Shown here piece by piece: positions 1-64,000 of a stretch of DNA of 64,000 bases. The notes under the pieces are model-generated. The model made no database searches and was not told the origin of the DNA. It saw nothing but the letters and a program-made list of their open reading frames with translations. Every line of letters starts with the position of its first letter. The first letter of the stretch is position 1. Location of the stretch: assembly GCF_038637725.1 (NCBI RefSeq), contig NZ_CP152052.1, positions 2,525,501 to 2,589,500 on the forward strand, given 5' to 3'. The DNA is from Psychrobacillus sp. FSL H8-0483. GTDB lineage: Bacteria; Bacillota; Bacilli; Bacillales_A; Planococcaceae. Both the position numbers and the translations under genes were made by a program.

Positions 1-682
1 TATCATAATGATCCTCTAAAAATAGATGGAAAGAGTCAATCCAAGTGTTTAATTGATCTTCTTCCAAACCTTTCTGAATAAGCGCTTCTATTGCAAAAAT
101 TATCCTTTCATCCTCATCATCGATAAAAACCGTATCTTTTGATATGCAATTTGCAATAGTATCTAAACATTCTTTTATGTTAGCAAGTTCAAATGAATAA
201 TGCTTTATGGTGGAAGTTAATAGATCAGCTCCATGAGCAATACTATGAGCCCACCCCTTGCCTTCTACAAACCCTCGAGTATCCTCTTCTTTTTGTAAGT
301 AAAGAATCGTTTTTTTATATGCTTCCTTTGCAATATGTTTTTCTAAGAAATTTAGTTCCATATCCTTTTCTAAAATGAGGTCAATTACTAGTGATGAAAA
401 GGATCGTGTAAAAACAGAATCTGTATTTTTTTCTCCAATTTTATAAAAAAGATGCTGATCATCTAAACAGACTTGGATCATTCTATGAAGTTGTTGTATG
501 TTCAAATGGTTTCCTCTTATTATTAGTTGAACAAAAGTTGAATAAATAAGCTTATCCCTTAGCTCCGAATCCGTTGACCCAATATTCTGTAGCATCTCCT
601 CTAATAACCCATCTAAGTTATTTAATAAGCTTGCATTTGCTGGTTGTTCTTTTATTTCTCTTAGTCTTGTTTTTAGTTCCAT
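1..682 (-). CDS. DUF2785 family protein (partial, C-terminus off the left edge)
   Basis: Reading the minus strand from an ATG at 682 gives 227 uninterrupted codons that run off the window, so the stop lies outside. The sequence is helical, acidic and soluble, with no signal peptide or membrane segment. The stretch GWAHSIAHGADLL near residue 142 is the hallmark of the DUF2785 family, whose function is unknown. An AGGAGT ribosome-binding site stands about 6 bases before the ATG, which supports the start. The gene points the same way as the other single accessory genes to its right and is separated from DUF5412 by about 190 bp. The family assignment is from memory of the motif. Biological role: not known. 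Confidence 0.75.
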   Translation of the reverse strand, partial: MELKTRLREIKEQPANASLLNNLDGLLEEMLQNIGSTDSELRDKLIYSTFVQLIIRGNHLNIQQLHRMIQVCLDDQHLFYKIGEKNTDSVFTRSFSSLVIDLILEKDMELNFLEKHIAKEAYKKTILYLQKEEDTRGFVEGKGWAHSIAHGADLLTSTIKHYSFELANIKECLDTIANCISKDTVFIDDEDERIIFAIEALIQKGLEEDQLNTWIDSFHLFLEDHYD

Positions 683-810
683 AATTTACTCCTATCCAAA
701 TATACTTTAAATATTCTTACTATTATTGTACCTTAATTGGAAAAATCAGACAACTATTTTTATTAAATCCTTCTGGTATATTGACAACTTCAAAAATAAA
801 CGTACAAATA

Positions 811-838
811 GAGCCCAAATTCACATAGAATTGGGCTC
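811..838 (-). terminator. Stem-loop after the DUF5412 gene
   Basis: GAGCCCAAATTC and GAATTGGGCTC pair around a short ACATA loop, 39 bp beyond the DUF5412 stop. The following bases on the minus strand are only moderately U-rich, so it is a likely but not textbook terminator. Confidence 0.6.
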
Positions 839-876
839 ATTTAAAATGCCAAGATATCTATTATCAAAAGGCATTA

Positions 877-1275
877 TTATTGATTTCTAAAATCGAATTT
901 ATCATTTGGTATATCTAACGAGTGTCCGTTAATTACCACTGTGTTATTGTCGGTCCATGTAATATTTGCAGTATCTTCCCGATAGTTCCAATAGATATTT
1001 TTGGTTTTATTATCTTCATCATTAAATACTAATTCACCACGAACAGAATTTGAAGTTGTAGCACCCCCATTTGTAACATATGCTTTTAAAGTGTATTTTC
1101 CATCAGGTGATAACTCTTCTTTCAGATATTCTCCTGTCGGTAACCTATTCATATCAAAGAAAGCCCAATAAACCCCATATCCTACCAGTGCAACAAATAA
1201 CAAACCAATTATTATGGAGCCCTTTAACCATTTTTTTGTAAAATCGCTTATTCTCAGGTCTAACAACCGCTTCAT
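877..1275 (-). CDS. DUF5412 family membrane-anchored protein
   Basis: 132 residues. One N-terminal membrane segment at about residues 17-38 (GSIIIGLLFVALVGYGVYW) is followed by FFDMNRLP and an extracytoplasmic beta-rich domain with SPDGKYTLKAYVTNGGA and TKNIYWNYRE, the conserved words of DUF5412. Function is unknown; topology suggests a domain outside the membrane. The best ribosome-binding site (GGGGGAG) lies about 20 bases before this ATG. It instead fits a six-codon reading frame (MAFGTL) whose TGA overlaps the ATG as ATGA, so translation may be coupled. Sure of the family, less sure of the exact start. Confidence 0.75.
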   Translation of the reverse strand: MKRLLDLRISDFTKKWLKGSIIIGLLFVALVGYGVYWAFFDMNRLPTGEYLKEELSPDGKYTLKAYVTNGGATTSNSVRGELVFNDEDNKTKNIYWNYREDTANITWTDNNTVVINGHSLDIPNDKFDFRNQ

Positions 1276-1315
1276 AATGTTCCAAAAGCCATATCTCCCC
1301 CTTTTTAAATGTCAT

Positions 1316-1362
1316 CTTACACTTTACCGCCTCTTTAGTTAAATAAGAAAAAAGATCCACCT
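1316..1362 (+). repeat. Hairpin repeat copy 1 (degenerate)
   Basis: Contains CCTCTTTAGTTAAATAAG followed by AAAAAAGATCCACCTAA, matching copy 10 (23393) with a decayed left arm. It lies just upstream of the DUF5412 gene and abuts insertion-sequence-like DNA on its right. Confidence 0.55.
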
Positions 1363-1446
1363 AAGTGAACTGTACCTCCAATTGTTAGAATGTGTCTAAC
1401 AAAAAAGTCTTTTCTGCTTCTTGAAGTGAACCACCGGATTAGACAA
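1363..1446. other. Possible insertion-sequence end or MITE remnant
   Basis: AGTGAACTGTACCTCC precedes a TGTTAGA-atgtg-TCTAACA palindrome. A related AGTGAACCACCGG-ATTAGACA follows about 50 bp later. This resembles the ends of IS3-type elements of Bacillales as I recall them, but no transposase is present. Treat it as tentative. Confidence 0.25.
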
Positions 1447-1480
1447 AATGCAGAGGACCCAAAAATGGTCCTCTTCCAAT

Positions 1481-1612
1481 GTATTGATTTCCGATCCAGA
1501 CGGACGCTTTCCGCGGGCATGGCTTCAGTCTCCTCGTCGCTTTCGCTCCTGCGGGGCCTTCAGCTCATACTATTCCCGCTGGAGTCGCCGTCTTCCACTA
1601 CAATCAATTGCC
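1481..1612. repeat. GC-rich dispersed repeat, copy 1
   Basis: A 130-bp GC-rich block with words shared by three other places in the window (14273, 14712, 17926), such as GCTCCTGCGGGGCCTTC and the GGACGCTTTCCGCGGGC type. The edges TTGATT and AATCAA form short inverted repeats. It contrasts sharply with AT-rich surroundings. Such elements are common between genes in Bacillales; open frames inside it are not credible genes. Confidence 0.7.
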
Positions 1613-1623
1613 TACAAAAAAAA

Positions 1624-1653
1624 GGTGTAGAAAAAGACTCGTTTTTCTACACC
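1624..1653 (-). terminator. Terminator of the BltD-like acetyltransferase gene
   Basis: GGTGTAGAAAAA and TTTTTCTACACC pair perfectly around CGAGTC on the minus strand and are followed by a run of eight T. It lies 66 bp beyond the acetyltransferase stop. Confidence 0.85.
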
Positions 1654-1719
1654 TACTTCAATTTATGGGCTTATTGGACAGCCCCGTATTGTCTTACTTA
1701 TAATTCTATCGATGGTTTA

Positions 1720-2172
1720 TCACTCGATATATTTAATAACAGCCATTTCCTTACCAAACCTATCACCATTATCAATAAATCCCAAACTTGAGTATAGATT
1801 ATGTGCTCCCAAATTTTCTGGATGATAACCTACAATAATTTTATTTGCATTTGGTAATTTTGCCATTTCTGAAATCATTAATTTAGTTGCCGCTTTACCT
1901 ATACCCTTACCTTGGAATTCCTTATCTACCATTATTCTATATACCCAATAACCATCAAGTTCTTCTTGAACAGAATTGTACATTAAAAATCCAACTATTT
2001 TTTCTTCAGCATATATAGCATATGGCTTTAGTGAAGGTTCAAACTTTGACTGAGCTATGGATCTAGCATTTGGCTCCATGTATTCTTGTTGTTCTGTTGA
2101 TACCTCTAATTCACAACAGTCGTACCAGTTTTCCGTATTTAATTCTACAATTTTCACATGCTTTGTACTCAT
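1720..2172 (-). CDS. GNAT N-acetyltransferase, polyamine (BltD-like) type
   Basis: 150 residues, the normal length of a single GNAT domain. The acetyl-CoA loop is seen as FQGKGIGKAATK (about residues 86-97). The N-terminal words EQQEYMEPNARSIAQSK and the YWVYRIMVDKE strand match spermidine/spermine acetyltransferases of the BltD kind, which move an acetyl group from acetyl-CoA to a polyamine in the cytoplasm. The substrate is inferred from similarity; a general small-amine acetyltransferase is the alternative. AAAGGGG lies 6 bases before the ATG. It stands alone, with its own terminator and no operon partner. Confidence 0.8.
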   Translation of the reverse strand: MSTKHVKIVELNTENWYDCCELEVSTEQQEYMEPNARSIAQSKFEPSLKPYAIYAEEKIVGFLMYNSVQEELDGYWVYRIMVDKEFQGKGIGKAATKLMISEMAKLPNANKIIVGYHPENLGAHNLYSSLGFIDNGDRFGKEMAVIKYIE

Positions 2173-2213
2173 AATTTTCCCCTTTCAAATTCGGGAAAAC
2201 GCTTTACAATTTG

Positions 2214-2270
2214 TTAATTAGGCGTTATCCCCATGTCGTCTTTCATAGTAAAAATTCTTATGTTTGTCAT
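2214..2270 (-). CDS. 18-codon reading frame with strong ribosome-binding site
   Basis: ATG at 2270 is preceded by AGAGGAGGCG at ideal spacing, and the frame closes after 18 codons (MTNIRIFTMKDDMGITPN). It begins like an acetyltransferase N-terminus and ends abruptly, 43 bp before the start of the next GNAT gene downstream. It may be the stub of a decayed cassette gene, or a short peptide. No function is claimed. Confidence 0.3.
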   Translation of the reverse strand: MTNIRIFTMKDDMGITPN

Positions 2271-2381
2271 AATGAACGCCTCCTCTAACACTATTGCCTA
2301 GAAATAATAGAAAAAATTTTTAGACTATTTAATAATACTATATTTTTCTATTAATTTCCTTAATACACTAAAATTTCTTTC

Positions 2382-2477
2382 TTATTCCACTAACCTGCCC
2401 CGTTAGGCAACCATGAAGCCCTGCTTTACCACAAAATATGGAAGAAAAATTACGTTCTTCCTTGGTAGTTGAACAAG
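2382..2477 (+). repeat. Hairpin repeat copy 2 (long form)
   Basis: Has the left arm TTCCACTAACC, the CTGCCCC loop, the middle words CATGAAGCCCTGC and ACCACAAAATATGG, and the right end TGGTAGTTGAACAAG. It ends 12 bp beyond the stop of the GNAT gene at 2489. Confidence 0.8.
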
Positions 2478-2488
2478 AGGTCAATTAT

Positions 2489-2923
2489 TTATAAAGGCAA
2501 ACTCATAGAAACTGTTCTTATGTTAAAGCCCATTTTTTCGTAAAGTTTTATAGCTGGATTCCCTGCAAACGCACTAAGTCGAACTTCAGAATATCCATCC
2601 TGTCTTAGATGGTCAAATGCAGTTCTCATTAACTGTTTAGAAACTCCATTCCCTCTAAATTCTTCTATAACAAACAGTTCATAAATAAATCCATTCATCT
2701 TGTCAGTAAATTGGTCTTTACCTGCACCTACAAGAATCCAGCCCATTAATTTTTCGTTCTCTGTTGCTATTAAATAATAGCTTCCCTTTTCCAGTAATGG
2801 TTCAATAAGACGTTTGATTTTTTCGTAAGGTTTTACTTCACCCATTGTGCCATCAAATAAAGCTTGTGGAGAAAGTAAAATTACCTTTTCAAGTTCAGAA
2901 TCATTAGGTTTTCTAATATCCAT
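2489..2923 (-). CDS. GNAT family N-acetyltransferase
   Basis: 144 residues, one GNAT fold. The acetyl-CoA binding loop is the EFRGNGVSKQLMRTAF stretch (about residues 88-103; R/Q-x-x-G-x-G/A pattern as RGNGVS), and the C-terminal strand carries NPAIKLYEKMGF, typical of the family. It transfers an acetyl group from acetyl-CoA to an unknown amine substrate. No membrane or signal sequence. AGAAAGGA upstream of the ATG supports the start. It is a single-gene unit with a hairpin repeat directly after its stop. The substrate cannot be read from sequence. Confidence 0.85.
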   Translation of the reverse strand: MDIRKPNDSELEKVILLSPQALFDGTMGEVKPYEKIKRLIEPLLEKGSYYLIATENEKLMGWILVGAGKDQFTDKMNGFIYELFVIEEFRGNGVSKQLMRTAFDHLRQDGYSEVRLSAFAGNPAIKLYEKMGFNIRTVSMSLPL

Positions 2924-3014
2924 TTAAAAATCAGTCCTTTCTATATCCTTTTTTTAAAAGCTTAACAAAGTATTCCAATATTCTTATTCCAGCGATTAAA
3001 ATAAATCGAATTCC

Positions 3015-3110
3015 TTGTTCAACTAACCTGCCCATTACTTGAGGATGAAAAAGGTATTAATGTACTGAAGTAACAACTCAATGATCTTTCACAAAAGCAC
3101 TCGTTAGTAA
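3015..3110 (+). repeat. Hairpin repeat copy 3
   Basis: Begins TTGTTCAACTAACCTGCCC and carries the distal words CAACTCAATGATCTTTCAC and AAAGCACTCGTTAG. It ends 11 bp beyond the stop of the lipoprotein gene at 3121. Confidence 0.75.
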
Positions 3111-3120
3111 AAAATAATAG

Positions 3121-3483
3121 TTATTTTTCTCCATACTTTTCATCCCTAATCGCTTTTCTATACTTACCTTCTTCTTCTTCAATAGCAATTGCTTCTTCTG
3201 TGCTTATTCCTTGCATAGCGCAATATTTTGTACCTTTTTCATACACATTCGAGAAGTTTCCAGAGTACGTGTCCTCTATAACTGAATGGTTTGTTACTTC
3301 ACCGATTTCTTCAACTACATCTTCTACATATTCATCACTTAATCGATAAATATAACCATCCCAAACGACAAATTTAAAAGCCCATTCTGCTGATGAATTG
3401 TTAATAATAGCTGATGAATCGTTGGAGCAACCCGATAAAAAAGCAATAGCTATTAAAGAAAAGAAAAAGTATTTTAATCTCAC
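3121..3483 (-). CDS. Small predicted lipoprotein of unknown function
   Basis: 120 residues starting at GTG with AAAAGGGG upstream. A charged start, a hydrophobic core (YFFFSLIAIAFL) and the lipobox LSGC at about residues 16-19 mark a type II signal peptide, so Cys19 would be lipidated and the rest exposed outside the cell membrane. The mature part is acidic (EEEEGKYRK near the end) with one further Cys. No family is recognised. It is a one-gene unit between hairpin repeats. Confidence 0.65.
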   Translation of the reverse strand: MRLKYFFFSLIAIAFLSGCSNDSSAIINNSSAEWAFKFVVWDGYIYRLSDEYVEDVVEEIGEVTNHSVIEDTYSGNFSNVYEKGTKYCAMQGISTEEAIAIEEEEGKYRKAIRDEKYGEK

Positions 3484-3541
3484 AAGTATTCCCCTTTTTC
3501 ATAAAATTCGTTAATTTCCAATTAAAGTTTCATTTATGGTT

Positions 3542-3633
3542 ATTGAACTAAACTGCTGCGTTAGTTGAATAAGGATAAAGAGCCGTCTATGCAGATCATT
3601 GATCTTTTCTAATACTTTCCTTGGTTCAATAAG
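3542..3633 (+). repeat. Hairpin repeat copy 4
   Basis: TTGAACTAA, an ACTGCTGCG loop, TTAGTTGAATAAG, then GAGCCGTCTATGCAG and a decayed right end GGTTCAATAAG. It ends 12 bp beyond the stop of the small membrane protein gene at 3645. Confidence 0.8.
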
Positions 3634-3644
3634 CGGAAAAATTT

Positions 3645-3827
3645 TTATTGAAAGTTATTAATAATCAATTGAAACCCAAAGATAACGGGTAATATAAAGA
3701 TCAAAAATAGCCCAGTAAACGAGAAGGTTATAAATCTTTTTCTATCTAAACCAACTCTTAATTCCCATAGTCCCAGACATACTAAATACAAACCTATTAG
3801 TATACTAATCATTGGTAATATTACCAT
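3645..3827 (-). CDS. Small two-helix membrane protein
   Basis: 60 residues with two hydrophobic segments (about 3-20 and 35-55) joined by a basic loop LRVGLDRKR. GGGGATTTAT precedes the ATG. No family is recognised and no function is assigned. The compact size, good ribosome-binding site and the hairpin repeat on its 3' side fit the one-gene units of this region. Confidence 0.55.
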   Translation of the reverse strand: MVILPMISILIGLYLVCLGLWELRVGLDRKRFITFSFTGLFLIFILPVIFGFQLIINNFQ

Positions 3828-3952
3828 ATAAATCCCCGTTTTATTTCCCCCTTTAATAATTATTTTTTTATATGTATCTCATTGAACTGACATAGTCCCT
3901 TTACTTTACGTTTGACATGAATGGAATTTCCAATATTAAGTGAATTATCCGA

Positions 3953-4010
3953 TTTAAACTAAACTGCTGCGTTAGTTTAATAAAAATGAGCTGTCTAAAA
4001 CAGCTCATTG
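3953..4010 (+). repeat. Hairpin repeat copy 5 (short form)
   Basis: The first stem TTAAACTAA/TTAGTTTAA is perfect, with an A-T pair where other copies have C-G or G-C at the third position. A second hairpin GAGCTG-tctaaaa-CAGCTC follows. It lies 33 bp beyond the DUF6176 stop. Confidence 0.85.
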
Positions 4011-4042
4011 CTTTTAAAGTAAAACCATATTACTTTAATATC

Positions 4043-4387
4043 TTACTTCATAGAATCTCGAACTTTATCAAGAATCATCACTACTTCAGTTTGTAAATCA
4101 ACTGGTTTATATGTGTCATCAATACATTCACTCCAATATGCAAGGTGTTGTTTATCAATCCAATGTTCGGATTCATCAACCTCATTTCCACCTGTACCTT
4201 GAACAGAATACCAATATAAATATTCTTCTCCATTTAAAACTTCTCGGAAAATGGTTTCTACGTACATTTTCTCGCCTTCAAGAGTTACTAATACATCTTC
4301 CATATGTTCATTTAAGAAGCCTAACCATTCATTTACTTTTTCTGTTTTACCTTGTTTCACTCGAAATCGTGTGCACTCTATTTTCAC
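4043..4387 (-). CDS. DUF6176 family protein
   Basis: 114 residues, soluble, beginning at GTG with AGGAAGGAA upstream. The pattern of FRVKQGKTEKVNEWLGFL near the N-terminus, EGEKMYVETIF and EYLYWYSVQG in the middle, and a WSEC word matches DUF6176, small proteins related to ferredoxin-like alpha+beta barrels. No enzymatic role is established. It is a single-gene unit with a short hairpin repeat on the 3' side. Confidence 0.7.
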   Translation of the reverse strand: MKIECTRFRVKQGKTEKVNEWLGFLNEHMEDVLVTLEGEKMYVETIFREVLNGEEYLYWYSVQGTGGNEVDESEHWIDKQHLAYWSECIDDTYKPVDLQTEVVMILDKVRDSMK

Positions 4388-4456
4388 TCTAAATTGTTCC
4401 TTCCTATCATTTAATAATCACCATTCTACCACATATTAACAAATTTAAATTACATC

Positions 4457-4517
4457 CTTATTCAACTAAACTGCTTCGTTAGCATAAGAAGCGACTGCTC
4501 TAATTGAACAATCGCAC
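4457..4517 (+). repeat. Hairpin repeat copy 6 (partial)
   Basis: CTTATTCAACTAA, ACTGCTTCG loop, then a decayed right arm TTAGCATAAG and GCGACTGCTCTAATTG. It ends about 25 bp beyond the stop of the alpha/beta hydrolase at 4542. Confidence 0.7.
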
Positions 4518-4541
4518 TCCGTTCTATAACTTTATAAGTTA

Positions 4542-5402
4542 CTAAACATTTAAGAAATCAACGATCATTTTCTTTTCACGCTTTGGCATCATATGAATGT
4601 GTCCGCACCCTTTTAGCATATGAGTCGTTCTATTTGGTATGATTCTTTTTGCTCTTGGTATTACTTTTTTCGCTGGAAATAAACAATCTTTTTCTCCTGC
4701 CATAATAAGTGTCGGAGCTTTACACTGTTGCATTAATTGTTCACTCACATTGGATGGCATCCCTACTTTTGTTTTTACATAATCAAAGCTATCTTTCACC
4801 ATATCCAAAGTATCTTTATCAAGAATTTCTTCGTTAATAGCTATAAATGAAGCTGTTTCTTTTATATATTTTTCTTTCTTTGTTAGTTTATATTTGAGTA
4901 GAGGAATCATCATTTTTACAGTACTGATTGGAAAGGCGTTATTAATACCTGATGGCACAATTAATACGGATTTTTTTATTTTTTCCGGTGCCGTACACAT
5001 CAGTTTTGCCAAAACTCCGCCTCCAAACGAAACCCCAAAACAAGCTATTTTATCAAATCCAAGTCCTGTAATAACGTCATTTGCCAACTTCCCATAATCA
5101 TAATTTCTAGGAGAGAGACTCACTTCATCACTTTTTCCAGGGTGGCCAATAATATCAACCGCATAGATGTGAAAATTCTTAAGCAGGAATCTATACATTA
5201 GTAAATTATAGGCAGACGTACTATTTCCGCCATGAAATACTAGCAATGGTTCACCCGATAGATTGGCAGTTTCAATGATATGTGTTCTTCCAAAACGAGT
5301 ATGCACGTAAACATCCTTATATGAATAATCCAATTTCTTCAATTGAGTATCATAAAGCTTTAAAGACATTTCTCTTCCAGATTGTGTTTTGTATATACTC
5401 AT
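4542..5402 (-). CDS. Alpha/beta hydrolase
   Basis: 286 residues, usual length for the fold. The oxyanion word LLVFHGGNS (about residues 53-61) and the nucleophile elbow CFGVSFGGG (Ser near residue 125) are present. The likely acid and histidine are in MAGEKDCLFPAKK and GCGHIHMMP near the C-terminus, so the triad looks complete. The substrate is unknown; esters, lactones or peroxides are possible. No signal peptide, hence cytoplasmic. AAAGGGC precedes the ATG. A GNAT/NUDIX-rich accessory setting suggests a detoxification or stress role, which is inference only. Confidence 0.85.
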   Translation of the reverse strand: MSIYKTQSGREMSLKLYDTQLKKLDYSYKDVYVHTRFGRTHIIETANLSGEPLLVFHGGNSTSAYNLLMYRFLLKNFHIYAVDIIGHPGKSDEVSLSPRNYDYGKLANDVITGLGFDKIACFGVSFGGGVLAKLMCTAPEKIKKSVLIVPSGINNAFPISTVKMMIPLLKYKLTKKEKYIKETASFIAINEEILDKDTLDMVKDSFDYVKTKVGMPSNVSEQLMQQCKAPTLIMAGEKDCLFPAKKVIPRAKRIIPNRTTHMLKGCGHIHMMPKREKKMIVDFLNV

Positions 5403-5513
5403 ATAGCCCTTTCCTATAGATTATTAATTCCTCCATGTAAACTCAGCAACTTACCTCCATATGTATTGGTTGACGGTGCTTTAACGATAAAAGCACCTAG
5501 TAACATAAAAATA

Positions 5514-5542
5514 GTGAAGAAAAGCAAATTGCTTTTCTTCAC
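5514..5542 (-). terminator. Terminator of the pyrimidine degradation operon
   Basis: GTGAAGAAAAGC and GCTTTTCTTCAC form a perfect stem around a four-base loop, 16 bp beyond the stop of the small gene at 5558. T-rich bases follow on the minus strand. Confidence 0.8.
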
Positions 5543-5557
5543 CTTTATTTCTGTCAT

Positions 5558-5767
5558 TCATTGCAAGAAAATTTGTTCTTGTAGCTTTGCCGAAAAATAT
5601 TTACGCGCATCTGCTGTAAGAATCTGCAAATGAACAACTTCCTCCTGACTTGTAAACTCTACAAACATACCACTTAAATTTTCATATGCGTATTGAATTT
5701 TAAAGCCACTGTCTAAATAATCATCTACTTTTTTTATTTCACTTATACTTTGTAAGTAATCCGACAT
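5558..5767 (-). CDS. Small soluble protein, last gene of the pyrimidine operon
   Basis: 69 residues, no membrane segment, no recognised family. It has a clear ribosome-binding site (GCGAGGTGATTGT then ATG) and lies about 105 bp after the present NCS1 stop, but only 22 bp after the end of the in-frame extension of that gene (see 5790). A strong terminator follows at once, so it appears to be the sixth gene of the pyrimidine operon. Mixed alpha/beta composition with VVHLQILTADARKYF near the middle. Function unknown. Confidence 0.6.
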   Translation of the reverse strand: MSDYLQSISEIKKVDDYLDSGFKIQYAYENLSGMFVEFTSQEEVVHLQILTADARKYFSAKLQEQIFLQ

Positions 5768-5789
5768 ACAATCACCTCGCTTTTTTGCT

Positions 5790-5873
5790 TCATTCCTCGT
5801 CTTTTATTTCAAATAGTGGGTCCACTTCTGCTGTTACAATTGGAGGCACGAGTACGGGTTTTTGACCAAAAAT
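5790..5873 (-). pseudogene. In-frame 27-codon tail of the NCS1 permease beyond its TGA
   Basis: Directly after the permease stop (TGA, 5876-5874) the same frame stays open for 27 codons to a second TGA at 5792-5790. The peptide, with words GQKPVLVPPIVTAEV and PLFEIKDEE, looks like real protein rather than random intergenic sequence. The next gene's ribosome-binding site lies directly behind the second stop. I infer that the permease once ended here and that a TGG to TGA change shortened it; readthrough or a sequencing error are alternatives. Confidence 0.5.
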
Positions 5874-7292
5874 TCAATCCAAATTATGACCAGCTGTAAT
5901 GCCTAAATACTTTTCATCACTCGGATCAATTAGTTCAGCTTGAGGGTACTTTTTGAACCACCAATATTTCGCTAACACAAAGTATACGAGCGCCCCCACG
6001 AAGAAACCAATTAATGAAGAATAAGTCGGGAACATATTAGCTATTGCACCTCCGACAACCCAAGCGATTAAACCTGCAAAGTTAAAGCCATGCATGTATT
6101 TAAATTGCCCATCTAGCTCGTAAAGATCTTTTACATTCACGCGGCGTTTACGGATTAAATAATAATCAGCAAATAAAATACCTACAATTGCAGTTAATAT
6201 ACCGCCAATGATTAACAGTGCATTTACTAAGACGTCAAACAAGCTCCATGGCTGTGCTATAACGCCAATAATTCCTGCAATAACAACACCAACCCAAAAC
6301 GGCACTTTTGGTCCACCGATGTTCGAGAAAATGGTTGCCGCGGGAATGACGTTTGCTGAAGTATTTGTAGACCACTGTGCTAACACAATCATCAACAATA
6401 AAATTCCTAATACAATGCCACTTGCACTTTGTTGTAATGCGTTGATCGGATCAGCAGATGACACGGCCATATAACAAACTGCACCAATTGTCACCATAAA
6501 AGTATTCGTAATGGGCATTACGATAATAGAACCAACTAGCTGTGTTTTATTGCGTTTAAACCAGTTGCGCTCATTTTTTGGCGCTTTAAAGAAACGTGAT
6601 AGTGATGGCATGTCGGCCGCTAACGTAGCCCAGAATCCCATGTTTGCCATGATCACTACCATGAATGCTGTAAAGGCCGCTACACCTGTTGTCGGTGATT
6701 CTACCCAAGTCCAAATTTCTTTTCCTTGTGACGTTGCATTATCTGCAAGCGTAATATACATCCAGCACGAAATTAAAATAATTATTGGCGCTGCTAAATC
6801 TGCAAATCTTTCAATCGACTTTATGCCTAATGATGTATTAAATAACTGTAAAGCGGCAAAGACAAGGAAGCATAAAAACCAATTATTAAATCCGAATAGT
6901 AAATTTAAAATGCCGTTAATCGCCATTGCGCCAAAATAGGTGTTAAGCCCGAACCAACATGCTGCCGTTACGCCACGAACAAGTGACGGGATATGCGTTC
7001 CAAATATACCGAATGGAGCGCGCATATATACTGGGAACGATAAGCCGTGCTCGATGCCAATATCCCCAATTAACGTCATAAACACGCCGATTAAACAAGA
7101 ACCGATTAACGTGGCTAAAATAACCATGGGCAATGGTAGACTCATAATAGCCGACCCGCCAATTGCAAATGCAGCTAATACAATCGCCATCCCTATCCAA
7201 ATTACCGCAAAACCAAATGCTCCGATGTTTCTTTGTTGATGTGTCACAGGAAGTAAATCTGGGGATTTTAAATAATTCCCGTTATTTCCCAT
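5874..7292 (-). CDS. NCS1 family nucleobase/hydantoin:cation symporter
   Basis: 472 residues with about 12 hydrophobic segments, the length and topology of NCS1 permeases (PucI, Mhp1, uracil/allantoin transporters). The N-terminal words LLPVTHQQRNIGAFGFAVIWIGMA and the later WSTNTSANVIPAA are characteristic. It would import uracil, dihydrouracil, hydantoin or a related ring by cation symport across the cell membrane. Its place at the end of the preTA/dihydropyrimidinase operon, 132 bp behind preA, argues for a pyrimidine substrate. AAAGGAGAG precedes the ATG. The present stop may be a recent nonsense codon (see 5790-5873); the missing tail is after the last helix, so transport may survive. 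Confidence 0.9.
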   Translation of the reverse strand: MGNNGNYLKSPDLLPVTHQQRNIGAFGFAVIWIGMAIVLAAFAIGGSAIMSLPLPMVILATLIGSCLIGVFMTLIGDIGIEHGLSFPVYMRAPFGIFGTHIPSLVRGVTAACWFGLNTYFGAMAINGILNLLFGFNNWFLCFLVFAALQLFNTSLGIKSIERFADLAAPIIILISCWMYITLADNATSQGKEIWTWVESPTTGVAAFTAFMVVIMANMGFWATLAADMPSLSRFFKAPKNERNWFKRNKTQLVGSIIVMPITNTFMVTIGAVCYMAVSSADPINALQQSASGIVLGILLLMIVLAQWSTNTSANVIPAATIFSNIGGPKVPFWVGVVIAGIIGVIAQPWSLFDVLVNALLIIGGILTAIVGILFADYYLIRKRRVNVKDLYELDGQFKYMHGFNFAGLIAWVVGGAIANMFPTYSSLIGFFVGALVYFVLAKYWWFKKYPQAELIDPSDEKYLGITAGHNLD

Positions 7293-7424
7293 ACATGTCT
7301 CTCCTTTTTATTTTTCATTTTCCGTGACATCCACTTAAGCCTTCTCTCCATACAGTTGACATCATGACATCTACTGAATAAAGTTGAATTTCAGTTACTC
7401 ATCAAATCATTGAGCGCTTTTCTT

Positions 7425-8687
7425 TTACTTAGCAAGATTGCTTATCAGTGATTGGCGTTCATTCCAAGTCATGGGTGCAATAGCTGATTTTCTTTCAACC
7501 ATTGTAATCGCGCCATCTACAGGGCACACAATTGAGCATAAATTACACCCTACACAATCTTGTTCACGAACCTTTAGCATCGGACGACCACTCTCTGTAT
7601 ACAGATCTATACATTGATGTGACGTATCTTCACAAGCGATATGACACTTATTACAGTTAATGCAAACATCATTATTAATTTCAGCGACAATTTTGTAGTT
7701 TAAGTCTAAGTTACCCCAGTCAGAATAACGTGGTACCGTCCTGCCGACTAAATCCATCACAGATGCAATGCCTTTATCATCTAAATAGTTATTAAGTCCA
7801 TCAATCATGTCCTCTACAATACTGAATCCATGGTGCATCGCTGCTGTACAAACCTGCACGCCGGTTGCACCCATCAACATAAACTCCGCAGCGTCTTGCC
7901 AGTTTGAAATACCTCCGATGCCTGATATTGGCACATTGATGGATGGATTACGTGCACACTCTGCTACCATATTGAGCGCGATTGGTTTGACAGCTGGGCC
8001 ACAATAACCACCATGAGCACCTTTACCACCAACGTGCGGAACCGTATTCCATGTATCCAAATCCACCCCTGCTAAGCTGTTAATCGTATTAATCATACTG
8101 ATGGCATCTGCTCCACCTCGTGTTGCTGCTTCTGCTGTTACCGTAATGTCTGTTATATTCGGCGTTAGCTTTACAATTACTGGCGTGCGTGCAACTTCTT
8201 TCACCCAGTACGTTTGCTTTTCAACCAATTCAGGGACTTGACCAGAGGCAGAACCCATTCCTCGTTCTGCCATCCCATGTGGACAACCAAAGTTAAGCTC
8301 AAGACCATCAACCCCCACATCTTCTACTTTTTTTACAATCTCATGCCACTTTTCCTGCTTTGGCTCAACCATCAAAGAAACGATAATGGCATGGTTTGGA
8401 AATCTTTTTTTCGTTTCATAAATTTCTTGTAAATTGACCTCTAACGGACGATCCGTAATTAGTTCAATATTATTAAAGCCTGCTACTCGCTGCCCGTTAT
8501 AACTCACCGCCGCAAAACGTGAAGAAACATTTAAAATCGGTTCACCCAATGTTTTCCATACAGCTCCACCCCATCCCGCTTCAAATGCACGTTGTACTTG
8601 ATAACCTGAATTAGTCGGTGGTGCTGATGCTAGCCAAAATGGATTTGGTGATTTAATGCCTGCTAAGTCAATTCGTAAGTCTGCCAT
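7425..8687 (-). CDS. preA: NAD-dependent dihydropyrimidine dehydrogenase, subunit PreA
   Basis: 420 residues. An FMN-binding dihydroorotate-dehydrogenase-like TIM barrel fills residues 1-320 (PNPFWLASAPPT at the start, ELNFGCPHGM, ISGIGGISN, LMGATGVQVCTA). Two 4Fe-4S clusters follow: CINCNKCHIAC and CVGCNLCSIVCP. With PreT it reduces uracil or thymine to the 5,6-dihydro form using NADH, the first step of the reductive pathway. The start has GGGGGGACAGGGC before ATG, embedded in the end of preT only 12 bp away, so the two are cotranslated. Cytoplasmic. Very sure. Confidence 0.95.
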   Translation of the reverse strand: MADLRIDLAGIKSPNPFWLASAPPTNSGYQVQRAFEAGWGGAVWKTLGEPILNVSSRFAAVSYNGQRVAGFNNIELITDRPLEVNLQEIYETKKRFPNHAIIVSLMVEPKQEKWHEIVKKVEDVGVDGLELNFGCPHGMAERGMGSASGQVPELVEKQTYWVKEVARTPVIVKLTPNITDITVTAEAATRGGADAISMINTINSLAGVDLDTWNTVPHVGGKGAHGGYCGPAVKPIALNMVAECARNPSINVPISGIGGISNWQDAAEFMLMGATGVQVCTAAMHHGFSIVEDMIDGLNNYLDDKGIASVMDLVGRTVPRYSDWGNLDLNYKIVAEINNDVCINCNKCHIACEDTSHQCIDLYTESGRPMLKVREQDCVGCNLCSIVCPVDGAITMVERKSAIAPMTWNERQSLISNLAK

Positions 8688-8699
8688 GCCCTGTCCCCC

Positions 8700-10052
8700 C
8701 TACGCAAGTTCACTAGGTTTTTTCAATCGATTATGAATCATTTGTGCTACGTCTTTCCCTTGCTGTGCCGCTGTTACAACCATCGCTTCTCCTTGACCGT
8801 TGCCGAATACGACATCTCCACATGCAAAAACTTTCTTATTCGAGGTTTGCATTGTCGTTTCATCAATATCAACTACACCGTCAGTATGCTTTAAGCCAAA
8901 CGCTTCAATTAATGATACAAAGCGTGTTTGACCAATGGCTTTAATCACTGCATCTACTTTAATGATAAAATTGGATCCATCAACCACTTCAGGTCTTTGT
9001 CTGCCGTCTGCACCCACCTCCCCGAGTTTCATTTTGACGCATTCAATTCCTACGACTTGGCCTGCTTCGTCACCGATAATTTTTTGGGGAGCTGTCAGCC
9101 AATTAAACTCCACACCATCTTGCTTGGCAAATTCATATTCGAATTTGTACGCTGTCATTTCTTTTTGTGTTCTTCTATAAAGAATTTTCACATTTTCAGC
9201 ACCTAGTCGAACAGCGCATGTAGCACCATCGATTGCTGTATTCCCAGCACCGATAACAGCAACGCGCTTTCCGACCAAGTTTTTTGTAAGCGCTCCCATT
9301 TTTGTTTGCTTTACAAACTCGATTGCATCATGGACCCCAGCTAGTTCCTCCCCTTCAATTCTAAGATTCGGCACTGCCCCCATGCCAACCGCCAAAATAA
9401 CGCTGTCGTATTGCTCTAAAATTGCCTCGGCAGAAATATCAATGCCTACTGTTGTATTCGTTTTAATGTCTACGCCAAGCTTTGCAATTTGCTCAACTTC
9501 CCAATCCACTACTTCGTTCGGCAAACGGAATGACACGATACCATAGCTTCCTAGACCACCTGCTTTCGATTCAGCTTCATAGATTGTGACACTGAATCCA
9601 AAACGACTAAGCTCACGTGCTGCTGATAACCCGGCAGGACCAGCGCCAATAATCGCTACTTTTTGTCCATTGCTTTGGCCTTTATTAAATAGCTGGGCAT
9701 CCGATTCCATCGCCCAATCAGTTGCGTAACGTTGCAAGTGACCTATTTTAATTGGTTTTGTGGAAGCGTTTAACACACATGCCCCTTCACACAACTCCTC
9801 TGTCGGACAAACTCTCGCACAGCTTGCGCCTATCGGGTTTGCTTCTAATATAGTCGTAGCTGAGCCTTTCATATTACCAGATGCAATTTTTTTTATGAAA
9901 TTTGGGATTTGAATACTCGTTGGACAGGCTTTAATACAAGGTGCATCGTAGCAATAGAGGCAGCGATTTGCCTCTTCTAGCGCTTCATTTTTTGTCATCC
10001 TATTTGTCAATTCAACAAAATTTCGTTGAAGCTGCGAAGTCATTGAATCCAT
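8700..10052 (-). CDS. preT: NAD-dependent dihydropyrimidine dehydrogenase, subunit PreT
   Basis: About 450 residues of the glutamate-synthase small-subunit type. N-terminal cysteines CLYCYDAPCIKAC and CARVCPTEELC hold two 4Fe-4S clusters. GAGPAGLSAARELSRFG binds FAD, GAGNTAIDGA binds NADH, and the C-terminal ACGDVVFGNG is the second FAD contact. It feeds electrons from NADH to PreA. Three in-frame starts lie close together; the ATG at 10052 sits 8 bases behind GGGGG and is preferred over the GTG at 10058. Operon position: 31 bp behind dihydropyrimidinase and 12 bp before preA. Confidence 0.95.
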   Translation of the reverse strand: MDSMTSQLQRNFVELTNRMTKNEALEEANRCLYCYDAPCIKACPTSIQIPNFIKKIASGNMKGSATTILEANPIGASCARVCPTEELCEGACVLNASTKPIKIGHLQRYATDWAMESDAQLFNKGQSNGQKVAIIGAGPAGLSAARELSRFGFSVTIYEAESKAGGLGSYGIVSFRLPNEVVDWEVEQIAKLGVDIKTNTTVGIDISAEAILEQYDSVILAVGMGAVPNLRIEGEELAGVHDAIEFVKQTKMGALTKNLVGKRVAVIGAGNTAIDGATCAVRLGAENVKILYRRTQKEMTAYKFEYEFAKQDGVEFNWLTAPQKIIGDEAGQVVGIECVKMKLGEVGADGRQRPEVVDGSNFIIKVDAVIKAIGQTRFVSLIEAFGLKHTDGVVDIDETTMQTSNKKVFACGDVVFGNGQGEAMVVTAAQQGKDVAQMIHNRLKKPSELA

Positions 10053-10083
10053 TTCCACATCCCCCTCATGTGTTTATTTCTAG

Positions 10084-11487
10084 TTAAACCTTAATCGTAT
10101 CTGTAACAGTTGGTTTTAGTACGCGTTTTATATATTGTCCACTGCCTAATACCCCTACGAACTCTTTATTCTTAATGACATACTCGCCGCGCAATAGTAC
10201 GCTGACCGGCTCCCCTGTCACTTCCCAGCCTTCATAAGCGTTATAATCGACATTCATGTGATGTGTGTTCGCTGAAATTTCACGTTTTACCGAAGGATCG
10301 AAAATCACGATATCTGCATCAGAACCAATTGCAATCGTTCCTTTTTGTGGGTATAAACCGAAAATCTTTGCAGCACTTGTTGAAATCATATCGACGAATT
10401 CATTGATTGAAATTTTCCCTTTTGCTACGCCTTCTGAATATAAAATACCAAAGCGGTCTTCAATAAATGGTCCACCATTTGGGATTTTAGAGAAATCATT
10501 TATACCTAATTGCTTCTTCCCATTAAAGCTAAATGAACATTGATCTGAGCCAATTGTTTGCAGTTGCTTCGCTTTTAAGGCATTCCATAAATGCTCTTGA
10601 TGGTACTTAGGACGAAGTGGTGGTGACCAAACATATTTAGCACCTTCAAAGCCTGGCTGTGCTAAAGCAGATTGATCGAGCGTTAAATATGGTGGACATG
10701 TTTCCCCGTATACCTCATACCCCTTCTCACGCGCTGCAATAATTTCATCGACTGCTTCTTTACAAGTAACATGGACAACATAAAGTTTGGCACCTGCGAT
10801 ATGTGCTAATTCAATAGCTCGTTTTGTCGCTTCGCCTTCTAATTCTGCCGGACGAGTCAGTGCATGATAAATCGGCTCTGTATGACCAGCACGTTTCGCT
10901 TCCTCTACTAGTTCATCGATGACTGAGCCATTTTCACAGTGCACCATCACGACAGCACCTAAGTCTTTCGCAATTTTAAATGCTTTGAAAAGCGTGCGGT
11001 CTGTCGCTTGGAATTCTTTCGCGTAAGCCATGAATACCTTCACGGACGTTATGCCTTCTTGCTCTAGTAATAACGGTAATTCCGCCTCTGTCTCAGGCGT
11101 TAAATCACCAATCATTAAATGGAAACCATAGTCAATAGCCGAGTTGCCCTTTGCTTTTTCATGCCATTTTTCCACCGCTGCTGAAAGCTTCTCTTCACCT
11201 GCAGATAAGCAAAAGTCTAAAATAGTCGTCGTACCACCAAATGCAGCTGCAATCGTGCCAGACTTCCAATCATCATCTGTCACTGTGTTGTTAAATGGCA
11301 TATCTAAATGCGTGTGGGGATCAATTCCTCCTGGCATGACGTACTTGCCCGTTGCATCAATAATTTCTGCTCCTTCGGCTGATAAATCCTTGCCAATTTG
11401 AACAATTTTTCCATTTTCTATTAAAATATCTGCCTCATACACATCTGAAGCCGTAGCAACTAGTCCACCTGTAATAATTTTTTTCAC
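10084..11487 (-). CDS. hydA: Dihydropyrimidinase (D-hydantoinase)
   Basis: 467 residues, normal for the family. An amidohydrolase with metal-binding HTHLDMP (about residue 55-61), the carboxylated lysine region SVKVFMAYAKEF (about 145) and further metal ligands MVHCENG and VVHVTC. It opens dihydrouracil to N-carbamoyl-beta-alanine. The start is taken at GTG 11487, which gives MKKIITGG as in homologues and has GAGGGG directly upstream; an upstream GTG at 11499 overlaps that site. It lies second in the operon. The specificity could also include hydantoin, but preTA next door favours dihydropyrimidines. Confidence 0.93.
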   Translation of the reverse strand: MKKIITGGLVATASDVYEADILIENGKIVQIGKDLSAEGAEIIDATGKYVMPGGIDPHTHLDMPFNNTVTDDDWKSGTIAAAFGGTTTILDFCLSAGEEKLSAAVEKWHEKAKGNSAIDYGFHLMIGDLTPETEAELPLLLEQEGITSVKVFMAYAKEFQATDRTLFKAFKIAKDLGAVVMVHCENGSVIDELVEEAKRAGHTEPIYHALTRPAELEGEATKRAIELAHIAGAKLYVVHVTCKEAVDEIIAAREKGYEVYGETCPPYLTLDQSALAQPGFEGAKYVWSPPLRPKYHQEHLWNALKAKQLQTIGSDQCSFSFNGKKQLGINDFSKIPNGGPFIEDRFGILYSEGVAKGKISINEFVDMISTSAAKIFGLYPQKGTIAIGSDADIVIFDPSVKREISANTHHMNVDYNAYEGWEVTGEPVSVLLRGEYVIKNKEFVGVLGSGQYIKRVLKPTVTDTIKV

Positions 11488-11594
11488 TATACCCCTCACC
11501 CTTCACTTGATAAATTTAATCATAAAAAAACTGGGGTGTTGATTAATCAATTTTCAACTTTACTATTAAAGTAAGAAGTCACCTGTTAAAAAAT

Positions 11595-12839
11595 TTAATG
11601 TAAAGTAAATGTCTCTCCCATTACGAACTTTGTTTGCAGCGTCAGCACGGTTTCAAGTAAAACATCTGCACCTTTCGCACAGTCCTCAAATGTCGTCACC
11701 TCTTCCTCGCAATGACTTTTCCCTTTAATACTCGGGACAAATATCATTGCAGAAGGGATAAAACTCGCGATATACTGCGCATCATGACCGGCCCCGCTGA
11801 ACATTCGGTGGCTTGAGTAGCCAAAGTCCTGACAAGATTTTTCTATTTCATTGCAAATAGATACATCAAAAAACACAGTATCACGTCCCCATAACTTGAC
11901 TGTATGGACGAAGCAACCATTTTCCTCTGACGGTAAGCTTTTTAGAATTTCTTCTACTTTTCGCATTACTTCTGGATCTTGATGACGAGAATCAATGGTA
12001 AGTGCAACTTTGTTTGGAATTACTGTATGAATATTAGGCGAAACATTCATACGTCCAAATGTATAAACAAGTTGTTCGTCGATTTTCCCAAGATGCTCAT
12101 GTAAATACGAAATGATGCGAGACGCTACAATCAACGGATCTTTACGCATCGACATCGGCGTTGTTCCAGCGTGGTCTGACTCACCTGTAACCGTAATTTC
12201 ATAACAAACCATTCCTAAAACGCCTTCGACAACACCAATTTCTTGTTGCTTCGCTTCTAATACTGGTCCTTGTTCAATATGCAGTTCAATGTATGCGAGG
12301 GCTTCTGTTAAACGGTTTTCTTTCTCCCCCACATAACCACTAGCTTGAAGCGCCTCATTAAAAGTGATGCCATTTTTATCAGTAGACTGTATCATTTTGT
12401 CTTTACTAAATTTTGAAGCAACTACACCAGAACTCATCATCGCGGGGTCAAAACGAGCACCTTCTTCATTCGTAAAATTCACAATCATTAATGGGATGTC
12501 TAGTTCAATGTCATTTTCCTTAATCGTTCTTACAGCCTCTATTGCGGTTAAAACACCTAAGACGCCATCAAACCTCCCACCTTTTTCAACAGAATCTAAA
12601 TGTGATCCCATTACAATTGGTGGGCAATCTTTTTTTCCTGGTAGAATCGCATAGATATTCGCCATGTCGTCTACTTTAATCTCCATGCCTAACTCTTTAC
12701 ATACTTCACAAAAATAGTCTCTCGCTAATATATCTTCTTTCGAAAGAGACAAACGCGTTACACCACCATTTGCGGTAGCTCCAAATTGACTAAATTGCTC
12801 AATTGACTCTTGCAAACGACTACTATTACATTTATACAT
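11595..12839 (-). CDS. pydC: Zn-dependent N-carbamoyl-beta-alanine amidohydrolase (M20 family)
   Basis: 414 residues, the AllC/HyuC/beta-ureidopropionase branch of peptidase family M20. Metal-binding words are GSHLDSVEKGGRFDG (about 78-92), NFTNEEGARF (about 122-131) and LHIEQGPVLE (about 187-196); GAGHDAQYIA near 356 is also typical. In this operon it should hydrolyse N-carbamoyl-beta-alanine to beta-alanine, CO2 and ammonia. The gene name follows function in context; allantoate or N-carbamoyl-amino acid hydrolysis are the alternatives for the fold. It is the first gene of the operon, divergent from the PucR gene at 12994, with AGAGAGGA before the ATG. Confidence 0.88.
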   Translation of the reverse strand: MYKCNSSRLQESIEQFSQFGATANGGVTRLSLSKEDILARDYFCEVCKELGMEIKVDDMANIYAILPGKKDCPPIVMGSHLDSVEKGGRFDGVLGVLTAIEAVRTIKENDIELDIPLMIVNFTNEEGARFDPAMMSSGVVASKFSKDKMIQSTDKNGITFNEALQASGYVGEKENRLTEALAYIELHIEQGPVLEAKQQEIGVVEGVLGMVCYEITVTGESDHAGTTPMSMRKDPLIVASRIISYLHEHLGKIDEQLVYTFGRMNVSPNIHTVIPNKVALTIDSRHQDPEVMRKVEEILKSLPSEENGCFVHTVKLWGRDTVFFDVSICNEIEKSCQDFGYSSHRMFSGAGHDAQYIASFIPSAMIFVPSIKGKSHCEEEVTTFEDCAKGADVLLETVLTLQTKFVMGETFTLH

Positions 12840-12936
12840 ATGCCAGTCCTCTCTTTCACAATTACTAAAAAGGTGTTTATTATTAAAATTCTAAAATAGA
12901 AAAGATTTACAAGATATGGATAGGAAACTAAAAAAA

Positions 12937-12954
12937 AATGTGCAAGTGCACATT
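12937..12954. promoter_or_regulatory. Perfect palindrome between pydC and pucR, candidate operator
   Basis: AATGTGCA-AG-TGCACATT has two perfect 8-base half-sites around a two-base centre, in the 154-bp region between the divergent operon and the first PucR gene. Its place suggests the binding site of a dimeric regulator, probably one of the two PucR proteins, controlling both directions. The same sequence was not seen before the other genes of the locus. Confidence 0.5.
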
Positions 12955-12993
12955 ATTTATGGTAAATTATTTGCATAATAAGGGAGGGTTGTT

Positions 12994-14157
12994 ATGGGGA
13001 CGATTCGCAAAATCGTAGAGGGGGCTCTATTCCCTATGCTGACATTAGTAGCTGGACAAAGTGGTATGTATCGAAAAGTTACAGGTATTAACGTAGTAGA
13101 AAGCATTGATTTAATCATGTTTTGCCGACCTAATGAATTAGTCGTGACAACAGGCATTAATTTTTCACACCAAAATTCATCCTTAGAACAACTAGTTAAA
13201 CTAGCGTACACAAAAAAAGTAGCAGGTTTTATCGTTAATACAGGGCCTTACATTCCTGACATTCCTGAATCGGTCATTAAATTTGCAAATGAGCATGACT
13301 TTCCAATTTTTCAAATGCCTTGGGATCGTCGTGTCGCCGATCTTCTAAAAACAACATTTCAATTTATCGCCACTCACCAGCAAGAACAATCTACTGAAGA
13401 TAAGGTGCTTTACAACTTACTGTTTCACTACAAACAACACGCTGAATCTATTAAACAAAACTTAACACAACTCGGATTCCCACCAGGCTCTGAATTAGCC
13501 ATCATCACTTGCACAACAACAGATGCACAAAGCAGGATTGACCGCTATGAGGTTATGATTCAATTCGCATTCCAAAACAGATATAAACGCTTTTTAAGAT
13601 TAAAGTATAAAAATCACCTCATCTTCCTAATCGACCGAGCACAAACACCAAATATCCCCTTCTCAAAAACAGTTGAAGAAATTTACGAAAAAATCACACA
13701 GAAAAATAGCAGCTTAAATGTAATTATTGGCAAGGGTAATTTTCACAAGGACTATGAAAACATCCGAAAAAGTTACGATGAATCGCTCACTGTCATTCAA
13801 TTAGCGCAACTGCATAACAACCGCTTCTTATACAAATACAAAGAAATTGGTGCATATAAAATTATTATGGGTGTGCAAAATCGGACATTGATCGAATCAT
13901 TCAGCCAAGATATACTTGGACAACTCCATCGATATGATGAATTGCATAACACGGATTATTTATCGTTTTTACGTATTTTTCTCGAAGAAAACGGCAGCAC
14001 GAGTAAAATTAGCGAACGACAATTTATCCACCGCAACACGGTCCTTTATAAAATCAAAAAAATAGAAATGCTATTAGATATGGACCTAAGTAACCCCTTT
14101 ACAAAAACAAATCTTTACATGGCCTTTTTAATAGAGGATGTATTAACGCATCAATAA
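12994..14157 (+). CDS. PucR family transcriptional regulator (first copy)
   Basis: 387 residues. An N-terminal PucR sensory domain (about 10-125; ends with FPIFQMPWDRRVADLL) is followed by a degenerate GGDEF-like middle (about 150-300) and a C-terminal PucR helix-turn-helix domain at about 320-380 with the FLEENGSTSKISERQFIHRN word. PucR proteins activate purine, pyrimidine or amino-acid-derivative catabolic genes in response to a pathway metabolite. It is transcribed away from the pyrimidine operon and is its obvious regulator. GGGAGGG stands 5 bases before the ATG. Ligand unknown. Confidence 0.9.
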   Translation: MGTIRKIVEGALFPMLTLVAGQSGMYRKVTGINVVESIDLIMFCRPNELVVTTGINFSHQNSSLEQLVKLAYTKKVAGFIVNTGPYIPDIPESVIKFANEHDFPIFQMPWDRRVADLLKTTFQFIATHQQEQSTEDKVLYNLLFHYKQHAESIKQNLTQLGFPPGSELAIITCTTTDAQSRIDRYEVMIQFAFQNRYKRFLRLKYKNHLIFLIDRAQTPNIPFSKTVEEIYEKITQKNSSLNVIIGKGNFHKDYENIRKSYDESLTVIQLAQLHNNRFLYKYKEIGAYKIIMGVQNRTLIESFSQDILGQLHRYDELHNTDYLSFLRIFLEENGSTSKISERQFIHRNTVLYKIKKIEMLLDMDLSNPFTKTNLYMAFLIEDVLTHQ

Positions 14158-14272
14158 TTGAAGTTTGAATTTTCACTACCTAATAAATCAGAAAATTCAA
14201 TTAAAATATGTTATTCTAAAAATCCTTACAGAATCATATTAAACAACAAGTGTGTTGATTAACCTTTGAAAA

Positions 14273-14408
14273 TCGTTGATGTCCACTTCGGACTGCGCGC
14301 TTTCCTGCGGGCACGGCCTCAGCCTCCATGACTTGCTAGCGAAAGCCTGTGGGGTCTTCGGCTCGCGCTATTCCCGCTGGAGTCACACAGTCCTTCGTTC
14401 CCATCAAC
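14273..14408. repeat. GC-rich dispersed repeat, copy 2
   Basis: About 135 bp of GC-rich DNA with GCTTTCCTGCGGGCACGG, GCCTGTGGGGTCTTC and TATTCCCGCTGGAGTC, matching copy 1 in order. It starts GTTGATG and ends CATCAAC. A longer inverted pair (GTGTTGATTA near 14252 and TAATCAACAC near 14475) encloses the block. Confidence 0.75.
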
Positions 14409-14711
14409 TTAGTGAATACTATTTTCAAGGGGAAATTAATAAAAAAACGATTTTTTCTCGATTCTCATCACCTACAGTGTATCTAATCAACACGCCTGAT
14501 AAAACTACAATCTATCTATTACAAAATTATATAACTCACCTCCTTTAACCATCTCGTAAAGTAATAAAACTTAATTTAAATTAAGAGTCTAGTTGATTGG
14601 AGTAGAAGGCGGCAACTTCTAGGGGATCAGAGAGAGGGCACTGAAAAACTCTAAATTAGAATTTTTTTATAGTAAATTTTTGCATATGCATTCCTTTACT
14701 ATGAAAGGATT

Positions 14712-14828
14712 TAGCGCGGCGGCGTGAGACTCCTGCGGGAAAGCGGAGTGATGAGACCCCGCAGGAGCGTAGCGACGAGGAGGCTCAGCGCTTCGCCCGC
14801 GGAAAGCGAACGCCAGAGCGCGAAGCGA
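14712..14828. repeat. GC-rich dispersed repeat, copy 3
   Basis: Carries GAGACTCCTGCGGGAAAGC, GACCCCGCAGGAGCG, TAGCGACGAGGAGGC and CCCGCGGAAAGCGAACGCC, the common words of this family, in the opposite orientation to copies 1 and 2. Its outer edges GCGCG/CGCGC are complementary. It ends 30 bp before the second PucR start. Confidence 0.8.
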
Positions 14829-14857
14829 TCCACATAGAATTCTAGGAGGAGGAAAGT

Positions 14858-16402
14858 ATGAATGGTTTTTCACTCACGGTAGCAGATGTACTTACGAAAA
14901 AGTTATTCAGTAGCGCTAAGCTGATTGCAGGTGCAAATGGACAACAAAATATCATCAAATGGGTACATATCGTCGAAAATATGGATGCTACGAAGCTTTT
15001 AAAAGGCAATGAATTAATATTAACGACCGGTATTCATTTAAAAAACAATGTTGATGACTTTAAACAATTTATTCACCAATTAATTGCATCAAAAGCTTCT
15101 GGATTATGCATAGAGCTGGGTAGCTCCATTCAAACTATCCCTGATTTAGTACAGCAATTGGCTACAGACTATCATTTCCCTCTCATCATTTTTCAAGAGG
15201 AAGTCGCTTTTGTCGAAATCACACAAGAAATACACAGCACTCTCATCAATCAACAATATGAAATCGTTAAAAACCTCGAAGATTATGCACAACTTATTAA
15301 TAAATACACACTCACTGCCAACAACTACGAGCAAATTTTAATGCATTTATATAAACATCTAGGCTTGCAGGTCATCTTTACTTTCAACGGACAAAGATCG
15401 ATTTTCATCCCAAATATTCATCAAGACAAGTATGAAATGATGCAAAAGCAATCGAACGTCGAATATAAAGAAAAACATTTAATCAGTTGTGATGTCAATA
15501 TCCTCAATCAACGCTACGGTGAGGTTTGTTTGTTTTCTCCGCTGCGTGTCATCAATGAATACGATGCCCTTATTTTGGATCGTACTGTTATTGCACTATC
15601 TCAATATTTATTGCGAGATTTATATATAGAAGAGAAAAAAGGTTTAGAGGATCGTGATATTTTAGAGAAATGGTTGAATGGTGTATCCAATATTGAAGAG
15701 TTGACGCATTTCATACAAGAGCATCATGCAACTACCACTACGAATCATTGGATTGTCATGATCCATCATATCCAAAAAAGCAAAAATAGTGATTTAACGT
15801 ACTATAAGTTATTTACACGAAATGTGTTTGAGAAGTTTGGTTTTTTTCCTTTTATAGTAGAAAAAAATCACCAACTTATCTTCATTTTAGCGAATCTACG
15901 TGAGCGAGAGCCATATAAGCATCGTATCGAACAAGCCATTGAACGGATACACGATAATAATAAAAAATATGCTAAGCTCAAAATTTCACTCGCAGTTGGC
16001 AAATACGTTACTAATTTACAAAATGTTAAAAATAGCTTCACTACAGCCAAAGACACTTTGCAAATCCGATGGAAATCGCAAGATCTTTCGTATTTCTACG
16101 AAGATTTACACCTCTATCATTTAATTTTTCAATTACAAAAAAACCCTGCCATTATGGAGATGGTGGCAGAATATATCGATCCACTCATCAAATATGATCA
16201 AAAACATAACAGCAATTTAGTCGAAACTTTAAAAGTGTATTTGCAAACAAATGGGCTTAAAAAAGAAACTTCTGAACGTCTCTTTATCGTTAGACAAACA
16301 TTGTACCATCGCTTGGAAAAAATCGAACAACTGCTTGGTCATGATTTTATGAAACCAGAAAAACGATTAGCACTCGAATTGATGTTAGTGGCAACTGAAT
16401 GA
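14858..16402 (+). CDS. PucR family transcriptional regulator (second copy)
   Basis: 514 residues. An N-terminal PucR domain (about 5-125, with LILTTGIHLKNNVDDF), a middle region of about 300 residues with a GGDEF-like fold (KLKISLAVGKYVTNLQNVKNSF), and a C-terminal PucR helix-turn-helix domain (about 455-510, LQTNGLKKETSERLFIVRQTL). It differs clearly from the 387-residue first copy, so it is not a recent duplicate. TAGGAGGAGG lies 6 bases before the ATG. It is followed by the aminotransferase 121 bp later and probably controls the beta-alanine branch. Ligand unknown. Confidence 0.9.
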   Translation: MNGFSLTVADVLTKKLFSSAKLIAGANGQQNIIKWVHIVENMDATKLLKGNELILTTGIHLKNNVDDFKQFIHQLIASKASGLCIELGSSIQTIPDLVQQLATDYHFPLIIFQEEVAFVEITQEIHSTLINQQYEIVKNLEDYAQLINKYTLTANNYEQILMHLYKHLGLQVIFTFNGQRSIFIPNIHQDKYEMMQKQSNVEYKEKHLISCDVNILNQRYGEVCLFSPLRVINEYDALILDRTVIALSQYLLRDLYIEEKKGLEDRDILEKWLNGVSNIEELTHFIQEHHATTTTNHWIVMIHHIQKSKNSDLTYYKLFTRNVFEKFGFFPFIVEKNHQLIFILANLREREPYKHRIEQAIERIHDNNKKYAKLKISLAVGKYVTNLQNVKNSFTTAKDTLQIRWKSQDLSYFYEDLHLYHLIFQLQKNPAIMEMVAEYIDPLIKYDQKHNSNLVETLKVYLQTNGLKKETSERLFIVRQTLYHRLEKIEQLLGHDFMKPEKRLALELMLVATE

Positions 16403-16523
16403 TCTTCCTCTCCTTAATCTTACCTTTATGTAAAAAGTGGTATTCCATTTGTTTTACATTTTGTACAATGCTTAATTTTCCCAAAAATTTAATAATAAAT
16501 TTATAGCAAAGGAGTGATTTTCG

Positions 16524-17885
16524 ATGACGAATTTAACAGGTCAAAATTGGCAAGTAAAAGATCAACAGTATGTTTGGCATTCGATGAAGCCGTACAATCC
16601 AAGTGCCACAATGATCGTAGAAAAATCAAAAGGGGCATGGATCACTGACATCGATGGAAAGCGTTACTTAGATGCCATGGCTGGTTTATGGTGTGTAAAC
16701 GTTGGGTATGGGCGAGAAGAAATCGCCAAAGTTGCTTACGACCAATTACTTGAAAACACATATACACCGCTATCAGTTGGTCACATCCCTGCCATTCAAT
16801 TGAGTGAAAAAATTAGCGAGGTATTAGGTGACGATTACGTTGTATTTTTCTCGAATAGCGGTTCAGAGGCGAACGAAGCAGCATTTAAAATCGCTCGCCA
16901 ATATCATCAGCAAAAAGGACACACAGGACGCACCAAATTTATCTCTCGGTATCGTGCCTACCACGGTAGTACGATGGGTTCATTAGCAGCAACAGGTCAA
17001 GCACAGCGCAAATACAAATACGAACCGTTAGCACCTGGCTTTATTCATGTCGCACCACCTGATGCTTACCGTGCAAATGAAGACCATATTACAGAACCCT
17101 CTGCCCTACCGTCTGTTCAGGCTATCGATAATGTCATGACGTGGGAGTTTTCCGATACGATCGCGGGCGTTATCCTGGAGCCCATTATTACCGGCGGCGG
17201 CGTGATTATGCCACATGAAGATTATTTACGTGGGGTGAAAGCTGTTTGTGAAAAACATGGTGCCCTTCTTATTGTTGACGAAGTAATTTGTGGCTTCGGA
17301 CGTACAGGCAAAGCATTTGGCTTCCAAAACTATGGCATTCAGCCAGATATTGTGACAATGGCAAAAGGTTTAACAAGCGCTTATATGCCCCTATCTGCAA
17401 CAGCTGTACGACGTGAAATTTATGAGGCATTCGCAGGTAGCGAGGAGTACGACTTCTTCCGCCATGTAAATACATTTGGTGGTTCTCCAGCGGCTTGTGC
17501 AGTTGCCCTTAAAAATATTGAAATCATGGAAAATGAAAACTTATTTGCACGTTCTGAAGAAATGGGCGCGATCATCCTCGCAGAGTTACAAGAACGTTTA
17601 AAAGACCATCCAAACGTAGGTAATATCCGAGGTAAAGGCTTACTACTCGGCATTGAGCTTGTGAGCGACAAAAACAGTAAAGCCCCACTCGACGTAGCTG
17701 CTGTCAATAAAGTGATTGGATTATGTAAAGATCGGGGTCTCATCATCGGAAAAAATGGTGTAACTGTTGCAGGCTTTAACAATGTTCTCACACTTTCACC
17801 ACCACTTATTATCTCGTTGGAAGAAAAGGATTTCATCGTAGAAAAATTCACGAACGCTTTAAACGAACTTTTACAACAGCCGTAA
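16524..17885 (+). CDS. Class III aminotransferase, probable beta-alanine:pyruvate (or 2-oxoglutarate) transaminase
   Basis: 453 residues. A PLP enzyme of fold type I with YHGSTMGSLAATG (about 149-161), the Asp of LLIVDEVICGFGRTG and the PLP lysine in TMAKGLTSAYMP (about 286). The N-terminal DAMAGLWCVNVGYGR is typical of omega-amino acid:pyruvate transaminases. In this locus it would turn beta-alanine into malonate semialdehyde, the substrate of the dehydrogenase encoded next. AAAGGAG precedes the ATG. Amino acceptor not decidable from sequence. Confidence 0.9.
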   Translation: MTNLTGQNWQVKDQQYVWHSMKPYNPSATMIVEKSKGAWITDIDGKRYLDAMAGLWCVNVGYGREEIAKVAYDQLLENTYTPLSVGHIPAIQLSEKISEVLGDDYVVFFSNSGSEANEAAFKIARQYHQQKGHTGRTKFISRYRAYHGSTMGSLAATGQAQRKYKYEPLAPGFIHVAPPDAYRANEDHITEPSALPSVQAIDNVMTWEFSDTIAGVILEPIITGGGVIMPHEDYLRGVKAVCEKHGALLIVDEVICGFGRTGKAFGFQNYGIQPDIVTMAKGLTSAYMPLSATAVRREIYEAFAGSEEYDFFRHVNTFGGSPAACAVALKNIEIMENENLFARSEEMGAIILAELQERLKDHPNVGNIRGKGLLLGIELVSDKNSKAPLDVAAVNKVIGLCKDRGLIIGKNGVTVAGFNNVLTLSPPLIISLEEKDFIVEKFTNALNELLQQP

Positions 17886-17925
17886 ACAATATTACTAGGC
17901 TATGTTATAGCTGTTAACTTGTTAT

Positions 17926-18036
17926 GCGAAAATGGCGTTGATTCCTGTGGGAATAGCAGTATAGCAAAGCCCCCCCACAGGAGCGTAGCGACGAGTTGGC
18001 TCAGCTACTGCCCTCGGAAAGCGCAACCATTTTCGC
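17926..18036. repeat. GC-rich dispersed repeat, copy 4
   Basis: GCGAAAATGGCGTTG at the left and CAACCATTTTCGC at the right form terminal inverted repeats around the family words CCCACAGGAGCGTAGCGACG and CCCTCGGAAAGCGC. It stands between the aminotransferase and the semialdehyde dehydrogenase, within what would otherwise be one transcription unit. Confidence 0.8.
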
Positions 18037-18090
18037 TAAAAACAATAATGGAATTTAATAGAGCCGAAAACAAAGGAGGAAATTAATTTT

Positions 18091-19611
18091 ATGGTAACCA
18101 ATACAGAAGTAAAAGAACTGGGGCATTTCATCAATGGGGAAATCACTCCTGGAAAGAGTGGTCAATTCTTAGATGTCTTCAACCCAAGCTCAGGGTCAGT
18201 CATTGCACGTGTACCTATCGCCACTAAAGAAGAAGTACAACACGCAATTGCAACAGCTAAAGCCGCATTTCCAGCATGGCGTGCACTATCCGTTGGTAAA
18301 CGCGCTGAAATTGTCTTGAAGTTCCGTCAATTGATGACAGAAAATATAGATGAATTAATCGACATGATTTGTACAGAAAGTGGAAAAACAATTGAAGACG
18401 CTAGGGGTGAAATCACGCGGGGATTAGAGTCTGTTGACTTAGCCATCAATGCCCCTCACCTCCTAAAAGGCGAGTACTCTGTAAATGTTGGTGGGCATAT
18501 CAATGCTTACTCAACTAAAGCACCACTTGGCGTTGTTGCAGCGATTTCCCCTTTTAACTTCCCTGTGATGGTGCCACTTGCTATTACAAGTATGGCAGTA
18601 GCAGTCGGCAATTCCGTTATTTTAAAGCCATCCGAGCGCGTACCTTGCTCAGCACTATTTTTATCGGAACTGTGGAAAGAAGCTGGTTTACCAGATGGTG
18701 TTTGGACAGTCATCAATGGCGACAAGGAAACTGTCAATGAATTACTAGAAAATCCAACTGTTGAAGCCATTTCGTTTGTTGGTTCAACACCAGTAGCTGA
18801 TTATATCTATGCAACAGGTTCCAAACATGGGAAACGCGTCACAGCATTAGGTGGCGGTAAAAACAATATGGTTGTCATGCCTGATGCTGACTTAGAACAA
18901 GTCGCAAACGCATTTTTGGGAGCTGCTTATGGGTCTGCTTCCCAACGTTGCATGGCCATTTCAACAATCATTCCGGTTGGCGAAGAGACAGCGAATAACC
19001 TTGTAAAAGTACTAGCTGATAAAATATCAAAATTAAAAGTAGGTCCATATACAGATCCAGAAGTTGATTTTGGACCCGTTATTACAAAGCAATCCAAGGA
19101 AACAATCATTGGTTTTATCGACCGCAGCTTAGAAGAAGGAGCTACGTTAGTATGCGATGGTCGCAACCCAGACATCGCGGAAAACTCAAATGGATTCTAC
19201 TTAGGCCCTACGCTATTAGACAATGTCAAACCAGGTATGGAGATTTATGAGCAAGAAGTATTTGGACCAGCTCGTAATGTGGTTCGTGTTGATTCATTAG
19301 AGGAAGCCATCGAATTAATCAATGCGCATGAGCTAGGTAACGGGGTTACAATCTTCACAAATAATGGTGCTGCCGCTCGCAAGTTCACCACTGAAATAGA
19401 AGTCGGCATGGTTGGTGTAAATGTGCCAATTCCAATCCCAGTCGGCTATCATAACTTTGGCGGCTGGAAACGCTCGAAATTCGGCGAGGGTCATATGTTT
19501 GGACCAGACCAAGTCCGCTTCTTCACAAAAGCAAAAACAATTTCAGAGAAGTGGTTTGAAGAAAATAGCGAATCCCATTCAACATTTGCATTTCCGAGTA
19601 ATAATGACTAA
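18091..19611 (+). CDS. mmsA: CoA-acylating (methyl)malonate-semialdehyde dehydrogenase
   Basis: 506 residues, slightly longer than the usual 485-500. An aldehyde dehydrogenase fold with ISPFNFPVMVPLA (about 151), ALGGGKNNMVVMPDAD (about 252) and the catalytic cysteine in ASQRCMAIS (about 287). The family (MmsA/IolA) oxidises malonate semialdehyde to acetyl-CoA with NAD+ and CoA, releasing CO2. It is the last step of uracil breakdown here and joins the pathway to central metabolism. AAAGGAGG lies upstream of the ATG. An inositol or valine role is possible for the family but not supported by the neighbours. Confidence 0.92.
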   Translation: MVTNTEVKELGHFINGEITPGKSGQFLDVFNPSSGSVIARVPIATKEEVQHAIATAKAAFPAWRALSVGKRAEIVLKFRQLMTENIDELIDMICTESGKTIEDARGEITRGLESVDLAINAPHLLKGEYSVNVGGHINAYSTKAPLGVVAAISPFNFPVMVPLAITSMAVAVGNSVILKPSERVPCSALFLSELWKEAGLPDGVWTVINGDKETVNELLENPTVEAISFVGSTPVADYIYATGSKHGKRVTALGGGKNNMVVMPDADLEQVANAFLGAAYGSASQRCMAISTIIPVGEETANNLVKVLADKISKLKVGPYTDPEVDFGPVITKQSKETIIGFIDRSLEEGATLVCDGRNPDIAENSNGFYLGPTLLDNVKPGMEIYEQEVFGPARNVVRVDSLEEAIELINAHELGNGVTIFTNNGAAARKFTTEIEVGMVGVNVPIPIPVGYHNFGGWKRSKFGEGHMFGPDQVRFFTKAKTISEKWFEENSESHSTFAFPSNND

Positions 19612-19771
19612 CTAGGTGAATTGGGATGTGCTAGGATGCCTACATTCTTGCATAAGCTTCGCCCGGATTTTTTTTAGTGATTAATATAAAATGAGAAGTG
19701 TCGCATAACACTCCTCAAATGCAACTTCTACCGTAAAGGTGGTGGTTGTCTATATTTAGTTTTTCTTACGA

Positions 19772-19812
19772 GAACCACTCTTTTGCTTCAGGCGAGGAGT
19801 GGTTTTCTTTTG
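19772..19812 (+). terminator. Terminator after mmsA
   Basis: GAACCACTC and GAGTGGTTTTC pair around a 15-base loop and are followed by TTTTG. It lies about 160 bp after the stop, so a leader-like stretch of unknown use separates them. Confidence 0.65.
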
Positions 19813-19824
19813 TTCTATAGAGCT

Positions 19825-20607
19825 CTAGACGTTGGGCCTGGTTCCAATGACGACAGTAGCGTCAAGTTCGTCGTAATATGCCACCTGTGTTATTAGCCCG
19901 TTTTGAATAAAAATCTCGACTGTCAACTGTGCCTGTCGCTCGCTAGTCTCAACCAACAGATGACCGCCCGGTGCAAGCCAGAGTGTTGCCTCAGCCGCCA
20001 CCCGTCGCTGGACGTCAAGCCCGTCCGCTCCCCCATCGAGTGCCACCCGTGCCTCATGTATGCGGGCCTCCTGGGGTAACAGTACGATCGCTTCGGTAGG
20101 GACGTAGGGTGCGTTTGCGACCAGGACGTTGACACGACCCCGTATTGTGGATGGCAGTGGCTCATAGAGGTCTCCTTCATACACGTGACCCTCGACGGAA
20201 GTTACGTTTCGGCGGGCGCACCGCACCGCTGCTGGATCAATGTCGGCGGCGTACAACTCGATTCCTTCCATAGTTACGGCCAGTGCTGAGCCCACTGCGC
20301 CTGTGCCACAGCACAGGTCAACCACAATGGCGCCTTGTGTTACGAGAGCTGCTGCTTGGCGGACTAAAAACTCAGTGCGACGGCGGGGTACGAAGACCCC
20401 CGGGTCCACCGCTATCCGGATACCGCAAAATTCAGCCCACCCTAAGACGTGTTCAAGGGGCAAACCGTTTATTCGCCGTTCCACCATGGTGGCAAATTCG
20501 GCCGGCGACTGTGCCTCAGAGAAAAACAACCGTGCCTCTTCTTCTGCGAATACACAACCGGCTATCCGAAGCCTGGTTATTATACTTATTTTTGTTTCGT
20601 CGTCCAT
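19825..20607 (-). CDS. Putative protein N5-glutamine methyltransferase (PrmC/HemK-like), foreign composition
   Basis: About 260 residues. SAM-dependent methyltransferase with VVDLCCGTGAVGSAL (motif I, about residue 107-121 from this start), YAADIDPAAV and LVANAPYVPTEA. The last is the place of the NPPY motif of PrmC, here NAPY. PrmC-type enzymes methylate glutamine side chains of release factors; the substrate of this branch is unknown. The gene is visibly GC-rich against AT-rich neighbours, and words such as FVPRRRTEFLVRQAA recall actinobacterial homologues, so recent transfer is likely. The ATG at 20607 matches family N-termini; an in-frame GTG at 20640 is the longer choice. It stands alone. 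Confidence 0.8.
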   Translation of the reverse strand: MDDETKISIITRLRIAGCVFAEEEARLFFSEAQSPAEFATMVERRINGLPLEHVLGWAEFCGIRIAVDPGVFVPRRRTEFLVRQAAALVTQGAIVVDLCCGTGAVGSALAVTMEGIELYAADIDPAAVRCARRNVTSVEGHVYEGDLYEPLPSTIRGRVNVLVANAPYVPTEAIVLLPQEARIHEARVALDGGADGLDVQRRVAAEATLWLAPGGHLLVETSERQAQLTVEIFIQNGLITQVAYYDELDATVVIGTRPNV

Positions 20608-20698
20608 ATAAAAATTAATTTGCTCTTCTATTAATATCACCTAATCTTGATAACTTATTAGTATATTATTTATTATTCGTTAAAAATAGGAGAAATCC

Positions 20699-20938
20699 TT
20701 CTTGAACTAACCTGCTGCGTTACTTGAATAAGAAAAAGGCTCTATTTCTACTAAAGTAAAGCACCCGTTAGCCATCCATGAAGCCCAAAATAATGCTGCA
20801 CCACAGAGTATGAAAAATGGTTAAGAGTGGTCAAAACTAATAATCCACCGAAATCCATAGACTTATTAATGTACGCCCTCCTCTTTTTTTATTGATTGAG
20901 CAGGGTCTTCTTAACTGTTGTCATTTTTCTTTCAACTT
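20699..20938 (+). repeat. Hairpin repeat copy 7 (extended form, 240 bp)
   Basis: Left hairpin TTGAACTAA, CCTGCTGCG, TTACTTGAATAAG, then AAAGCACCCGTTAGCCATCC, GCACCACAGAGTATG and an extra segment (CCACCGAAATC, TATTAATGTACG, CTCCTCTTTTTTT, AGGGTCTTCTTAA). Copy 17 at 34391 shares the extra segment, so the long form is also a repeat. It lies upstream of the GC-rich methyltransferase gene. Confidence 0.85.
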
Positions 20939-21271
20939 ATTTTCATTAATATTAAACCTGTTTATAAATAATGAATTTGAAATTATTAACAGATGAAAGT
21001 AAATTAAAGATAAACCACCCCCTCCTTTACACTTCAAAGATACTATGCTTTCGCATAAAAATGGTTCATATTATTTTTAAATTTGTTAAAACTAATAATA
21101 AGTGAAAAATAGATATGTAGAGAGTTGCAAACAACTTTAATTTTGGGGATGATAAAAATTTTTAGACATTACACTTTTTATGAGACTCATTTAGGGAAAT
21201 TTATATACAAAAAAAAAGAACGACTTAAATATAAGCCGTTACGTTTTGTATCTCTATTCAAATGGTATCAT
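20939..21271. other. AT-rich gene-free stretch
   Basis: About 330 bp between two hairpin repeats and before the AraC stop. A GGAGGGGG ribosome-binding-like word occurs on the minus strand near 21020 but no reading frame follows it. A weak inverted repeat (GAACGACTTAAATAT, AAGCCGTTACG) lies near 21218-21244. Nothing else is recognised. Confidence 0.4.
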
Positions 21272-21303
21272 CTTCAACAAAACTGCTTCTTTAGTTGAAT
21301 AAG
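21272..21303 (+). repeat. Hairpin repeat copy 8 (minimal form)
   Basis: TTCAACAAA, ACTGCTTCT loop, TTAGTTGAATAAG only. It ends 16 bp beyond the AraC gene stop. Confidence 0.75.
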
Positions 21304-21318
21304 AATAAAAATATACAG

Positions 21319-22209
21319 TTAATTATCATCCATTTTTATTTTTTTGTATGCCAATGGCGTCTTCTTCATAGATGCTCGGAATTTCTCAATAAAATAACTT
21401 GTACTGTTAAAACCTACCTGATAGGCAACTTCGGTAATGCTCATTTCTGCTTGTTGCAGTAGAATTAAGCTCTTCTGAATTCGATAATCCACTACATAAT
21501 TTAAAGGTGTCGTATTTAATACTTTCTTAAAATATCGGCAGCTTTCAGAACGACTCAATTGACCTGCTTTTGCAATATCATCTAACATAATTTTCTCAGC
21601 ATAATGTAAATGTATCCAACTTAACATTTGCTTCATTCGCTGACTTTTTAACATTTCAGTCTGAACGTATTCTGGTTGAAAACCATTAATGATTAGGTTT
21701 TTCCAAATTAATGCTAGTTGCATTGTTATATCAATTTCAAAGTATTGTGATTTTCGCTCAATCAGCTGTTTGATTTTTAAAATTGCTTCTAATATATTTT
21801 TCCCCCAAAGTTCATTCGCATTTATATATAAATAAGGTAAATTAGTCGCTCTAATATAGGGACTTACATAGGTTGTATAGAGTTCTAGAGATAAAACGAA
21901 ATGAGGAGAAACATTAAAACATATATAAACACATCCCGATTGGTTCTTATCTTTCGCCATATGTAGGCAACCACTATTTATAAATAAACCGTCGCCTCTT
22001 CTAACCACAATTTCATCTTTATTTATTTGGAAGATTGCTTCTCCTTTTACTACAAAAACAAATTGAATTTCATCATGCCAATGAAGTGGTATATACCCAT
22101 TGATGTTTTGGTTAATAGTTGTTTCATAGCATGCAATGGGGAGTACAATTGTGCGATGCTCAGTTAGCTCTTTTAAGCTTTGATCAACTTTAAAATTTTT
22201 TATTTGCAT
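21319..22209 (-). CDS. AraC family transcriptional regulator
   Basis: 296 residues. An N-terminal cupin-like sensing domain (LHWHDEIQFVFVVKGEA, about 42-58) and a C-terminal double helix-turn-helix (about 190-290) with LSRSESCRYFKKVL and VAYQVGFNSTSYFIEKFRA. It binds DNA and probably responds to a small molecule in the cupin pocket. It is divergent from the EamA exporter gene across a 106-bp gap, so that exporter is the likely target. Ligand unknown. Confidence 0.88.
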   Translation of the reverse strand: MQIKNFKVDQSLKELTEHRTIVLPIACYETTINQNINGYIPLHWHDEIQFVFVVKGEAIFQINKDEIVVRRGDGLFINSGCLHMAKDKNQSGCVYICFNVSPHFVLSLELYTTYVSPYIRATNLPYLYINANELWGKNILEAILKIKQLIERKSQYFEIDITMQLALIWKNLIINGFQPEYVQTEMLKSQRMKQMLSWIHLHYAEKIMLDDIAKAGQLSRSESCRYFKKVLNTTPLNYVVDYRIQKSLILLQQAEMSITEVAYQVGFNSTSYFIEKFRASMKKTPLAYKKIKMDDN

Positions 22210-22315
22210 ATAACCACCTCAAAATCCTTTTATTTTTTTATTTGATTCTAGTATTTATTACGGTATCTTTCAATTATCATAACACTATTATTATATTTAA
22301 GGTGGAGATAAAATC

Positions 22316-23263
22316 ATGAATATAACCGCTAGAGGTAGGGGTTTATTTTTTGTAATTACAGGAGCGATATTTTGGGGAATCGGCGGAACCGTGTCTCAAA
22401 AACTTTTCCAACAGTATACAATTGATGTAAATTGGCTAGTAACAATACGGTTGATTATAGCAGGTTTCTTACTCTTAACCGTTCAATTCTTTGTTAAAGA
22501 CGGTTCTCAAATATTTGCTGTCTGGAAAGATAAAAAAGGCGGTTTTCAACTCGTAATCTTTGGGTTTTTCGGAATGCTTGCAGTACAGTACACATATATG
22601 GCATCAATAGCTGCTGGAAACGCTGCTGTTGCAACATTATTACAATATTTATCACCCGTCATGATTATCATTTATTTAATTTTCCGCAAACAAACAGTTC
22701 TATCAAGACAAGATTTATTAACGGTTTCCTTAGCTCTATTTGGCTGTTTTTTCTTACTAACAAACGGTTCCATTTCACAACTATCTGTACCAACTTCAGC
22801 TATCGTTTGGGGGATTTTATCTGGCATAGCAGCAGCATTTTATACTTTATATGGTGCTTATTTACTGAAGAGATATGATTCTCTTGTAATTGTTGGCTGG
22901 GCTATGATTATCGGTGGTATTGCATTAAGTTTTATCAGCCCTCCTTGGAAAATCAACTTAGCACACTTAACGACAGAAGCTTATTTATACTTAGGTTTCG
23001 TGATTATTTTCGGTACGATGCTTGCTTTCTGGTTTTATATAGAGAGTTTAAAAAGTCTTTCGCCGAAAGAGACAAGTCTTCTCGGAAGTCTAGAGCCACT
23101 AGCAGCAGTTTTTACAACCGTATTCTGGTTAAGAGAACCTTTTGGAACTTTTCAATGGGTTGGAACTGTTTGCATAATTGGAATGACTTTATTGTTGGCA
23201 TTGAATAAAAATTTTTCATCAAAGACTAACAAGGCTGCCGGAAAAGAAAGCCTCTTTGATTAA
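22316..23263 (+). CDS. EamA/DMT family transporter
   Basis: 315 residues with ten hydrophobic helices in two EamA repeats (about 8-145 and 160-300). [16 protein letters not shown] at the start and [20 protein letters not shown] in the second half are family words. Members export amino acids, nucleosides or other metabolites across the cell membrane; the substrate here is not readable. AAGGTGGAG lies before the ATG. Divergent AraC regulator upstream, hairpin repeat 21 bp after the stop. Confidence 0.88.
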
Positions 23264-23283
23264 ACTAAACCTTCTATGTATAG

Positions 23284-23347
23284 CTTATTCAACTAAACTG
23301 TTGCGTTAGTTTAATAATAAAAAAGAGCTGTCTAAGCAACTCCACGA
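23284..23347 (+). repeat. Hairpin repeat copy 9 (short form)
   Basis: CTTATTCAACTAA, ACTGTTGCG loop, TTAGTTTAATAA, then AAAAAGAGCTGTCTAAGCAAC. It keeps the same orientation as the other copies although the adjoining gene (EamA) is on the opposite strand. Confidence 0.8.
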
Positions 23348-23392
23348 TTACTTGCTGGGTATTCTAAACAAGAACGTACCCACACGATTTTT

Positions 23393-23467
23393 GTTGAACT
23401 AACCTGCCCCTTTAGTTCAATAAGAAAAAGAGCCACCTAAACAGTTATTTTCATGGTAGTTGAGCAA
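23393..23467 (+). repeat. Hairpin repeat copy 10
   Basis: Perfect stem TTGAACTAA/TTAGTTCAA (a G-C pair at the third position), CCTGCCCC loop, AATAAGAAAAAGAGCC, then TTTTCATGGTAGTTGAGCAAG. It ends 13 bp beyond the NUDIX stop. Confidence 0.88.
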
Positions 23468-23479
23468 GGAATACAATTT

Positions 23480-23929
23480 TTATCTTAACCAATCCAATTG
23501 TATCGCTCGCTCTTTAGCGATATCTAGAATCTGTATCCTTGTCTCATTTCCTAATTCTACTTTAGAGATTATTTGTTTAGCAGTTTCAAAATTAGAGATT
23601 ACATACCCTAATTTCTCAAAATCGAATGTAGAAGTTAGAAATTTTACAGCCTTTACTAAAAACCACACTGTATAAGTATCCGATGCTTGCCAATACCACG
23701 ATGCAAATGGAATCCTCTTAGTACTAAGTGTCATACCTACTTCCTCCATAGCTTCACGTTCAAGTGCTTCATCAATGCTTTCGTTCTCTTCAATTCTTCC
23801 ACCAATAGTCGTTAATAGCTTTTCTTCTTTATCCCACGCCATAACAATTGTTCCATTTTCCGTTATTGGAATACAATGTACACCCGCAATTCTTTTATCT
23901 TCAGGTAAATCAATTATCGTATTTAACAT
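23480..23929 (-). CDS. NUDIX hydrolase
   Basis: 149 residues from the preferred ATG, which has GGGGGAG 6 bases upstream; a longer frame from 23953 swallows that site. The NUDIX box G-x5-E-x7-REUXEEXGU is complete: GRIEENESIDEALEREAMEE then VGM (about residues 42-65). It hydrolyses a nucleoside diphosphate linked to another group, needing Mg2+. Substrate unknown; oxidised nucleotides or sugar nucleotides are usual. First of three NUDIX genes in the accessory region, each alone between repeats. Confidence 0.85.
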   Translation of the reverse strand: MLNTIIDLPEDKRIAGVHCIPITENGTIVMAWDKEEKLLTTIGGRIEENESIDEALEREAMEEVGMTLSTKRIPFASWYWQASDTYTVWFLVKAVKFLTSTFDFEKLGYVISNFETAKQIISKVELGNETRIQILDIAKERAIQLDWLR

Positions 23930-24015
23930 AGTCATCTCCCCCGTTTCATACAAAGTCCTTTAGTATTACTTCGCCTAAAGACATCCTTTTTCCTATTAAC
24001 TATAACAACATTCTG

Positions 24016-24050
24016 TTATTCAACTAAGCACTCGTAGTTCAATAAAAAGT
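24016..24050 (+). repeat. Hairpin repeat copy 11 (minimal, variant loop)
   Basis: TTATTCAACTAA, GCACTC loop, GTAGTTCAATAAAAAG. The loop belongs to the second hairpin type (AAAGCACCCG) of the long copies. It overlaps the end of the DUF5316 remnant and supplies its stop codon. Confidence 0.65.
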
Positions 24051-24210
24051 AAAACAAAATTGCTACTACTAAACCTGGAATTGCAATCAAAGCTGAACGG
24101 TAACTAACATTATTTATTTGATTTTTACCCTCAACAGATTCAGTTGCTAAGTTAGCCCTCATTCTATCTTCACTTACTAATACACCTGAAAAAATGAATG
24201 ATATCCTAAT
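24016..24210 (-). pseudogene. DUF5316-like gene remnant
   Basis: A minus-strand frame with FSGVLVSEDRMRANLATESV and a C-terminal hydrophobic helix (ALIAIPGLVVAILFYFLLN) resembles the second half of DUF5316, a small two-helix membrane family. No start codon or first helix is found upstream, and the last codons run into hairpin repeat copy 11, so it is read as a 5'-truncated gene. Family assignment is from memory of the motif. Confidence 0.45.
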
Positions 24211-24505
24211 ATAGCATTGGCGTACGTCCTACTAAGCGAAACCATACAACGACAAAAGTTAAGGAGGAAGCTAGTTAGTAATTCAAATTAGGGAATGCCC
24301 AAATCAAAACGCAATTATGATCATCGTAAGTGAATTGCATGTATATATTAATGTAATTGAACTGCATATTAAAAGTGATAATTTGAATAAATGAATAATT
24401 ATGAATATACTAATAATTACAAATTCGTAATAGTTAATGAGCTTCCTAGTGTATACGCTATCAATGTGCGAATTTCAAAACTTACATTAGAAGAGGGGAT
24501 TTTAA
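24211..24505. other. AT-rich region before the cupin gene
   Basis: No gene was recognised. It contains AAGGAGGAAGC near 24261 without a following frame, and direct repeats of GTGAATTGCATGTA / GTAATTGAACTGCAT near 24328-24366 that could be regulator sites for the cupin gene. Confidence 0.35.
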
Positions 24506-24973
24506 ATGAATAATGCAAAAGCTGTAGAAGTATATGATGCAGGTAATATCTGTCCAGATGATTTACCGTGGATTCCTTATTTTGGGGTGGCTCATTTTAA
24601 GTTACTTAAGGTTAATCCAGTAACAGGGCAAACTATCACCCTGTTAAAAGTTCCTGCGGGGACACAGCTTCCTACGCATTTCCATCCTGGAACGGTTATT
24701 GTGTATACCATTAATGGCTCTTGGAGATATATGGAGAATGATTGGGTTTCTAACGCTGGGGATGTAGTTTATGAGCCTGCTGGATCCCAACACACACCTG
24801 AATCTATAGGAGATGAAGAGGTTATTACGTTAAATATTGTTGAGGCAACATTAGACTATTTGAATGAGAATGGAGAAATTATTGCTAGAGATAATTGGCA
24901 GTCATTCTTGCAAAAATACCATGATCATTGTGCCGCTGAAGGAATTACACCTATAGATGTGACTCAATTTTAA
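24506..24973 (+). CDS. Cupin, 2,4'-dihydroxyacetophenone dioxygenase-like
   Basis: 155 residues, one cupin barrel. Metal-ligand words THFHPGTVIVYTINGSW (about 52-68) and YEPAGSQHTPE (about 86-96) give three histidines and a glutamate-like position. The whole-length pattern (DDLPWIPYFGVAHFKLLKVN at the start, WQSFLQKYHDHCAAEG at the end) fits the dihydroxyacetophenone dioxygenase / ChrR-like group, which bind iron and cleave aromatic side chains or sense oxidants. Real substrate unknown. GAAGAGGGG precedes the ATG. Convergent with a LysR gene. Confidence 0.78.
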   Translation: MNNAKAVEVYDAGNICPDDLPWIPYFGVAHFKLLKVNPVTGQTITLLKVPAGTQLPTHFHPGTVIVYTINGSWRYMENDWVSNAGDVVYEPAGSQHTPESIGDEEVITLNIVEATLDYLNENGEIIARDNWQSFLQKYHDHCAAEGITPIDVTQF

Positions 24974-24985
24974 TAGTTAGATTGA

Positions 24986-25034
24986 TAAAAAAAGAGAAGC
25001 CCTTCCATAAGACGAAGTGGCAACTCTTTTTTTC
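24986..25034. terminator. Shared terminator between cupin and LysR genes
   Basis: AAAAAAAGAG and CTCTTTTTTT bracket a partially paired loop; with A and T runs on both sides it can act in both directions for the two converging genes. Confidence 0.6.
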
Positions 25035-25940
25035 TTATATTTTCGTAATTTCAGATTTTAGATAATGAATATACTTGTTTAGTAAAATGGATAAATGTTT
25101 ATCTTCGGATAAAACTAATCCAAAAGAAATGTTGAGACCTCTATGATTTACCAAATCAACGGGAATTATATCTCCATTTATGACGGGGGGATAATTTTTC
25201 ATGATGAAATCAGGAGCGAATGTAATAGCCAAATTTTCAATGATAGCTTGGAGAATGCCATCCGAATTGTTTGATGTAAATAGGATTTTCATAGGCTGGT
25301 ATTTGTTAAAGAAATCATGAACAAAGTATTGCATAAATTCACCGTAATATGTAACGAGCGTTTGATCTATTATCTCATGTGAAGATATGGCACCTATAAA
25401 CGCTAAAGGAGAATGTTTAGAAACATAGACTTTCTGTTTCCCTTCAAATAGTGATTCAAAAGCTATTCCTTCCATGTTTATGTTCCAATCTGGTGAATAG
25501 GCAATCAACCCGATGTCGGTCTTATGCTGGCGAACATCTTCAATAACAGAAGAGCCGCTTTTTTCATTTATTTCTACATTTACTTGTGGATAATCTTGTT
25601 TAAAAGCAGCTAAAGACTTTAATAGAACCGTCGTCAATCCTGGTATGCAAGATACTTTTAGTTCTCCTCCTACCATGGAATTAAATGAGTGGGCGGTCTC
25701 TTTGATTTCCTCAATTTTTCTTAACACTTCGTAGGCTTGTTTCAGAATGATTCTACCTTCATCGGTTGGTACAGCACCGTGTCCCCTTGAGCGATGTAAA
25801 ATTTTTAGCCCCAATTCCTTTTCTAAACTAGTAATAGATTGGCTAATACCAGATTGAGTCACATAAAGATTCTGTGCTGCTATAGAGAGGGAATTGTGTT
25901 TTGCGACTTCAACAATATATAGTAATTGTTCAAAGTTCAT
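25035..25940 (-). CDS. LysR family transcriptional regulator
   Basis: 301 residues. Winged helix-turn-helix at 1-62 (MNFEQLLYIVEVAKHNSLSI, AAQNLYVTQSGISQSI) and a periplasmic-binding-like effector domain to the end. It begins directly behind a weak AAGGAGAAA. It converges on the cupin gene rather than diverging from a partner, so its target is not obvious; the cupin or itself are possible. Ligand unknown. Confidence 0.88.
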   Translation of the reverse strand: MNFEQLLYIVEVAKHNSLSIAAQNLYVTQSGISQSITSLEKELGLKILHRSRGHGAVPTDEGRIILKQAYEVLRKIEEIKETAHSFNSMVGGELKVSCIPGLTTVLLKSLAAFKQDYPQVNVEINEKSGSSVIEDVRQHKTDIGLIAYSPDWNINMEGIAFESLFEGKQKVYVSKHSPLAFIGAISSHEIIDQTLVTYYGEFMQYFVHDFFNKYQPMKILFTSNNSDGILQAIIENLAITFAPDFIMKNYPPVINGDIIPVDLVNHRGLNISFGLVLSEDKHLSILLNKYIHYLKSEITKI

Positions 25941-26154
25941 AGTTTTTCTCCTTGTCTATTAAAAAATGCTTATCAAAATAAATATTGTGTTAGATTGGGA
26001 ATGAGAACCAGTAACATATACGAGAGTTAGTAGGTATACCGTCTTTGGCTATACCTCTTTTTTATGCATGAACTCATACCACTAGGCTGTTTAGATAATA
26101 GCTATATTTGAGTTTAATATACATAATTTTGAGCCCTTGCGGCTCTAAGCTTAA

Positions 26155-26577
26155 AATGACAAGAAAATAGAGCACCTCCCAAAATCCTGTATTATGAGAG
26201 TTACGACACAAACATAAACAGATTGGAGGAATGCTCTATCCCTATTATACGAGAAGAAAGTCTATTTGATATGCAATTTGATATGATTTGGAACCTACTC
26301 ATCGTTTTAACTCTATTTTATCTGCTATTGATATCAATACAATTTTTGATGTTGTCATGGAAAAGTGGTCCAGAAATGATTTATTCATTAATCATTCGGA
26401 TTAATGAACGTATTCCATTTTTCAAAGATTTGATTATACGCCCTAGACTTGATTTACATTTCAAAGTTGATTGTGGTTTCCTCGTGTCGGATGTAATTCC
26501 ATCAGAAGCTACTTATTCGCGTATGATTACATTAATCAGTGAATCAAATGCATTGGAAATCGTTCAAGAACGTTAAC
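26155..26577 (+). pseudogene. Transposase remnant (IS1182-like), frameshifted and truncated
   Basis: The frame from 26223 encodes a transposase start (EECSIPIIREESLFDMQFD) and the later MIYSLIIRINERIPFFKDL and RLDLHFKVDCGFLVSD words. Between them the reading is wrong: a different frame gives DLEPTHRFNSILSAIDIN and VVMEKWS, as expected for this transposase. Two frameshifts therefore break it, and the C-terminal two thirds are absent. AT-rich end DNA with an AGAGCACCTCC word lies upstream. A dead insertion sequence. Confidence 0.7.
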
Positions 26578-26710
26578 TCTTACAGGGGCTCTTTTATAAT
26601 GAGGGAATAATAATTGAAAAACATGTTCCCTTCCCTTTTCACTTTTTATCTTCTATATCCCCGTTTAATTCTTTAATAATACCAATTAGTTGAAGAACAA
26701 GAAATAATTT

Positions 26711-27298
26711 TTATTGTTTAACGCTAATACTTACCCCCCATATTCTTTGAACGTGCAGTAATTCCTGTTCATTGAATTCCATTCTGTAAATATCAGGTTT
26801 TGATGTGCTATGTAAAAAATTCAAGTCATAGGTGCTATCGAAATATCCCATCATCAAGGTCATAATAGCCCCGTGAGTTCCTATCACTACTTTTTTATTT
26901 CTCAAAGTATCTAATAGTTCTTTTAAAACTTTTATAGCTCTTTTTTGACAATCAGCATTTGATTCTCCTCCCTCTAAGGAGAAATTTGAATCGAAAAACG
27001 ACTTTTCCAAAATCTGAACCAATTCCTTATCAGCTAATCTTTTGTTTTCAGAAGAAAATATCCTCTCTTTTAAATCCTCAAAAACTAAAACTTCTTGCCC
27101 TATTTGTTGAGCTATCTTTTCAACAGTCAATATTGAACGTATGTATGGGCTTGAAACAACTGCATCGATTTTTTCATCTTTCAATATGTCAGTTACTCGT
27201 TGAGCATCTAAATAACCTTTTCCGGTTAATCCTCTTGTTCTATCATTTCCTTCTTTTGGCGACTCACCGTGTCTCACCATATAAACAACTGTACTCAA
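26711..27298 (-). CDS. Histidine phosphatase (phosphoglycerate mutase-like) family protein
   Basis: 195 residues. The catalytic RHGES is at about residues 9-13 (VVYMVRHGESPKEGN), an arginine follows in VVSSPYIRSILTVE, and the second histidine is in VVIGTHGAIMTLMM near residue 144. Branch members dephosphorylate sugar phosphates, nucleotides or small metabolites. Cytoplasmic. The substrate is unknown. It is a single-gene unit with a hairpin repeat beginning 39 bp upstream. Confidence 0.85.
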   Translation of the reverse strand: MSTVVYMVRHGESPKEGNDRTRGLTGKGYLDAQRVTDILKDEKIDAVVSSPYIRSILTVEKIAQQIGQEVLVFEDLKERIFSSENKRLADKELVQILEKSFFDSNFSLEGGESNADCQKRAIKVLKELLDTLRNKKVVIGTHGAIMTLMMGYFDSTYDLNFLHSTSKPDIYRMEFNEQELLHVQRIWGVSISVKQ

Positions 27299-27336
27299 TA
27301 TATTTCCCCCCCCAATAAGTTTCTCTTATTTTTCCT

Positions 27337-27567
27337 TCTTCAACTCTACTGCCTCGTTAGTTTAAGTGTAACATTTCACAATGGATCGCCGAAATCTACT
27401 TGATGTTTTGGACGAAAAAATAGACATTCGAAATGATGGTCATGTTAAACTAAAACACCCGTTAGCCATCCATGTAGCACAAAATCAGTGTGCACCACAG
27501 AGAATGAAAATGTTTAGGAAGTGTCATACTGCTTGAAGAAACTAATTTTCATGGTAGTTTAAGTGAA
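27337..27567 (+). repeat. Hairpin repeat copy 12 (split long form)
   Basis: A left hairpin CTTCAACTCTACTGCCTCGTTAG is followed, after about 75 unrelated bases, by AAACACCCGTTAGCCATCC, GCACCACAGAGAATG and TTTTCATGGTAGTTTAAG. It ends 59 bp before the stop of the small gene at 27626. Confidence 0.75.
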
Positions 27568-27625
27568 ATCTTTCACTAACTTATAAATAAGAGAATTCTA
27601 GTATCTAAAGGCCAATAAAATTTAC

Positions 27626-27808
27626 TCATTGTTTTCCCTTATTCCACTTATAGGTAATTTTCGACCATTCATAAAGCAGAATAATCATGAACATTATAAG
27701 ACAGACAATTATATTATCTATCCACATAACTTTATCTTTTACAATTAATTGCCAAACAGTTGATACTATAAAATATAATAAAGAGAATCTGATGCTTTTC
27801 TTAAACAT
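27626..27808 (-). CDS. Small two-helix membrane protein
   Basis: 60 residues with hydrophobic segments at about 7-22 and 29-46 and a basic C-terminus (YKWNKGKQ). No family is recognised. The start ATG is preceded by GGCGGTGAC. It lies between two hairpin repeats like the other single-gene units. Function unknown. Confidence 0.55.
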   Translation of the reverse strand: MFKKSIRFSLLYFIVSTVWQLIVKDKVMWIDNIIVCLIMFMIILLYEWSKITYKWNKGKQ

Positions 27809-27852
27809 AATGTCACCGCCTTCATTACAGATTATTTTCTACAAAATGAAGT

Positions 27853-27911
27853 TATTAAACTAAACTGTCTCGTTAATTCAATTAGAAAAAAGAGCAGCCC
27901 CTTTGCAGTTT
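27853..27911 (+). repeat. Hairpin repeat copy 13 (partial)
   Basis: TTAAACTAA, ACTGTCTCG loop, TTAATTCAATTAG, then AAAAAAGAGCAGCCCCTTTGCAG. About 80 bp beyond the SLH protein stop. Confidence 0.7.
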
Positions 27912-27928
27912 AATATTTCCACTAAAAT

Positions 27929-27960
27929 AGAGGGTCGTGACTGTTATCACAACCCTCTTG
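27929..27960 (-). terminator. Terminator of the SLH-domain protein gene
   Basis: AGAGGGTTGTGA and TCACGACCCTCT pair (one G-T) around TAACAG, 32 bp beyond the stop on the minus strand, followed by ATTTTA. Confidence 0.7.
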
Positions 27961-27991
27961 TTATATTATTGATTATTAATTTGGTTGAGAT

Positions 27992-30211
27992 TTAATAACC
28001 ATATCTGAAATCTCTTCCCTTATTGGAGATTTCATGTGCTAGACGGATAGAGGACACTGCTAAATCTGCATATGTTACTTCTTTTGTTGGGTTAAACTGA
28101 TTTTTTTCTGCCTTTACTAATCCAAGTGAGTGCGCCAAAATCACATATCCAGCGTTTTCCGTTTTTATTTTTTGGCTGTCTGTAAAATCATTTTTAAAAA
28201 TATTACTATGTTTCGCTGCTTGCTCAAGACCTAGTGCTCTAATATACCATACTGCTAGCTCTTCTTTAGTAATGGGACTATCTACATCAAAGGTCTTCTG
28301 GTCTGTTTTCAAAATCCCCGCTTCCACTGCACGCTCTATTGCTTGATAAGAAGCATGTTTAGGATCAACGTTTGTATAGGATTGCTTCATACTCTCTGAC
28401 TCTCTATAATTGCTTGTCTCATAAATATACGTTAAGGAATTCATCATAACTTTGATTGCTTCCCCTTTAGACACTGCTGCATCCCCGTTAAAGGTTTTTG
28501 GATCTTTAACCGTCAATACCTTCGCCTTGATTAAATAGTTCAGCTCTTGAGCTGCTGTTGGATGAGAAACCTCGGGAGTAACTTCCATATTGTATTGGTT
28601 AATCCATTTGCCCGAATTGGCCTCTAACACATTAAAGGCAGTTTCATTAAATAATGGAGAGTACATTAAATTATAATGTTTATTTTCTTTCTTTTGATTT
28701 TCTTTCATATAGCTCATTTTTAAACTTAGCGCTTTACTCAAAATATTCTCTGCTTCTTTTGAAGAGATTACCTTGTCTAAAGCCGGCCACTTGTCAATTT
28801 GTGGTCTAATTACATTCAGACTCTCTAAGGAGCCGTCTTTATGAATACTTACACTAATCTGATCTCCCATAACCATAACTCCATTAACAATGCGAGGGAA
28901 GGTTATATAGTAATTGCCCATTGTTTCATCTTGATAACCTTCCTCTAAAGGCATAGCATACTCATGAAGGTAAGAGGGTACCAATTCCTTTACATACTTA
29001 ACTGCTTGAGTAATCGCCTCTTCTTTAGAAATTGTGACTTCCTCTTTAGTTCCATCTAGTTCAGACAATAAACTATTTAGTGTATTATGATACTGGAGCA
29101 GCTCACCAGTTTTCTTATCAAATTCTAATGTAGCCCCACTTCCACTATTACCGTAGTTATACATATAGTGAACACTAAATATTTCTTGGCCATAACTGTT
29201 TTTTACTTCTTCGACTGATTGAATGCTTAACTTAATTTTGTTAGACTTCACTTGTAATAACTTTTCTGCAGCTTTCTTTGCCTCTTCCTTTGTTATCCCA
29301 TTTTGCTTGGCTGGCAATGCAGTTTCTGTAACCTTTACATATTCCTTTTTAGTTGGTTGTTTTGCTACAAATTCTTTACCGTTAAACCATTCCCCTGTGA
29401 TAGCATTTATGCTTAGAACATCAGGCACATAAACCAGCTTTACATCATTTTCACCAGTTTCATAGTTGGTGTTAACTTGATATTGTAGTTTCGCAGTAAG
29501 ATTTCCTTTGATTTTTTCTAATGCTTCTTTTTGATCTTTTACTTTTTTTACATCTTCAAAAGTAGGAGATTTAGTTATTTGTGAACCATTGAAGCTTACA
29601 ATTTCCCCGTTTCCGAGAACGGTAACGTTTACACTTTGGTCAGCAATTGCAACATCATCCTTCATACGATTGAAAGAAAAGGAATAACTTATGGGCCTAG
29701 TTAAAATTTGCTTTGAATAATTATAGTAATCATTATAATCCTCATCTAGTTTGTAATTGCCATCTTTGAGAAATTTCTTAACGAAATCGGTTGCAACTTT
29801 TTTAGCTTCCTCTTTAGAAACCTTAGCTGGAAACAACGCATCTGAAGTACTAACAGGCTCGTAGTTAAAGGATTCTATCTCGAAATCTTCTCCATAAAAC
29901 CCTATGTTTCCATGAATATCCTTCCCATTTTGCAGCTTACTAAAAAATAAATGATACCTTGTTGTCTCATCTCCAGGATAATTATTAGAACTCATATGAA
30001 AATCACTCGCATTCACAAAGTCAAAAATCCCAGGAAAAGCAGAACGGAACTTTTTAAGCAAGTCCTCCTTAGTAACAACCTCCCCTGTAGCAGCCACCTG
30101 TGCTACCACTTTTACTGGTTGTCCTTCTACTATACTCGCTGCACTAGCAGCAGATGAAAACATCCCAATCGATAAAGCAGATGCAGTAAATATAATCCCT
30201 ATCTTCTTCAA
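27992..30211 (-). CDS. Exported YcdB/YcdC-type protein with C-terminal S-layer homology domains
   Basis: 739 residues. A signal peptide (MKKIGIIFTASALSIGMF, cleavage after ASAAS) is followed by repeated PepSY-like YcdB/YcdC modules (about 45-545; recurrent KEEAKKxAxxFVKKFL words near 130, 300 and 390) and three SLH modules at about 555-735 (KAKVLTVKDPKTFNGDAAVS, VEAGILKTDQKTFDVDSPIT, AHSLGLVKAEKNQFNPTKEV). SLH modules bind pyruvylated secondary cell-wall polymer, so the protein should sit on the cell surface. The function of the YcdB part is not established; an inhibitor or chaperone of secreted peptidases has been proposed for PepSY domains. GGGGAGA precedes the ATG. Confidence 0.85.
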   Translation of the reverse strand: MKKIGIIFTASALSIGMFSSAASAASIVEGQPVKVVAQVAATGEVVTKEDLLKKFRSAFPGIFDFVNASDFHMSSNNYPGDETTRYHLFFSKLQNGKDIHGNIGFYGEDFEIESFNYEPVSTSDALFPAKVSKEEAKKVATDFVKKFLKDGNYKLDEDYNDYYNYSKQILTRPISYSFSFNRMKDDVAIADQSVNVTVLGNGEIVSFNGSQITKSPTFEDVKKVKDQKEALEKIKGNLTAKLQYQVNTNYETGENDVKLVYVPDVLSINAITGEWFNGKEFVAKQPTKKEYVKVTETALPAKQNGITKEEAKKAAEKLLQVKSNKIKLSIQSVEEVKNSYGQEIFSVHYMYNYGNSGSGATLEFDKKTGELLQYHNTLNSLLSELDGTKEEVTISKEEAITQAVKYVKELVPSYLHEYAMPLEEGYQDETMGNYYITFPRIVNGVMVMGDQISVSIHKDGSLESLNVIRPQIDKWPALDKVISSKEAENILSKALSLKMSYMKENQKKENKHYNLMYSPLFNETAFNVLEANSGKWINQYNMEVTPEVSHPTAAQELNYLIKAKVLTVKDPKTFNGDAAVSKGEAIKVMMNSLTYIYETSNYRESESMKQSYTNVDPKHASYQAIERAVEAGILKTDQKTFDVDSPITKEELAVWYIRALGLEQAAKHSNIFKNDFTDSQKIKTENAGYVILAHSLGLVKAEKNQFNPTKEVTYADLAVSSIRLAHEISNKGRDFRYGY

Positions 30212-30589
30212 ATTAAATCTCTCCCCTTTTTTCGGTAATAATTATATTATAAAGCAAATTTTGGAAACTTGAAATTAAAATATTTATATTATTGTAAATA
30301 TTTTCTAGGGTGAGGGGTTGTACTTGGAGGAGAAGTGTGTTTTTGCATAGATTAGGGTTGTTTATGGGGTTTGTGGAGTTCGATGTGTTATTTTTCGCGT
30401 TTACATCCTTCTTCGTTTCGTTCAACCATTTTGTGGAGATATTTAATTTGTCCTGGTGCTAAGAAATAAACTGTTTTCTTCGAATCTGCCTCCTAAATCT
30501 TCTGGAAAATGCTTTTAATTAAATTAATAAATTTCTTCCTATCTAACTTTCTTTAATTGACTAATTCGACAGGAGATATAAATAACTTT
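30212..30589. other. Gene-free stretch upstream of the SLH gene
   Basis: It holds the promoter side of the SLH-protein gene and AT-rich DNA. A 70-codon minus-strand frame at 30213-30425 is poor in composition and overlaps the SLH gene's ribosome-binding site, so it is not accepted. On the minus strand, words like TGGTTGAACGAAACGAAG near 30420 suggest an old coding remnant, which I cannot name. Confidence 0.35.
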
Positions 30590-30740
30590 CTTATTCAACT
30601 AACCTGCTGCGTTAGTTCAAAGAAAAAGTGTTGCTTAAGCATCCCGACGATCTTTAACTAAGCACCCGTTAGCCATCCATAAAGCCCTGCTTCACCACAG
30701 AATATGGAAAAAAATTACGTTCTTCCATTGTAGTTGAATA
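30590..30740 (+). repeat. Hairpin repeat copy 14 (most complete, 150 bp)
   Basis: Starts TTATTCAACTAACC and ends TGTAGTTGAATA, giving inverted termini. Inside are the CTGCTGC loop hairpin, GATCTTTAACTAAGC, ACCCGTTAGCCATCC, GCCCTGCTTCACCACAG, AATATGG and TTACGTTCTTCCAT. This copy serves best as a model of the family. Confidence 0.88.
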
Positions 30741-30755
30741 CATGAAACTTTTTAG

Positions 30756-30899
30756 CTCATAAAAGGTATTATTCTACTTCAAATAAGAAAAAGGTTAGTG
30801 GAAGAAGGAATTATAGAAAACCAACGAGAATATGTTAATAAACCAATTATTAAAATAAAGTTAAAAGAAAAATTTGATAGAGTGTGGTGTAATTATTGA
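30756..30899 (+). pseudogene. C-terminal fragment of a regulator-like gene, overlapping the next start
   Basis: An open frame after a TAG at 30753 encodes about 47 residues with RKRLVEEGIIENQREYVNKP and IIKIKLKEKF, which look like the end of a winged-helix protein. No good start codon is present. Its TGA overlaps the TTG start of the alpha/beta hydrolase, as in translational coupling. Either a truncated cassette gene or a short coupled leader; family not identified. Confidence 0.35.
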
Positions 30900-31660
30900 A
30901 AATAGAGAAATATGAAATGAAAACATCAAAAGGGAAGTTACAATATAATATTCGTGGAAATGGTAAACCAAATATAGTTTTAATCAATGGTGGGGCAGGT
31001 CCTATTGAAGGTTGGATGAAAATATTACCAGAAATTTCGGAATCTTTCACTGTATTTTCTTATAATCGGTTTGGAGTTGGTGGCAGTGATAAACCAAACG
31101 AATCACAAGATGGTACAACGATAGTAAAAACTCTTCATGAAGCACTTACTATAGCGGGGATTGAACCTCCATTATTATTAGTTGGACATTCATTAGGCGG
31201 ATTATATGTAAATTTATTTGCTAGACTTTATCCGAACGAGGTAGCTGGAATAGTTTTTTTAGAATCTAGCCATCCTAAAGATTTAAGCCTAAATGAATAC
31301 CAAGGTAATACAGTAAAAACAATAAATAAATTGTTCAAAATGTTTGATTCGTTGTCTCCACATAAACAATTTGATGAAGTTAATTATGTGAAAGATACTG
31401 TGAATCAAATTCAACAAATAAAGATTTTTCCTGAGATACCTGTATTTGTTGTTACAGGTGGAAAGGAAAATCGAATGATACCAGAGGAAGTTCGAACAAA
31501 ACGAGTAGAGAATCAATTGGAATATCTTTCATTGTCTAAAAATAGCAAACATATTGTCGCTGAAAAAAGCGGACATTTTCCTCAATTAACAGAGCCTACA
31601 GTCGTCATAAATACTATCAAAGATTGTGCAAAACTAATTAGATCAAAGGATAATCAATAA
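30896..31660 (+). CDS. Alpha/beta hydrolase
   Basis: 254 residues from a TTG start that overlaps the TGA of the fragment before it. NIVLINGGAGPIEGW (about 22-36) forms the oxyanion side and LLLVGHSLGGLYV (about 98-110) the nucleophile elbow with Ser near 104. FVVTGGKENRM and KSGHFPQL near the C-terminus place the acid and histidine. Cytoplasmic; substrate unknown. It resembles proline iminopeptidase/haloperoxidase-like hydrolases. The second alpha/beta hydrolase of the accessory regions but not a duplicate of the one at 4542. Confidence 0.83.
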   Translation: MKIEKYEMKTSKGKLQYNIRGNGKPNIVLINGGAGPIEGWMKILPEISESFTVFSYNRFGVGGSDKPNESQDGTTIVKTLHEALTIAGIEPPLLLVGHSLGGLYVNLFARLYPNEVAGIVFLESSHPKDLSLNEYQGNTVKTINKLFKMFDSLSPHKQFDEVNYVKDTVNQIQQIKIFPEIPVFVVTGGKENRMIPEEVRTKRVENQLEYLSLSKNSKHIVAEKSGHFPQLTEPTVVINTIKDCAKLIRSKDNQ

Positions 31661-31718
31661 TTTTGATAATTAAAATGGGAGAAACAAAGCGAAACAAGAA
31701 ATGCTACAGAGGTAGCAA

Positions 31719-31792
31719 TGTTAGCCATCCATGAAGCCCTGCTTCACCAAAGAATAGGGAAAAAAAAATACATTCTTCCATGGTAGTTGAAG
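31719..31792 (+). repeat. Hairpin repeat copy 15 (right half)
   Basis: Contains GTTAGCCATCCATGAAGCCC, TGCTTCACCA, AGAATAGGG and TTCTTCCATGGTAGTTGAAG; the left hairpin is missing and is replaced by a GCTAC-agag-GTAGC hairpin at 31703. It ends 10 bp beyond the stop of the NUDIX gene at 31802. Confidence 0.8.
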
Positions 31793-31801
31793 ATGAAAGT
31801 T

Positions 31802-32272
31802 CTAACTTCTGTTTGTATCATCAATTGCAGAGTTTAAAGTACTCTCCCACCAAATATCCTTATTTCCATTTAAATAATTTTTTATCAAATTCCTAAATGG
31901 GTAAGGTTGTAAATTTATAGTATCCAAGTCATTCGCATTGCACCAGAAAAAATTAAGATGAGACTCACTTGATTTTGGGTTAAAACTTGTTGTTAATTCA
32001 TCGTTTGTAACCTCAAATACTTGATTTATTTCGCAATTTAAAATGCCTTTTTTCTCCCACTTGTGTTCTACTAACCCAAGTAAACTAACCACTGTGCATG
32101 TTATTCCTAATTCTTCTTCTATCTCTCTTATCAGTGCATCTTTTGCACTTTCGCCAAATTCTATGTGACCACCTGGTAAAAATGTATTTGGATATCCGGT
32201 TGCTTGTGCAAGTAAAACTTTATTATCTTTTATAAAGATTCCCCTTGCTAAATGATGAAATGGATTAGGCAA
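31802..32272 (-). CDS. NUDIX hydrolase
   Basis: 156 residues. The NUDIX box is complete at about residues 34-57 (GGHIEFGESAKDALIREIEE then ELGI). The N-terminal PFHHLARGIFIKDNKVLLAQ and C-terminal LQPYPFRNLIKNYL fit MutT-like pyrophosphohydrolases. Needs Mg2+; the substrate is not readable. GGGGGAGAA precedes the ATG. It differs from the NUDIX genes at 23480 and 33877 outside the box, so they were not made by local duplication. Confidence 0.85.
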   Translation of the reverse strand: MPNPFHHLARGIFIKDNKVLLAQATGYPNTFLPGGHIEFGESAKDALIREIEEELGITCTVVSLLGLVEHKWEKKGILNCEINQVFEVTNDELTTSFNPKSSESHLNFFWCNANDLDTINLQPYPFRNLIKNYLNGNKDIWWESTLNSAIDDTNRS

Positions 32273-32354
32273 GAAATTCTCCCCCTTACAATATTTTTTA
32301 ACTGCATTTGGTACTTATTCTTTATCTCAGTAAAAAACCTTTAAATATGAATAG

Positions 32355-32389
32355 TTCTTCTTCAACTAATCTGTTCCGTTAGTTTAAGT
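32355..32389 (+). repeat. Hairpin repeat copy 16 (minimal form)
   Basis: TTCTTCAACTAA, TCTGTTCCG loop, TTAGTTTAAG. It lies 83 bp upstream of the NUDIX gene at 31802. Confidence 0.7.
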
Positions 32390-32535
32390 ACATTTCTTCA
32401 CAATCTTTATAGTGATATTAACATAAATATCCAATAAAAAAATCATTTCGAAATCTATAGAGGATAGATGATTTTGAATCAAACTTTATTACAAATTATC
32501 AATCTTTATTATAAATAAACAACATTTAAGCAAAA

Positions 32536-32571
32536 GACCAGGACTCACTGTATTCATGAGTACCTGGTTTT
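32536..32571 (+). terminator. Orphan terminator-like hairpin
   Basis: AGACCAGG and CCTGGTTTTAA pair around a loop with its own ACTCA/TGAGT pairing, followed by T-rich DNA. No gene ends nearby on the plus strand; it shares the ACCAGG/CCTGGT stem with the terminator at 33593, suggesting that a cassette gene was lost here. Confidence 0.5.
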
Positions 32572-32648
32572 AATTTACGAAAAATTATCCAAATGATGTT
32601 CATTTATATTAAAGTAATAATAATTTATTGTTTTACGATAAAAAAATA

Positions 32649-32677
32649 TTGACTGAGGATGTGTTATCGGTTATCCT
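32649..32677 (+). promoter_or_regulatory. Candidate sigma-A promoter of the DUF2975 gene
   Basis: TTGACT and TATCCT are separated by 17 bases, about 30 bp before the TTG start of the membrane protein gene. Confidence 0.5.
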
Positions 32678-32708
32678 AACATTAGAAAGTTGAGAAGGCG
32701 ATGAATCA

Positions 32709-33188
32709 TTGAAACAGAAGGAATTTGCAAATTGGTTAAAAATTATTATTGTGGTTTGCTGGTTATTTGGTTTATTGTTCTGTTTCTATGTTGGACCAGA
32801 AACAAGGAAGAATATATTGTTAGATTCTGATTCCTTAAAAGAGTCATATAAACCTTTAATTGCTTTTATTTGGATAACTGGCATTCCTTACTTTTTTGCT
32901 TTATGTATTGGTTGGAGTATATGTTCAGACATTAATGTAGGCAACGATTTTACATTAAAAAATGCAATTAGTTTAAAGCGGATAAGTGTTTTAGCAATGA
33001 CAGAAGCGGTTTTATATTTTATCGCATTACTTTATGTATTTATTAGTGGTAAATACAACACTAATCTATTAATGATTCTTTTTCTTATTCTATTTTTTGC
33101 AATTGTTATTTCTGTATTTACTTCTTTACTTTCTTATTTAATGCGTAAAGCAAGTGATATAAAGCAGGATAACGAATTAACGATTTGA
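32709..33188 (+). CDS. DUF2975 family four-helix membrane protein
   Basis: 159 residues from TTG with GAGAAGGCG upstream. Four hydrophobic segments (about 9-28, 48-68, 92-111, 122-146), basic C-terminus. Fits DUF2975 (YoaS-like), small membrane proteins normally followed by a short XRE regulator gene of the YozG type. Here that regulator is broken (33197-33285). The function of the pair is unknown; toxin-antitoxin or membrane stress roles are speculation. Reading frame intact. Confidence 0.7.
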   Translation: MKQKEFANWLKIIIVVCWLFGLLFCFYVGPETRKNILLDSDSLKESYKPLIAFIWITGIPYFFALCIGWSICSDINVGNDFTLKNAISLKRISVLAMTEAVLYFIALLYVFISGKYNTNLLMILFLILFFAIVISVFTSLLSYLMRKASDIKQDNELTI

Positions 33189-33196
33189 GGTGTAAC

Positions 33197-33285
33197 ATGG
33201 TTATTATAGCTAATCTTCAACATTAGAAAAAAAATGTGAAGTATTAGACTGTCAGCCAGGTGATTTCTTGAAATATAAAAAATGA
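33197..33285 (+). pseudogene. Remnant of a YozG-like XRE regulator gene with internal deletion
   Basis: Eight bases after the DUF2975 stop, ATG begins MVIIANLQH and then meets TAG. A few bases on, another frame gives KCEVLDCQPGDFLKYKK and TGA, which matches the C-terminus of YozG-type regulators (LECQPGDIL). The helix-turn-helix core, about 40 codons, is gone. The DUF2975 partner survives, so it is now without its usual regulator. Confidence 0.7.
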
Positions 33286-33315
33286 TTAGACTAACTTTTA
33301 TGGAGGAAAAATGAT

Positions 33316-33534
33316 ATGAAGAAAAAATATTTTATCGCATCAACACCAATTTTTTTAGGAGTATTCTGCTTTATTGCAAAGGCTATCATTGGAAGTAATG
33401 TAGCACCAGATGGTACCTTAGAAGAGCCCTTCTTCTTAATCCCAATTGGATTCTTATTGTTCTTCTTAGGGATTGTTTCTTTAATTGGAATAGCGCTAAT
33501 TTCAATGATGAAAAAAACTCAAGTTTCGAATTAA
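33316..33534 (+). CDS. DUF3955 family small membrane protein
   Basis: 72 residues with two hydrophobic helices (about 7-26 and 39-64) joined by SNVAPDGTLEEPF, the recognisable DUF3955 signature. Function unknown. GGAGGAAAA precedes the ATG. It lies behind the DUF2975 gene and the broken regulator and is followed by a terminator, so the three may have formed one unit. Confidence 0.75.
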   Translation: MKKKYFIASTPIFLGVFCFIAKAIIGSNVAPDGTLEEPFFLIPIGFLLFFLGIVSLIGIALISMMKKTQVSN

Positions 33535-33592
33535 TAATGTTTATTAGTTCTTGAATATGAGAGGCTACCACCCGTTACATTAAGTTCATCTA

Positions 33593-33638
33593 AAAAAACC
33601 AGGTAATCACAAAAATTTGTGTGCCTGGTCATTTTTTA
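33593..33638 (+). terminator. Terminator after the DUF3955 gene
   Basis: AAAAAACCAGG pairs with CCTGGTCATTTTTT and an inner ACAAA/TTTGT pair closes the loop. Palindromic flanks allow use in both directions. Confidence 0.75.
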
Positions 33639-33876
33639 TTACCAAAATAAGAGCGTTAGTTCTTAAACGAAAAAAAAGAAACCATATTCTTGTTTGGTTA
33701 GTGAGAAAACTGTGCAACGTGTGATGGCGATTGTTGTCATTATTAAATAATTGACGACCTTTAATCTACCCCCTATAATTGAATCTCCCAATAATAAGGC
33801 ATGCCTATTAAAATCATTACTACACGAATTGCAAACAAACCAGTTCCTATTTTTTTACCATACATCTCCGCTACAC
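33639..33876. other. Gene-free spacer
   Basis: AT-rich, no gene recognised. Together with the terminator it fills the 340 bp between the DUF3955 stop and the NUDIX stop. Confidence 0.4.
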
Positions 33877-34323
33877 TCAGACGTATTCAAAAATCTTTAT
33901 ATCTACCGAATCAATGTTGCCTATTTCGTCATACAAGTTCCATAGCACTATATCTGATGTTTCCTCATTTTCTATAAATGGTTGTAATTCTTTTATTGTT
34001 GTAAAGTAAACGGGATTAAATTTAATGTTCCCATTCATTGTATTTTTCACCTTCAATAAACCCTTGAATTCTATATCTGTTACTATTTGTCCAGTTTCTT
34101 CGTATAGTTCTCTTAATGCACATTCCTTCGGTGTTTCATTCTCTTCTCTTTGACCAGCAGGCACTTCCCATTGTTTACGATACTTGTTATAACAAAGAAG
34201 ATATTTTTCTTTACATTTTATTACTGCGTAAGAACCTGCTAATGGCTGATAGTCATCTATATCCTTCTCTTTTAAACTAATAAATTCAAGTAATTCAAAT
34301 CCATTATTCTTAGTAGTATTCAA
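33877..34323 (-). CDS. NUDIX hydrolase
   Basis: 148 residues. The box GQREENETPKECALRELYEE then TGQ (about 74-96) is complete, preceded by the usual YNKYRKQWEVPAG strand. Third and most distinct NUDIX gene of the region, of the kind that hydrolyses nucleotide sugars or oxidised nucleotides. GGGGGGAAT precedes the ATG. A hairpin repeat begins 68 bp upstream of the start; no repeat copy was seen on its 3' side. Substrate unknown. Confidence 0.85.
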   Translation of the reverse strand: MNTTKNNGFELLEFISLKEKDIDDYQPLAGSYAVIKCKEKYLLCYNKYRKQWEVPAGQREENETPKECALRELYEETGQIVTDIEFKGLLKVKNTMNGNIKFNPVYFTTIKELQPFIENEETSDIVLWNLYDEIGNIDSVDIKIFEYV

Positions 34324-34390
34324 ATAATTCCCCCCTTATGATCCTCTAAATATTTTCTTCTCGTCATTTAAATTCCTGTACTTTACTTTC

Positions 34391-34651
34391 CTTCTTCAAC
34401 TAACCTACCCCTTTAGCCATCCATGCAGCACAGAGAATGAAAATGGATAGAGGAGTCAATACTTGTAGTCCACCGAAATCAATAGCCTTATTAATGTACG
34501 ATCTCCTCTTTTTTTACGATTAAGCTGGGGTCTTCTTAAGTATTGTCATTTTCCTTTTGTTGAAGAAATTAATTTTCATGATAGTTGAACAAGAAAAAAG
34601 AGTTGCATTGCAACTCAATGATCTTTAACTAAAGCACCATTATAGTTTAAG
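34391..34651 (+). repeat. Hairpin repeat copy 17 (extended form, 260 bp)
   Basis: TTCTTCAACTAACC runs into CTTTAGCCATCCATG, then the extra segment shared with copy 7 (CCACCGAAATC, TTATTAATGTACG, TCTCCTCTTTTTTT, GGGGTCTTCTTAA), then TTTTCATGATAGTTGAACAAG, GTTGCATTGCAAC and TTTAACTAAAGCACC. It seems to be two elements fused. Confidence 0.82.
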
Positions 34652-34931
34652 AAACATTGTAGGTTGTTGAATTAGCTAACGATGTCATATTTTTTAAGGT
34701 TTAAAAAAATTCTTTAATAAAATCCAAAAGTCACCGAACGCAAATATATTAGGAACAAATAATAAGCTTTTTATCTACTTTCATCGTGAATATAATCTCT
34801 CCGTTCAAAGCTATAGATTAGTAAATTACTATAGAAAGCTGATTTATATATTATACGAGAGTATAACACAATCAAACTTATTAAATCTTTCATATACTTT
34901 CATATATTTATTATTTGAAAGGATGGTGTAT

Positions 34932-35867
34932 ATGGGAATAGGACCACATATGATTGATTTGGGTACGCTCGGGGGAACTGTCAGTGTTGCTATTGGTATT
35001 AATGACCGTGGACAGATTGTAGGAGGATCTCGGACGGCTAATGATTTGGAACTACATGCTTTCCTATGGCAAAACGGTGTGATGACCGATCTCGGTACGC
35101 TTGGTGGATTCAACGGTTATGCTACTAGTATAAATGACCGTGGACAGATTGTGGGAGGATCGCAAACGGCTACTAGTGGGGAATTCCATGCTTTCCTATG
35201 GCAAAACAGTGTGATGACCGATCTCGGTACGCTTGGTGGAAGCAATAGTCAAGCTAATGATATTAATAACCGTGGACAGATTGTAGGAGATTCGCAAATG
35301 GCTAATGGGGAAACTCATGCTTTCCTATTGCAAAAAAACGGTGTGATGACCGATCTTGGTACGCTTGGTGGGAGCTTTAGTGGCGCTATTAGTATAAATG
35401 ACCGTGAACAGGTTGTGGGATTTTCGGATACGGCTAATGGGGAAGTCCATGCTTTCCTTTGGCAAAACGGTGTGATGACCGATCTCGGTACGCTTGGTGG
35501 AAGCTTTAGTGGCGCTGATAGTATAAATGACCATGAACAGGTTGTGGGAATTTCGGAAACGGCTAATGGGGAAGCTCATGCTTTCCTATGGCAAAACGGT
35601 GTGATGACCGATCTCGGTACGCTTGGTGGAAGCTTTAGTGGCGCTACTAGTATAAATGACCGTGAACAGGTTGTGGGATTATCGGATACGGTTAATGGGG
35701 AAAGTCATGCTTTCCTTTGGCAAAAAGGCGTGATGACTGATCTCGATACGCTCGGGGGAACCTTCAGTTTTGCTTCTGATATTAATAACCGTAGACAGGT
35801 TGTGGGAGATTCGGAAACGGCTAATGGGGAAGATCATGCTTTCCTATGGCAAAAGCAGATTCCATAA
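34932..35867 (+). CDS. HAF-repeat protein (seven tandem modules)
   Basis: 311 residues consisting only of seven modules of 43-44 residues, each with M(T/I)DLGTLGG, SINDREQVVG-like and HAFLWQ words (the HAF name-giving motif). The ATG at 34932 has GAAAGG 9 bases upstream; an ATG at 34923 is too close to that site. No signal peptide, lipobox or anchor is seen, although HAF proteins are usually thought to be surface or secreted beta-propeller-like proteins; seven modules would suit a seven-bladed propeller. Neighbouring modules are nearly identical in DNA, pointing to recent unit duplication. Function unknown. Confidence 0.8.
   Translation: MGIGPHMIDLGTLGGTVSVAIGINDRGQIVGGSRTANDLELHAFLWQNGVMTDLGTLGGFNGYATSINDRGQIVGGSQTATSGEFHAFLWQNSVMTDLGTLGGSNSQANDINNRGQIVGDSQMANGETHAFLLQKNGVMTDLGTLGGSFSGAISINDREQVVGFSDTANGEVHAFLWQNGVMTDLGTLGGSFSGADSINDHEQVVGISETANGEAHAFLWQNGVMTDLGTLGGSFSGATSINDREQVVGLSDTVNGESHAFLWQKGVMTDLDTLGGTFSFASDINNRRQVVGDSETANGEDHAFLWQKQIP
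34935..35860 (+). repeat. Coding tandem repeat of about 129-132 bp, seven units
   Basis: Units share GTGATGACCGATCTCGGTAC and GGAAGCTTTAGTGGCGCT almost unchanged in units 4-6, while units 1-3 and 7 are more diverged. The central units therefore look youngest, as expected for unequal crossing-over. Confidence 0.85.
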
Positions 35868-35899
35868 ATCCACTAATGGCAAAGAAGTTCACCTAATGA

Positions 35900-36081
35900 A
35901 ACAATCACACAATCGCTAGCCTGCTATTCAACAGATGAAATATATACTTATGTCAACAAGCGGGTCTTCAAATAATTGCAGTTTACCCGGGTGGAGCAAT
36001 TAATTTTGATACTTGGCAGTTTGAGGAAGTCACTTCGTTATCAAATTGTTTATCTTACCGAATTAAAGTAAAAAGATTTTA
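35900..36081 (+). pseudogene. Unidentified gene fragment
   Basis: Two abutting plus-strand frames look like one broken coding sequence: ACYSTDEIYTYVNKRVFK to about 35977, then, shifted, GLQIIAVYPGGAINFDTWQF with TAA at 36081. No start codon or family is recognised. It may be the tail of a lost accessory gene. Confidence 0.3.
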
Positions 36082-36094
36082 ATTCATGTTTTTT

Positions 36095-36130
36095 AAAGAG
36101 GCTACTAGCAAGTTGCTAGTAACCTCTTTA
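36095..36130. terminator. Strong symmetric stem-loop
   Basis: AAAGAGGCTACTAGCAA and TTGCTAGTAACCTCTTTA pair with one mismatch. It follows the gene fragment at 35900-36081 by 14 bp and could be its old terminator. Confidence 0.6.
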
Positions 36131-36167
36131 ATGTATATATAAAATTTTAGATTCCAATTAATATTCC

Positions 36168-36251
36168 TTATTTAACTAACCTGCCCCTTTAGTTCAATAA
36201 GAAGAATGTTTTACTCGTTCTTAAAGTAGAGGACCTATTAGTTTAAGTGCA
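36168..36251 (+). repeat. Hairpin repeat copy 18
   Basis: TTATTTAACTAA, CCTGCCCCT loop, TTAGTTCAATAAGAAG, then a decayed right part with ACCTATTAGTTTAAG. It lies about 110 bp beyond the stop of the esterase gene at 36359. Confidence 0.75.
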
Positions 36252-36358
36252 ATCCTTTTACAATCTTATATCCGGACCATTTAATGACAAAAATGCTACC
36301 TAAATGACGCTCTAGGTATTTAACTCAAGCACTCTTAATTTGCAGTTGAAGACCTCAC

Positions 36359-37282
36359 TTAGTTATTAATGATCTCAATAATTTTTTGTTGAGCATCTTT
36401 AGCTTCAGGAATTGGAAATACAACAAACACATGATTCATTTTTGGATAAACAAATGTATTGTTCTCAATTCCTTGCTCTGTTAGTTTTTCGTCAAGTTTT
36501 ATAGCATCTGGATATAAACCTTCGTGCGTGCCAATAAAGTGAGTGATTTTCCCAAGTCCTTTAAAGTTACCGTAGATTGGACTAATTAATGGGTCATCTA
36601 TGTTCTTATCAGCTGCCCAAATCCTTGTAATCACTTCCATTCCTCCAATAGCCAACATTGGGTCCTTTTTTTCATATTCAGGTATAAGAGGGTTATCAAG
36701 CCCCATATCAACACATGCAGATAGCAAAATGATATCTTTTGGTTGAGGTATATTATTCCTCTTTAATAGTTGTGCCAAACTAAGTGATATATTTCCGCCT
36801 GCCGAATCCCCCATGATGGTCAATTGTTTAGGACTTTCAACGGTTCCAAGGATTTCTTTATATAGGTTTACGAGTTTAGGGTAGGTGTGCTGATAATTAA
36901 AATTAGGTACTTTAGGATAAATAGGTGCAATAATTTTTGCATTTAATGATTGAGCCATTTTATCCATGAACCTCCAGTGAAAAATTAAAGGTTGATTAGT
37001 CCAGGCACCTCCATGTATATAGAGAATTACTTTTTGTTTCATAGATTTTTGGTCATTTAATGTGAAAACCTTTATGTCCTCAATTACTTGCTCCTTAATT
37101 TCACAGGAAAATTTAGCCTTCTCTATAACATATGGCTTAATATTTTCAATTCCCCTTTGTTTTACGAACTGCGAGGTGTTTTCAATAGAGGAAAAACCCT
37201 TTTTTGTATTTCGCAATGTTAGATATTTTTCAAAAAGATAACTTTGTATAGAACGTTTTTTACTGTAAATTTGTAAACTCAT
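36359..37282 (-). CDS. Alpha/beta hydrolase of the HSL/acetyl-esterase type
   Basis: 307 residues from the ATG that has AAAGGGG 8 bases upstream; a GTG at 37300 gives a longer frame that overlaps the site. The HSL words are complete: VILYIHGGAWTNQP (HGG oxyanion, about 84-97) and MGDSAGGNISL (nucleophile Ser near 160); MNHVFVVFP near the end brings the histidine. It hydrolyses short-chain esters; natural substrate unknown. Cytoplasmic. It is distinct from the alpha/beta hydrolases at 4542 and 30896. Confidence 0.87.
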   Translation of the reverse strand: MSLQIYSKKRSIQSYLFEKYLTLRNTKKGFSSIENTSQFVKQRGIENIKPYVIEKAKFSCEIKEQVIEDIKVFTLNDQKSMKQKVILYIHGGAWTNQPLIFHWRFMDKMAQSLNAKIIAPIYPKVPNFNYQHTYPKLVNLYKEILGTVESPKQLTIMGDSAGGNISLSLAQLLKRNNIPQPKDIILLSACVDMGLDNPLIPEYEKKDPMLAIGGMEVITRIWAADKNIDDPLISPIYGNFKGLGKITHFIGTHEGLYPDAIKLDEKLTEQGIENNTFVYPKMNHVFVVFPIPEAKDAQQKIIEIINN

Positions 37283-37549
37283 TTTTATATCCCCTTTCAC
37301 AATCCCCTTTTTTTATTGATCATTCTGTTCAGTGTATGAAATAACGTAAATGGTTATTTTCTCTTCATCAGAAGTTTTTAACAAATTTGAAAGCATGTTT
37401 TGAATAGAACATAGAATTCTAATCATCTTTTCAAGTTGTTATTCACAACACCCTTTAAACACCAATCTTAATGTTAATTTACATATATTAACTTATTCAA
37501 TACCATTTCAAAATACTCCTTCTTCAACCCTGCTACTTCATTGGTACCT

Positions 37550-39184
37550 CTATATAGATTGCTTTACTAGATAATCCATTTCCTCTTGTATCGTATTTGT
37601 GTCTATTCTTTCAAACAAAGGTTTTATATCATGTAATTGCTTATGCCCCACCGTTATCGGCTGCCAACTAAATTCATTTATGTGCAGGGTTTTTCTCACC
37701 TCTTCACTGGAAAAAGGTAAAAAAGGTGACAGTATTTGTGCTGCATTTGCAATGATGTACACAGAAGTTGCAATCGTTTCCTTGCACACTTGTAAATTTT
37801 CTTTCACCTGAATCCAAGGTTTCTGTTCATCAAAGAACTTATTTGCGTTTCGAATGTAAGTAAATATCGTTTCTAATGCTAATTTGAAATGACCCTTCTC
37901 GATTTGATTGCCGATATCTGTATATAATTTCTCTGTTAAATCACGGATGTCTTTATTTATTTCATTATCAGGAATATTTCCTCCAAAGGACTTTTCCATA
38001 AACTTTAATGTGCGGTTAATAAAATTCCCATAGGCCCCAAGCAGCTCTGAATTATGACTGTAAATAAATTCTCTCCAAGAGAAGTCCGTATCGCGATTTT
38101 CAGGAGCATTGATCGTTAAAAAGTATCGCAGAGAATCTGGATGGTATTTGTCTAATACATAAGGGACCCAAACAGCCCAATTTTGACTAGTGGATATCTT
38201 TCTTTTCTCCAAAGTCAAATATTCATTCGAGATAATATGAGTTGGTAAAGATTTATTATTAATCCCCATTAATATAGCTGGCCATATAAGTGTATGAAAT
38301 GGAATATTATCTTTCCCATGCACATAGTAAGACGTTGTTTGATCCGACCAAAACGTTTCATCGTCTTTGTTGAGATATTTCGCCCATTGCTTGCTTGCCG
38401 AAAAATAACCGGAAACTGCCTCTATCCATACATATACTTTTTTCTCCTCGTAGCCTTTGACTGGAATACTAACCCCATTTGGAAGATCCCTTGATGCAGC
38501 ACGGTCCTGTAGCCCTTCATTTAGATAACGCGCAGACAGCTGAATGGCATTGTCTCGCCAAGTTCCATTCTTCTTTGCTTTGTTCACATAACTTTCTAAC
38601 TGCTTTTGAAATTTACTTAATGCAAAATAAAAGTGTTCTGTCGTCCGAATACTCGGCTCATTTCCACACAACTTACATTTGCGGTTGCTTAGATCGAGTG
38701 GATCTAAAATTGTAGAACATACATCACACTGGTCTCCCCGTGCTCGACTTCCGCAGTTTGGACAATTACCTTCCACATACCTGTCAGGTAAAAACTGCTG
38801 GTCAACCTCACAATACGTTTGCTCTATTTCTTTTTTGTAAATAAAGCCATTCTCTACTAACTCTAAAAAGATTTCCCGGACTACTTCGTGATGATTCGGA
38901 CTATCGGTTCGTGTATAAAAGTCGTACGAGAATCCTAAGCGGTTAAAGGAATCCACAAATTCTGCGTGGTATCTATCCGCCACATCTTTTGTTGTTATCC
39001 CTTCTGAGTTTGCACGTATCGATATGGGTGTGCCATTACAATCACTTCCGGATACATACAATACTTCTTCCCCTTTCAGCCTGAAATACCTTGCTAAAAT
39101 ATCCCCTGGCAATAGTGCTGCAATATGGCCTAAATGTAATGAACCATTCGCATACGGCCATGCTCCTCCAATAAAAATACTCAT
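37550..39184 (-). CDS. metG: Methionyl-tRNA synthetase, second (MetS2-like) type
   Basis: 544 residues. Class I synthetase with [20 protein letters not shown] (HLGH signature), an insertion carrying three CxxC pairs (CPNCG, CDVC, CKLCG at about 145-190) and the KMSKS loop as KISTS (about 325). There is no C-terminal dimerisation domain; it ends soon after the anticodon-binding helices. This four-cysteine-plus, T-box-controlled form resembles the MetRS2 of Bacillus anthracis and some streptococci, which tolerates MetRS inhibitors, rather than the housekeeping B. subtilis enzyme. It charges tRNA-Met. Whether a second metG exists in this genome cannot be seen here. GGAGGG precedes the ATG. Confidence 0.85.
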
Positions 39185-39210
39185 TCTTAATCCCTCCAAA
39201 AATAGTGTAA

Positions 39211-39500
39211 AAACAAAAAAGACCCCATCCTTATCGAAAAACTCGATAAGGACGAGGTCTAAATGACTCGTGGTACCACCTTAATGCTCAAACGATTCAC
39301 ACCGTCTGACTCCATAAGTACATAGCAAAAAATGCTTTTATACTTTGACATGGATAACAAGTGCCAAATCTTGTCGTAGCCTACTAATTCTTAAACGTTC
39401 AGTACGAAGCTCAGAGATCATGTTCAAATGATTAGTTTGCCTCATTTCCACCGACAGAAGCTCTCTTTATAACATCATCACTTTACTTTTCCTCTTCATA
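39211..39500 (-). promoter_or_regulatory. T-box riboswitch of the methionyl-tRNA synthetase gene
   Basis: Reading the minus strand: stem I with AGAGAGCTTCTGTCGGTGG at its distal end, GAAC-ATG-ATCTCTGAGC holding the putative specifier ATG (Met) at 39421-39419, the T-box core AAGGTGGTACCACG at 39282-39269, and a terminator GACCTCGTCCTTATCGAG / CGATAAGGATGGGGTC then TTTTTT at 39259-39215. Uncharged tRNA-Met should pair with the specifier and the T-box and prevent termination. Confidence 0.9.
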
Positions 39501-39670
39501 GCCATGATATTTAGTTTACACTATATAATACGCAAAATTCAGAAAAAATCAAGTGATTCTTTATAATGATATATTCTAGTATACAAGTCATCCACCCTGA
39601 ACTTTTAAAACCTTTCAGCTCCTCTCTTAATTATGTTAAAATATGTATATTGTTATAGGGAGTGAAACAG

Positions 39671-39817
39671 TTGAGACGTTTTATCGATGATTTAGCAGGA
39701 GCTATTCAAGACATTCTTTATTATTTTTCTTATTTTTTTGCAGGGCTTATTATAATTGGATTGCCACTTTTAGTAATTGTTATTCTATTTAATTGGATTA
39801 GTGCTATTTTTATATAG
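39671..39817 (+). CDS. 48-residue single-helix membrane protein
   Basis: TTG start at 39671 with ATAGGGAGTG 5 bases upstream; stop TAG at 39815. The protein starts MRRFIDDLAGAIQDILYYFS and is then hydrophobic to the end (AGLIIIGLPLLVIVILFNWI). It resembles no family I can name. A preceding AT-rich region with ATGATATATTC and AAAATATGTATAT could supply a promoter. Small but well-formed; it is the only gene between metG's leader and the GNAT gene. Confidence 0.5.
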   Translation: MRRFIDDLAGAIQDILYYFSYFFAGLIIIGLPLLVIVILFNWISAIFI

Positions 39818-40037
39818 ACCTATTTTTATTTAGAATTATTACTTTCCATCTAACTCTATTTTAAGTTCTCGCATGGCGCTTCTTTTATAGAAAGAAGGGT
39901 GGATTGTTAGTCGTTGACACTCGTAGGTGATATTTATCAACTCTATTGTTTTGGAAAAACTATTGATCGATATTTCGAGAATGTTTCTTTTAATATTTCA
40001 AACATTTGTTACGCTAAGTGGTGCGAAAACTTGTTAA

Positions 40038-40517
40038 TTAATCTCTAAGTGGTAATGTCATTTTTCTGCTTACACTCTCCAAGCCTCTCTGACTATAAAA
40101 GGTTATCGCATTCTGATTAAATTCCCATACATTTAAGTCCAATGAAGATGCGCCTCTTTGCTTTGCCCACTTGACACAAGCATCAAATAACTCTTTTCCG
40201 TAGCCTCTTTTCTGATAAGATTCTTTCATTCCAAAATCATTCATATAAGCAAAAACTCTTGGCATCATTGAGTCAAAATCAGGTGCTACTTTTAATTCCA
40301 TTACCGCAAACCCTACCATTTCTTCATTTAATGTTGCTACCAGTACATCTGAGTCTGGATCTGCAAGAAGTTCATTAAAGTAACTCCTAGGCATTGCATG
40401 TTCTACTTTTTTAAATAGGTGAGGTAACGCTAAAGCATGTTCATCGTGGCCTTCTTTTACTATTTCGTTTACCGTTTCATAATGTTCCAGCTTGGCAGTT
40501 TCAATTATGACATTCAT
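40038..40517 (-). CDS. GNAT family N-acetyltransferase
   Basis: 159 residues from the ATG (MNVIIETAKLEHYETV) with AAGGAAG upstream; a longer frame to 40574 adds 19 unlikely residues. Acetyl-CoA loop in YQKRGYGKELFDACVKWAK (about 103-121) and LDLNVWEFNQNAITFYSQRG afterwards are the standard GNAT words. Substrate unknown. It lies outside the repeat-rich area and precedes citA in the direction of transcription's end, without operon evidence. Confidence 0.85.
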   Translation of the reverse strand: MNVIIETAKLEHYETVNEIVKEGHDEHALALPHLFKKVEHAMPRSYFNELLADPDSDVLVATLNEEMVGFAVMELKVAPDFDSMMPRVFAYMNDFGMKESYQKRGYGKELFDACVKWAKQRGASSLDLNVWEFNQNAITFYSQRGLESVSRKMTLPLRD

Positions 40518-40606
40518 ACACAACTTCCTTACTTTCATAAATTTTATACGTCTAGTTAGTTGTATATTCTCCATCGTTTATTATTTATCCTGTATTTTAT
40601 TGGCAT

Positions 40607-40642
40607 AAAAAAAGCTGCAGACCAACTTCACTTGGTCTGCAA
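40607..40642 (-). terminator. Terminator of citA
   Basis: GTTGCAGACCAA and TTGGTCTGCAGC pair around GTGAAG, followed by TTTTTTT on the minus strand, 7 bp beyond the citA stop. Confidence 0.9.
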
Positions 40643-40648
40643 CTGTTG

Positions 40649-41719
40649 TTATTTTAGCTCACCCACATAAATAGATTGTGGGCGGAAAAGGGTGTTGTCT
40701 CTTGTTTGCTCGATAGCGTGGGCAGTCCAGCCAACCATTCTCGCTATACTGAATGTCGGGGTAAATAGTTCTGCTGGCATATCAATGGAACGCATGATAG
40801 CTGCTGCATAATACTCGACATTCGTGTAGAGTTTACGCCCCGGCTTATGCTTTGCAAGTAAATCAATTATTTCTTTTTCTGCAATTGTTGCTATATCTAA
40901 CCATGGATCTTTTCCTTGTAGGCTCAAACATTTCTCACGCAATAGGATGGAACGAGGATCCTCCGTTTTGTATATACGGTGGCCGAAGCCCATTATCTTT
41001 TCCCCATTTTCCATTTTATTTTCTATAATTGTTCGAATCATGGATGGATCTTTCATTTCATTTAACAAGGAAATGACTCCAGATGGTGCACCTCCGTGAA
41101 GTGGCCCTTTCATCGTACCGAGTGCAGAAGTAACAGCTGAGGTTAGGTCCGATTCAGTAGAAATTGTCACTCTTGCGGCAAATGTCGAGGCATTCAGCCC
41201 ATGCTCCATTGTTAGCTTCAAATATGACTCTAATGCTTCTACTTGTACATCACTCGGTACTTCTCCGTTTAGCATCCACAAGTAATTCGCTGTATGTGAT
41301 AAATCTTCTCTTGATTCAACAATCGGTAGCGACTGCTGATTTCGGTAATGTCTTGCAACAATAATTGGCAGTGCTGCTGTTAAAATCACCGCCTGCTCCT
41401 CTATTGTTTTCTCCTTAAAGTCCTCATGTGCATAAGAAGAGATCGCCGTTCTCATCGCATCCATGAGGGATACGCCCTTTGGAAGCGAATCAATAATTAC
41501 ATTCACATGATTAGGAAGTTCTCTATACTTATTTAAACTATTTCCTTCGTTTTTTGATTGTTCCCCACTCCATAGAAAATTCGCCACTTCTTCAAACGTT
41601 CTTGTTGTGACGAGCTCATCCACCTTCACTCCACGGTATCTAAGTTCTCCAACTTCTCCATCTACTGAAGCAATATGCGTATGAACTGCCACAATATCTT
41701 TTAATCCTTTTTGATACAT
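40649..41719 (-). CDS. citA: Citrate synthase, CitA type
   Basis: 356 residues, the short Gram-positive form. Catalytic histidines are in KGPLHGGAPSG (about 204) and MGFGHRIYKTEDPR (about 243). Where classical synthases have NVDFYSG with the catalytic Asp, this has NVEYYAA, as I recall for B. subtilis CitA, which is the minor enzyme. It condenses oxaloacetate with acetyl-CoA (or a propionyl-CoA relative). AAGGAGG precedes the ATG. A divergent LysR gene 104 bp away matches the citA-citR arrangement of B. subtilis and supports the name. A main citrate synthase should exist elsewhere. Confidence 0.9.
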   Translation of the reverse strand: MYQKGLKDIVAVHTHIASVDGEVGELRYRGVKVDELVTTRTFEEVANFLWSGEQSKNEGNSLNKYRELPNHVNVIIDSLPKGVSLMDAMRTAISSYAHEDFKEKTIEEQAVILTAALPIIVARHYRNQQSLPIVESREDLSHTANYLWMLNGEVPSDVQVEALESYLKLTMEHGLNASTFAARVTISTESDLTSAVTSALGTMKGPLHGGAPSGVISLLNEMKDPSMIRTIIENKMENGEKIMGFGHRIYKTEDPRSILLREKCLSLQGKDPWLDIATIAEKEIIDLLAKHKPGRKLYTNVEYYAAAIMRSIDMPAELFTPTFSIARMVGWTAHAIEQTRDNTLFRPQSIYVGELK

Positions 41720-41791
41720 ACAAAATCCCTCCTTGCATTTAGTATATTAGAGGAACTTGATAATAAAAATTAAATATATATAATTGAAATA

Positions 41792-41806
41792 ATTAATATT
41801 ATTAAT
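41792..41806. promoter_or_regulatory. Candidate CitR binding palindrome
   Basis: ATTAAT-ATT-ATTAAT is a 15-base palindrome of LysR-box form just before the citR ribosome-binding site, where autorepression would be expected. AT-rich context makes chance occurrence possible. Confidence 0.35.
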
Positions 41807-41823
41807 TAAGGAGCGAGGAAAAT

Positions 41824-42705
41824 ATGGAGTATCAATGGCTTAAAACGTTTTGTATAGCAGCAGAAACGCTTAACTTTCGAAAGGCTTCGGAGAAATTGGT
41901 CATGTCCCAGCCAAGCGTTACTGTTCATATACGATTATTAGAGGAACACTTAGGTACGACTCTTTTTGACAGACAAAATAATCGCGTATCGCTGTCCGAT
42001 GCTGGTAGGTTCTTTCTTCCTGAAGCACAGCAAATAGTGAACAGCATTGAAAATAGCGTCAATAAAGTGTTTTCATTTACGCAAGGGTATCGGCGGAACT
42101 GGACTATCGCCATTTCTCCTCTTATGGCTGAAACGATTCTCCCCCATTTTTTGCGTTCCTTCATGAAACTTCATCCTGACTTGGAGATAAACATTCGTGT
42201 GGAGGAATCCTATAAGATTGAAGAGCTCGTCGAAGTAGGAGATGTGAATATCGGTATCTCAGCATTAGATGCTAAGCAGAAAAATATTGAATCCATTTCC
42301 ATTTATGAGGATCCGATATTATTCGTTATGCCGGTCGATGGCTATGATGAAGAAAGTGGACCACCAATCGATGTGAAAGAGATACTACAGAGGAATTACT
42401 TATTTACACACCATCATCCTGTCTTTTGGGATGACCTACTTTTTAAACTACATAAACAGGTCGTCGGACTGCGCACGATGAAAGTGACCCAAGCACATAT
42501 CACAAAACGATTTATCCAAGACGGTCTCGGCGTCTCCTTTCTCCCTCATTCAATTGTAAGACGCGAACTAATCGAAGGGAAAATCATGCAGCCACACTTC
42601 GATCTATTTGAGCTACCATCTGTCTCAACCTTCATTATCGTAAAAAAGAAAGGTGCTTTGGAAGAAGAATTTATTAACCAAATTTCCAAGTACTTTTTTG
42701 GATAG
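41824..42705 (+). CDS. citR: LysR family regulator, CitR-like
   Basis: 293 residues. Winged helix-turn-helix at 1-60 (FRKASEKLVMSQPSVTVHIR) and an effector domain beyond residue 90. In B. subtilis CitR represses the adjacent citA; the identical divergent layout here supports the same role. TAAGGAG lies before the ATG. No other gene follows in the same direction. Effector unknown. Confidence 0.85.
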   Translation: MEYQWLKTFCIAAETLNFRKASEKLVMSQPSVTVHIRLLEEHLGTTLFDRQNNRVSLSDAGRFFLPEAQQIVNSIENSVNKVFSFTQGYRRNWTIAISPLMAETILPHFLRSFMKLHPDLEINIRVEESYKIEELVEVGDVNIGISALDAKQKNIESISIYEDPILFVMPVDGYDEESGPPIDVKEILQRNYLFTHHHPVFWDDLLFKLHKQVVGLRTMKVTQAHITKRFIQDGLGVSFLPHSIVRRELIEGKIMQPHFDLFELPSVSTFIIVKKKGALEEEFINQISKYFFG

Positions 42706-42839
42706 AACATGATTTTGCATTTCCAAGAATGACTGAACGTAAAACTATTTTTCGACGTACTATCCTGGAAATAGTTGAATAATCATCCCCCTACAATATG
42801 TGAATAAACAGGAAAGAGACCTTGAAATGATAAAAGGTC

Positions 42840-43250
42840 TCAGTTTCTAAAATAGATTCTCAAAACCTCGTCCATACCCCACCCCACAAACGAGATAAGC
42901 GTCGAAGGTATTAAGAAATATAAATCACCCCAGTTGAAATTAGTCAAGATTGACCTAGAATCAGCTAACAGCATAAAAAAGAAGGGAAAACTGATACCGA
43001 AAAGTAAATGGATAGCAAATGAAGATAATACTCGTTTTGTACCAATTAATCTGTCATTCATTTTATCTGAAAGAATTGATACAGGAACCCCAAATAAAAG
43101 AGTTACTGGTATTGCATACATACTCGCAAAGATTATTAACCCTGGTATCTCACTTATCGTACTCTGTTCAATGAGCATAAAACAAAAACCGATAATGGGC
43201 ATACATATTATTACAGTAAACATAAATGCAAATAACTTTCTTCTAAACAT
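42840..43250 (-). CDS. Four-helix membrane protein of unknown family
   Basis: 136 residues from the ATG with AGAAGGGGAG 5 bases upstream; a longer frame to 43310 would add 20 polar residues of no sense. Hydrophobic segments lie at about 6-25, 33-57, 72-92 and 105-123 with basic loops (DKMNDRLIGTKR). No motif is recognised. Divergent from the NTR-like gene at 43366, 115 bp away. Function unknown. Confidence 0.65.
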   Translation of the reverse strand: MFRRKLFAFMFTVIICMPIIGFCFMLIEQSTISEIPGLIIFASMYAIPVTLLFGVPVSILSDKMNDRLIGTKRVLSSFAIHLLFGISFPFFFMLLADSRSILTNFNWGDLYFLIPSTLISFVGWGMDEVLRIYFRN

Positions 43251-43365
43251 TTCATCTCCCCTTCTGTATGATCTAAAGTTCGTAAAATAATTAGAGTACA
43301 GAAAATTCATTCACATGTAACTTGTTATCTAGTATAACCGTCTAAAATTAAAAGGAGGGAAAACA

Positions 43366-43983
43366 TTGGAAAAAGAAACACGAAAAAAGAGTAAGGTTAG
43401 GTTTGCATTTCTGTTCATGATGGCTTTTCTATGTATGTTTAATTACTCCCCTATCAATAGCTTCGCTTGTTCCTGTATGCAGCCCGATACTGCGCAGGCT
43501 GAATTGGACCGAAGTGCAGCGGTTTTCTCTGGGAAAGTTGTCGACATGGTAGATGTAAATAAAAATAATTCCATCCAATCCTCTGCTGACCCAATTGCAG
43601 TTCTATTTGAAGTGAAAGAAACGTGGAAGGGTCTCGATCAAACACAAGTCATTATTTATACGGAAAGAGATTCTGCCAGTTGTGGCTATGAATTTACTTT
43701 AGATCAACAATATCTAGTATACGCAAACGAAACGGATGGAGAACTTAGAACGGGTCTCTGTTCCAGAACCACTCCACTATTAACAGCTGACATGGATTTA
43801 GATGAACTAGGAATAGGGGAGAAACCAACCGAGCAAGTATCGATTAACTTAAACGACTTAAAAGGTGAAGAGCAACCATCCTCTGATAACTCAGCAAATA
43901 ATATTCTATATATAATTTTACTAGTTGTAGGCTTATTGTTAGTTGTTATTTATATTGCACGGACCAATAAGAAAAATGAATGA
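43366..43983 (+). CDS. Exported, membrane-anchored protein with TIMP/NTR-like domain
   Basis: 205 residues from TTG with AAAGGAGGG upstream. Signal peptide (FLFMMAFLCMFNYSPI) ending before FACSCMQPD; the mature N-terminal CSC followed by AELDRSAAVFSGKVVDM is typical of netrin/TIMP-like OB folds, in which the first cysteine is essential for shape. Four cysteines could give two disulphides. A C-terminal helix (ILYIILLVVGLLLVVIYIA) and NKKNE anchor it, so the domain faces outwards. The role in bacteria is unknown. Confidence 0.7.
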   Translation: MEKETRKKSKVRFAFLFMMAFLCMFNYSPINSFACSCMQPDTAQAELDRSAAVFSGKVVDMVDVNKNNSIQSSADPIAVLFEVKETWKGLDQTQVIIYTERDSASCGYEFTLDQQYLVYANETDGELRTGLCSRTTPLLTADMDLDELGIGEKPTEQVSINLNDLKGEEQPSSDNSANNILYIILLVVGLLLVVIYIARTNKKNE

Positions 43984-44120
43984 TATTGATCCCTTCCTAT
44001 TGGTTTCTAATAATCTATTAGTTCACTAACCCTAAAATACTACCATCAATCCCCTAACCTCATGCAGCTTGAAAAAAACTCGAGAAGTGGGGGATAATTC
44101 ATGCAATATTTTTAGTTGAA

Positions 44121-44990
44121 TTAATCTGGCTCTACATGGACATGAACATCGTATACGCCATAATCTTTCATCATAACTTTTTCAACATGGGTTGCTATAT
44201 CATGAGCCTCTTTAATATCTAACGTAGAATTAACAAGGATAACGACATCGATAACCTCATTATTGCCGTAGTTTCTCCCTTTAATTTTTTTAATCCCTTT
44301 AATTCCTTCAACTTTTTGAATGACATTCCGATAAAGTTCAATTTTATCTATATCAAATCCATCTGAAAGTTCATGAGAAGCTTCTTTAAAAATATCCCAT
44401 GCTGTTTTACAAATCAATAATCCCACAATAATTGCAGTTATCGTATCCAGCCAAGGCATATTTAGTTGGGACCCTAGTATACCTGCTGCAGTCCCTATAC
44501 TTACCCAAGCATCTGAAATGTTATCTTTTGCAGCTGCCATAACTGCTTTACTATTAATTTTTGTAGCTAATTTTTTATTATATCGATAGACAAAATACAT
44601 AACGATAGCTGAAAAAATGCCTACATATGCGGCAATAATGTTAGGGGTTTCTTTATTTCCTTCAAACATAGAACTAATAGCATCAGTTAACACTTGTATC
44701 CCGACTGCTAACATAATAAAAGATGCAATCATGGATGCAATTGTTTCACTCTTCCAATGACCGTAACCATGATCTTTATCAGGTGGTCTTTGAGAAAGTC
44801 TAAGTCCAACAAGGACAGCAATGGATGCAATGATATCGGTTGTATTATTTAGACCATCTGCTTTTAATGCAGCTGAGTCACTCATATATCCAACAACCAA
44901 CTTCATAATGGAAAGACATATATAAGCAATAATGCTAATGATTGCTCCACGCTCTCCTAATTTAAGATCATTATACTTCTTATTTTCCAT
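44121..44990 (-). CDS. Cation diffusion facilitator family transporter
   Basis: 289 residues from the ATG preceded by GTAGGGGG. Six helices with the metal-site words SDSAALKADGLNNTTD (about 36-51; the HxxxD-like pair is DGLNNTTD) and AAKDNISDAWVS (about 151-162), then a cytoplasmic C-terminal domain (DVHVHVEPD at the end). It exports a divalent metal (Zn, Mn or Fe) in exchange for protons. Asp/Asn-rich sites and a DNISD second half suit the Mn-type subgroup, but this is inference. Confidence 0.88.
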   Translation of the reverse strand: MENKKYNDLKLGERGAIISIIAYICLSIMKLVVGYMSDSAALKADGLNNTTDIIASIAVLVGLRLSQRPPDKDHGYGHWKSETIASMIASFIMLAVGIQVLTDAISSMFEGNKETPNIIAAYVGIFSAIVMYFVYRYNKKLATKINSKAVMAAAKDNISDAWVSIGTAAGILGSQLNMPWLDTITAIIVGLLICKTAWDIFKEASHELSDGFDIDKIELYRNVIQKVEGIKGIKKIKGRNYGNNEVIDVVILVNSTLDIKEAHDIATHVEKVMMKDYGVYDVHVHVEPD

Positions 44991-45132
44991 TTTATTTCCC
45001 CCTACTGCAATCAAACATCGTAAATAACATCAGCCTTATTTAACAGAGCCAAATTAAAATAACTATAATATTCAAATAGATAGCCTCAGCCATAAATTTG
45101 TCGTCTAGCTAGAACTCTTTCCTTGGAGAAAC

Positions 45133-45160
45133 AAAAAACCTCGACTGATAGTAGTCGAGG
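45133..45160 (-). terminator. Terminator upstream of the cation transporter gene
   Basis: CCTCGACT-actatc-AGTCGAGG with TTTTTTG behind it on the minus strand. No intact gene ends here; it probably belongs to the decayed sequence at 45281-45600. Confidence 0.75.
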
Positions 45161-45666
45161 TTTCGGGCTTTTAAAATATTTTAATTTAGATGTAAGTCGG
45201 ATCATCGTTATCACTCGCAAATTATTGACGTTTTTATATTATATCATTAATCGAAATGTGTAGCAATGTTATGTCAAAGCTTAACAGAAGTGTTTGATTA
45301 AACAATTTAACATATTTCTGATTTTACTTGAACGAAGAAAAAGAGCTAAATTAGAGTTCAATGAACTTCCTACAAAAGTCTCTGTTAATAGAAGAAGAAA
45401 TATTCCTTCACATGACCCGATATGAACTCTTAAAAGGGACCTAATTTTTATAATGTATTTATTCCTTCTTTTTACAATTTCCTTTGACATTCCTTTCCCA
45501 CTATATAACGGTACTCCTCTGAGAAATAATCTATATTTTCCCTCCACAATATCCATCCATTTATAGAATTATCGTCATCTTTATCCTTTTACATGTTGTT
45601 TTCTTATTACCTTCCTTTCATTATCCTTCTTTTTTCCAATGGGAATTTACAATATTGAACATAATA

Positions 45667-45688
45667 AAGACCTCATCTCGGAGGTCTT
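45667..45688 (-). terminator. Terminator of the yolD gene
   Basis: AAGACCTC-cgagat-GAGGTCTT, 24 bp beyond the stop, followed by TATTAT. Confidence 0.7.
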
Positions 45689-45711
45689 CTAAGTGCAATA
45701 TTTTTGTTAGA

Positions 45712-46092
45712 TCATTCTAATATAGTCACATCTACAATTTCATCTATTTTTAATTCAAAGCAACGGAATGGATCTTCCACTTCAATTGTTCGTTTAGTTA
45801 AATCAATCCATTGGATAGTGCCTCGGTTATACAGAAATTCGCCTTCTTTCCATCGTTTGATTTTGATTTCCACATTTCTTTTCATCGCAAGTTCGATTTG
45901 CTCTTGAATTGCTTCGTAGTCAAACTCATTTAAATCGGGACGTGCTACTTTCTTTATCTCTTCATTGTAGTCTCGAAGCATTTTCACATGCTCTGGCAGC
46001 ATCATGGCTACCCATTTTTTCGACCCTCTGTCACGCACTTGAGATAAATCTAGTCGGTTCCAATCTTCCTCGAAGTTAGCCATTTTGATCAC
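45712..46092 (-). CDS. YolD-like family protein
   Basis: 126 residues. The YolD core RDRGSKKWVAMMLPEHVKML (about 20-39) is clear; an alternative first residue is the ATG at 46083. YolD proteins usually sit beside a Y-family DNA polymerase (UvrX/YqjW) and have been discussed as immunity or SOS proteins; here no polymerase gene is next to it, so it is an orphan. Acidic/basic helical protein, cytoplasmic. Function unknown. Confidence 0.75.
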   Translation of the reverse strand: MIKMANFEEDWNRLDLSQVRDRGSKKWVAMMLPEHVKMLRDYNEEIKKVARPDLNEFDYEAIQEQIELAMKRNVEIKIKRWKEGEFLYNRGTIQWIDLTKRTIEVEDPFRCFELKIDEIVDVTILE

Positions 46093-46157
46093 TCATCCTT
46101 TTTCACTCATTATATAGAACATTTGTTCTTATTTCAACAGGGAATTAATGGCCGAGC

Positions 46158-46247
46158 GCGACATTTCATGAAGTGAACGCGACAAACAGCAGTGCGAAAG
46201 CGACAATTGACCACCCGAACACGACAAACACCACCTCCAAAGCGACA
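46158..46247. repeat. Five GCGACA words at exact 21-bp spacing
   Basis: GCGACA (once ACGACA) starts at 46158, 46179, 46200, 46221 and 46242. The bases between are variable but often end in CGAAA, GAAC or CAAA. The array lies between the yolD start (46092) and the LLM oxidoreductase terminator. Two helical turns per unit would put all words on one face of the DNA. Confidence 0.75.
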
Positions 46248-46265
46248 TCCATTCCCAAAACAAAA

Positions 46266-46290
46266 AGACACGCTCAAAAAGAGCGTGTCT
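46266..46290 (-). terminator. Terminator of the LLM oxidoreductase gene
   Basis: AGACACGCTC-ttttt-GAGCGTGTCT and TTTTG, 10 bp beyond the stop on the minus strand. Confidence 0.88.
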
Positions 46291-46299
46291 CCCCATACC

Positions 46300-47292
46300 T
46301 TACATTAATTCTTTTGCAAGTAAACGATACACATTTAACCGTTTTTCTTGCGAGTGCGGAATGCTGCATATCATTACTTCGTCAAAGCCATAGTGGGCTT
46401 GTTCCTCTTGTAAAATAGTCGCTACATCTTTAGCTGCTCCGACTAAATGAATTTTACGATTTTCCTGAATCATCATGCGGTCCATTTCCGTTAATGGATA
46501 ATCTTGAGCAGCCTCTGGTGTTAAAGTTTGATAGATTTGGCCTTTCATTAAAGAGAGACGTGCAATGTCCTGTGGCAATGCTTCGAACTCTGCCTCTTCC
46601 TTTGTTTCCGCAACCGTTACTAAATATGTGACGTTAATTTCGGGTTTATCCATAAACGCAGATGGCTGGAAATTCTTGCGGTACGCATCTAAAATGGCGG
46701 GCGTCATTCCACCTTGGAAAAACTGTGCAAATGAGTATCCGACACCCTTACGCCCAGCTTGAACGGCACTATTCCCACTTGAGCCAAGTAACCAAGCTTC
46801 TGGTAAAACAATATTCGATGGAGTTGCAATCGTTCGGTTATATAAACTATCCTCTGGCACTTCATCATTTATAAGTTGTAGTGCAGTTTCCAGCTTTTCA
46901 TACATATTGTTCAGCATTGGCTGTCGACCTTCGGAAAGGGCATACATCGAATGGTTATCTCCTCCTGGTGCACGGCCTACGCCAAAATCAATTCGACCAG
47001 GTGAAAAAGCACTTAGTGTTTTAAAGACTTCCGCAAGTTTCAGCGGAGAATAATGCATCATCATGACGCCACCAGTTCCAATACGAAGATTGTTCGTTTT
47101 CGCTGCTAAATGTGCTGTGATAACTTCAGGTGCGGAGCTTGCAAAAGCACCTGTTCCATGATGCTCAGCCATCCACATACGGTGATAGCCTAATTCATCT
47201 GCTAAAACTGCAAGTTCTTCCGCTTTTTTTAGCGCTCCTGCAGCCGTGTTGCCCGTTGTAATGGGTGCTTGGTCAAGTACACTTAATCTCAT
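46300..47292 (-). CDS. LLM class flavin-dependent oxidoreductase
   Basis: 330 residues, luciferase-like TIM barrel. LSVLDQAPITTGNTAAGALK at the start, MWMAEHHGTGAFASSAPEV (about 40-58) and IDFGVGRAPGGD (about 100) are typical of the MsnO8/YhbW group. It uses reduced flavin (FMNH2 or F420-like) and oxygen; substrate unknown. Commonly called alkanal monooxygenase-like. AAAAGGGGCGAT precedes the ATG. Stands alone. Confidence 0.88.
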   Translation of the reverse strand: MRLSVLDQAPITTGNTAAGALKKAEELAVLADELGYHRMWMAEHHGTGAFASSAPEVITAHLAAKTNNLRIGTGGVMMMHYSPLKLAEVFKTLSAFSPGRIDFGVGRAPGGDNHSMYALSEGRQPMLNNMYEKLETALQLINDEVPEDSLYNRTIATPSNIVLPEAWLLGSSGNSAVQAGRKGVGYSFAQFFQGGMTPAILDAYRKNFQPSAFMDKPEINVTYLVTVAETKEEAEFEALPQDIARLSLMKGQIYQTLTPEAAQDYPLTEMDRMMIQENRKIHLVGAAKDVATILQEEQAHYGFDEVMICSIPHSQEKRLNVYRLLAKELM

Positions 47293-47522
47293 TCATCTAT
47301 CGCCCCTTTTATTTATGCTCGATAACATTTTCAATGAAAACAATTGTCCTCGTGATCAAATCTATCGAACTCTGAAGTAAAAGTAAATAAAAGGGACTTG
47401 AAGCGTCGTTACAATCATCATGTATCAATATAATATTTAAACTAACTGATTATAGGAAGATTTTAGTAGTGCTGTATCCATGTTGTAGAGTGGTTAATAG
47501 TGCTTTATTCAGTAAATAATAT

Positions 47523-47552
47523 GAAACACCGTCCATTGTAGGACGGTGTTTC
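47523..47552 (-). terminator. Terminator of the VOC gene
   Basis: GAAACACCGTCC and GGACGGTGTTTC pair around a 6-base loop, 14 bp beyond the stop. Confidence 0.75.
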
Positions 47553-47565
47553 AACTACTCTAATG

Positions 47566-47949
47566 TTATTTCCTTTTTTCCATGACCGCAAAGTAATTTT
47601 CTTCACTATCTGCGAAGTTAAATACTCTACCAGAAGGTATATCTACAATTTCTCCGACTGTGATATTTTTACTTGATAAGTCTTCATGTAATTTATCAAC
47701 ATTTTCTGTAAAAAACATCAAAGAAGGTGTTCCAAGATTTAATTGAGGCTCCATTTTAGCAATTAATTCCTTATTGTGGAGTATAATACTTGTTTCAGCT
47801 TCCATTGATGGAGCAATTTCAATCCATCTCATTCCTTGACCGTTATCTTCTTCAGAAACTACACTAAATCCTACTTTTTCTGTCCAAAAATTCACTGCTT
47901 CATCTTGGTTATTTACATACAACATAATTTGACCGACTTTATTAATCAT
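47566..47949 (-). CDS. VOC (glyoxalase/bleomycin resistance) family protein
   Basis: 127 residues from the ATG with AAGGAG 8 bases upstream; a GTG at 47958 overlaps that site. Two beta-alpha-beta-beta-beta modules: MLYVNNQDEAVNFWTEKVGF (about 8-27) and LMFFTENVDKLHEDLSSKNI (about 76-95), with GRVFNFADSEENYFAVME at the end. Metal and substrate are unknown; family members act in thiol adducts or drug binding. Single gene. Confidence 0.85.
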   Translation of the reverse strand: MINKVGQIMLYVNNQDEAVNFWTEKVGFSVVSEEDNGQGMRWIEIAPSMEAETSIILHNKELIAKMEPQLNLGTPSLMFFTENVDKLHEDLSSKNITVGEIVDIPSGRVFNFADSEENYFAVMEKRK

Positions 47950-48028
47950 TAATTTCACTCCTTCTATTTTATTGAAACTATTTCACTTTTTATTTCAATA
48001 AGATTATAGCATTTTATTGGTGCTTTAC

Positions 48029-48099
48029 AGCTACTCTAGCTCAACAAGAAAGAGCTGCCCCTGTAGCTCAATTATCTTAATTAAAGTCCTGATAGTTAT
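48029..48099 (+). repeat. Hairpin repeat copy 19 (degenerate)
   Basis: AGCTCAACAAGAAAGAGCTG, CCCCTGTAGCTCAAT and TTAATTAAAGTCCTGATAG match the middle and distal words of the long copies. It is the only copy found to the right of 37 kb, about 80 bp upstream of the VOC gene. Confidence 0.5.
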
Positions 48100-48185
48100 A
48101 AAGAAATTTTATTAAAAAATTCATGACTATTTGTCTAGTCTGTGGAAATACTAAAAATTGATATCACTAAAAAGGAGGTTATAAA

Positions 48186-48350
48186 GTGAAAAATAATAAA
48201 ATGACTAGTTTATTCAACAATTCTACGAATAAAAAAGGTGTAAGTGAAAAGTATTTGGAACCTCAAAAATTAGGTGAAGAAGAGAAGAAAATACTCCAAG
48301 TAAAGGATGGACAACATAATCACTATGTTGATGAACGCGGAGGTAATTGA
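48186..48350 (+). CDS. 54-residue soluble protein
   Basis: GTG at 48186 is preceded by AAAAAGGAGG at ideal distance and the frame ends with TGA at 48350, followed at once by a hairpin terminator. The product (MKNNKMTSLFNNSTNKKGV, then EEEKKILQVKDGQHNHYVDE) is charged and probably disordered. Family not recognised. Ribosome-binding site plus terminator make it a credible gene. Confidence 0.6.
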   Translation: MKNNKMTSLFNNSTNKKGVSEKYLEPQKLGEEEKKILQVKDGQHNHYVDERGGN

Positions 48351-48356
48351 TTATAT

Positions 48357-48386
48357 AAAAGCTACTCCCTATAGAGAGTAGCTTTT
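48357..48386 (+). terminator. Terminator of the 54-residue gene
   Basis: AAAAGCTACTC and GAGTAGCTTTT with an inner CCTATAGA loop, starting 6 bp behind the stop. Confidence 0.85.
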
Positions 48387-48834
48387 ATTCATTATTTAAG
48401 ATTCAATTCCGAGTGCTAATTTCACAAGAAATGCGTAAGGGTCCTATTTGCACTTGTACGTTTTTGCTTCTCTTTGGACGAAATGTTCACTACATCATTA
48501 CTATTTGGAATATAAAAGAATAGGACCTTTCTATTCATAGCGGAAGTGCCCGAAGATGCAATTTCGGGCACTCTATCGCTTTCTAACATGCGTTCCTTGC
48601 TTATTTTTGCAAAGTTATTGCCGGAATATAGTGATTTTATATAGAAAAGGGACACTTCCTTCCAATCGAAAAGGCGGAAATACGATAGAGAAGGTCTGAG
48701 CAGCCAAAATTGCATCTTTGGTTGCTTACTGTATAAATAGGAAAGTGCTTATTCTTTCATCTCCAAAAGCTTTGGCACTTCTATTATAAGTAGCTATGGA
48801 GAGTGACGGACGAACCACTACAACACGATTACCG
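48387..48834. other. Gene-free region with hairpins
   Basis: It contains a strong stem GTGCCCGAA-gatgcaa-TTTCGGGCAC at 48546-48571 and GATGCAATTT on both strands (48557, and complement near 48707). A 97-codon minus-strand frame at 48422-48715 has no ribosome-binding site and crosses these hairpins, so it is not accepted. A small RNA is possible but not shown. Confidence 0.35.
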
Positions 48835-48879
48835 AAAAAAAACGGAGCTTTTCCTAAATCGAGATTAGGGAGCTCCGTC
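48835..48879 (-). terminator. Terminator of the bkd operon
   Basis: ACGGAGCTCCCTAATC and GATTTAGGAAAAGCTCCGT pair and are followed by eight T on the minus strand, 14 bp beyond the bkdB stop. Confidence 0.9.
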
Positions 48880-48892
48880 TTTTGAATTTATT

Positions 48893-50191
48893 TTAGTAAA
48901 CAGATGTATTTTCTTTCGAAATGTTTTCTAATATTTCTTTCAGACGCGCTAGGAAGCGACCGCACACTAAGCCGTCTAGGACACGGTGATCTAGAGATAG
49001 ACAAAGATTGACCATATCACGAGCAGCTATCATACCACCATCCATAATGACTGGACGTTTTACGATGGATTCTACTTGTAGAATTGCTGCTTGTGGATAG
49101 TTGATGATGCCCATTGACTGAACAGAACCGAATGACCCAGTGTTGTTTACAGTGAATGTACCACCTTGCATTTCTTCCGATTTCAACTTGCCGGCACGTA
49201 CTTTTCCAGCAAGCTCAGTCACTTCACGCGCGATACCTTTAATCGTTTTTTCGTCTGCTTGTTTAATGACAGGAACGAAAAGTGCCTCTTCTGTTGCAAC
49301 TGCGATTGAAATGTTAATATCTTTTTTCTGTACGATCTTGTCGCCAGCCCACATCGAATTCATCATTGGGAATTCTTTTAATGCTTGCGCTACTGCTTTT
49401 ACGAAGAATGCAAAGTATGTTACATTGAAGCCTTCTTTTTGCTTGAATTCATTTTTTATAGAATCACGGTATTGAACTAGACTTGTAACATCTACTTCAA
49501 TCATTGTCCAAGCATGTGGTGCTTCATGTTTACTGCGTAGCATATTGGCTGCAATTGCTTTACGAACACCTGTTACTGGGATTTCAATATCTCCAACTGC
49601 AACAGGAACGTTTGCCGGCGCAGCAGCTTTTGGTGCAGGTGCTGAAGCTTGAGATGCTACAGGAGCCTGTGCAGCGATTGTTTCCGCTGGAGCAGCTACT
49701 GGAATTTCACCACTTTCGATAATCTTAAGCAAATCTTTACGCGTAATCCGTCCTTCATTGCCGGTCCCATTGACTAAAGTAAGGTCTATACCATGTTCTT
49801 GTGATAGTTTTAGTACTGCCGGAGAATAACGAGCTTTTGCGCCTTTTTCACGCTGAATTGGAGCAACGTGTGTTTGCACTTCTGCAGGTTTGACTGTTTC
49901 TGCTGTTGGTTGTTCCGGAGCAGCTTCAATTACTTCCTCCGAACCCCCACCCTCGGTTTCAATCGTACAAACTATTTCACCAACTGCAAGAGTATCTCCT
50001 TCGCTTGCAATTAGTTCTTTAATAACTCCAGTAAAGGAAGAAGGTACTTCAGCAGTTACTTTATCCGTATTTACCTCAGCTAGTGGATCATATTTATTGA
50101 CGTGATCGCCTGGTTTAACTAACCACTTTTCAATTGTACCCTCTGTTACACTTTCCCCAAGTTGAGGCATTTTGATTTGTTCTAGTGCCAT
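48893..50191 (-). CDS. bkdB: Branched-chain 2-oxoacid dehydrogenase, E2 (dihydrolipoyl acyltransferase)
   Basis: 432 residues. Lipoyl domain at 1-78 with the lipoylated lysine in EVNTDKVTAEVPS (about 43), a linker rich in Ala/Pro, a peripheral-subunit-binding domain at about 117-152 (ARYSPAVLKLSQEHGIDL), a second Ala/Pro linker, and the acyltransferase domain to the end with SLDHRVLDGL near 404. It moves the branched acyl group to CoA, giving isovaleryl-, isobutyryl- and 2-methylbutyryl-CoA, precursors of branched fatty acids. Last gene of the operon, 18 bp after bkdAB. Confidence 0.95.
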   Translation of the reverse strand: MALEQIKMPQLGESVTEGTIEKWLVKPGDHVNKYDPLAEVNTDKVTAEVPSSFTGVIKELIASEGDTLAVGEIVCTIETEGGGSEEVIEAAPEQPTAETVKPAEVQTHVAPIQREKGAKARYSPAVLKLSQEHGIDLTLVNGTGNEGRITRKDLLKIIESGEIPVAAPAETIAAQAPVASQASAPAPKAAAPANVPVAVGDIEIPVTGVRKAIAANMLRSKHEAPHAWTMIEVDVTSLVQYRDSIKNEFKQKEGFNVTYFAFFVKAVAQALKEFPMMNSMWAGDKIVQKKDINISIAVATEEALFVPVIKQADEKTIKGIAREVTELAGKVRAGKLKSEEMQGGTFTVNNTGSFGSVQSMGIINYPQAAILQVESIVKRPVIMDGGMIAARDMVNLCLSLDHRVLDGLVCGRFLARLKEILENISKENTSVY

Positions 50192-50209
50192 GTTAGATCC
50201 TCCTTCCTA

Positions 50210-51193
50210 TTAATATGCAGCTAGCTCGCGCATCGCTTTTTCGACTTTGTCTGGATTAATCATAAAGAATTTTTCCATCGTTGGTGCATATGGCATCGCA
50301 GGTACATCTGGTCCAGCTAATCGCATGATTGGTGCATCCAAATCGAATAGGCAGTTCTCTGCGATAATTGCCGCAACTTCACCAATAATGCTTCCTTCTT
50401 TGTTATCTTCCGTAACAAGTAGTACTTTTCCAGTTTTAGAAGCGGCTTCAATAATCGCTTCTTTATCTAGCGGATAGATTGTACGTAAATCAAGAATATG
50501 GGCAGAAATTCCGTCTTTTTCTAAACGCTCCGCCGCTTGAAGTGCAAAATGAACAGCAAGACCATACGTAATTACTGTAATATCTTCCCCTTCTCGTTTT
50601 ACATCTGCTTTTCCGATTTCAATCGTATAATCTTCTTCAGGAACTTCCCCTTTAATCAGACGATATGCACGCTTATGCTCGAAGAACATTACTGGATCTT
50701 CATCGCGAATTGCTGCTTTTAATAGACCTTTTGCATCATAAGGCGTGGAAGGAATAACGATTTTCAACCCCGGCTGATTTGCAAATACTGCTTCAACGGA
50801 TTGTGAATGATATAGAGCACCATGAATTCCGCCTCCGAAAGGTGCACGAAAAACGATTGGACACGACCAGTCATTATTAGACCGATAGCGAATACGTGAT
50901 GCTTCAGAAATAATTTGGTTCACAGCAGGCATAATGAAATCAGCAAATTGCATTTCAGCGATTGGACGAAGGCCGTACATTGCAGCACCAATACCAACTC
51001 CTGCAATAGCAGATTCTGCAAGAGGTGTATCTAGCACACGGTTCTCTCCGAACTCATCGTAAAGACCATTCGTTGCTTTGAATACGCCACCTTTACGCCC
51101 AACGTCTTCTCCTAAAACAAAAACGCGTTCATCACGAGTCATTTCTTCTTTCATTGCAAGTGTTATTGCATCGATATAAGACATGATTGCCAT
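50210..51193 (-). CDS. bkdAB: Branched-chain 2-oxoacid dehydrogenase, E1 beta subunit
   Basis: 327 residues, normal length. Transketolase-like beta subunit with RVFVLGEDVGRKGGVFKATN (about 22-41), FVLGED and a C-terminal domain with LLVTEDNKEGSIIGEVAA. It forms the thiamine-diphosphate site together with the alpha subunit. Start ATG overlaps the alpha-subunit stop by one base (TAATG), so the two are translationally coupled. Membrane-free, part of the cytoplasmic complex. Confidence 0.95.
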   Translation of the reverse strand: MAIMSYIDAITLAMKEEMTRDERVFVLGEDVGRKGGVFKATNGLYDEFGENRVLDTPLAESAIAGVGIGAAMYGLRPIAEMQFADFIMPAVNQIISEASRIRYRSNNDWSCPIVFRAPFGGGIHGALYHSQSVEAVFANQPGLKIVIPSTPYDAKGLLKAAIRDEDPVMFFEHKRAYRLIKGEVPEEDYTIEIGKADVKREGEDITVITYGLAVHFALQAAERLEKDGISAHILDLRTIYPLDKEAIIEAASKTGKVLLVTEDNKEGSIIGEVAAIIAENCLFDLDAPIMRLAGPDVPAMPYAPTMEKFFMINPDKVEKAMRELAAY

Positions 51194-52203
51194 TATGCAT
51201 TCCCCCCGTCTTTTTCCGCATATACGTACTTAAGTGCATCTTCTGGAGCTGCATATGGTGCGTCTTCTGCATAATCAGTTGCTTCGTTTACTTCCTTCAT
51301 AATGCGATCATTGATTTCTTTTTCTAATTCAGTCGATAAGATATCAAGTTCTCTCAAATAAGTAGCAAACGTAATAAGTGGATCTAGCGCTTTTCCTTCT
51401 GCAATATCCTCAGCAGTACGGTATTGTCTATCATCATCATCTGACGAGTGAGCAGTTAATCGGTATGTTACTGCTTCAATTAGACTTGGACCTTCTCCAT
51501 TACGAGCGCGGTCTGCTGCTTCTTTTACCACTTTATATACAGCAATTGGATCTTTACCATCCACAGTAACACCAGGCATACCGTAGCTAGATGCACGGTC
51601 TGCAACCGTTTTACTTGCCACTTGGCGTTCAAATGGTACAGAAATCGCATAGTTATTATTTTCAACCATTGTGATACATGGTAACTGATGAACTCCAGCG
51701 AAGTTTAGCCCTTCGTGGAAATCTCCTTGGTTAGAGGATCCTTCTCCGAGCGTTACAAATGTAATAAAATCTTTTTTCTCCATTTTTGCAGCTAATGCTA
51801 CCCCAACTGCGTGTGGTAATTGAGTTGTAACGGGTGAAGAGCCTGTTAAAATGCGATTTTTCTTTTGTCCAAAATGACCAGGCATTTGACGTCCACCTGA
51901 GTTTGGATCTTCCGCTTTTGCAAAAGCAGAAAGCATTAGATCTTTAGCCGTCATGCCGAAATGTAATACAACACCCATATCACGATAATACGGTGCAATA
52001 TAATCCTTTGTATTGTCTAAAGCATATGCTGCCCCAACTTGAGCTGCTTCTTGACCCTGACATGAAATAACAAAAGGTATCTTCCCAGCACGGTTTAATA
52101 ACCACATACGCTCATCAATACGACGCGCCATTAACATCGTTTCAAACATTTTTAACACATCTTCATTTGTTAAACCTAATTCTTCGTGACGATTTGTTGT
52201 CAT
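51193..52203 (-). CDS. bkdAA: Branched-chain 2-oxoacid dehydrogenase, E1 alpha subunit
   Basis: 336 residues from the ATG preceded by AAAGGGGGAG; a longer frame to 52242 reads into lpdV. The thiamine-diphosphate motif is in TLGEGSSNQGDFHEGLNFAG with VENNNYA (about 155-190), and the phosphorylation-loop region SSDDDDRQYR follows. It decarboxylates the 2-oxoacids of Leu, Ile and Val and reduces the lipoyl group of E2. Lies 16 bp after lpdV. Confidence 0.95.
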   Translation of the reverse strand: MTTNRHEELGLTNEDVLKMFETMLMARRIDERMWLLNRAGKIPFVISCQGQEAAQVGAAYALDNTKDYIAPYYRDMGVVLHFGMTAKDLMLSAFAKAEDPNSGGRQMPGHFGQKKNRILTGSSPVTTQLPHAVGVALAAKMEKKDFITFVTLGEGSSNQGDFHEGLNFAGVHQLPCITMVENNNYAISVPFERQVASKTVADRASSYGMPGVTVDGKDPIAVYKVVKEAADRARNGEGPSLIEAVTYRLTAHSSDDDDRQYRTAEDIAEGKALDPLITFATYLRELDILSTELEKEINDRIMKEVNEATDYAEDAPYAAPEDALKYVYAEKDGGNA

Positions 52204-52219
52204 ATAGAACTCCCCCTTT

Positions 52220-53650
52220 TTACATATGAATAGCTTTACCATCTACCGCTAACGCTGCTTCTCCCATGACTTCACTAAGAGTAGGATGCGGATGAATCGT
52301 GTGAGCAATTTCCCATGGTGTAGCGTCGAGTACCATCGCAAGACCTGCTTCCGAAATCATATCGGTTACGTGTGGTCCAATCATATGAACTCCTAATATA
52401 TCATTCGTCACTTTGTCTGCAACGATTTTCACAAACCCATCTGATTCTCCGTATACAAGTGCTTTGCCGATTGCTTTGAAAGAGAACTTACCTACTTTCA
52501 CATCAAAACCTTGGTCTTTCGCCTGTTGTTCAGTGATTCCTACACTAGAGCATTCTGGACTCGCATAAATACAGCGTGATACTAAGTTGTAGTCAATTGG
52601 CGTTATAGTATTACCTGCAATATGCTCAACTGCTGTAATTCCTTCGTGACTTGCAACATGTGCAAGCTGAAGTCCACCAATTACATCACCAATTGCGTAT
52701 ATATGTGATTCTTTTGTTTGGAATGTTTCTGATACCTGAATATATCCTTTTTCGATAACAATATCTGTATTTTCAATACCAATTCCTTCAACGTTTGCTT
52801 GACGCCCAACAGAAACTAACATTTTCTCTGCAGTAAATGTTTTTGTTTCTCCGTTCATCTCTGCTGAAATCGTTACTTGGCTATCTGTCGTTTCTAGTGT
52901 TTCAGGAAGTACTTTTGCACTTGTAGCGAATGTTACTCCTTTTTTCCCTAGTAACTTTTGCATTTCTTTTGAAATATCTTTGTCTTCTGTTGGTATAATG
53001 CGATCAGCATATTCCAAAACAGTTACTTCTACGCCAAAGTCATTTAACATAGAAGCCCATTCGATTCCAATAACACCGCCTCCGACGATTAAAATCGACT
53101 TTGGTAATTCCGTCATTGCTAATGCTTCATCAGAGCTCATCACTATTGTTCCGTCAATTGTTAACCCTGGCAACGTTCGTGGTCTAGATCCAGTAGCGAT
53201 AATGACGTTTTTCGGGATAAGCATTTCATTTTCATCCCCGTTATTCATTTCTACTGAGATTGTTCCACCTGGGGATGGAGAAAAAATAGATGGCCCAAGC
53301 ATTCTACCTGTGCCTTCGTACACATCAATTTTCCCTTTTTTCATTAACCCCTGCACACCCTGATGTAATTGATCTACAATAGAGTCTTTTCGTGCTTGCA
53401 CACGACTAAAATCTAAAGTAACTTCACTTGTGATGACACCAAAATCTGCAGCGTGATTTTTTGTTGTTTTAAATACTTCCGCACTTCGAAGTAATGCTTT
53501 ACTTGGAATACAGCCTTTATGTAAACATGTGCCACCTAGTTTCCCTTTTTCAACAATCGCTGTTTTTAAGCCAAGCTGTGCCGATCGAATAGCAGCGACA
53601 TACCCGCCTGTACCTCCACCAATAATGACTACATCATATTCTTTTGCCAA
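52220..53650 (-). CDS. lpdV: Dihydrolipoyl dehydrogenase of the branched-chain complex (E3)
   Basis: 476 residues from TTG 53650, which gives MAKEYDVVIIGGGTGG as in homologues and lies 9 bases behind AAGGGG; an ATG at 53659 is too near that site. FAD binding GGGTGGYVAA, the redox cysteines in GGTCLHKGCIPSK (about 40-52), NAD binding VGGGVIGIEWASM and the C-terminal His-Pro dyad in HTIHPHPTLSE. It reoxidises the E2 lipoyl group with NAD+. The second gene of the structural operon, 89 bp after leucine dehydrogenase. Confidence 0.95.
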   Translation of the reverse strand: MAKEYDVVIIGGGTGGYVAAIRSAQLGLKTAIVEKGKLGGTCLHKGCIPSKALLRSAEVFKTTKNHAADFGVITSEVTLDFSRVQARKDSIVDQLHQGVQGLMKKGKIDVYEGTGRMLGPSIFSPSPGGTISVEMNNGDENEMLIPKNVIIATGSRPRTLPGLTIDGTIVMSSDEALAMTELPKSILIVGGGVIGIEWASMLNDFGVEVTVLEYADRIIPTEDKDISKEMQKLLGKKGVTFATSAKVLPETLETTDSQVTISAEMNGETKTFTAEKMLVSVGRQANVEGIGIENTDIVIEKGYIQVSETFQTKESHIYAIGDVIGGLQLAHVASHEGITAVEHIAGNTITPIDYNLVSRCIYASPECSSVGITEQQAKDQGFDVKVGKFSFKAIGKALVYGESDGFVKIVADKVTNDILGVHMIGPHVTDMISEAGLAMVLDATPWEIAHTIHPHPTLSEVMGEAALAVDGKAIHM

Positions 53651-53739
53651 GATTAACATCCCCTTAGTGTTCCATTTAAGAAGGCCGCTTTACAAGTTTC
53701 TATAAAGTCGGCCATTTTGTTACTCGATGAAATTATTGA

Positions 53740-54834
53740 TTAACGGCCATTTAATATATGTTTTCCGTTTTGTAAAAATTGACTGCGTGATTTGCCCACT
53801 CGAGCAATGCGTTCTTCCGCTAAACGGTCCGCAGCAACATATGTTGGGATTCCATCACGTTTGGAAATTTCAAAGATACGTTCAATTTTATCATAAATAC
53901 CTGCTACACGATTCATCGCACGCTCTTGGTTATAGCCATACAATTCGTCTGCAACGTTTATTACACCACCCGAGTTAATAACGTAATCTGGTGCGTAAGC
54001 GATACCCATTTCATGGATTAAATCTCCATGTTTTGACTCTCTTAATTGGTTGTTTGCAGAACCTGCAATTACTTTTGCTTTTAATTGTGGAATTGTGTTG
54101 TCATTAATAATTGCACCAAGTGCACAAGGTGCGAAAATATCAGCCTCTTGCGAATAAATTTCATCTACGCTTACTTGTACAGCACCGAAAGCATTTACTA
54201 CACGGTCAACAGAAGCTTGATTGATGTCTGCTACAATCAGTTTAGCACCATCTTTATGAAGGTACTCGCATAGTGTGTAAGCAACGTTCCCTACACCTTG
54301 AACAGCAACAGTTTTTCCTTCAAGTGAATCTGTACCAAATGCTTCTTTTGCTGCTGCTTTCATCCCAACATACACGCCGTAAGCAGTTACTGGAGATGGA
54401 TTACCCGAAGAACCAAATGCTTCTGAAATACCCGTCACATAATTTGTCTCTTCATGAATTAAATCCATATCTGCAACAGTTGTCCCAACGTCTTCTGCTG
54501 TAATATAACGACCATTTAACCCTTGGATAAAACGACCAAACGCACGGAACATTTCTTCATTTTTATCTTTTAATGGATCTCCGATGATTACAGTTTTACC
54601 GCCGCCAAGGTTAAGTCCAGCAGCTGCATTTTTATATGTCATCCCTTTAGCTAAACGTAGTGCATCTTCAATCGCTTCTTCTTCTGAAGCATAATTCCAC
54701 ATACGCGTTCCACCAAGTGCTGGTCCTAATGTAGTATCATGAATAGCGATAATTGCTTTTAGACCTGATGTTTTATCTTGGCAAAATACTAATTGCTCGT
54801 AATCGTAAGATTCCATATATTTAAAAATTTCCAT
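53740..54834 (-). CDS. bcd: Leucine dehydrogenase (branched-chain amino acid dehydrogenase)
   Basis: 364 residues. The Glu/Leu/Phe/Val dehydrogenase signature [15 protein letters not shown] (about 74-88, Lys80) and NAD binding [17 protein letters not shown] (about 180-196) are present. It oxidatively deaminates Leu, Ile and Val to the 2-oxoacids that the downstream complex consumes. ptb and buk, which accompany it in B. subtilis, are missing, so acyl-CoA is not converted to the free acid here. AGGAGG precedes the ATG. Confidence 0.94.
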
Positions 54835-54899
54835 TTGTAGTTCCTCCTAGTAGTTAAGAAATTATATATTTTTTTGAAAATGATTATATTCTTAAATTA

Positions 54900-54987
54900 C
54901 ATCCCCATGTAGTTTAAATAAAATTTATATGTTTAAAACCCCTTTGAATAAATCGCCAACATTTCCAGTGATTGAACATCCCCATGT
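54900..54987. promoter_or_regulatory. Two identical ACATCCCCATGT boxes before bcd
   Basis: The partly palindromic 12-mer ACATCCCCATGT occurs at 54900-54911 and 54976-54987, 76 bp (about seven helical turns) apart, in the gap between bkdR and bcd. They may be BkdR binding sites. No sigma-54 -24/-12 pair was found in this gap. Confidence 0.5.
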
Positions 54988-54997
54988 AAAAATCACG

Positions 54998-57028
54998 TTA
55001 ATCTAAATGATATTTTTCTAATTTGTAATATAAGGTACGGAGTGAGATGTTCAGCTTTTTAGCTGTCTGTGATTTATTGCCTTCACAAACTCGGAGAGCA
55101 TTCAATAATACTTTTTTCTCCATAACATCCATTTGTTCTGCAAGCGTCCCTATTTGTTCTTCATCACTGCCATCATCCGACATAGCCAAAATATACTTTG
55201 GTAAGTGATGCTCTTCTATTATTCGATCCTGTGCTTCTAGGAAAATCATTGTTCGACTGATAATGTTCTCCAGTTCTCTTAAATTACCTGGCCAATCATA
55301 AAAGTGCAAGCTTTCCATCGCTGATTTGGTAAATCCCTCTATGTTACGTCCAAATTCTTTGTTTAATTTAACAAGGAGATGATTTGCAATTAATGGAATG
55401 TCTTGCTTCCTAGCTCTTAATGCTGGCACATGAATAGGCATTCGATTTAACTGAAAATAAAAATCCTCTCGGAATGTTCCTTCCAGCATCAGTTTCTCCA
55501 GATTAAAATAACTTGCCGCTATTATTCGAACGTCCACCGGAATAGAAGTGGTGCCGCCTACTCGAATTATAGCATTTTCTCTTAGAACCCTTAGGAGCTT
55601 TGCCTGTGTTTTATTCGTCAGTTCACCAACTTCATCTAAGAAAATGGTACCATTATTCGCCTCATCGAAAAGACCAAGGTAACTTGTTCCACCCTCTTCG
55701 TATCCAAATAATTCCCGTTCTAGAAGATGCTCTTCTTGCGAGCTACAATTTACTCGAATGAACTGATTATATTTTCTATTACTTGCGGTATGAATCGCAT
55801 GTGCAAATAATTCTTTCCCTGAACCGACTTCTCCCCTTAGAAGAACGGTCACTGGGACACTAGCTGCCAGTTTTGCCTGGTTAACAGCGAACTGAATTTG
55901 TTCGGATTTCCCAATAATATCTTCGAAAGAAAAACTAAATTCTAAATTTCGAATGAGCGTACGAGCATGGTCGAGTTCTTTCATTAACAATCTCATTTCA
56001 GTCATGTCGTGTATAACACCGACACTACCCTTCAGATGGTTGTTGACAATAATTGGTGCAACATTCACAATTACATCTTTTTTCTGCTCTCCCACTCTTA
56101 AATTTACTCCACGAATCGGCTTCCTTGTTTGCAACACCTTTAAGTGGATGCTTTCTCCTTCCGAAATATCCGCAGTTGCTGGTTTACCAATCACTTCTTC
56201 TTCGCTAAAACCAGTAATACGGGTATAAGCTGGATTAATCAGAATTCCTTTGCCCTCTTCATCTACTACAGAAATAGCATCATCGCTTGAATAAATAATA
56301 GCTTCTAACATTTTTTGAATTTCCGTTAAATTTGTAATTTCTTCTGCAAGTCGAACAACTTCCGAAATATCTTTGAACACGGCAAATGCGCCGACTCGTT
56401 TCCCTTCCTCATTAATCATCGGATACCTAGAGGTAACGATTTTGGTACCGCTTTCAAGAGTCAGTTCTTTGTTTAATTCGAAACGACCAGTTTCGAATAT
56501 TCTCGGTAATTCGCTTAATGATATAACTTCATGTACATGCTTCCCAATTGCTTCCTCTACAGGCATTTTCGTCATCTTTTCCGCACTTTTATTGAAAAAG
56601 TTTACAATGCCTTGGTCATCAATACCAATCATACCTTCTTCAATGGAATTAAAAATTAATTCTTGCATCATCGTTTTATGATCAATGATTTGAATATAAT
56701 CATTTTTCTCTTCAATTAATGTAACGATTAAGTTTGCAATCCCACCTGGTATTAAAACAGCTGCGGCAGGCCGATTGGCTAGAAGCGCTTGAAACACTTT
56801 CTTTTGTCCTGACACATCAAAGATTATTTGAATGTCACCACTTAACGGAACTGTCCAATCTGTATAAGTCGGAATTCCCTTCTGTTTAGCGTAAATCATT
56901 CCAGGAGCTTCCTCATTGATATCTACAACACCAGTTACTTGTAGGTAATCGGCTTGCTCAATCAACTTCAGAAGTGCATATCCACCTTTACCTGCACCTA
57001 CAATAAGTATTTTTGCAAAAATATGCAC
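54998..57028 (-). CDS. bkdR: BkdR-like AAA+ regulator lacking the sigma-54 contact loop
   Basis: About 676 residues. An N-terminal NAD-binding-like domain (KILIVGAGKGGYALLKLIEQ) and two PAS domains (about 125-240 and 240-355) precede an AAA+ domain at about 370-600 with Walker A GEVGSGKE, Walker B TIFLDEVGE and the arginine region NRMPIHVPALRARKQDIPL, and a Fis-type helix-turn-helix at the end (LNISLRTLYYKLEKYHL). The GAFTGA loop is missing: ELFGYEEG passes directly to GTSYLGLFDEANN. The start is unclear; the long frame begins at 57049 (TTG), and GGGGG sits just before the GTG chosen here, too close to be ideal. Regulates bkd genes downstream. Confidence 0.87.
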   Translation of the reverse strand: MHIFAKILIVGAGKGGYALLKLIEQADYLQVTGVVDINEEAPGMIYAKQKGIPTYTDWTVPLSGDIQIIFDVSGQKKVFQALLANRPAAAVLIPGGIANLIVTLIEEKNDYIQIIDHKTMMQELIFNSIEEGMIGIDDQGIVNFFNKSAEKMTKMPVEEAIGKHVHEVISLSELPRIFETGRFELNKELTLESGTKIVTSRYPMINEEGKRVGAFAVFKDISEVVRLAEEITNLTEIQKMLEAIIYSSDDAISVVDEEGKGILINPAYTRITGFSEEEVIGKPATADISEGESIHLKVLQTRKPIRGVNLRVGEQKKDVIVNVAPIIVNNHLKGSVGVIHDMTEMRLLMKELDHARTLIRNLEFSFSFEDIIGKSEQIQFAVNQAKLAASVPVTVLLRGEVGSGKELFAHAIHTASNRKYNQFIRVNCSSQEEHLLERELFGYEEGGTSYLGLFDEANNGTIFLDEVGELTNKTQAKLLRVLRENAIIRVGGTTSIPVDVRIIAASYFNLEKLMLEGTFREDFYFQLNRMPIHVPALRARKQDIPLIANHLLVKLNKEFGRNIEGFTKSAMESLHFYDWPGNLRELENIISRTMIFLEAQDRIIEEHHLPKYILAMSDDGSDEEQIGTLAEQMDVMEKKVLLNALRVCEGNKSQTAKKLNISLRTLYYKLEKYHLD

Positions 57029-57090
57029 ACCCCCGTTTTTGTTCTGCAACTAATTGCACTTCTCATTTATCATAACGCAAGTTTCTTTCA

Positions 57091-57118
57091 TTGACAATCA
57101 AATTCTTGCATGTAAAAT
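57091..57118 (+). promoter_or_regulatory. Candidate sigma-A promoter of yqzF
   Basis: TTGACA and TAAAAT separated by 16 bases, 28 bp before the ATG at 57147. Confidence 0.6.
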
Positions 57119-57146
57119 TATATTGGTAGGAACAGGAGTGAAGAAA

Positions 57147-57398
57147 ATGGCTCGCTTAGCGGCTTTAATCGTGTTATTAATTCCTGGAATTTTAGCAGCA
57201 TTTGGGATTAAATTAATGAGAGATACTTTTTTCGGTTTACAAATTCTCCCTATCGGGGGCTTGGCTATTCAATTTATAAGCGGAATTATTTTCACTGTTT
57301 TAGGATTAGGCTTTTTTGCTGGATTTTTATTAAACAGAGATCGAAAAAACGGAAAAGTTGCTCCACGATTTCAAAAGAAAAAAGACGCAGACTTGTAA
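57147..57398 (+). CDS. yqzF: DUF2627 family small membrane protein (YqzF)
   Basis: 83 residues from the ATG with AACAGGAGTG 8 bases upstream; a longer frame to 57054 includes the promoter and is rejected. Two helices (about 4-24 and 37-62), a basic tail KNGKVAPRFQKKKDADL. DUF2627 is conserved at this place beside bkdR in Bacillales; function unknown. Divergent from bkdR, convergent with the GDPD gene, sharing its terminator. Confidence 0.85.
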   Translation: MARLAALIVLLIPGILAAFGIKLMRDTFFGLQILPIGGLAIQFISGIIFTVLGLGFFAGFLLNRDRKNGKVAPRFQKKKDADL

Positions 57399-57418
57399 TA
57401 ATAGTCAGCGTCTTTTTT
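57379..57418. terminator. Bidirectional terminator between yqzF and the GDPD gene
   Basis: AAAAAAGACGCAGACT and AGTCAGCGTCTTTTTT pair around TGTAATAAT. It overlaps both stop codons, so both genes end within the stem. Confidence 0.9.
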
Positions 57419-58124
57419 GTCTTTGCAATATTTTCTTAGGATAATCGGTAATCCATCCAATAACTGATTCATGTGGATGCTCGATATATTTTTCATTTCC
57501 TTTTACATTGTAGAAACGTATTGGAAAACCAGCACCCCATATTTTGTGCATGAGTTCAGAATCATAGAATTTTTTGTTTAAATGGATAGCGTCTAATTCT
57601 TTTAACGATAACACGTAATCCCATTCAGAATTTTTTTTACCAATAAAGGCCGTTTGGGTATCCCATTGCATCTCATGGATCGTTTCTAATATGCTAAATT
57701 CGAAGGAAGAAAAATGGACATCGGCAATCCCTTTTGTTTTTTCGACGACTTCTTTAATTTTTTCCTTTTTGCCAAGAAAGGATTCTTTTAGTTCAACATT
57801 AAGCTTGATGCCTGTTGGTGCGACAAACTGTAAAAATTCATCGAATGTCAGCACTCGACTATAGAAAAACTTACGATAAAAAACTCTCCCTAATTTGAGG
57901 TCCAATACTTCTTCTGCCAGCATATCCGTAATACGGCGCTTATTTCCAGCTAATCGAAAAAAATCTATATCATGCGTGACAAATGCAACACCATCCGCTG
58001 ATAGTTGAAGATCTAATTCAAGGCCATCTGCTCCAATCTTGATCGCTCTTTTAAAGGCTTTCATGGAGTTTTCGACTGTTTTCACCGAGTATCCACGATG
58101 TGCATATACAGGTATTTTAGACAT
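57405..58124 (-). CDS. Glycerophosphodiester phosphodiesterase family protein (YqiK-like)
   Basis: 239 residues. GDPD signature: PVYAHRGYSVKTVENSMKAF (about 5-24, His-Arg), DGLELDLQLSADGVAFVTHD (about 33-52, metal ligands Glu/Asp and general base His). It splits glycerophosphodiesters to glycerol-3-phosphate and an alcohol, Ca or Mg dependent. No signal peptide, so intracellular phospholipid head-group recycling. It overlaps the FapA-like gene by 8 bp, so they form one unit. Confidence 0.9.
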   Translation of the reverse strand: MSKIPVYAHRGYSVKTVENSMKAFKRAIKIGADGLELDLQLSADGVAFVTHDIDFFRLAGNKRRITDMLAEEVLDLKLGRVFYRKFFYSRVLTFDEFLQFVAPTGIKLNVELKESFLGKKEKIKEVVEKTKGIADVHFSSFEFSILETIHEMQWDTQTAFIGKKNSEWDYVLSLKELDAIHLNKKFYDSELMHKIWGAGFPIRFYNVKGNEKYIEHPHESVIGWITDYPKKILQRQKRR

Positions 58125-59688
58125 TTAACTCCCCATTTTCTAATTTAAATTTACCATTTGTTCGACTTGCTAGCATAGAAGACTTATTGCCAATCTGAAT
58201 TATTGTACCCGCATTTGCTTCCTTGGTTATGTTAATATAATAATCCCCAGTATGTCGCAACATTTTTAAGATACGTTGAATCTCCGCATCTATTTCTTTT
58301 ACTTCTTGTTGCATATTATTATATTTTTGCTTTGTTTGTTCATATACAGCAATTTGCTGGATGGACATCGTATTTTCTAATTGTTTTAATTGGCTGACCT
58401 GGACATTCAGTTTCGTCAGTTCATTTTGTAGCTTCATCATTTTTTCAGCATGTATTTTCGCATTTTCCGTTAGTATTTTGCGATCAATACCTTGAACAAT
58501 GAGTTCTGTTTTTCTTTCTAAGCTATTTCCACAATATGCTGCTGTAATAGAATTGATCGCGATCACTTTACCACCAATAATTTTTCCTTTACGTTCATCT
58601 AAAAATATTTCATTTGCAAATATTGTAGACCCTAAAGCATAATATCCGATTTGAATATTTTCTTTCGCCTCAAGTGAACATTCATTTGCATGTTTAATAT
58701 AAATATTCTTATGTGCTTCTACTTTGGTAACACCACGCCCAAAAATGCCTCCCTTTATGAAGACATCCCCTTCTGTAGATTTGATTAGCTCCGCTGAATT
58801 TACACCCTCTTTAGCTTCTACTGAAACGTCTCCAGATGCGATCACAGAATAACCTGGCATAATTGTTCCTTTTACTTGAATAGACCCATCAAACTTTAAA
58901 TTTCCTGTTTCCAATCCAACATCACCATCCACTATTAGATGCTTTTGAACCGACAGCAGGCCATTTACTTCGCCGATGACACCCTTTGTTTTAGAACGAA
59001 GAACTGTTTTACCACCTTCTTCAACTTCATAGGCACATTTCGTATCATACTTTAATGGAAGATCGTTTCCGGGGCTAGCGGGTACTTGCTCTCCCATAAT
59101 ATTTTTTCCTGGAGTTCCGTTTTTCGGAGGAATTTTTTCTCCTAACCAAGAGCCTTCTTCAATCTCGACAATAAAATTCATGTCGAAATAGTCTGCTTTA
59201 CCATCCTCATTAATAACAGGTTTTTTTTCTGCCTGCGATAAGTAGGAGATTTTCGCATCTTCCCCTTTTTGAGGAGGTAAGCCTTGTGCAATTATGTATG
59301 ATTTCCCTGTCTTAATCGTTAAAAAATCCAATGGTTGTTGACCGTAGGTAATATGATGTTCCACTAATAATTTTTGAATGGCTGATTGAACATCTATAAT
59401 ATTCTCATGAATATATGCTTGAGATTCATAAAATGTAATAAGCGCTTGCATTTTATCTGCACTAATATCCAGTTCCATACTTTCAATCCAAGTGCCAATC
59501 TCAATTGCCTCATGAGATTTACTTTCAACAGCTTTTTTGACAGCCATAAAATTAGATACTTTTAAACGCGGATATTTTCGAGTCATTTCATCAAATTTCT
59601 TTAAGTTAAAACCATCTTTTTTAATCGTAATGTATACTCGTCCACTATCTTCTAATAGCGACATATCATCATTTTCTTCGATAATCAT
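58117..59688 (-). CDS. FapA (DUF342) family protein
   Basis: About 523 residues. N-terminal region (1-165) followed by the DUF342 beta-helix-like part with repeated gly-rich strands (GDVGLETGNLKFDGSIQVKG, PGYSVIASGDVSVEAKEGVN, about 235-300) and a coiled coil at about 385-470 (rich in Gln, Leu, Lys). FapA-type proteins are linked to polymer assembly such as bactofilin-like scaffolds or flagellar assembly; the role here is unknown. The ATG at 59688 fits best, with AGGGG 12 bases upstream; the frame could begin at 59709. Lies between spo0A and the GDPD gene. Confidence 0.75.
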   Translation of the reverse strand: MIIEENDDMSLLEDSGRVYITIKKDGFNLKKFDEMTRKYPRLKVSNFMAVKKAVESKSHEAIEIGTWIESMELDISADKMQALITFYESQAYIHENIIDVQSAIQKLLVEHHITYGQQPLDFLTIKTGKSYIIAQGLPPQKGEDAKISYLSQAEKKPVINEDGKADYFDMNFIVEIEEGSWLGEKIPPKNGTPGKNIMGEQVPASPGNDLPLKYDTKCAYEVEEGGKTVLRSKTKGVIGEVNGLLSVQKHLIVDGDVGLETGNLKFDGSIQVKGTIMPGYSVIASGDVSVEAKEGVNSAELIKSTEGDVFIKGGIFGRGVTKVEAHKNIYIKHANECSLEAKENIQIGYYALGSTIFANEIFLDERKGKIIGGKVIAINSITAAYCGNSLERKTELIVQGIDRKILTENAKIHAEKMMKLQNELTKLNVQVSQLKQLENTMSIQQIAVYEQTKQKYNNMQQEVKEIDAEIQRILKMLRHTGDYYINITKEANAGTIIQIGNKSSMLASRTNGKFKLENGELNV

Positions 59689-59910
59689 TATTCGCACACA
59701 CCCCTTCATTCTTCATTATACGCCCCATTAATAATGGTAGGTTAGAAAAAAGGGTCATACAATTGAATATCCCTATTAATACCTAGAAAATTTGAAAATA
59801 ACTTATAATTCTAATTTATTTTTAGTACTTTAGTTCTATATAGAGATTACTTAAATAAGTTGAACGGTAAGCGAATAGTCAAACAAACAATTACTAAATC
59901 AGGCATAACA

Positions 59911-59959
59911 AAAAACACCTCTACTCACTTGAAGGAAAACTTGTAAATGAAGGTGTTTC
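59911..59959 (-). terminator. Terminator of spo0A
   Basis: AAACACCTTC and GAGGTGTTTTTT pair across a 25-base loop, about 110 bp beyond the spo0A stop. Confidence 0.7.
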
Positions 59960-60069
59960 ATATTTTGCAACTATTCATTTAGATTTATTGTGTACAAAAA
60001 GTAGTTTGCTGGTATAGATTCCGAAATCTCAATTTGAGATATTCTTATATTTAAAAGCTAAAAGTAACC

Positions 60070-60861
60070 TTAACTAGCCATATTTTCCATACGAATTTTA
60101 TCTGCAATCATTGCAATGAACTCTGAGTTCGTCGGCTTCGACTTTAAATGATGCACTGTATAGCCAAACATTTTCGAGATTGTTTCGTAGTTTCCTCTGT
60201 TCCAGGCAACTTCGATTGCGTGTCGAATTGCTCGTTCTACACGTGATGGTGTCGTTTGGAATTTCTTAGCGATTTCTGGATATAATACTTTCGTTATAGA
60301 ACCAAGTAACTCGATATCGGTGTAGACCATTTGAATGGCTTCTCTTAAATAAGAATAGCCTTTAATATGTGCAGGTACTCCAATCTCCTTAATTACATTT
60401 GTAATAATATTATCTATCATGCGTTTGTTTTGCACTGCTTCTTTTTCAGGATTTGATTTTGCTGGAACTTCTTGAACAGTGCCTTTTCTACCGACAACTT
60501 GTTTAATTTGTGTCACAAGTCTTTCAAATTCGAAAGGTTTCAACATGAAATAGGAAGCTCCTAAATCCACCGCTTGCTTCATCACATCTTCCTGACCAAA
60601 TGCAGTTAGCATAATTACTTGAATGCCATTTAGTTTATCATCTTTTTGTAATGAATCCAAAACTGCAATACCGTCTAAATGTGGCATGATGATATCTAGT
60701 AATAAAACATCCGGATTAATGGTTTCTAACATTTCCAAACAAAGCTTACCATTTACAGCAGTACCTATTACTTCTATATCTGGATGTTGATCAAAATAAG
60801 AATCCATTGTACGAATCAAGTCTTTGTTATCATCCACAATTGCAATTTTAATTTTCTCCAT
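60070..60861 (-). CDS. spo0A: Sporulation master response regulator Spo0A
   Basis: 263 residues from the ATG with AAAGGTGG 8 bases upstream (GTG at 60873 is an alternative). Receiver domain 1-120 with acidic pocket VDDN (10-12), phosphorylated Asp56 in [12 protein letters not shown], Thr in MLTAFG and Lys in FMLKPF. C-terminal sporulation domain 145-260 with [20 protein letters not shown], the DNA recognition helix. It controls entry into sporulation. Every key residue of B. subtilis Spo0A that I can check is present. The window therefore comes from an endospore former. Confidence 0.98.
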
Positions 60862-60899
60862 AAATTCATCCACCTTTAGTATATTTTGACTTAGATACT

Positions 60900-60924
60900 A
60901 TTCGCTCTTTTTAGACGACATCCT
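60900..60924 (-). promoter_or_regulatory. Candidate sigma-H promoter of spo0A
   Basis: On the minus strand AGGATGT (60924-60918) and CGAAT (60904-60900) are separated by 13 bases, the arrangement of sigma-H promoters such as B. subtilis spo0A Ps. It lies about 40 bp before the ATG. Confidence 0.55.
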
Positions 60925-61000
60925 TTATTTTTTTGAAAAATAAGTCTTTTAGAATACGTTTCCGTTGAATTCTGACATAATGTTAAATCTTTCAACAACT

Positions 61001-61008
61001 TTGTCGAA
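61001..61008. promoter_or_regulatory. Candidate Spo0A box upstream of spo0A
   Basis: TTGTCGAA at 61001-61008 matches the 0A box (TGNCGAA core) exactly, about 80 bp upstream of the candidate sigma-H promoter, in the place expected for autoregulation. Confidence 0.6.
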
Positions 61009-61040
61009 TTATCTCTATTTCCATTGTATATGTAGGAAAG

Positions 61041-61072
61041 AAAAAAGGCTACACCATAATTCGGTGTAGCCT
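61041..61072 (-). terminator. Terminator of spoIVB
   Basis: GGCTACACC-gaattat-GGTGTAGCC then TTTTTT on the minus strand, 21 bp beyond the spoIVB stop. Confidence 0.93.
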
Positions 61073-61092
61073 TCCGATTAATATCCTCAATC

Positions 61093-62049
61093 TTAAGGAT
61101 TTTTTTTCATCATTTCAGTAATTGCTAATGCTGCCCCATTTTTCGGTTTATCTACGTACATATGAGTCACAACACCAATTAATTTCTCCTGTTGCAGAAT
61201 TGGACTTCCACTCATACCTTGCAAGATTCCACCCGTTTTCTGAATGAGGTTCTCATCGGTAACAGTGAATTGAAAAACATGCCCATCTACTGACGTTACT
61301 TTTATAGTGAAGTCTTGAACTTTTTCGCCATCGATGGAAGTGCGCATTATTGCTTCACCAGTCATTATTTCTTCTTTTTCTGCAATATCTACTTGTTGCA
61401 TAGGTATATTCTCCAATGCATTTTTCTCTAACTTCCCGAACACACCATACACATTGTTTTCATTCACACCGCCAAGTGGGGAAGTATTGGACTGATGAGA
61501 AGTAATTTTATACCCAGGTTTTCCCGGTATACTTTTTTTAATCTGCTCAATAGAAGACAAATAAATCGAACCCTGTGAAAACTTTGGCGTGATTCCGGAA
61601 GTATGATCCACTATTTGGTGACCTAATGCCCCAAATTCATTTGTGGTTGGATCAAAATATGTTAAAGTACCAATCCCTTCTGTGGCATCTCTTAGAAAAG
61701 GAAGAAGTTTTAACATCTGTTCCGAATAAATTTCTTTTGTATACATTTTTTTGTTACGCTCATACTGAAGAATAATTTGCTCTTTGTCTTTTACTACGGT
61801 TTTTACATCTTCTATATTCGTTATCGTTTGGTCGTTTACTTGGTGAATAGCATCACCGGTTCGTAACCAATAATCGTCCGTTAACAAGACATCGTGGCTT
61901 AGAAATACAGCTCCATACTGAAGATCGATTTGAATCGATTGACCGAGTGGAACAACAGAGGTTTTTTGAGCAAAAGTAGGTAGACCTGCAAAGAATAAAG
62001 TAAAGAAAAGTATTGGCAAAAGCGACCAAATACGATAGCTTTTTTTCAT
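61093..62049 (-). CDS. spoIVB: SpoIVB peptidase (S55), short form
   Basis: 318 residues, about 100 fewer than I recall for B. subtilis SpoIVB. A single N-terminal helix (LLPILFFTLFFAGLPTFA), a PDZ-like region (about 30-110), and the S55 domain with GALGHQIVD (catalytic His near 149) and GMSGSPILQ (catalytic Ser near 282). It cuts SpoIVFA across the space between the two spore membranes to start sigma-K processing. TGGGAGGTG precedes the ATG. The missing residues fall before and within the PDZ region. Confidence 0.93.
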   Translation of the reverse strand: MKKSYRIWSLLPILFFTLFFAGLPTFAQKTSVVPLGQSIQIDLQYGAVFLSHDVLLTDDYWLRTGDAIHQVNDQTITNIEDVKTVVKDKEQIILQYERNKKMYTKEIYSEQMLKLLPFLRDATEGIGTLTYFDPTTNEFGALGHQIVDHTSGITPKFSQGSIYLSSIEQIKKSIPGKPGYKITSHQSNTSPLGGVNENNVYGVFGKLEKNALENIPMQQVDIAEKEEIMTGEAIMRTSIDGEKVQDFTIKVTSVDGHVFQFTVTDENLIQKTGGILQGMSGSPILQQEKLIGVVTHMYVDKPKNGAALAITEMMKKNP

Positions 62050-62113
62050 ATTTCACCTCCCATACTGATACTATGTCCTACAGAAAGAACTCTATGTGAG
62101 GTAAATAATTGAT

Positions 62114-62146
62114 AAAAAAAAGAAGACCCTAAAGAATAAGGTCTTC
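62114..62146 (-). terminator. Terminator of recN
   Basis: GAAGACC-ttattcttta-GGGTCTTC then eight T; the stem begins at the recN stop codon. Confidence 0.85.
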
Positions 62147-63848
62147 ACGCATTTCGTAAAACTTTTTTTCGATTTTTGGCTAATTTAAGCAATTCTTTTG
62201 AATGCTGTAAGGTGGTACTTGTTATTTCTGCACCAGACATCATACGACTTAGTTCCTCTGCTCGTTTTTCATCAGTTACCTCTTCGAGCATCGTAAATGT
62301 TCGATTTCCCGCTACCTCTTTTTTAATCATTAAATGCTGATCGGCCATCGCCGCAACTTGTGACAAATGGGAAATACATAATACTTGTGAGTTAGTAGCA
62401 ATCGCTGCAATTTTTTCAGCTATTGCTTGAGCCACGCGTCCACTAACTCCTGTGTCAACCTCATCAAATATGATAGAAGTAATTCCTTGGTGCTTAGAGA
62501 ATATACTTTTAAGTGCTAGCATCATTCGAGACAATTCCCCACCAGATGCAATTTTTGTGAGCGCTTTAGGCGGCTCCCCAACATTAGTTGAAATATAAAA
62601 AGATAATTCATCTAATCCATTTTCATTATAAGCTGATTTCAATGACTCATGAAACATGACTGAGAATGTAGCTTTTTCCATATAGAGCTCTTGCAGTTGC
62701 TCCATAATCGCTTCACTTAATAGATTTGCAGCAATTTTACGCTTGTCCGTTAAGTCGTTAGCCTCTAACTCTAGATCAATTTCAATCTGACGAATTTTTT
62801 CAGTCATCCTTTGTATTTGTTCATCACGATTAACTAACTGATCGAGGCTATGTTGAACTTTCTCTTGATATTGTAAAATCTCTTCAATCGAAGCCCCATA
62901 TTTTCTTTTCAGCGTTTGAATGAGCGCGAGTCGGTCCTCTACAACTAGCAATTGATTACTATCGTATTCCATTTCGTCCAATTCATTTTTTAATTGATAT
63001 GCAGCATCTTGTAGCATATAAAATGCCGAAGATACATTTTCGCTTAGCTCATGCATATTTTTATCAACATCTGAAATATCCCGTAAATCTGCCATCGCTG
63101 TTCCTATATAATCCAGTCCTCTAGATTCTGCTAGGATAGCTTCATATGCACTGCTCATTTTGTCGAAAACTTTGTGGAAGTTTAGTAGCTTCTTTTTTTC
63201 TTCCAGGAGCTGGTCTTCTTCCCCAATCCTTAATTGGGCTTCTTGAATTTCTTCTACTTGGAACGTAAATAAATCAATTTTATGGGCGATTTGTTGCTCA
63301 TTTTCTGTTAATATAGCAAGCTCTTTTTTCCACTTTTTATATTTTGCAAATAGCTCTTTATACGCCTCTTTCACAACTTTTAGCTCTTCACCTGCAAATT
63401 GATCCAGTAGATAAATATGTGCCTTGTCATCCATTAGTTCTTGGCTTTCATGTTGACCGTGAATATCTATTAAGGATGCGCCAATTTCTCTCAAAATTCC
63501 TATAGTGACAAGTTTCCCGTTCACTCGACAAACGCTTTTGCCAGAATCATTAATGTCTCTTCTTAAAATAATTGTATCTTCGTCAATGTCAATTCCAACG
63601 TCTGTCATTTTTTTAAAGACACTATGGCTGGGATTGGTAATGATAAATAAGCCTTCTAGTTCCGCTTTTTTAGCTCCATGACGGATAAATTCCTGAGAGC
63701 CTCTTCCACCGCATAATAAGTGAACAGCATCAATAATAATGGATTTCCCTGCGCCTGTCTCTCCAGTTAACACAGTAAGTCCCTCTTCAAAGCTCACTGT
63801 GAGTTCATCAATAATGGCAAAATTTTTAATGGATAATTCCTTTAACAA
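62145..63848 (-). CDS. recN: DNA repair protein RecN
   Basis: 567 residues, SMC-like. Walker A GETGAGKSIIIDA (about 30-42), a long central coiled coil (about 150-380), signature ASGGELSRMMLALK (about 430-443) and Walker B IIFDEVDTGVSGRVAQ (about 455-470). It gathers DNA ends in double-strand break repair. TTG start with AAAGAGGTGAAGG upstream. It sits between argR and spoIVB as in B. subtilis. Slightly longer loops only, no defects. Confidence 0.96.
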   Translation of the reverse strand: MLKELSIKNFAIIDELTVSFEEGLTVLTGETGAGKSIIIDAVHLLCGGRGSQEFIRHGAKKAELEGLFIITNPSHSVFKKMTDVGIDIDEDTIILRRDINDSGKSVCRVNGKLVTIGILREIGASLIDIHGQHESQELMDDKAHIYLLDQFAGEELKVVKEAYKELFAKYKKWKKELAILTENEQQIAHKIDLFTFQVEEIQEAQLRIGEEDQLLEEKKKLLNFHKVFDKMSSAYEAILAESRGLDYIGTAMADLRDISDVDKNMHELSENVSSAFYMLQDAAYQLKNELDEMEYDSNQLLVVEDRLALIQTLKRKYGASIEEILQYQEKVQHSLDQLVNRDEQIQRMTEKIRQIEIDLELEANDLTDKRKIAANLLSEAIMEQLQELYMEKATFSVMFHESLKSAYNENGLDELSFYISTNVGEPPKALTKIASGGELSRMMLALKSIFSKHQGITSIIFDEVDTGVSGRVAQAIAEKIAAIATNSQVLCISHLSQVAAMADQHLMIKKEVAGNRTFTMLEEVTDEKRAEELSRMMSGAEITSTTLQHSKELLKLAKNRKKVLRNA

Positions 63849-63864
63849 TAGCCTTCACCTCTTT

Positions 63865-64000
63865 TTAAAGCATCTCTAATAAGCGATTTTTCACTATTTC
63901 ACTGTCTTTTTCTTCTCTACATAATATTAAACATGTATCATCTCCGCAAATCGTCCCAAGTATTTCTGTCCAATCCAAATAGTCGATTAACGAACCAATT
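63865..64000 (-). CDS. argR: Arginine repressor ArgR/AhrC (partial, N-terminus off the right edge)
   Basis: The last 44 codons are visible and end with TAA at 63867-63865. [20 protein letters not shown] is the arginine-binding, oligomerisation end of ArgR, and KNRLLEML closes it. The remaining two thirds, including the DNA-binding domain, lie outside. ArgR represses arginine biosynthesis and activates its breakdown; in this order (argR, recN, spoIVB, spo0A) the synteny of Bacillales is clear. Gap to recN 16 bp. Confidence 0.9.

Follow-up and report, generated by a model that had tools for sequence, protein, structure and literature searches.

Repeats in Psychrobacillus gene arrays as probable paired recombination sites of a cassette-like system with a putative Xer-type recombinase

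The 64,000-nucleotide stretch of the Psychrobacillus sp. FSL H8-0483 chromosome analyzed here (the window) carries a hairpin repeat between its accessory genes, raising the question of whether the repeat belongs to a cassette-capture system or is a MITE, the two readings offered by a first-pass annotation. Based on sequence comparison, we suggest that the repeats are probably the paired recombination sites of a gene-cassette system, moved by a putative Xer-type recombinase that is itself borne on a module.

Number and placement of the repeats

A profile search identified 19 non-overlapping copies in the window, every one on the + strand and confined to two accessory areas plus one weak copy near 48 kb (Table 1), so that the earlier count (about 19), uniform orientation, and distribution all held. 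In 464 kb of host chromosome (the window plus 20 regions picked because an earlier search had shown copies there) we identified 173 copies, versus none in the same sequence reversed, and copy orientation tracks the GC-skew sign. No midpoint of the 173 copies lies deeper than 60 bp within an ORF of at least 100 aa. As to gene ends, 63 of 173 copies lie within 60 bp of a same-sense stop, versus 545 of 3398 random intergenic positions; a same-sense stop is the nearest upstream gene boundary for 133 of 173 copies, little more than for random positions (2464 of 3398).

No Rfam family was assigned to the window's repeats at the gathering score, and open-licence PMC literature, searched by titles and abstract beginnings, yielded no description of such a two-site cassette system. 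The bcr repeats of the Bacillus cereus group are also dispersed, foldable Bacillaceae repeats, a likeness by description only. A link to a RAYT transposase, also raised at first, found no support: the two Y1_Tnp matches in the genome (770 and 927 kb) have no repeat copy in their 3.3-kb loci, and the RAYT/REP reading was set aside.

Table 1. Repeats, sites, and modules of the window arrays (positions within the window; G numbers denote other genomes)
Positions	Strand	Feature	Homologous segments and remarks
2388–2475	-	Site 1 (2388–2408), then short IS110-type remnant	Some 10 bp past the stop of the GNAT gene (2489–2923)
2489–3020	-	Gene module: GNAT acetyltransferase	In other neighborhoods: 2483–3036, 91% G016; 2480–2951, 91% G008
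3021–3109	-	Repeat: site 1 3021–3040, site 2 3090–3109
3110–3545	-	Gene module: ORF 3121–3483, without Pfam match, lipoprotein per first-pass annotation	3087–3579, 93.5% in G004
3546–3607	-	Repeat: site 1 3546–3566, site 2 not recognized
3620–3956	-	Gene module: small ORF 3645–3827	3543–3962 (G012, 89%); 3621–3955 (G011, 87%)
3957–4023	-	Repeat: site 1 3957–3977
4043–4463	-	Gene module: DUF6176
4464–4523	-	Repeat: site 1 4464–4484
20705–20940	-	Repeat: site 1 20705–20725, short T module, site 2 20754–20773 split by IS110-type derivative without transposase gene	Upstream of methyltransferase gene 19825–20640
21276–21305	-	Site 1	Behind stop of AraC-type gene 21319–22209
21319–23290	.	Two-gene module, divergent: AraC-type regulator (-), EamA transporter (+)
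23291–23465	-	Two site 1 copies in succession (23291–23311, 23397–23417)
23480–23953	-	Gene module: NUDIX
24022–24039	-	Lone site 2, no T module
26711–27298	-	Gene module: histidine phosphatase	26688–27315, 89% in G008
27342–27560	-	Repeat, long T type: site 1 27342–27362, site 2 27448–27467 split by IS110-type remnant
27858–27901	-	Site 1 and partial T module
30597–30738	-	Full repeat: site 1 30597–30617, hairpin, site 2 30656–30674 split by IS110-type remnant
30739–31720	+	Module: reversed alpha/beta hydrolase gene 30896–31660	30739–31720, 96.6% in G008
31720–31790	-	Site remnant with IS110-type remnant
31802–32354	-	Gene module: NUDIX	31784–32389, 94.4% in G008
32355–32387	-	Site 1-like
33877–34323	-	Gene module: NUDIX
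34388–34647	-	Repeat: site 1 34398–34418 split by IS110-type derivative, site 2 34627–34647
36174–36243	-	Repeat: site 1 36174–36194, degenerate site 2 36224–36243
36359–37300	-	Gene module: Abhydrolase_3	36164–37528, 92% in G008, repeat to repeat
37517–37545	-	Degenerate site 1-like sequence, array's last
48027–48086	-	Weak isolated repeat copy	Profile match, 17 bits

Two core sites, two kinds of module, and where units break

A full copy contains two core sites, each with inverted arms (TTnAACTAA / TTAGTTnAA) around a short spacer. Site 1 is AACTAA-CGNNGCAGK-TTAGTT and site 2 is AACTAA-CGGGTGCT-TTAGTT; 9 and 8 bases, respectively, separate AACTAA from TTAGTT, the spacers differ between the sites, and site logos show arms and spacer kept across hundreds of copies. 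The stem-loop previously described as the repeat core, TTCAACTAA / CTGCcCC / TTAGTTGAA, is one complete core site (site 1, reverse complement) but not the whole hairpin, and the hairpin part AAGCACCCGTTAG belongs to site 2. Site 1 had 587 gene-sense matches (reversed sequence, 49; opposite strand, 30) and site 2 had 382 (reversed sequence, 16; opposite strand, 20), with overlapping matches included alike in all three counts.

Steps from site 1 to site 2 (n = 297, median 620 bp) typically hold a gene, and those from site 2 to site 1 (n = 293, median 40 bp) correspond to a short intrinsic terminator. There are also non-alternating steps (1-1, n = 217; 2-2, n = 80), which reflect either module fusion or degenerate sites that escaped recognition. 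In 215 of the 254 1-2 modules of 250–2500 bp, the longest ORF runs with the array, and 183 of 232 short 2-1 modules are terminator-like in gene sense, versus 36 in antisense and 11–16 in shuffles. The sigma-70 consensus occurs in 1 of 30 unit leaders (null mean 1.2), i.e., without enrichment for own promoters. Array cargo is cassette-like (GNAT, NUDIX, and unknown genes), and a mercury reductase unit was found on a Sporosarcina plasmid. Among 58 cargo ORFs (64 listed minus six short ones), anti-phage models matched two families, one member each.

Long copies, at first taken for an extended form of the repeat, proved to be repeats in which a core site is interrupted by an IS110-family element or by a short derivative that lacks the transposase gene; the idea of a longer repeat form was rejected because relatives run into an IS110 transposase. 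A published study describes IS110/IS1111 family members that target attC and REP (PMC11187229). As in the IS1111-attC group and other IS110/IS1111 fixed-target elements, the IS110-family elements here occupy core sites of the repeat; unlike those elements, they are from Bacillaceae, have another target sequence, and in many cases are short and lack a transposase gene.

Evidence for movement comes from 76 distinct segments with homologues in arrays of three other genomes. At 57 of their 152 ends a repeat is no more than 10 bp away, and this is true of both ends in 15 segments; a random-shift null gave 9.1 ends (maximum 18) and 0.5 both-end segments (maximum 3), and the hardest gene-boundary null 25.5 ends (maximum 45) and 5.1 both-end segments (maximum 13). 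Individual gene-plus-repeat units also recur on their own in other genomes, and their breakpoints fall in repeats. One 745-bp segment is present twice, at 1.853 and 2.247 Mb (98.8% identity), and the two blocks that hold it differ in the sign of GC skew. Called repeats mark three of its four ends; the fourth is at site 2 of the recombinase module. Moved units often end at one site or the other: where crossovers could be placed, 31 junctions fall at site 1 and 22 at site 2. Among 224 duplicate pairs, at least one end was placed in only 46, a site was nearby without clear placement in 73, and in 105 neither end was near a recognized site. Comparing orthologous arrays for the presence or absence of single units gave 55 candidates: those flanked on either side by long unique matches (e.g., 617-bp and 1207-bp insertions) lie away from recognized sites, and, among the 45 of 55 listed, candidates at sites have a short repeat-size match on one side.

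These data bear on two alternatives. A terminator-type MITE inserted behind genes, with genes carried along by chance only, matches the short hairpin, the inverted ends, the enrichment close behind stops, and the existence of a coding relative whose ends are the same. Yet the frequency of gene-containing segments with a repeat at each end exceeds both nulls, and terminator modules, in sequence comparison, also vary independently of the neighboring gene, making this very improbable; the plain MITE finds no support, given that what moves includes genes and breaks at sites. Of the two readings first offered, cassette capture is the one supported, by the single units elsewhere, the breakpoints in repeats, and a tyrosine recombinase in some repeats. 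Homologous recombination between repeats spread by an older process, with no site-specific recombinase acting, also seems improbable: although copies have 20–90 bp of similar sequence in common, many duplicate ends lie away from sites, and some site-rich genomes are without the module recombinase, placed breakpoints fall in two different short sites, spacer and arms are preserved in hundreds of copies, and the same two sites bound a recombinase gene.

The module recombinase and a proposed mechanism

In some copies the terminator position is filled by an Xer-type tyrosine recombinase gene; the first-pass annotation had suggested a search for a tyrosine recombinase neighboring the repeat. Among recombinase copies of at least 82% identity with both flanks read, site 1 or its remnant precedes the gene and site 2 lies behind it in 12 of 12. 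The protein passes the NCBIfam XerA model (NF040815; 222.1 versus a cut-off of 220 bits). XerA is a chromosome-dimer enzyme of archaea. The likeness to such single tyrosine recombinases extends to symmetric sites, as one protein would need; the difference is that the gene here is mobile and multi-copy. In two other genera the module recombinase keeps 94% identity, as opposed to 64% and 67% for a chromosomal Xer relative there.

All 14 genomes with a recombinase copy or fragment of at least 80% identity have at least three site 2 matches, versus 8 of 87 others, a co-occurrence inflated by the sites that the module itself carries. In five of 17 genomes with at least nine site 2 matches (G002, G005, G014, G056, and G101; four are drafts of 20–110 contigs), no recombinase match reached 80% identity. 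No recombinase was found in the viral contigs searched. One IMG/VR contig has two stretches with exact site 2.

The same two-site modules might instead be moved by another recombinase, e.g., resident XerC/XerD. Acinetobacter dif modules work by host XerC/XerD, according to PMC13141974, and the module recombinase is missing from some site-rich genomes. Against this, the site arms are symmetric, and at E 1e-60 the site-rich g27 genomes G044, G078, G091, and G101 show no third chromosomal Xer relative; that resident relative was set aside as a necessary enzyme. A search of the genome with one B. subtilis-like pattern did not locate a chromosomal dif, leaving XerC and XerD as candidates. We consider movement by another enzyme unlikely, and infer that the module recombinase is the catalyst.

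In gene direction, arrays follow the order site 1 - gene - site 2 - terminator - site 1 - gene, and so forth. Under the proposed cassette mechanism, one Xer-type tyrosine recombinase, the product of a module in the terminator slot, would join like sites. A gene-plus-terminator pair could thereby be excised as a circle and inserted at a like site elsewhere. Spacer asymmetry would set the orientation of insertion, and by fixing it would leave genes mostly in array sense, encoded on the leading strand, and followed by a terminator.

Relation to integrons and dif modules

Integrons, described mainly from Gram-negative bacteria, resemble these arrays in being mostly single-gene with a hairpin behind each gene, in uniform orientation, in apparently mobile gene-plus-site units, and in insertion sequences targeting the site. 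Unlike integrons, the repeats have two crossover sites and an intrinsic terminator inside, some contain a recombinase gene, and no IntI-type integrase with its extra domain exceeded the cut-off (TIGR02249) in 41 genomes; integron membership fails on the features tested. For true integron cassettes, in which an IntI-type integrase would recognize the repeat as a single-stranded, folded attC and cross over once per site, in the R box, one could cite the gene-then-hairpin order in one orientation, the cargo, the complementary outer and inner arms, the orientation bound to GC skew, and the IS110-family and group II intron insertions found in sites, which recall integron attC sites. Counting against them are the IntI search, in which the module recombinase scored 90.3 of 265 bits, the crossovers placed at both sites of the repeat, and the core sequence: the integron R box consensus is GTTRRRY / RYYYAAC, and the site logos, [GT]TTAGTT and AACTAAC, are one position off. 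This reading is quite improbable; the plain attC version was set aside after the IntI search and the placement of crossovers at two sites, in agreement with the first-pass annotation, which had judged the repeat not to be a classical attC.

In Acinetobacter plasmid dif (pdif) modules, as described in PMC13141974, genes lie between inversely arranged tyrosine-recombinase sites, in modules of two alternating types, with in-site crossovers and extensive shuffling. Here, too, two module types alternate between sites (297 + 293 alternating and 217 + 80 non-alternating steps). Dif-module sites have distinct XerC and XerD arms, like the chromosomal dif, and a 6-bp spacer; here the arms are symmetric, with 9 and 8 bases between AACTAA and TTAGTT. 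Further differences are that one module type is a terminator, the recombinase gene is itself a module, and the arrays are chromosomal with uniformly oriented sites; the arrays may still belong with the dif modules.

We regard the arrays as a cassette system operating in the manner of integrons and of Acinetobacter dif modules. These soil bacteria appear to rearrange genes in an integron-like way, but by another enzyme and at another kind of site. We give an even chance to the broader proposal that this is a third self-contained kind of bacterial cassette beside those two, spread across Bacillaceae and Planococcaceae, in which one Xer-type recombinase, its own gene a cassette, moves genes and terminators in alternation, each as a module of its own, and has assembled much of the accessory chromosome. 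With two short sites and one enzyme, the system would be directly testable, and it would separate the idea of a gene cassette from the folded single-strand attC. A cassette system numbering more than 100 sites per chromosome in widespread soil Bacilli would make it easier to understand how their accessory genes, the plasmid-borne mercury reductase unit among them, are collected and shared.

Site anatomy, alternation and orientation

The window (positions 2525501-2589500 of a 4,136,829-base single-contig genome) carries 19 copies of the repeat, and all 19 share one orientation, as the first-pass annotation had claimed. The family it proposed is real: we identified 173 copies in 464 kb of this genome and none in the reversed sequence. 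Over the whole genome, a simple pattern found 56 forward and 67 reverse copies; its reversed form found 0 and 2. Within the 464 kb, 94 of 94 copies in blocks of positive GC skew are on the minus strand and 75 of 79 in blocks of negative skew are on the plus strand; the four exceptions all lie in a single block at 2.29 Mb. Orientation matches skew sign for 578 of 582 copies in three relatives. These counts are given without a probability, as copies that share an array cannot be treated as independent. The repeats are more coherent in orientation than the genes, because 360 of 477 genes in the same blocks (simple ORF call) are on the leading strand. No copy (0/173) is centred deeper than 60 bp within an ORF of at least 100 aa. 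A same-sense stop occurs within 60 bp upstream of 63 of 173 copies, versus 545 of 3398 random intergenic positions; at any distance the difference is small (133/173 versus 2464/3398).

In gene sense, a full copy comprises site 2, a short hairpin, T residues, and site 1. The logo of site 1 is TTCTTATTnAACTAAcGcaGCAGgTTAGTTgAAnAAG (492 copies, 9 bases between arms) and that of site 2 is TTnAACTAACGGGTGCTTTAgTTnAA (354 copies, 8 bases between arms). In each, two inverted arms enclose a spacer, as is typical of core sites for tyrosine recombinases. The site 1 spacer has two variable bases between CG and GCAG, and the site 2 spacer is nearly constant. Steps between sites alternate in 590 cases, and like follows like in 217 (site 1 to site 1) and 80 (site 2 to site 2). 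Modules from site 1 to site 2 are gene-sized (median 620 bp). Those from site 2 to site 1 are short (median 40 bp), and 183 of 232 resemble terminators when read in gene sense; a second type of terminator module, longer at ~110 bp, also recurs.

Features of the window (window coordinates; G numbers are other genomes compared)
Coordinates	Feature	Observation
1465-1702	Second, GC-rich dispersed repeat (query 614-853)	At least 14 other copies in this genome, 82-99% identity; further copies in many congeneric genomes
2483-3036	Mobile unit	Match in G016
3087-3579	Mobile unit	Match in G004
3543-3962	Mobile unit	Match in G012
19825-20640	Methyltransferase gene	Beside array; G+C visibly above surroundings
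20774-20940	IS110-type derivative, ~170 bp, no transposase gene	In core site; 85% like 34419-34590 over 68 bases
34419-34590	IS110-type derivative, ~170 bp, no transposase gene	In core site
34923-35867	Tandem-repeat gene, DUF3466-like	Unit ~129 bp; 86% relative at 2.209 Mb
37550-39508	Methionyl-tRNA synthetase-like gene and its leader	Directly at array end
39245-39508	T-box leader (RF00230)	Precedes methionyl-tRNA synthetase-like gene

Unit boundaries and crossover points

Window positions 850-5700 were used to look for homologous units in 19 congeneric genomes. Different genomes hold separate units, 82-94% identical, whose ends lie at repeats. Among 29 fetched loci (L126-L154), eight have repeats on both sides and four have one on one side or overlapping the match; the 17 without a detected repeat are ordinary homologues or copies of the GC-rich repeat. 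Comparison of segments with the arrays of three genomes (G003, G008, and G011) gave 158 matches (at least 250 bp, 80% identity), which collapse to 76 distinct segments inside arrays. Segment ends fall within 10 bp of a repeat in 57 of 152 cases and away from any repeat in 95. Random placement averages 9.1, and the strictest null, which offset ends by 0-120 bp from gene boundaries, gave a mean of 25.5 and a maximum of 45 in 500 trials.

Recent duplicates, among them a 745-bp pair (98.8% identity, at 1.853 and 2.247 Mb), reveal where identity stops. We collected 241 duplicate pairs (at least 200 bp, 90% identity) and dropped 17 at block edges. Of the remaining 224, 46 have at least one end placed, 73 have a site near without clear placement, and 105 have a site near neither end. 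At site 1 (19 5' and 12 3' ends placed), left-hand identity extends for 7-9 bases (AACTAAC to AACTAACGN) before stopping in 7 of 12 cases, and right-hand identity for 11-12 bases (GCAGKTTAGTT) in 11 of 19; a difference appears already at K in 5 of 19. These limits therefore place exchange in the site 1 spacer. Exchange at site 2 (9 5' and 13 3' ends) is less closely placed because its spacer is too constant. Since ends were placed at both sites, gene modules and terminator modules both appear exchangeable.

A candidate recombinase and the spread of the sites

Of 18 tyrosine-recombinase matches in this genome, one, at 1853420-1854301, is a module recombinase of 294 aa whose relatives inside and outside the genus are 82-96% identical. 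It scores above the XerA model cut-off, and its nearest solved proteins by sequence are XerC-like, XerD, and XerA. In all 12 copies with at least 82% identity and both flanks inspected, the gene is flanked by site 1 (or a remnant) on one side and by a hairpin plus site 2 on the other, in the terminator position and antisense to the array; two have an internal stop. No repeats were found around the genes of seven relatives at 61-66% identity, and one relative at 67% has two partial repeat matches. Of 101 genomes in the family, 28 have a match at E 1e-40, more distant relatives included. Recombinase and sites co-occur (14 of 14 genomes versus 8 of 87), a contrast inflated by the sites that the module itself bears; five of 17 genomes with at least nine site 2 matches are without a recombinase match of at least 80% identity. 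In two genomes (G064 and G120) the module recombinase is 94% identical to the copy here and a chromosomal Xer relative 64% and 67%, which points to transfer between genera.

At least one site 2 match occurs in 38 of the 101 genomes. Named genomes contain 66 stretches with the exact filled-site 22-mer: 63 carry genus names of the Bacillaceae or Planococcaceae, two are named Paenibacillus, and one Chryseobacterium. The repeat is also present in seven plasmid records, of which four are Peribacillus. The Sporosarcina psychrophila plasmid pSP10-266k (NZ_CP146247.1) has merR-merA-NUDIX, an M1 peptidase, and a GNAT gene flanked by sites; in a 25-kb stretch, no other annotated gene shares the strand of the recombinase. 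An exact site 2 was also seen in two stretches of a viral contig, IMGVR_UViG_2832286576_000003.

The sites themselves carry insertions. A group II intron (RF02005) lies at site 1 of the recombinase module here; group IIC introns also target integron attC sites. Further group II intron proteins occur near arrays, one at a plasmid locus. In long copies, the core site holds an IS110-family element or short derivative. GTTAG directly precedes the left end in 78 of 93, a count biased by loci (L031-L096) fetched with a pattern including GTTAG. Eleven loci, three from this genome, run on into a reading frame of one type, and all three frames scanned (two from this genome, one from a named genome) match DEDD_Tnp_IS110 and Transposase_20. 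Integron attC sites are described as targets of IS1111 elements in PMC11187229. The two derivatives in the window may depend for their movement on an enzyme encoded at another locus.

Relation to known cassette systems

Acinetobacter dif modules, as described in PMC13141974, are of two types, with obligatory alternation and recombination in the sites. The repeat system here seems to work likewise, but unlike them it has symmetric arms, a terminator module type, and a carried recombinase. Neither the integrase nor the crossover point fits an integron. We therefore call the units gene cassettes, putatively moved by a tyrosine recombinase. At the level of sequence, the sites, their alternation and orientation, unit boundaries above two nulls, the terminators, and a recombinase inside a site pair are established. 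The module recombinase would act on site 1 and site 2, like site would join like site, and circles would form.

In a search for arrays with and without a unit, clean insertions with unique flanks were located away from the sites; because of this, and because the majority of segment ends lie away from repeats, our confidence is slightly lowered for both readings that follow. A paired-site gene-cassette system with a tyrosine recombinase as its mover is probable. The chances seem evenly balanced that it represents a third, self-contained cassette system beside integrons and dif modules, in which the recombinase gene would itself be a cassette.
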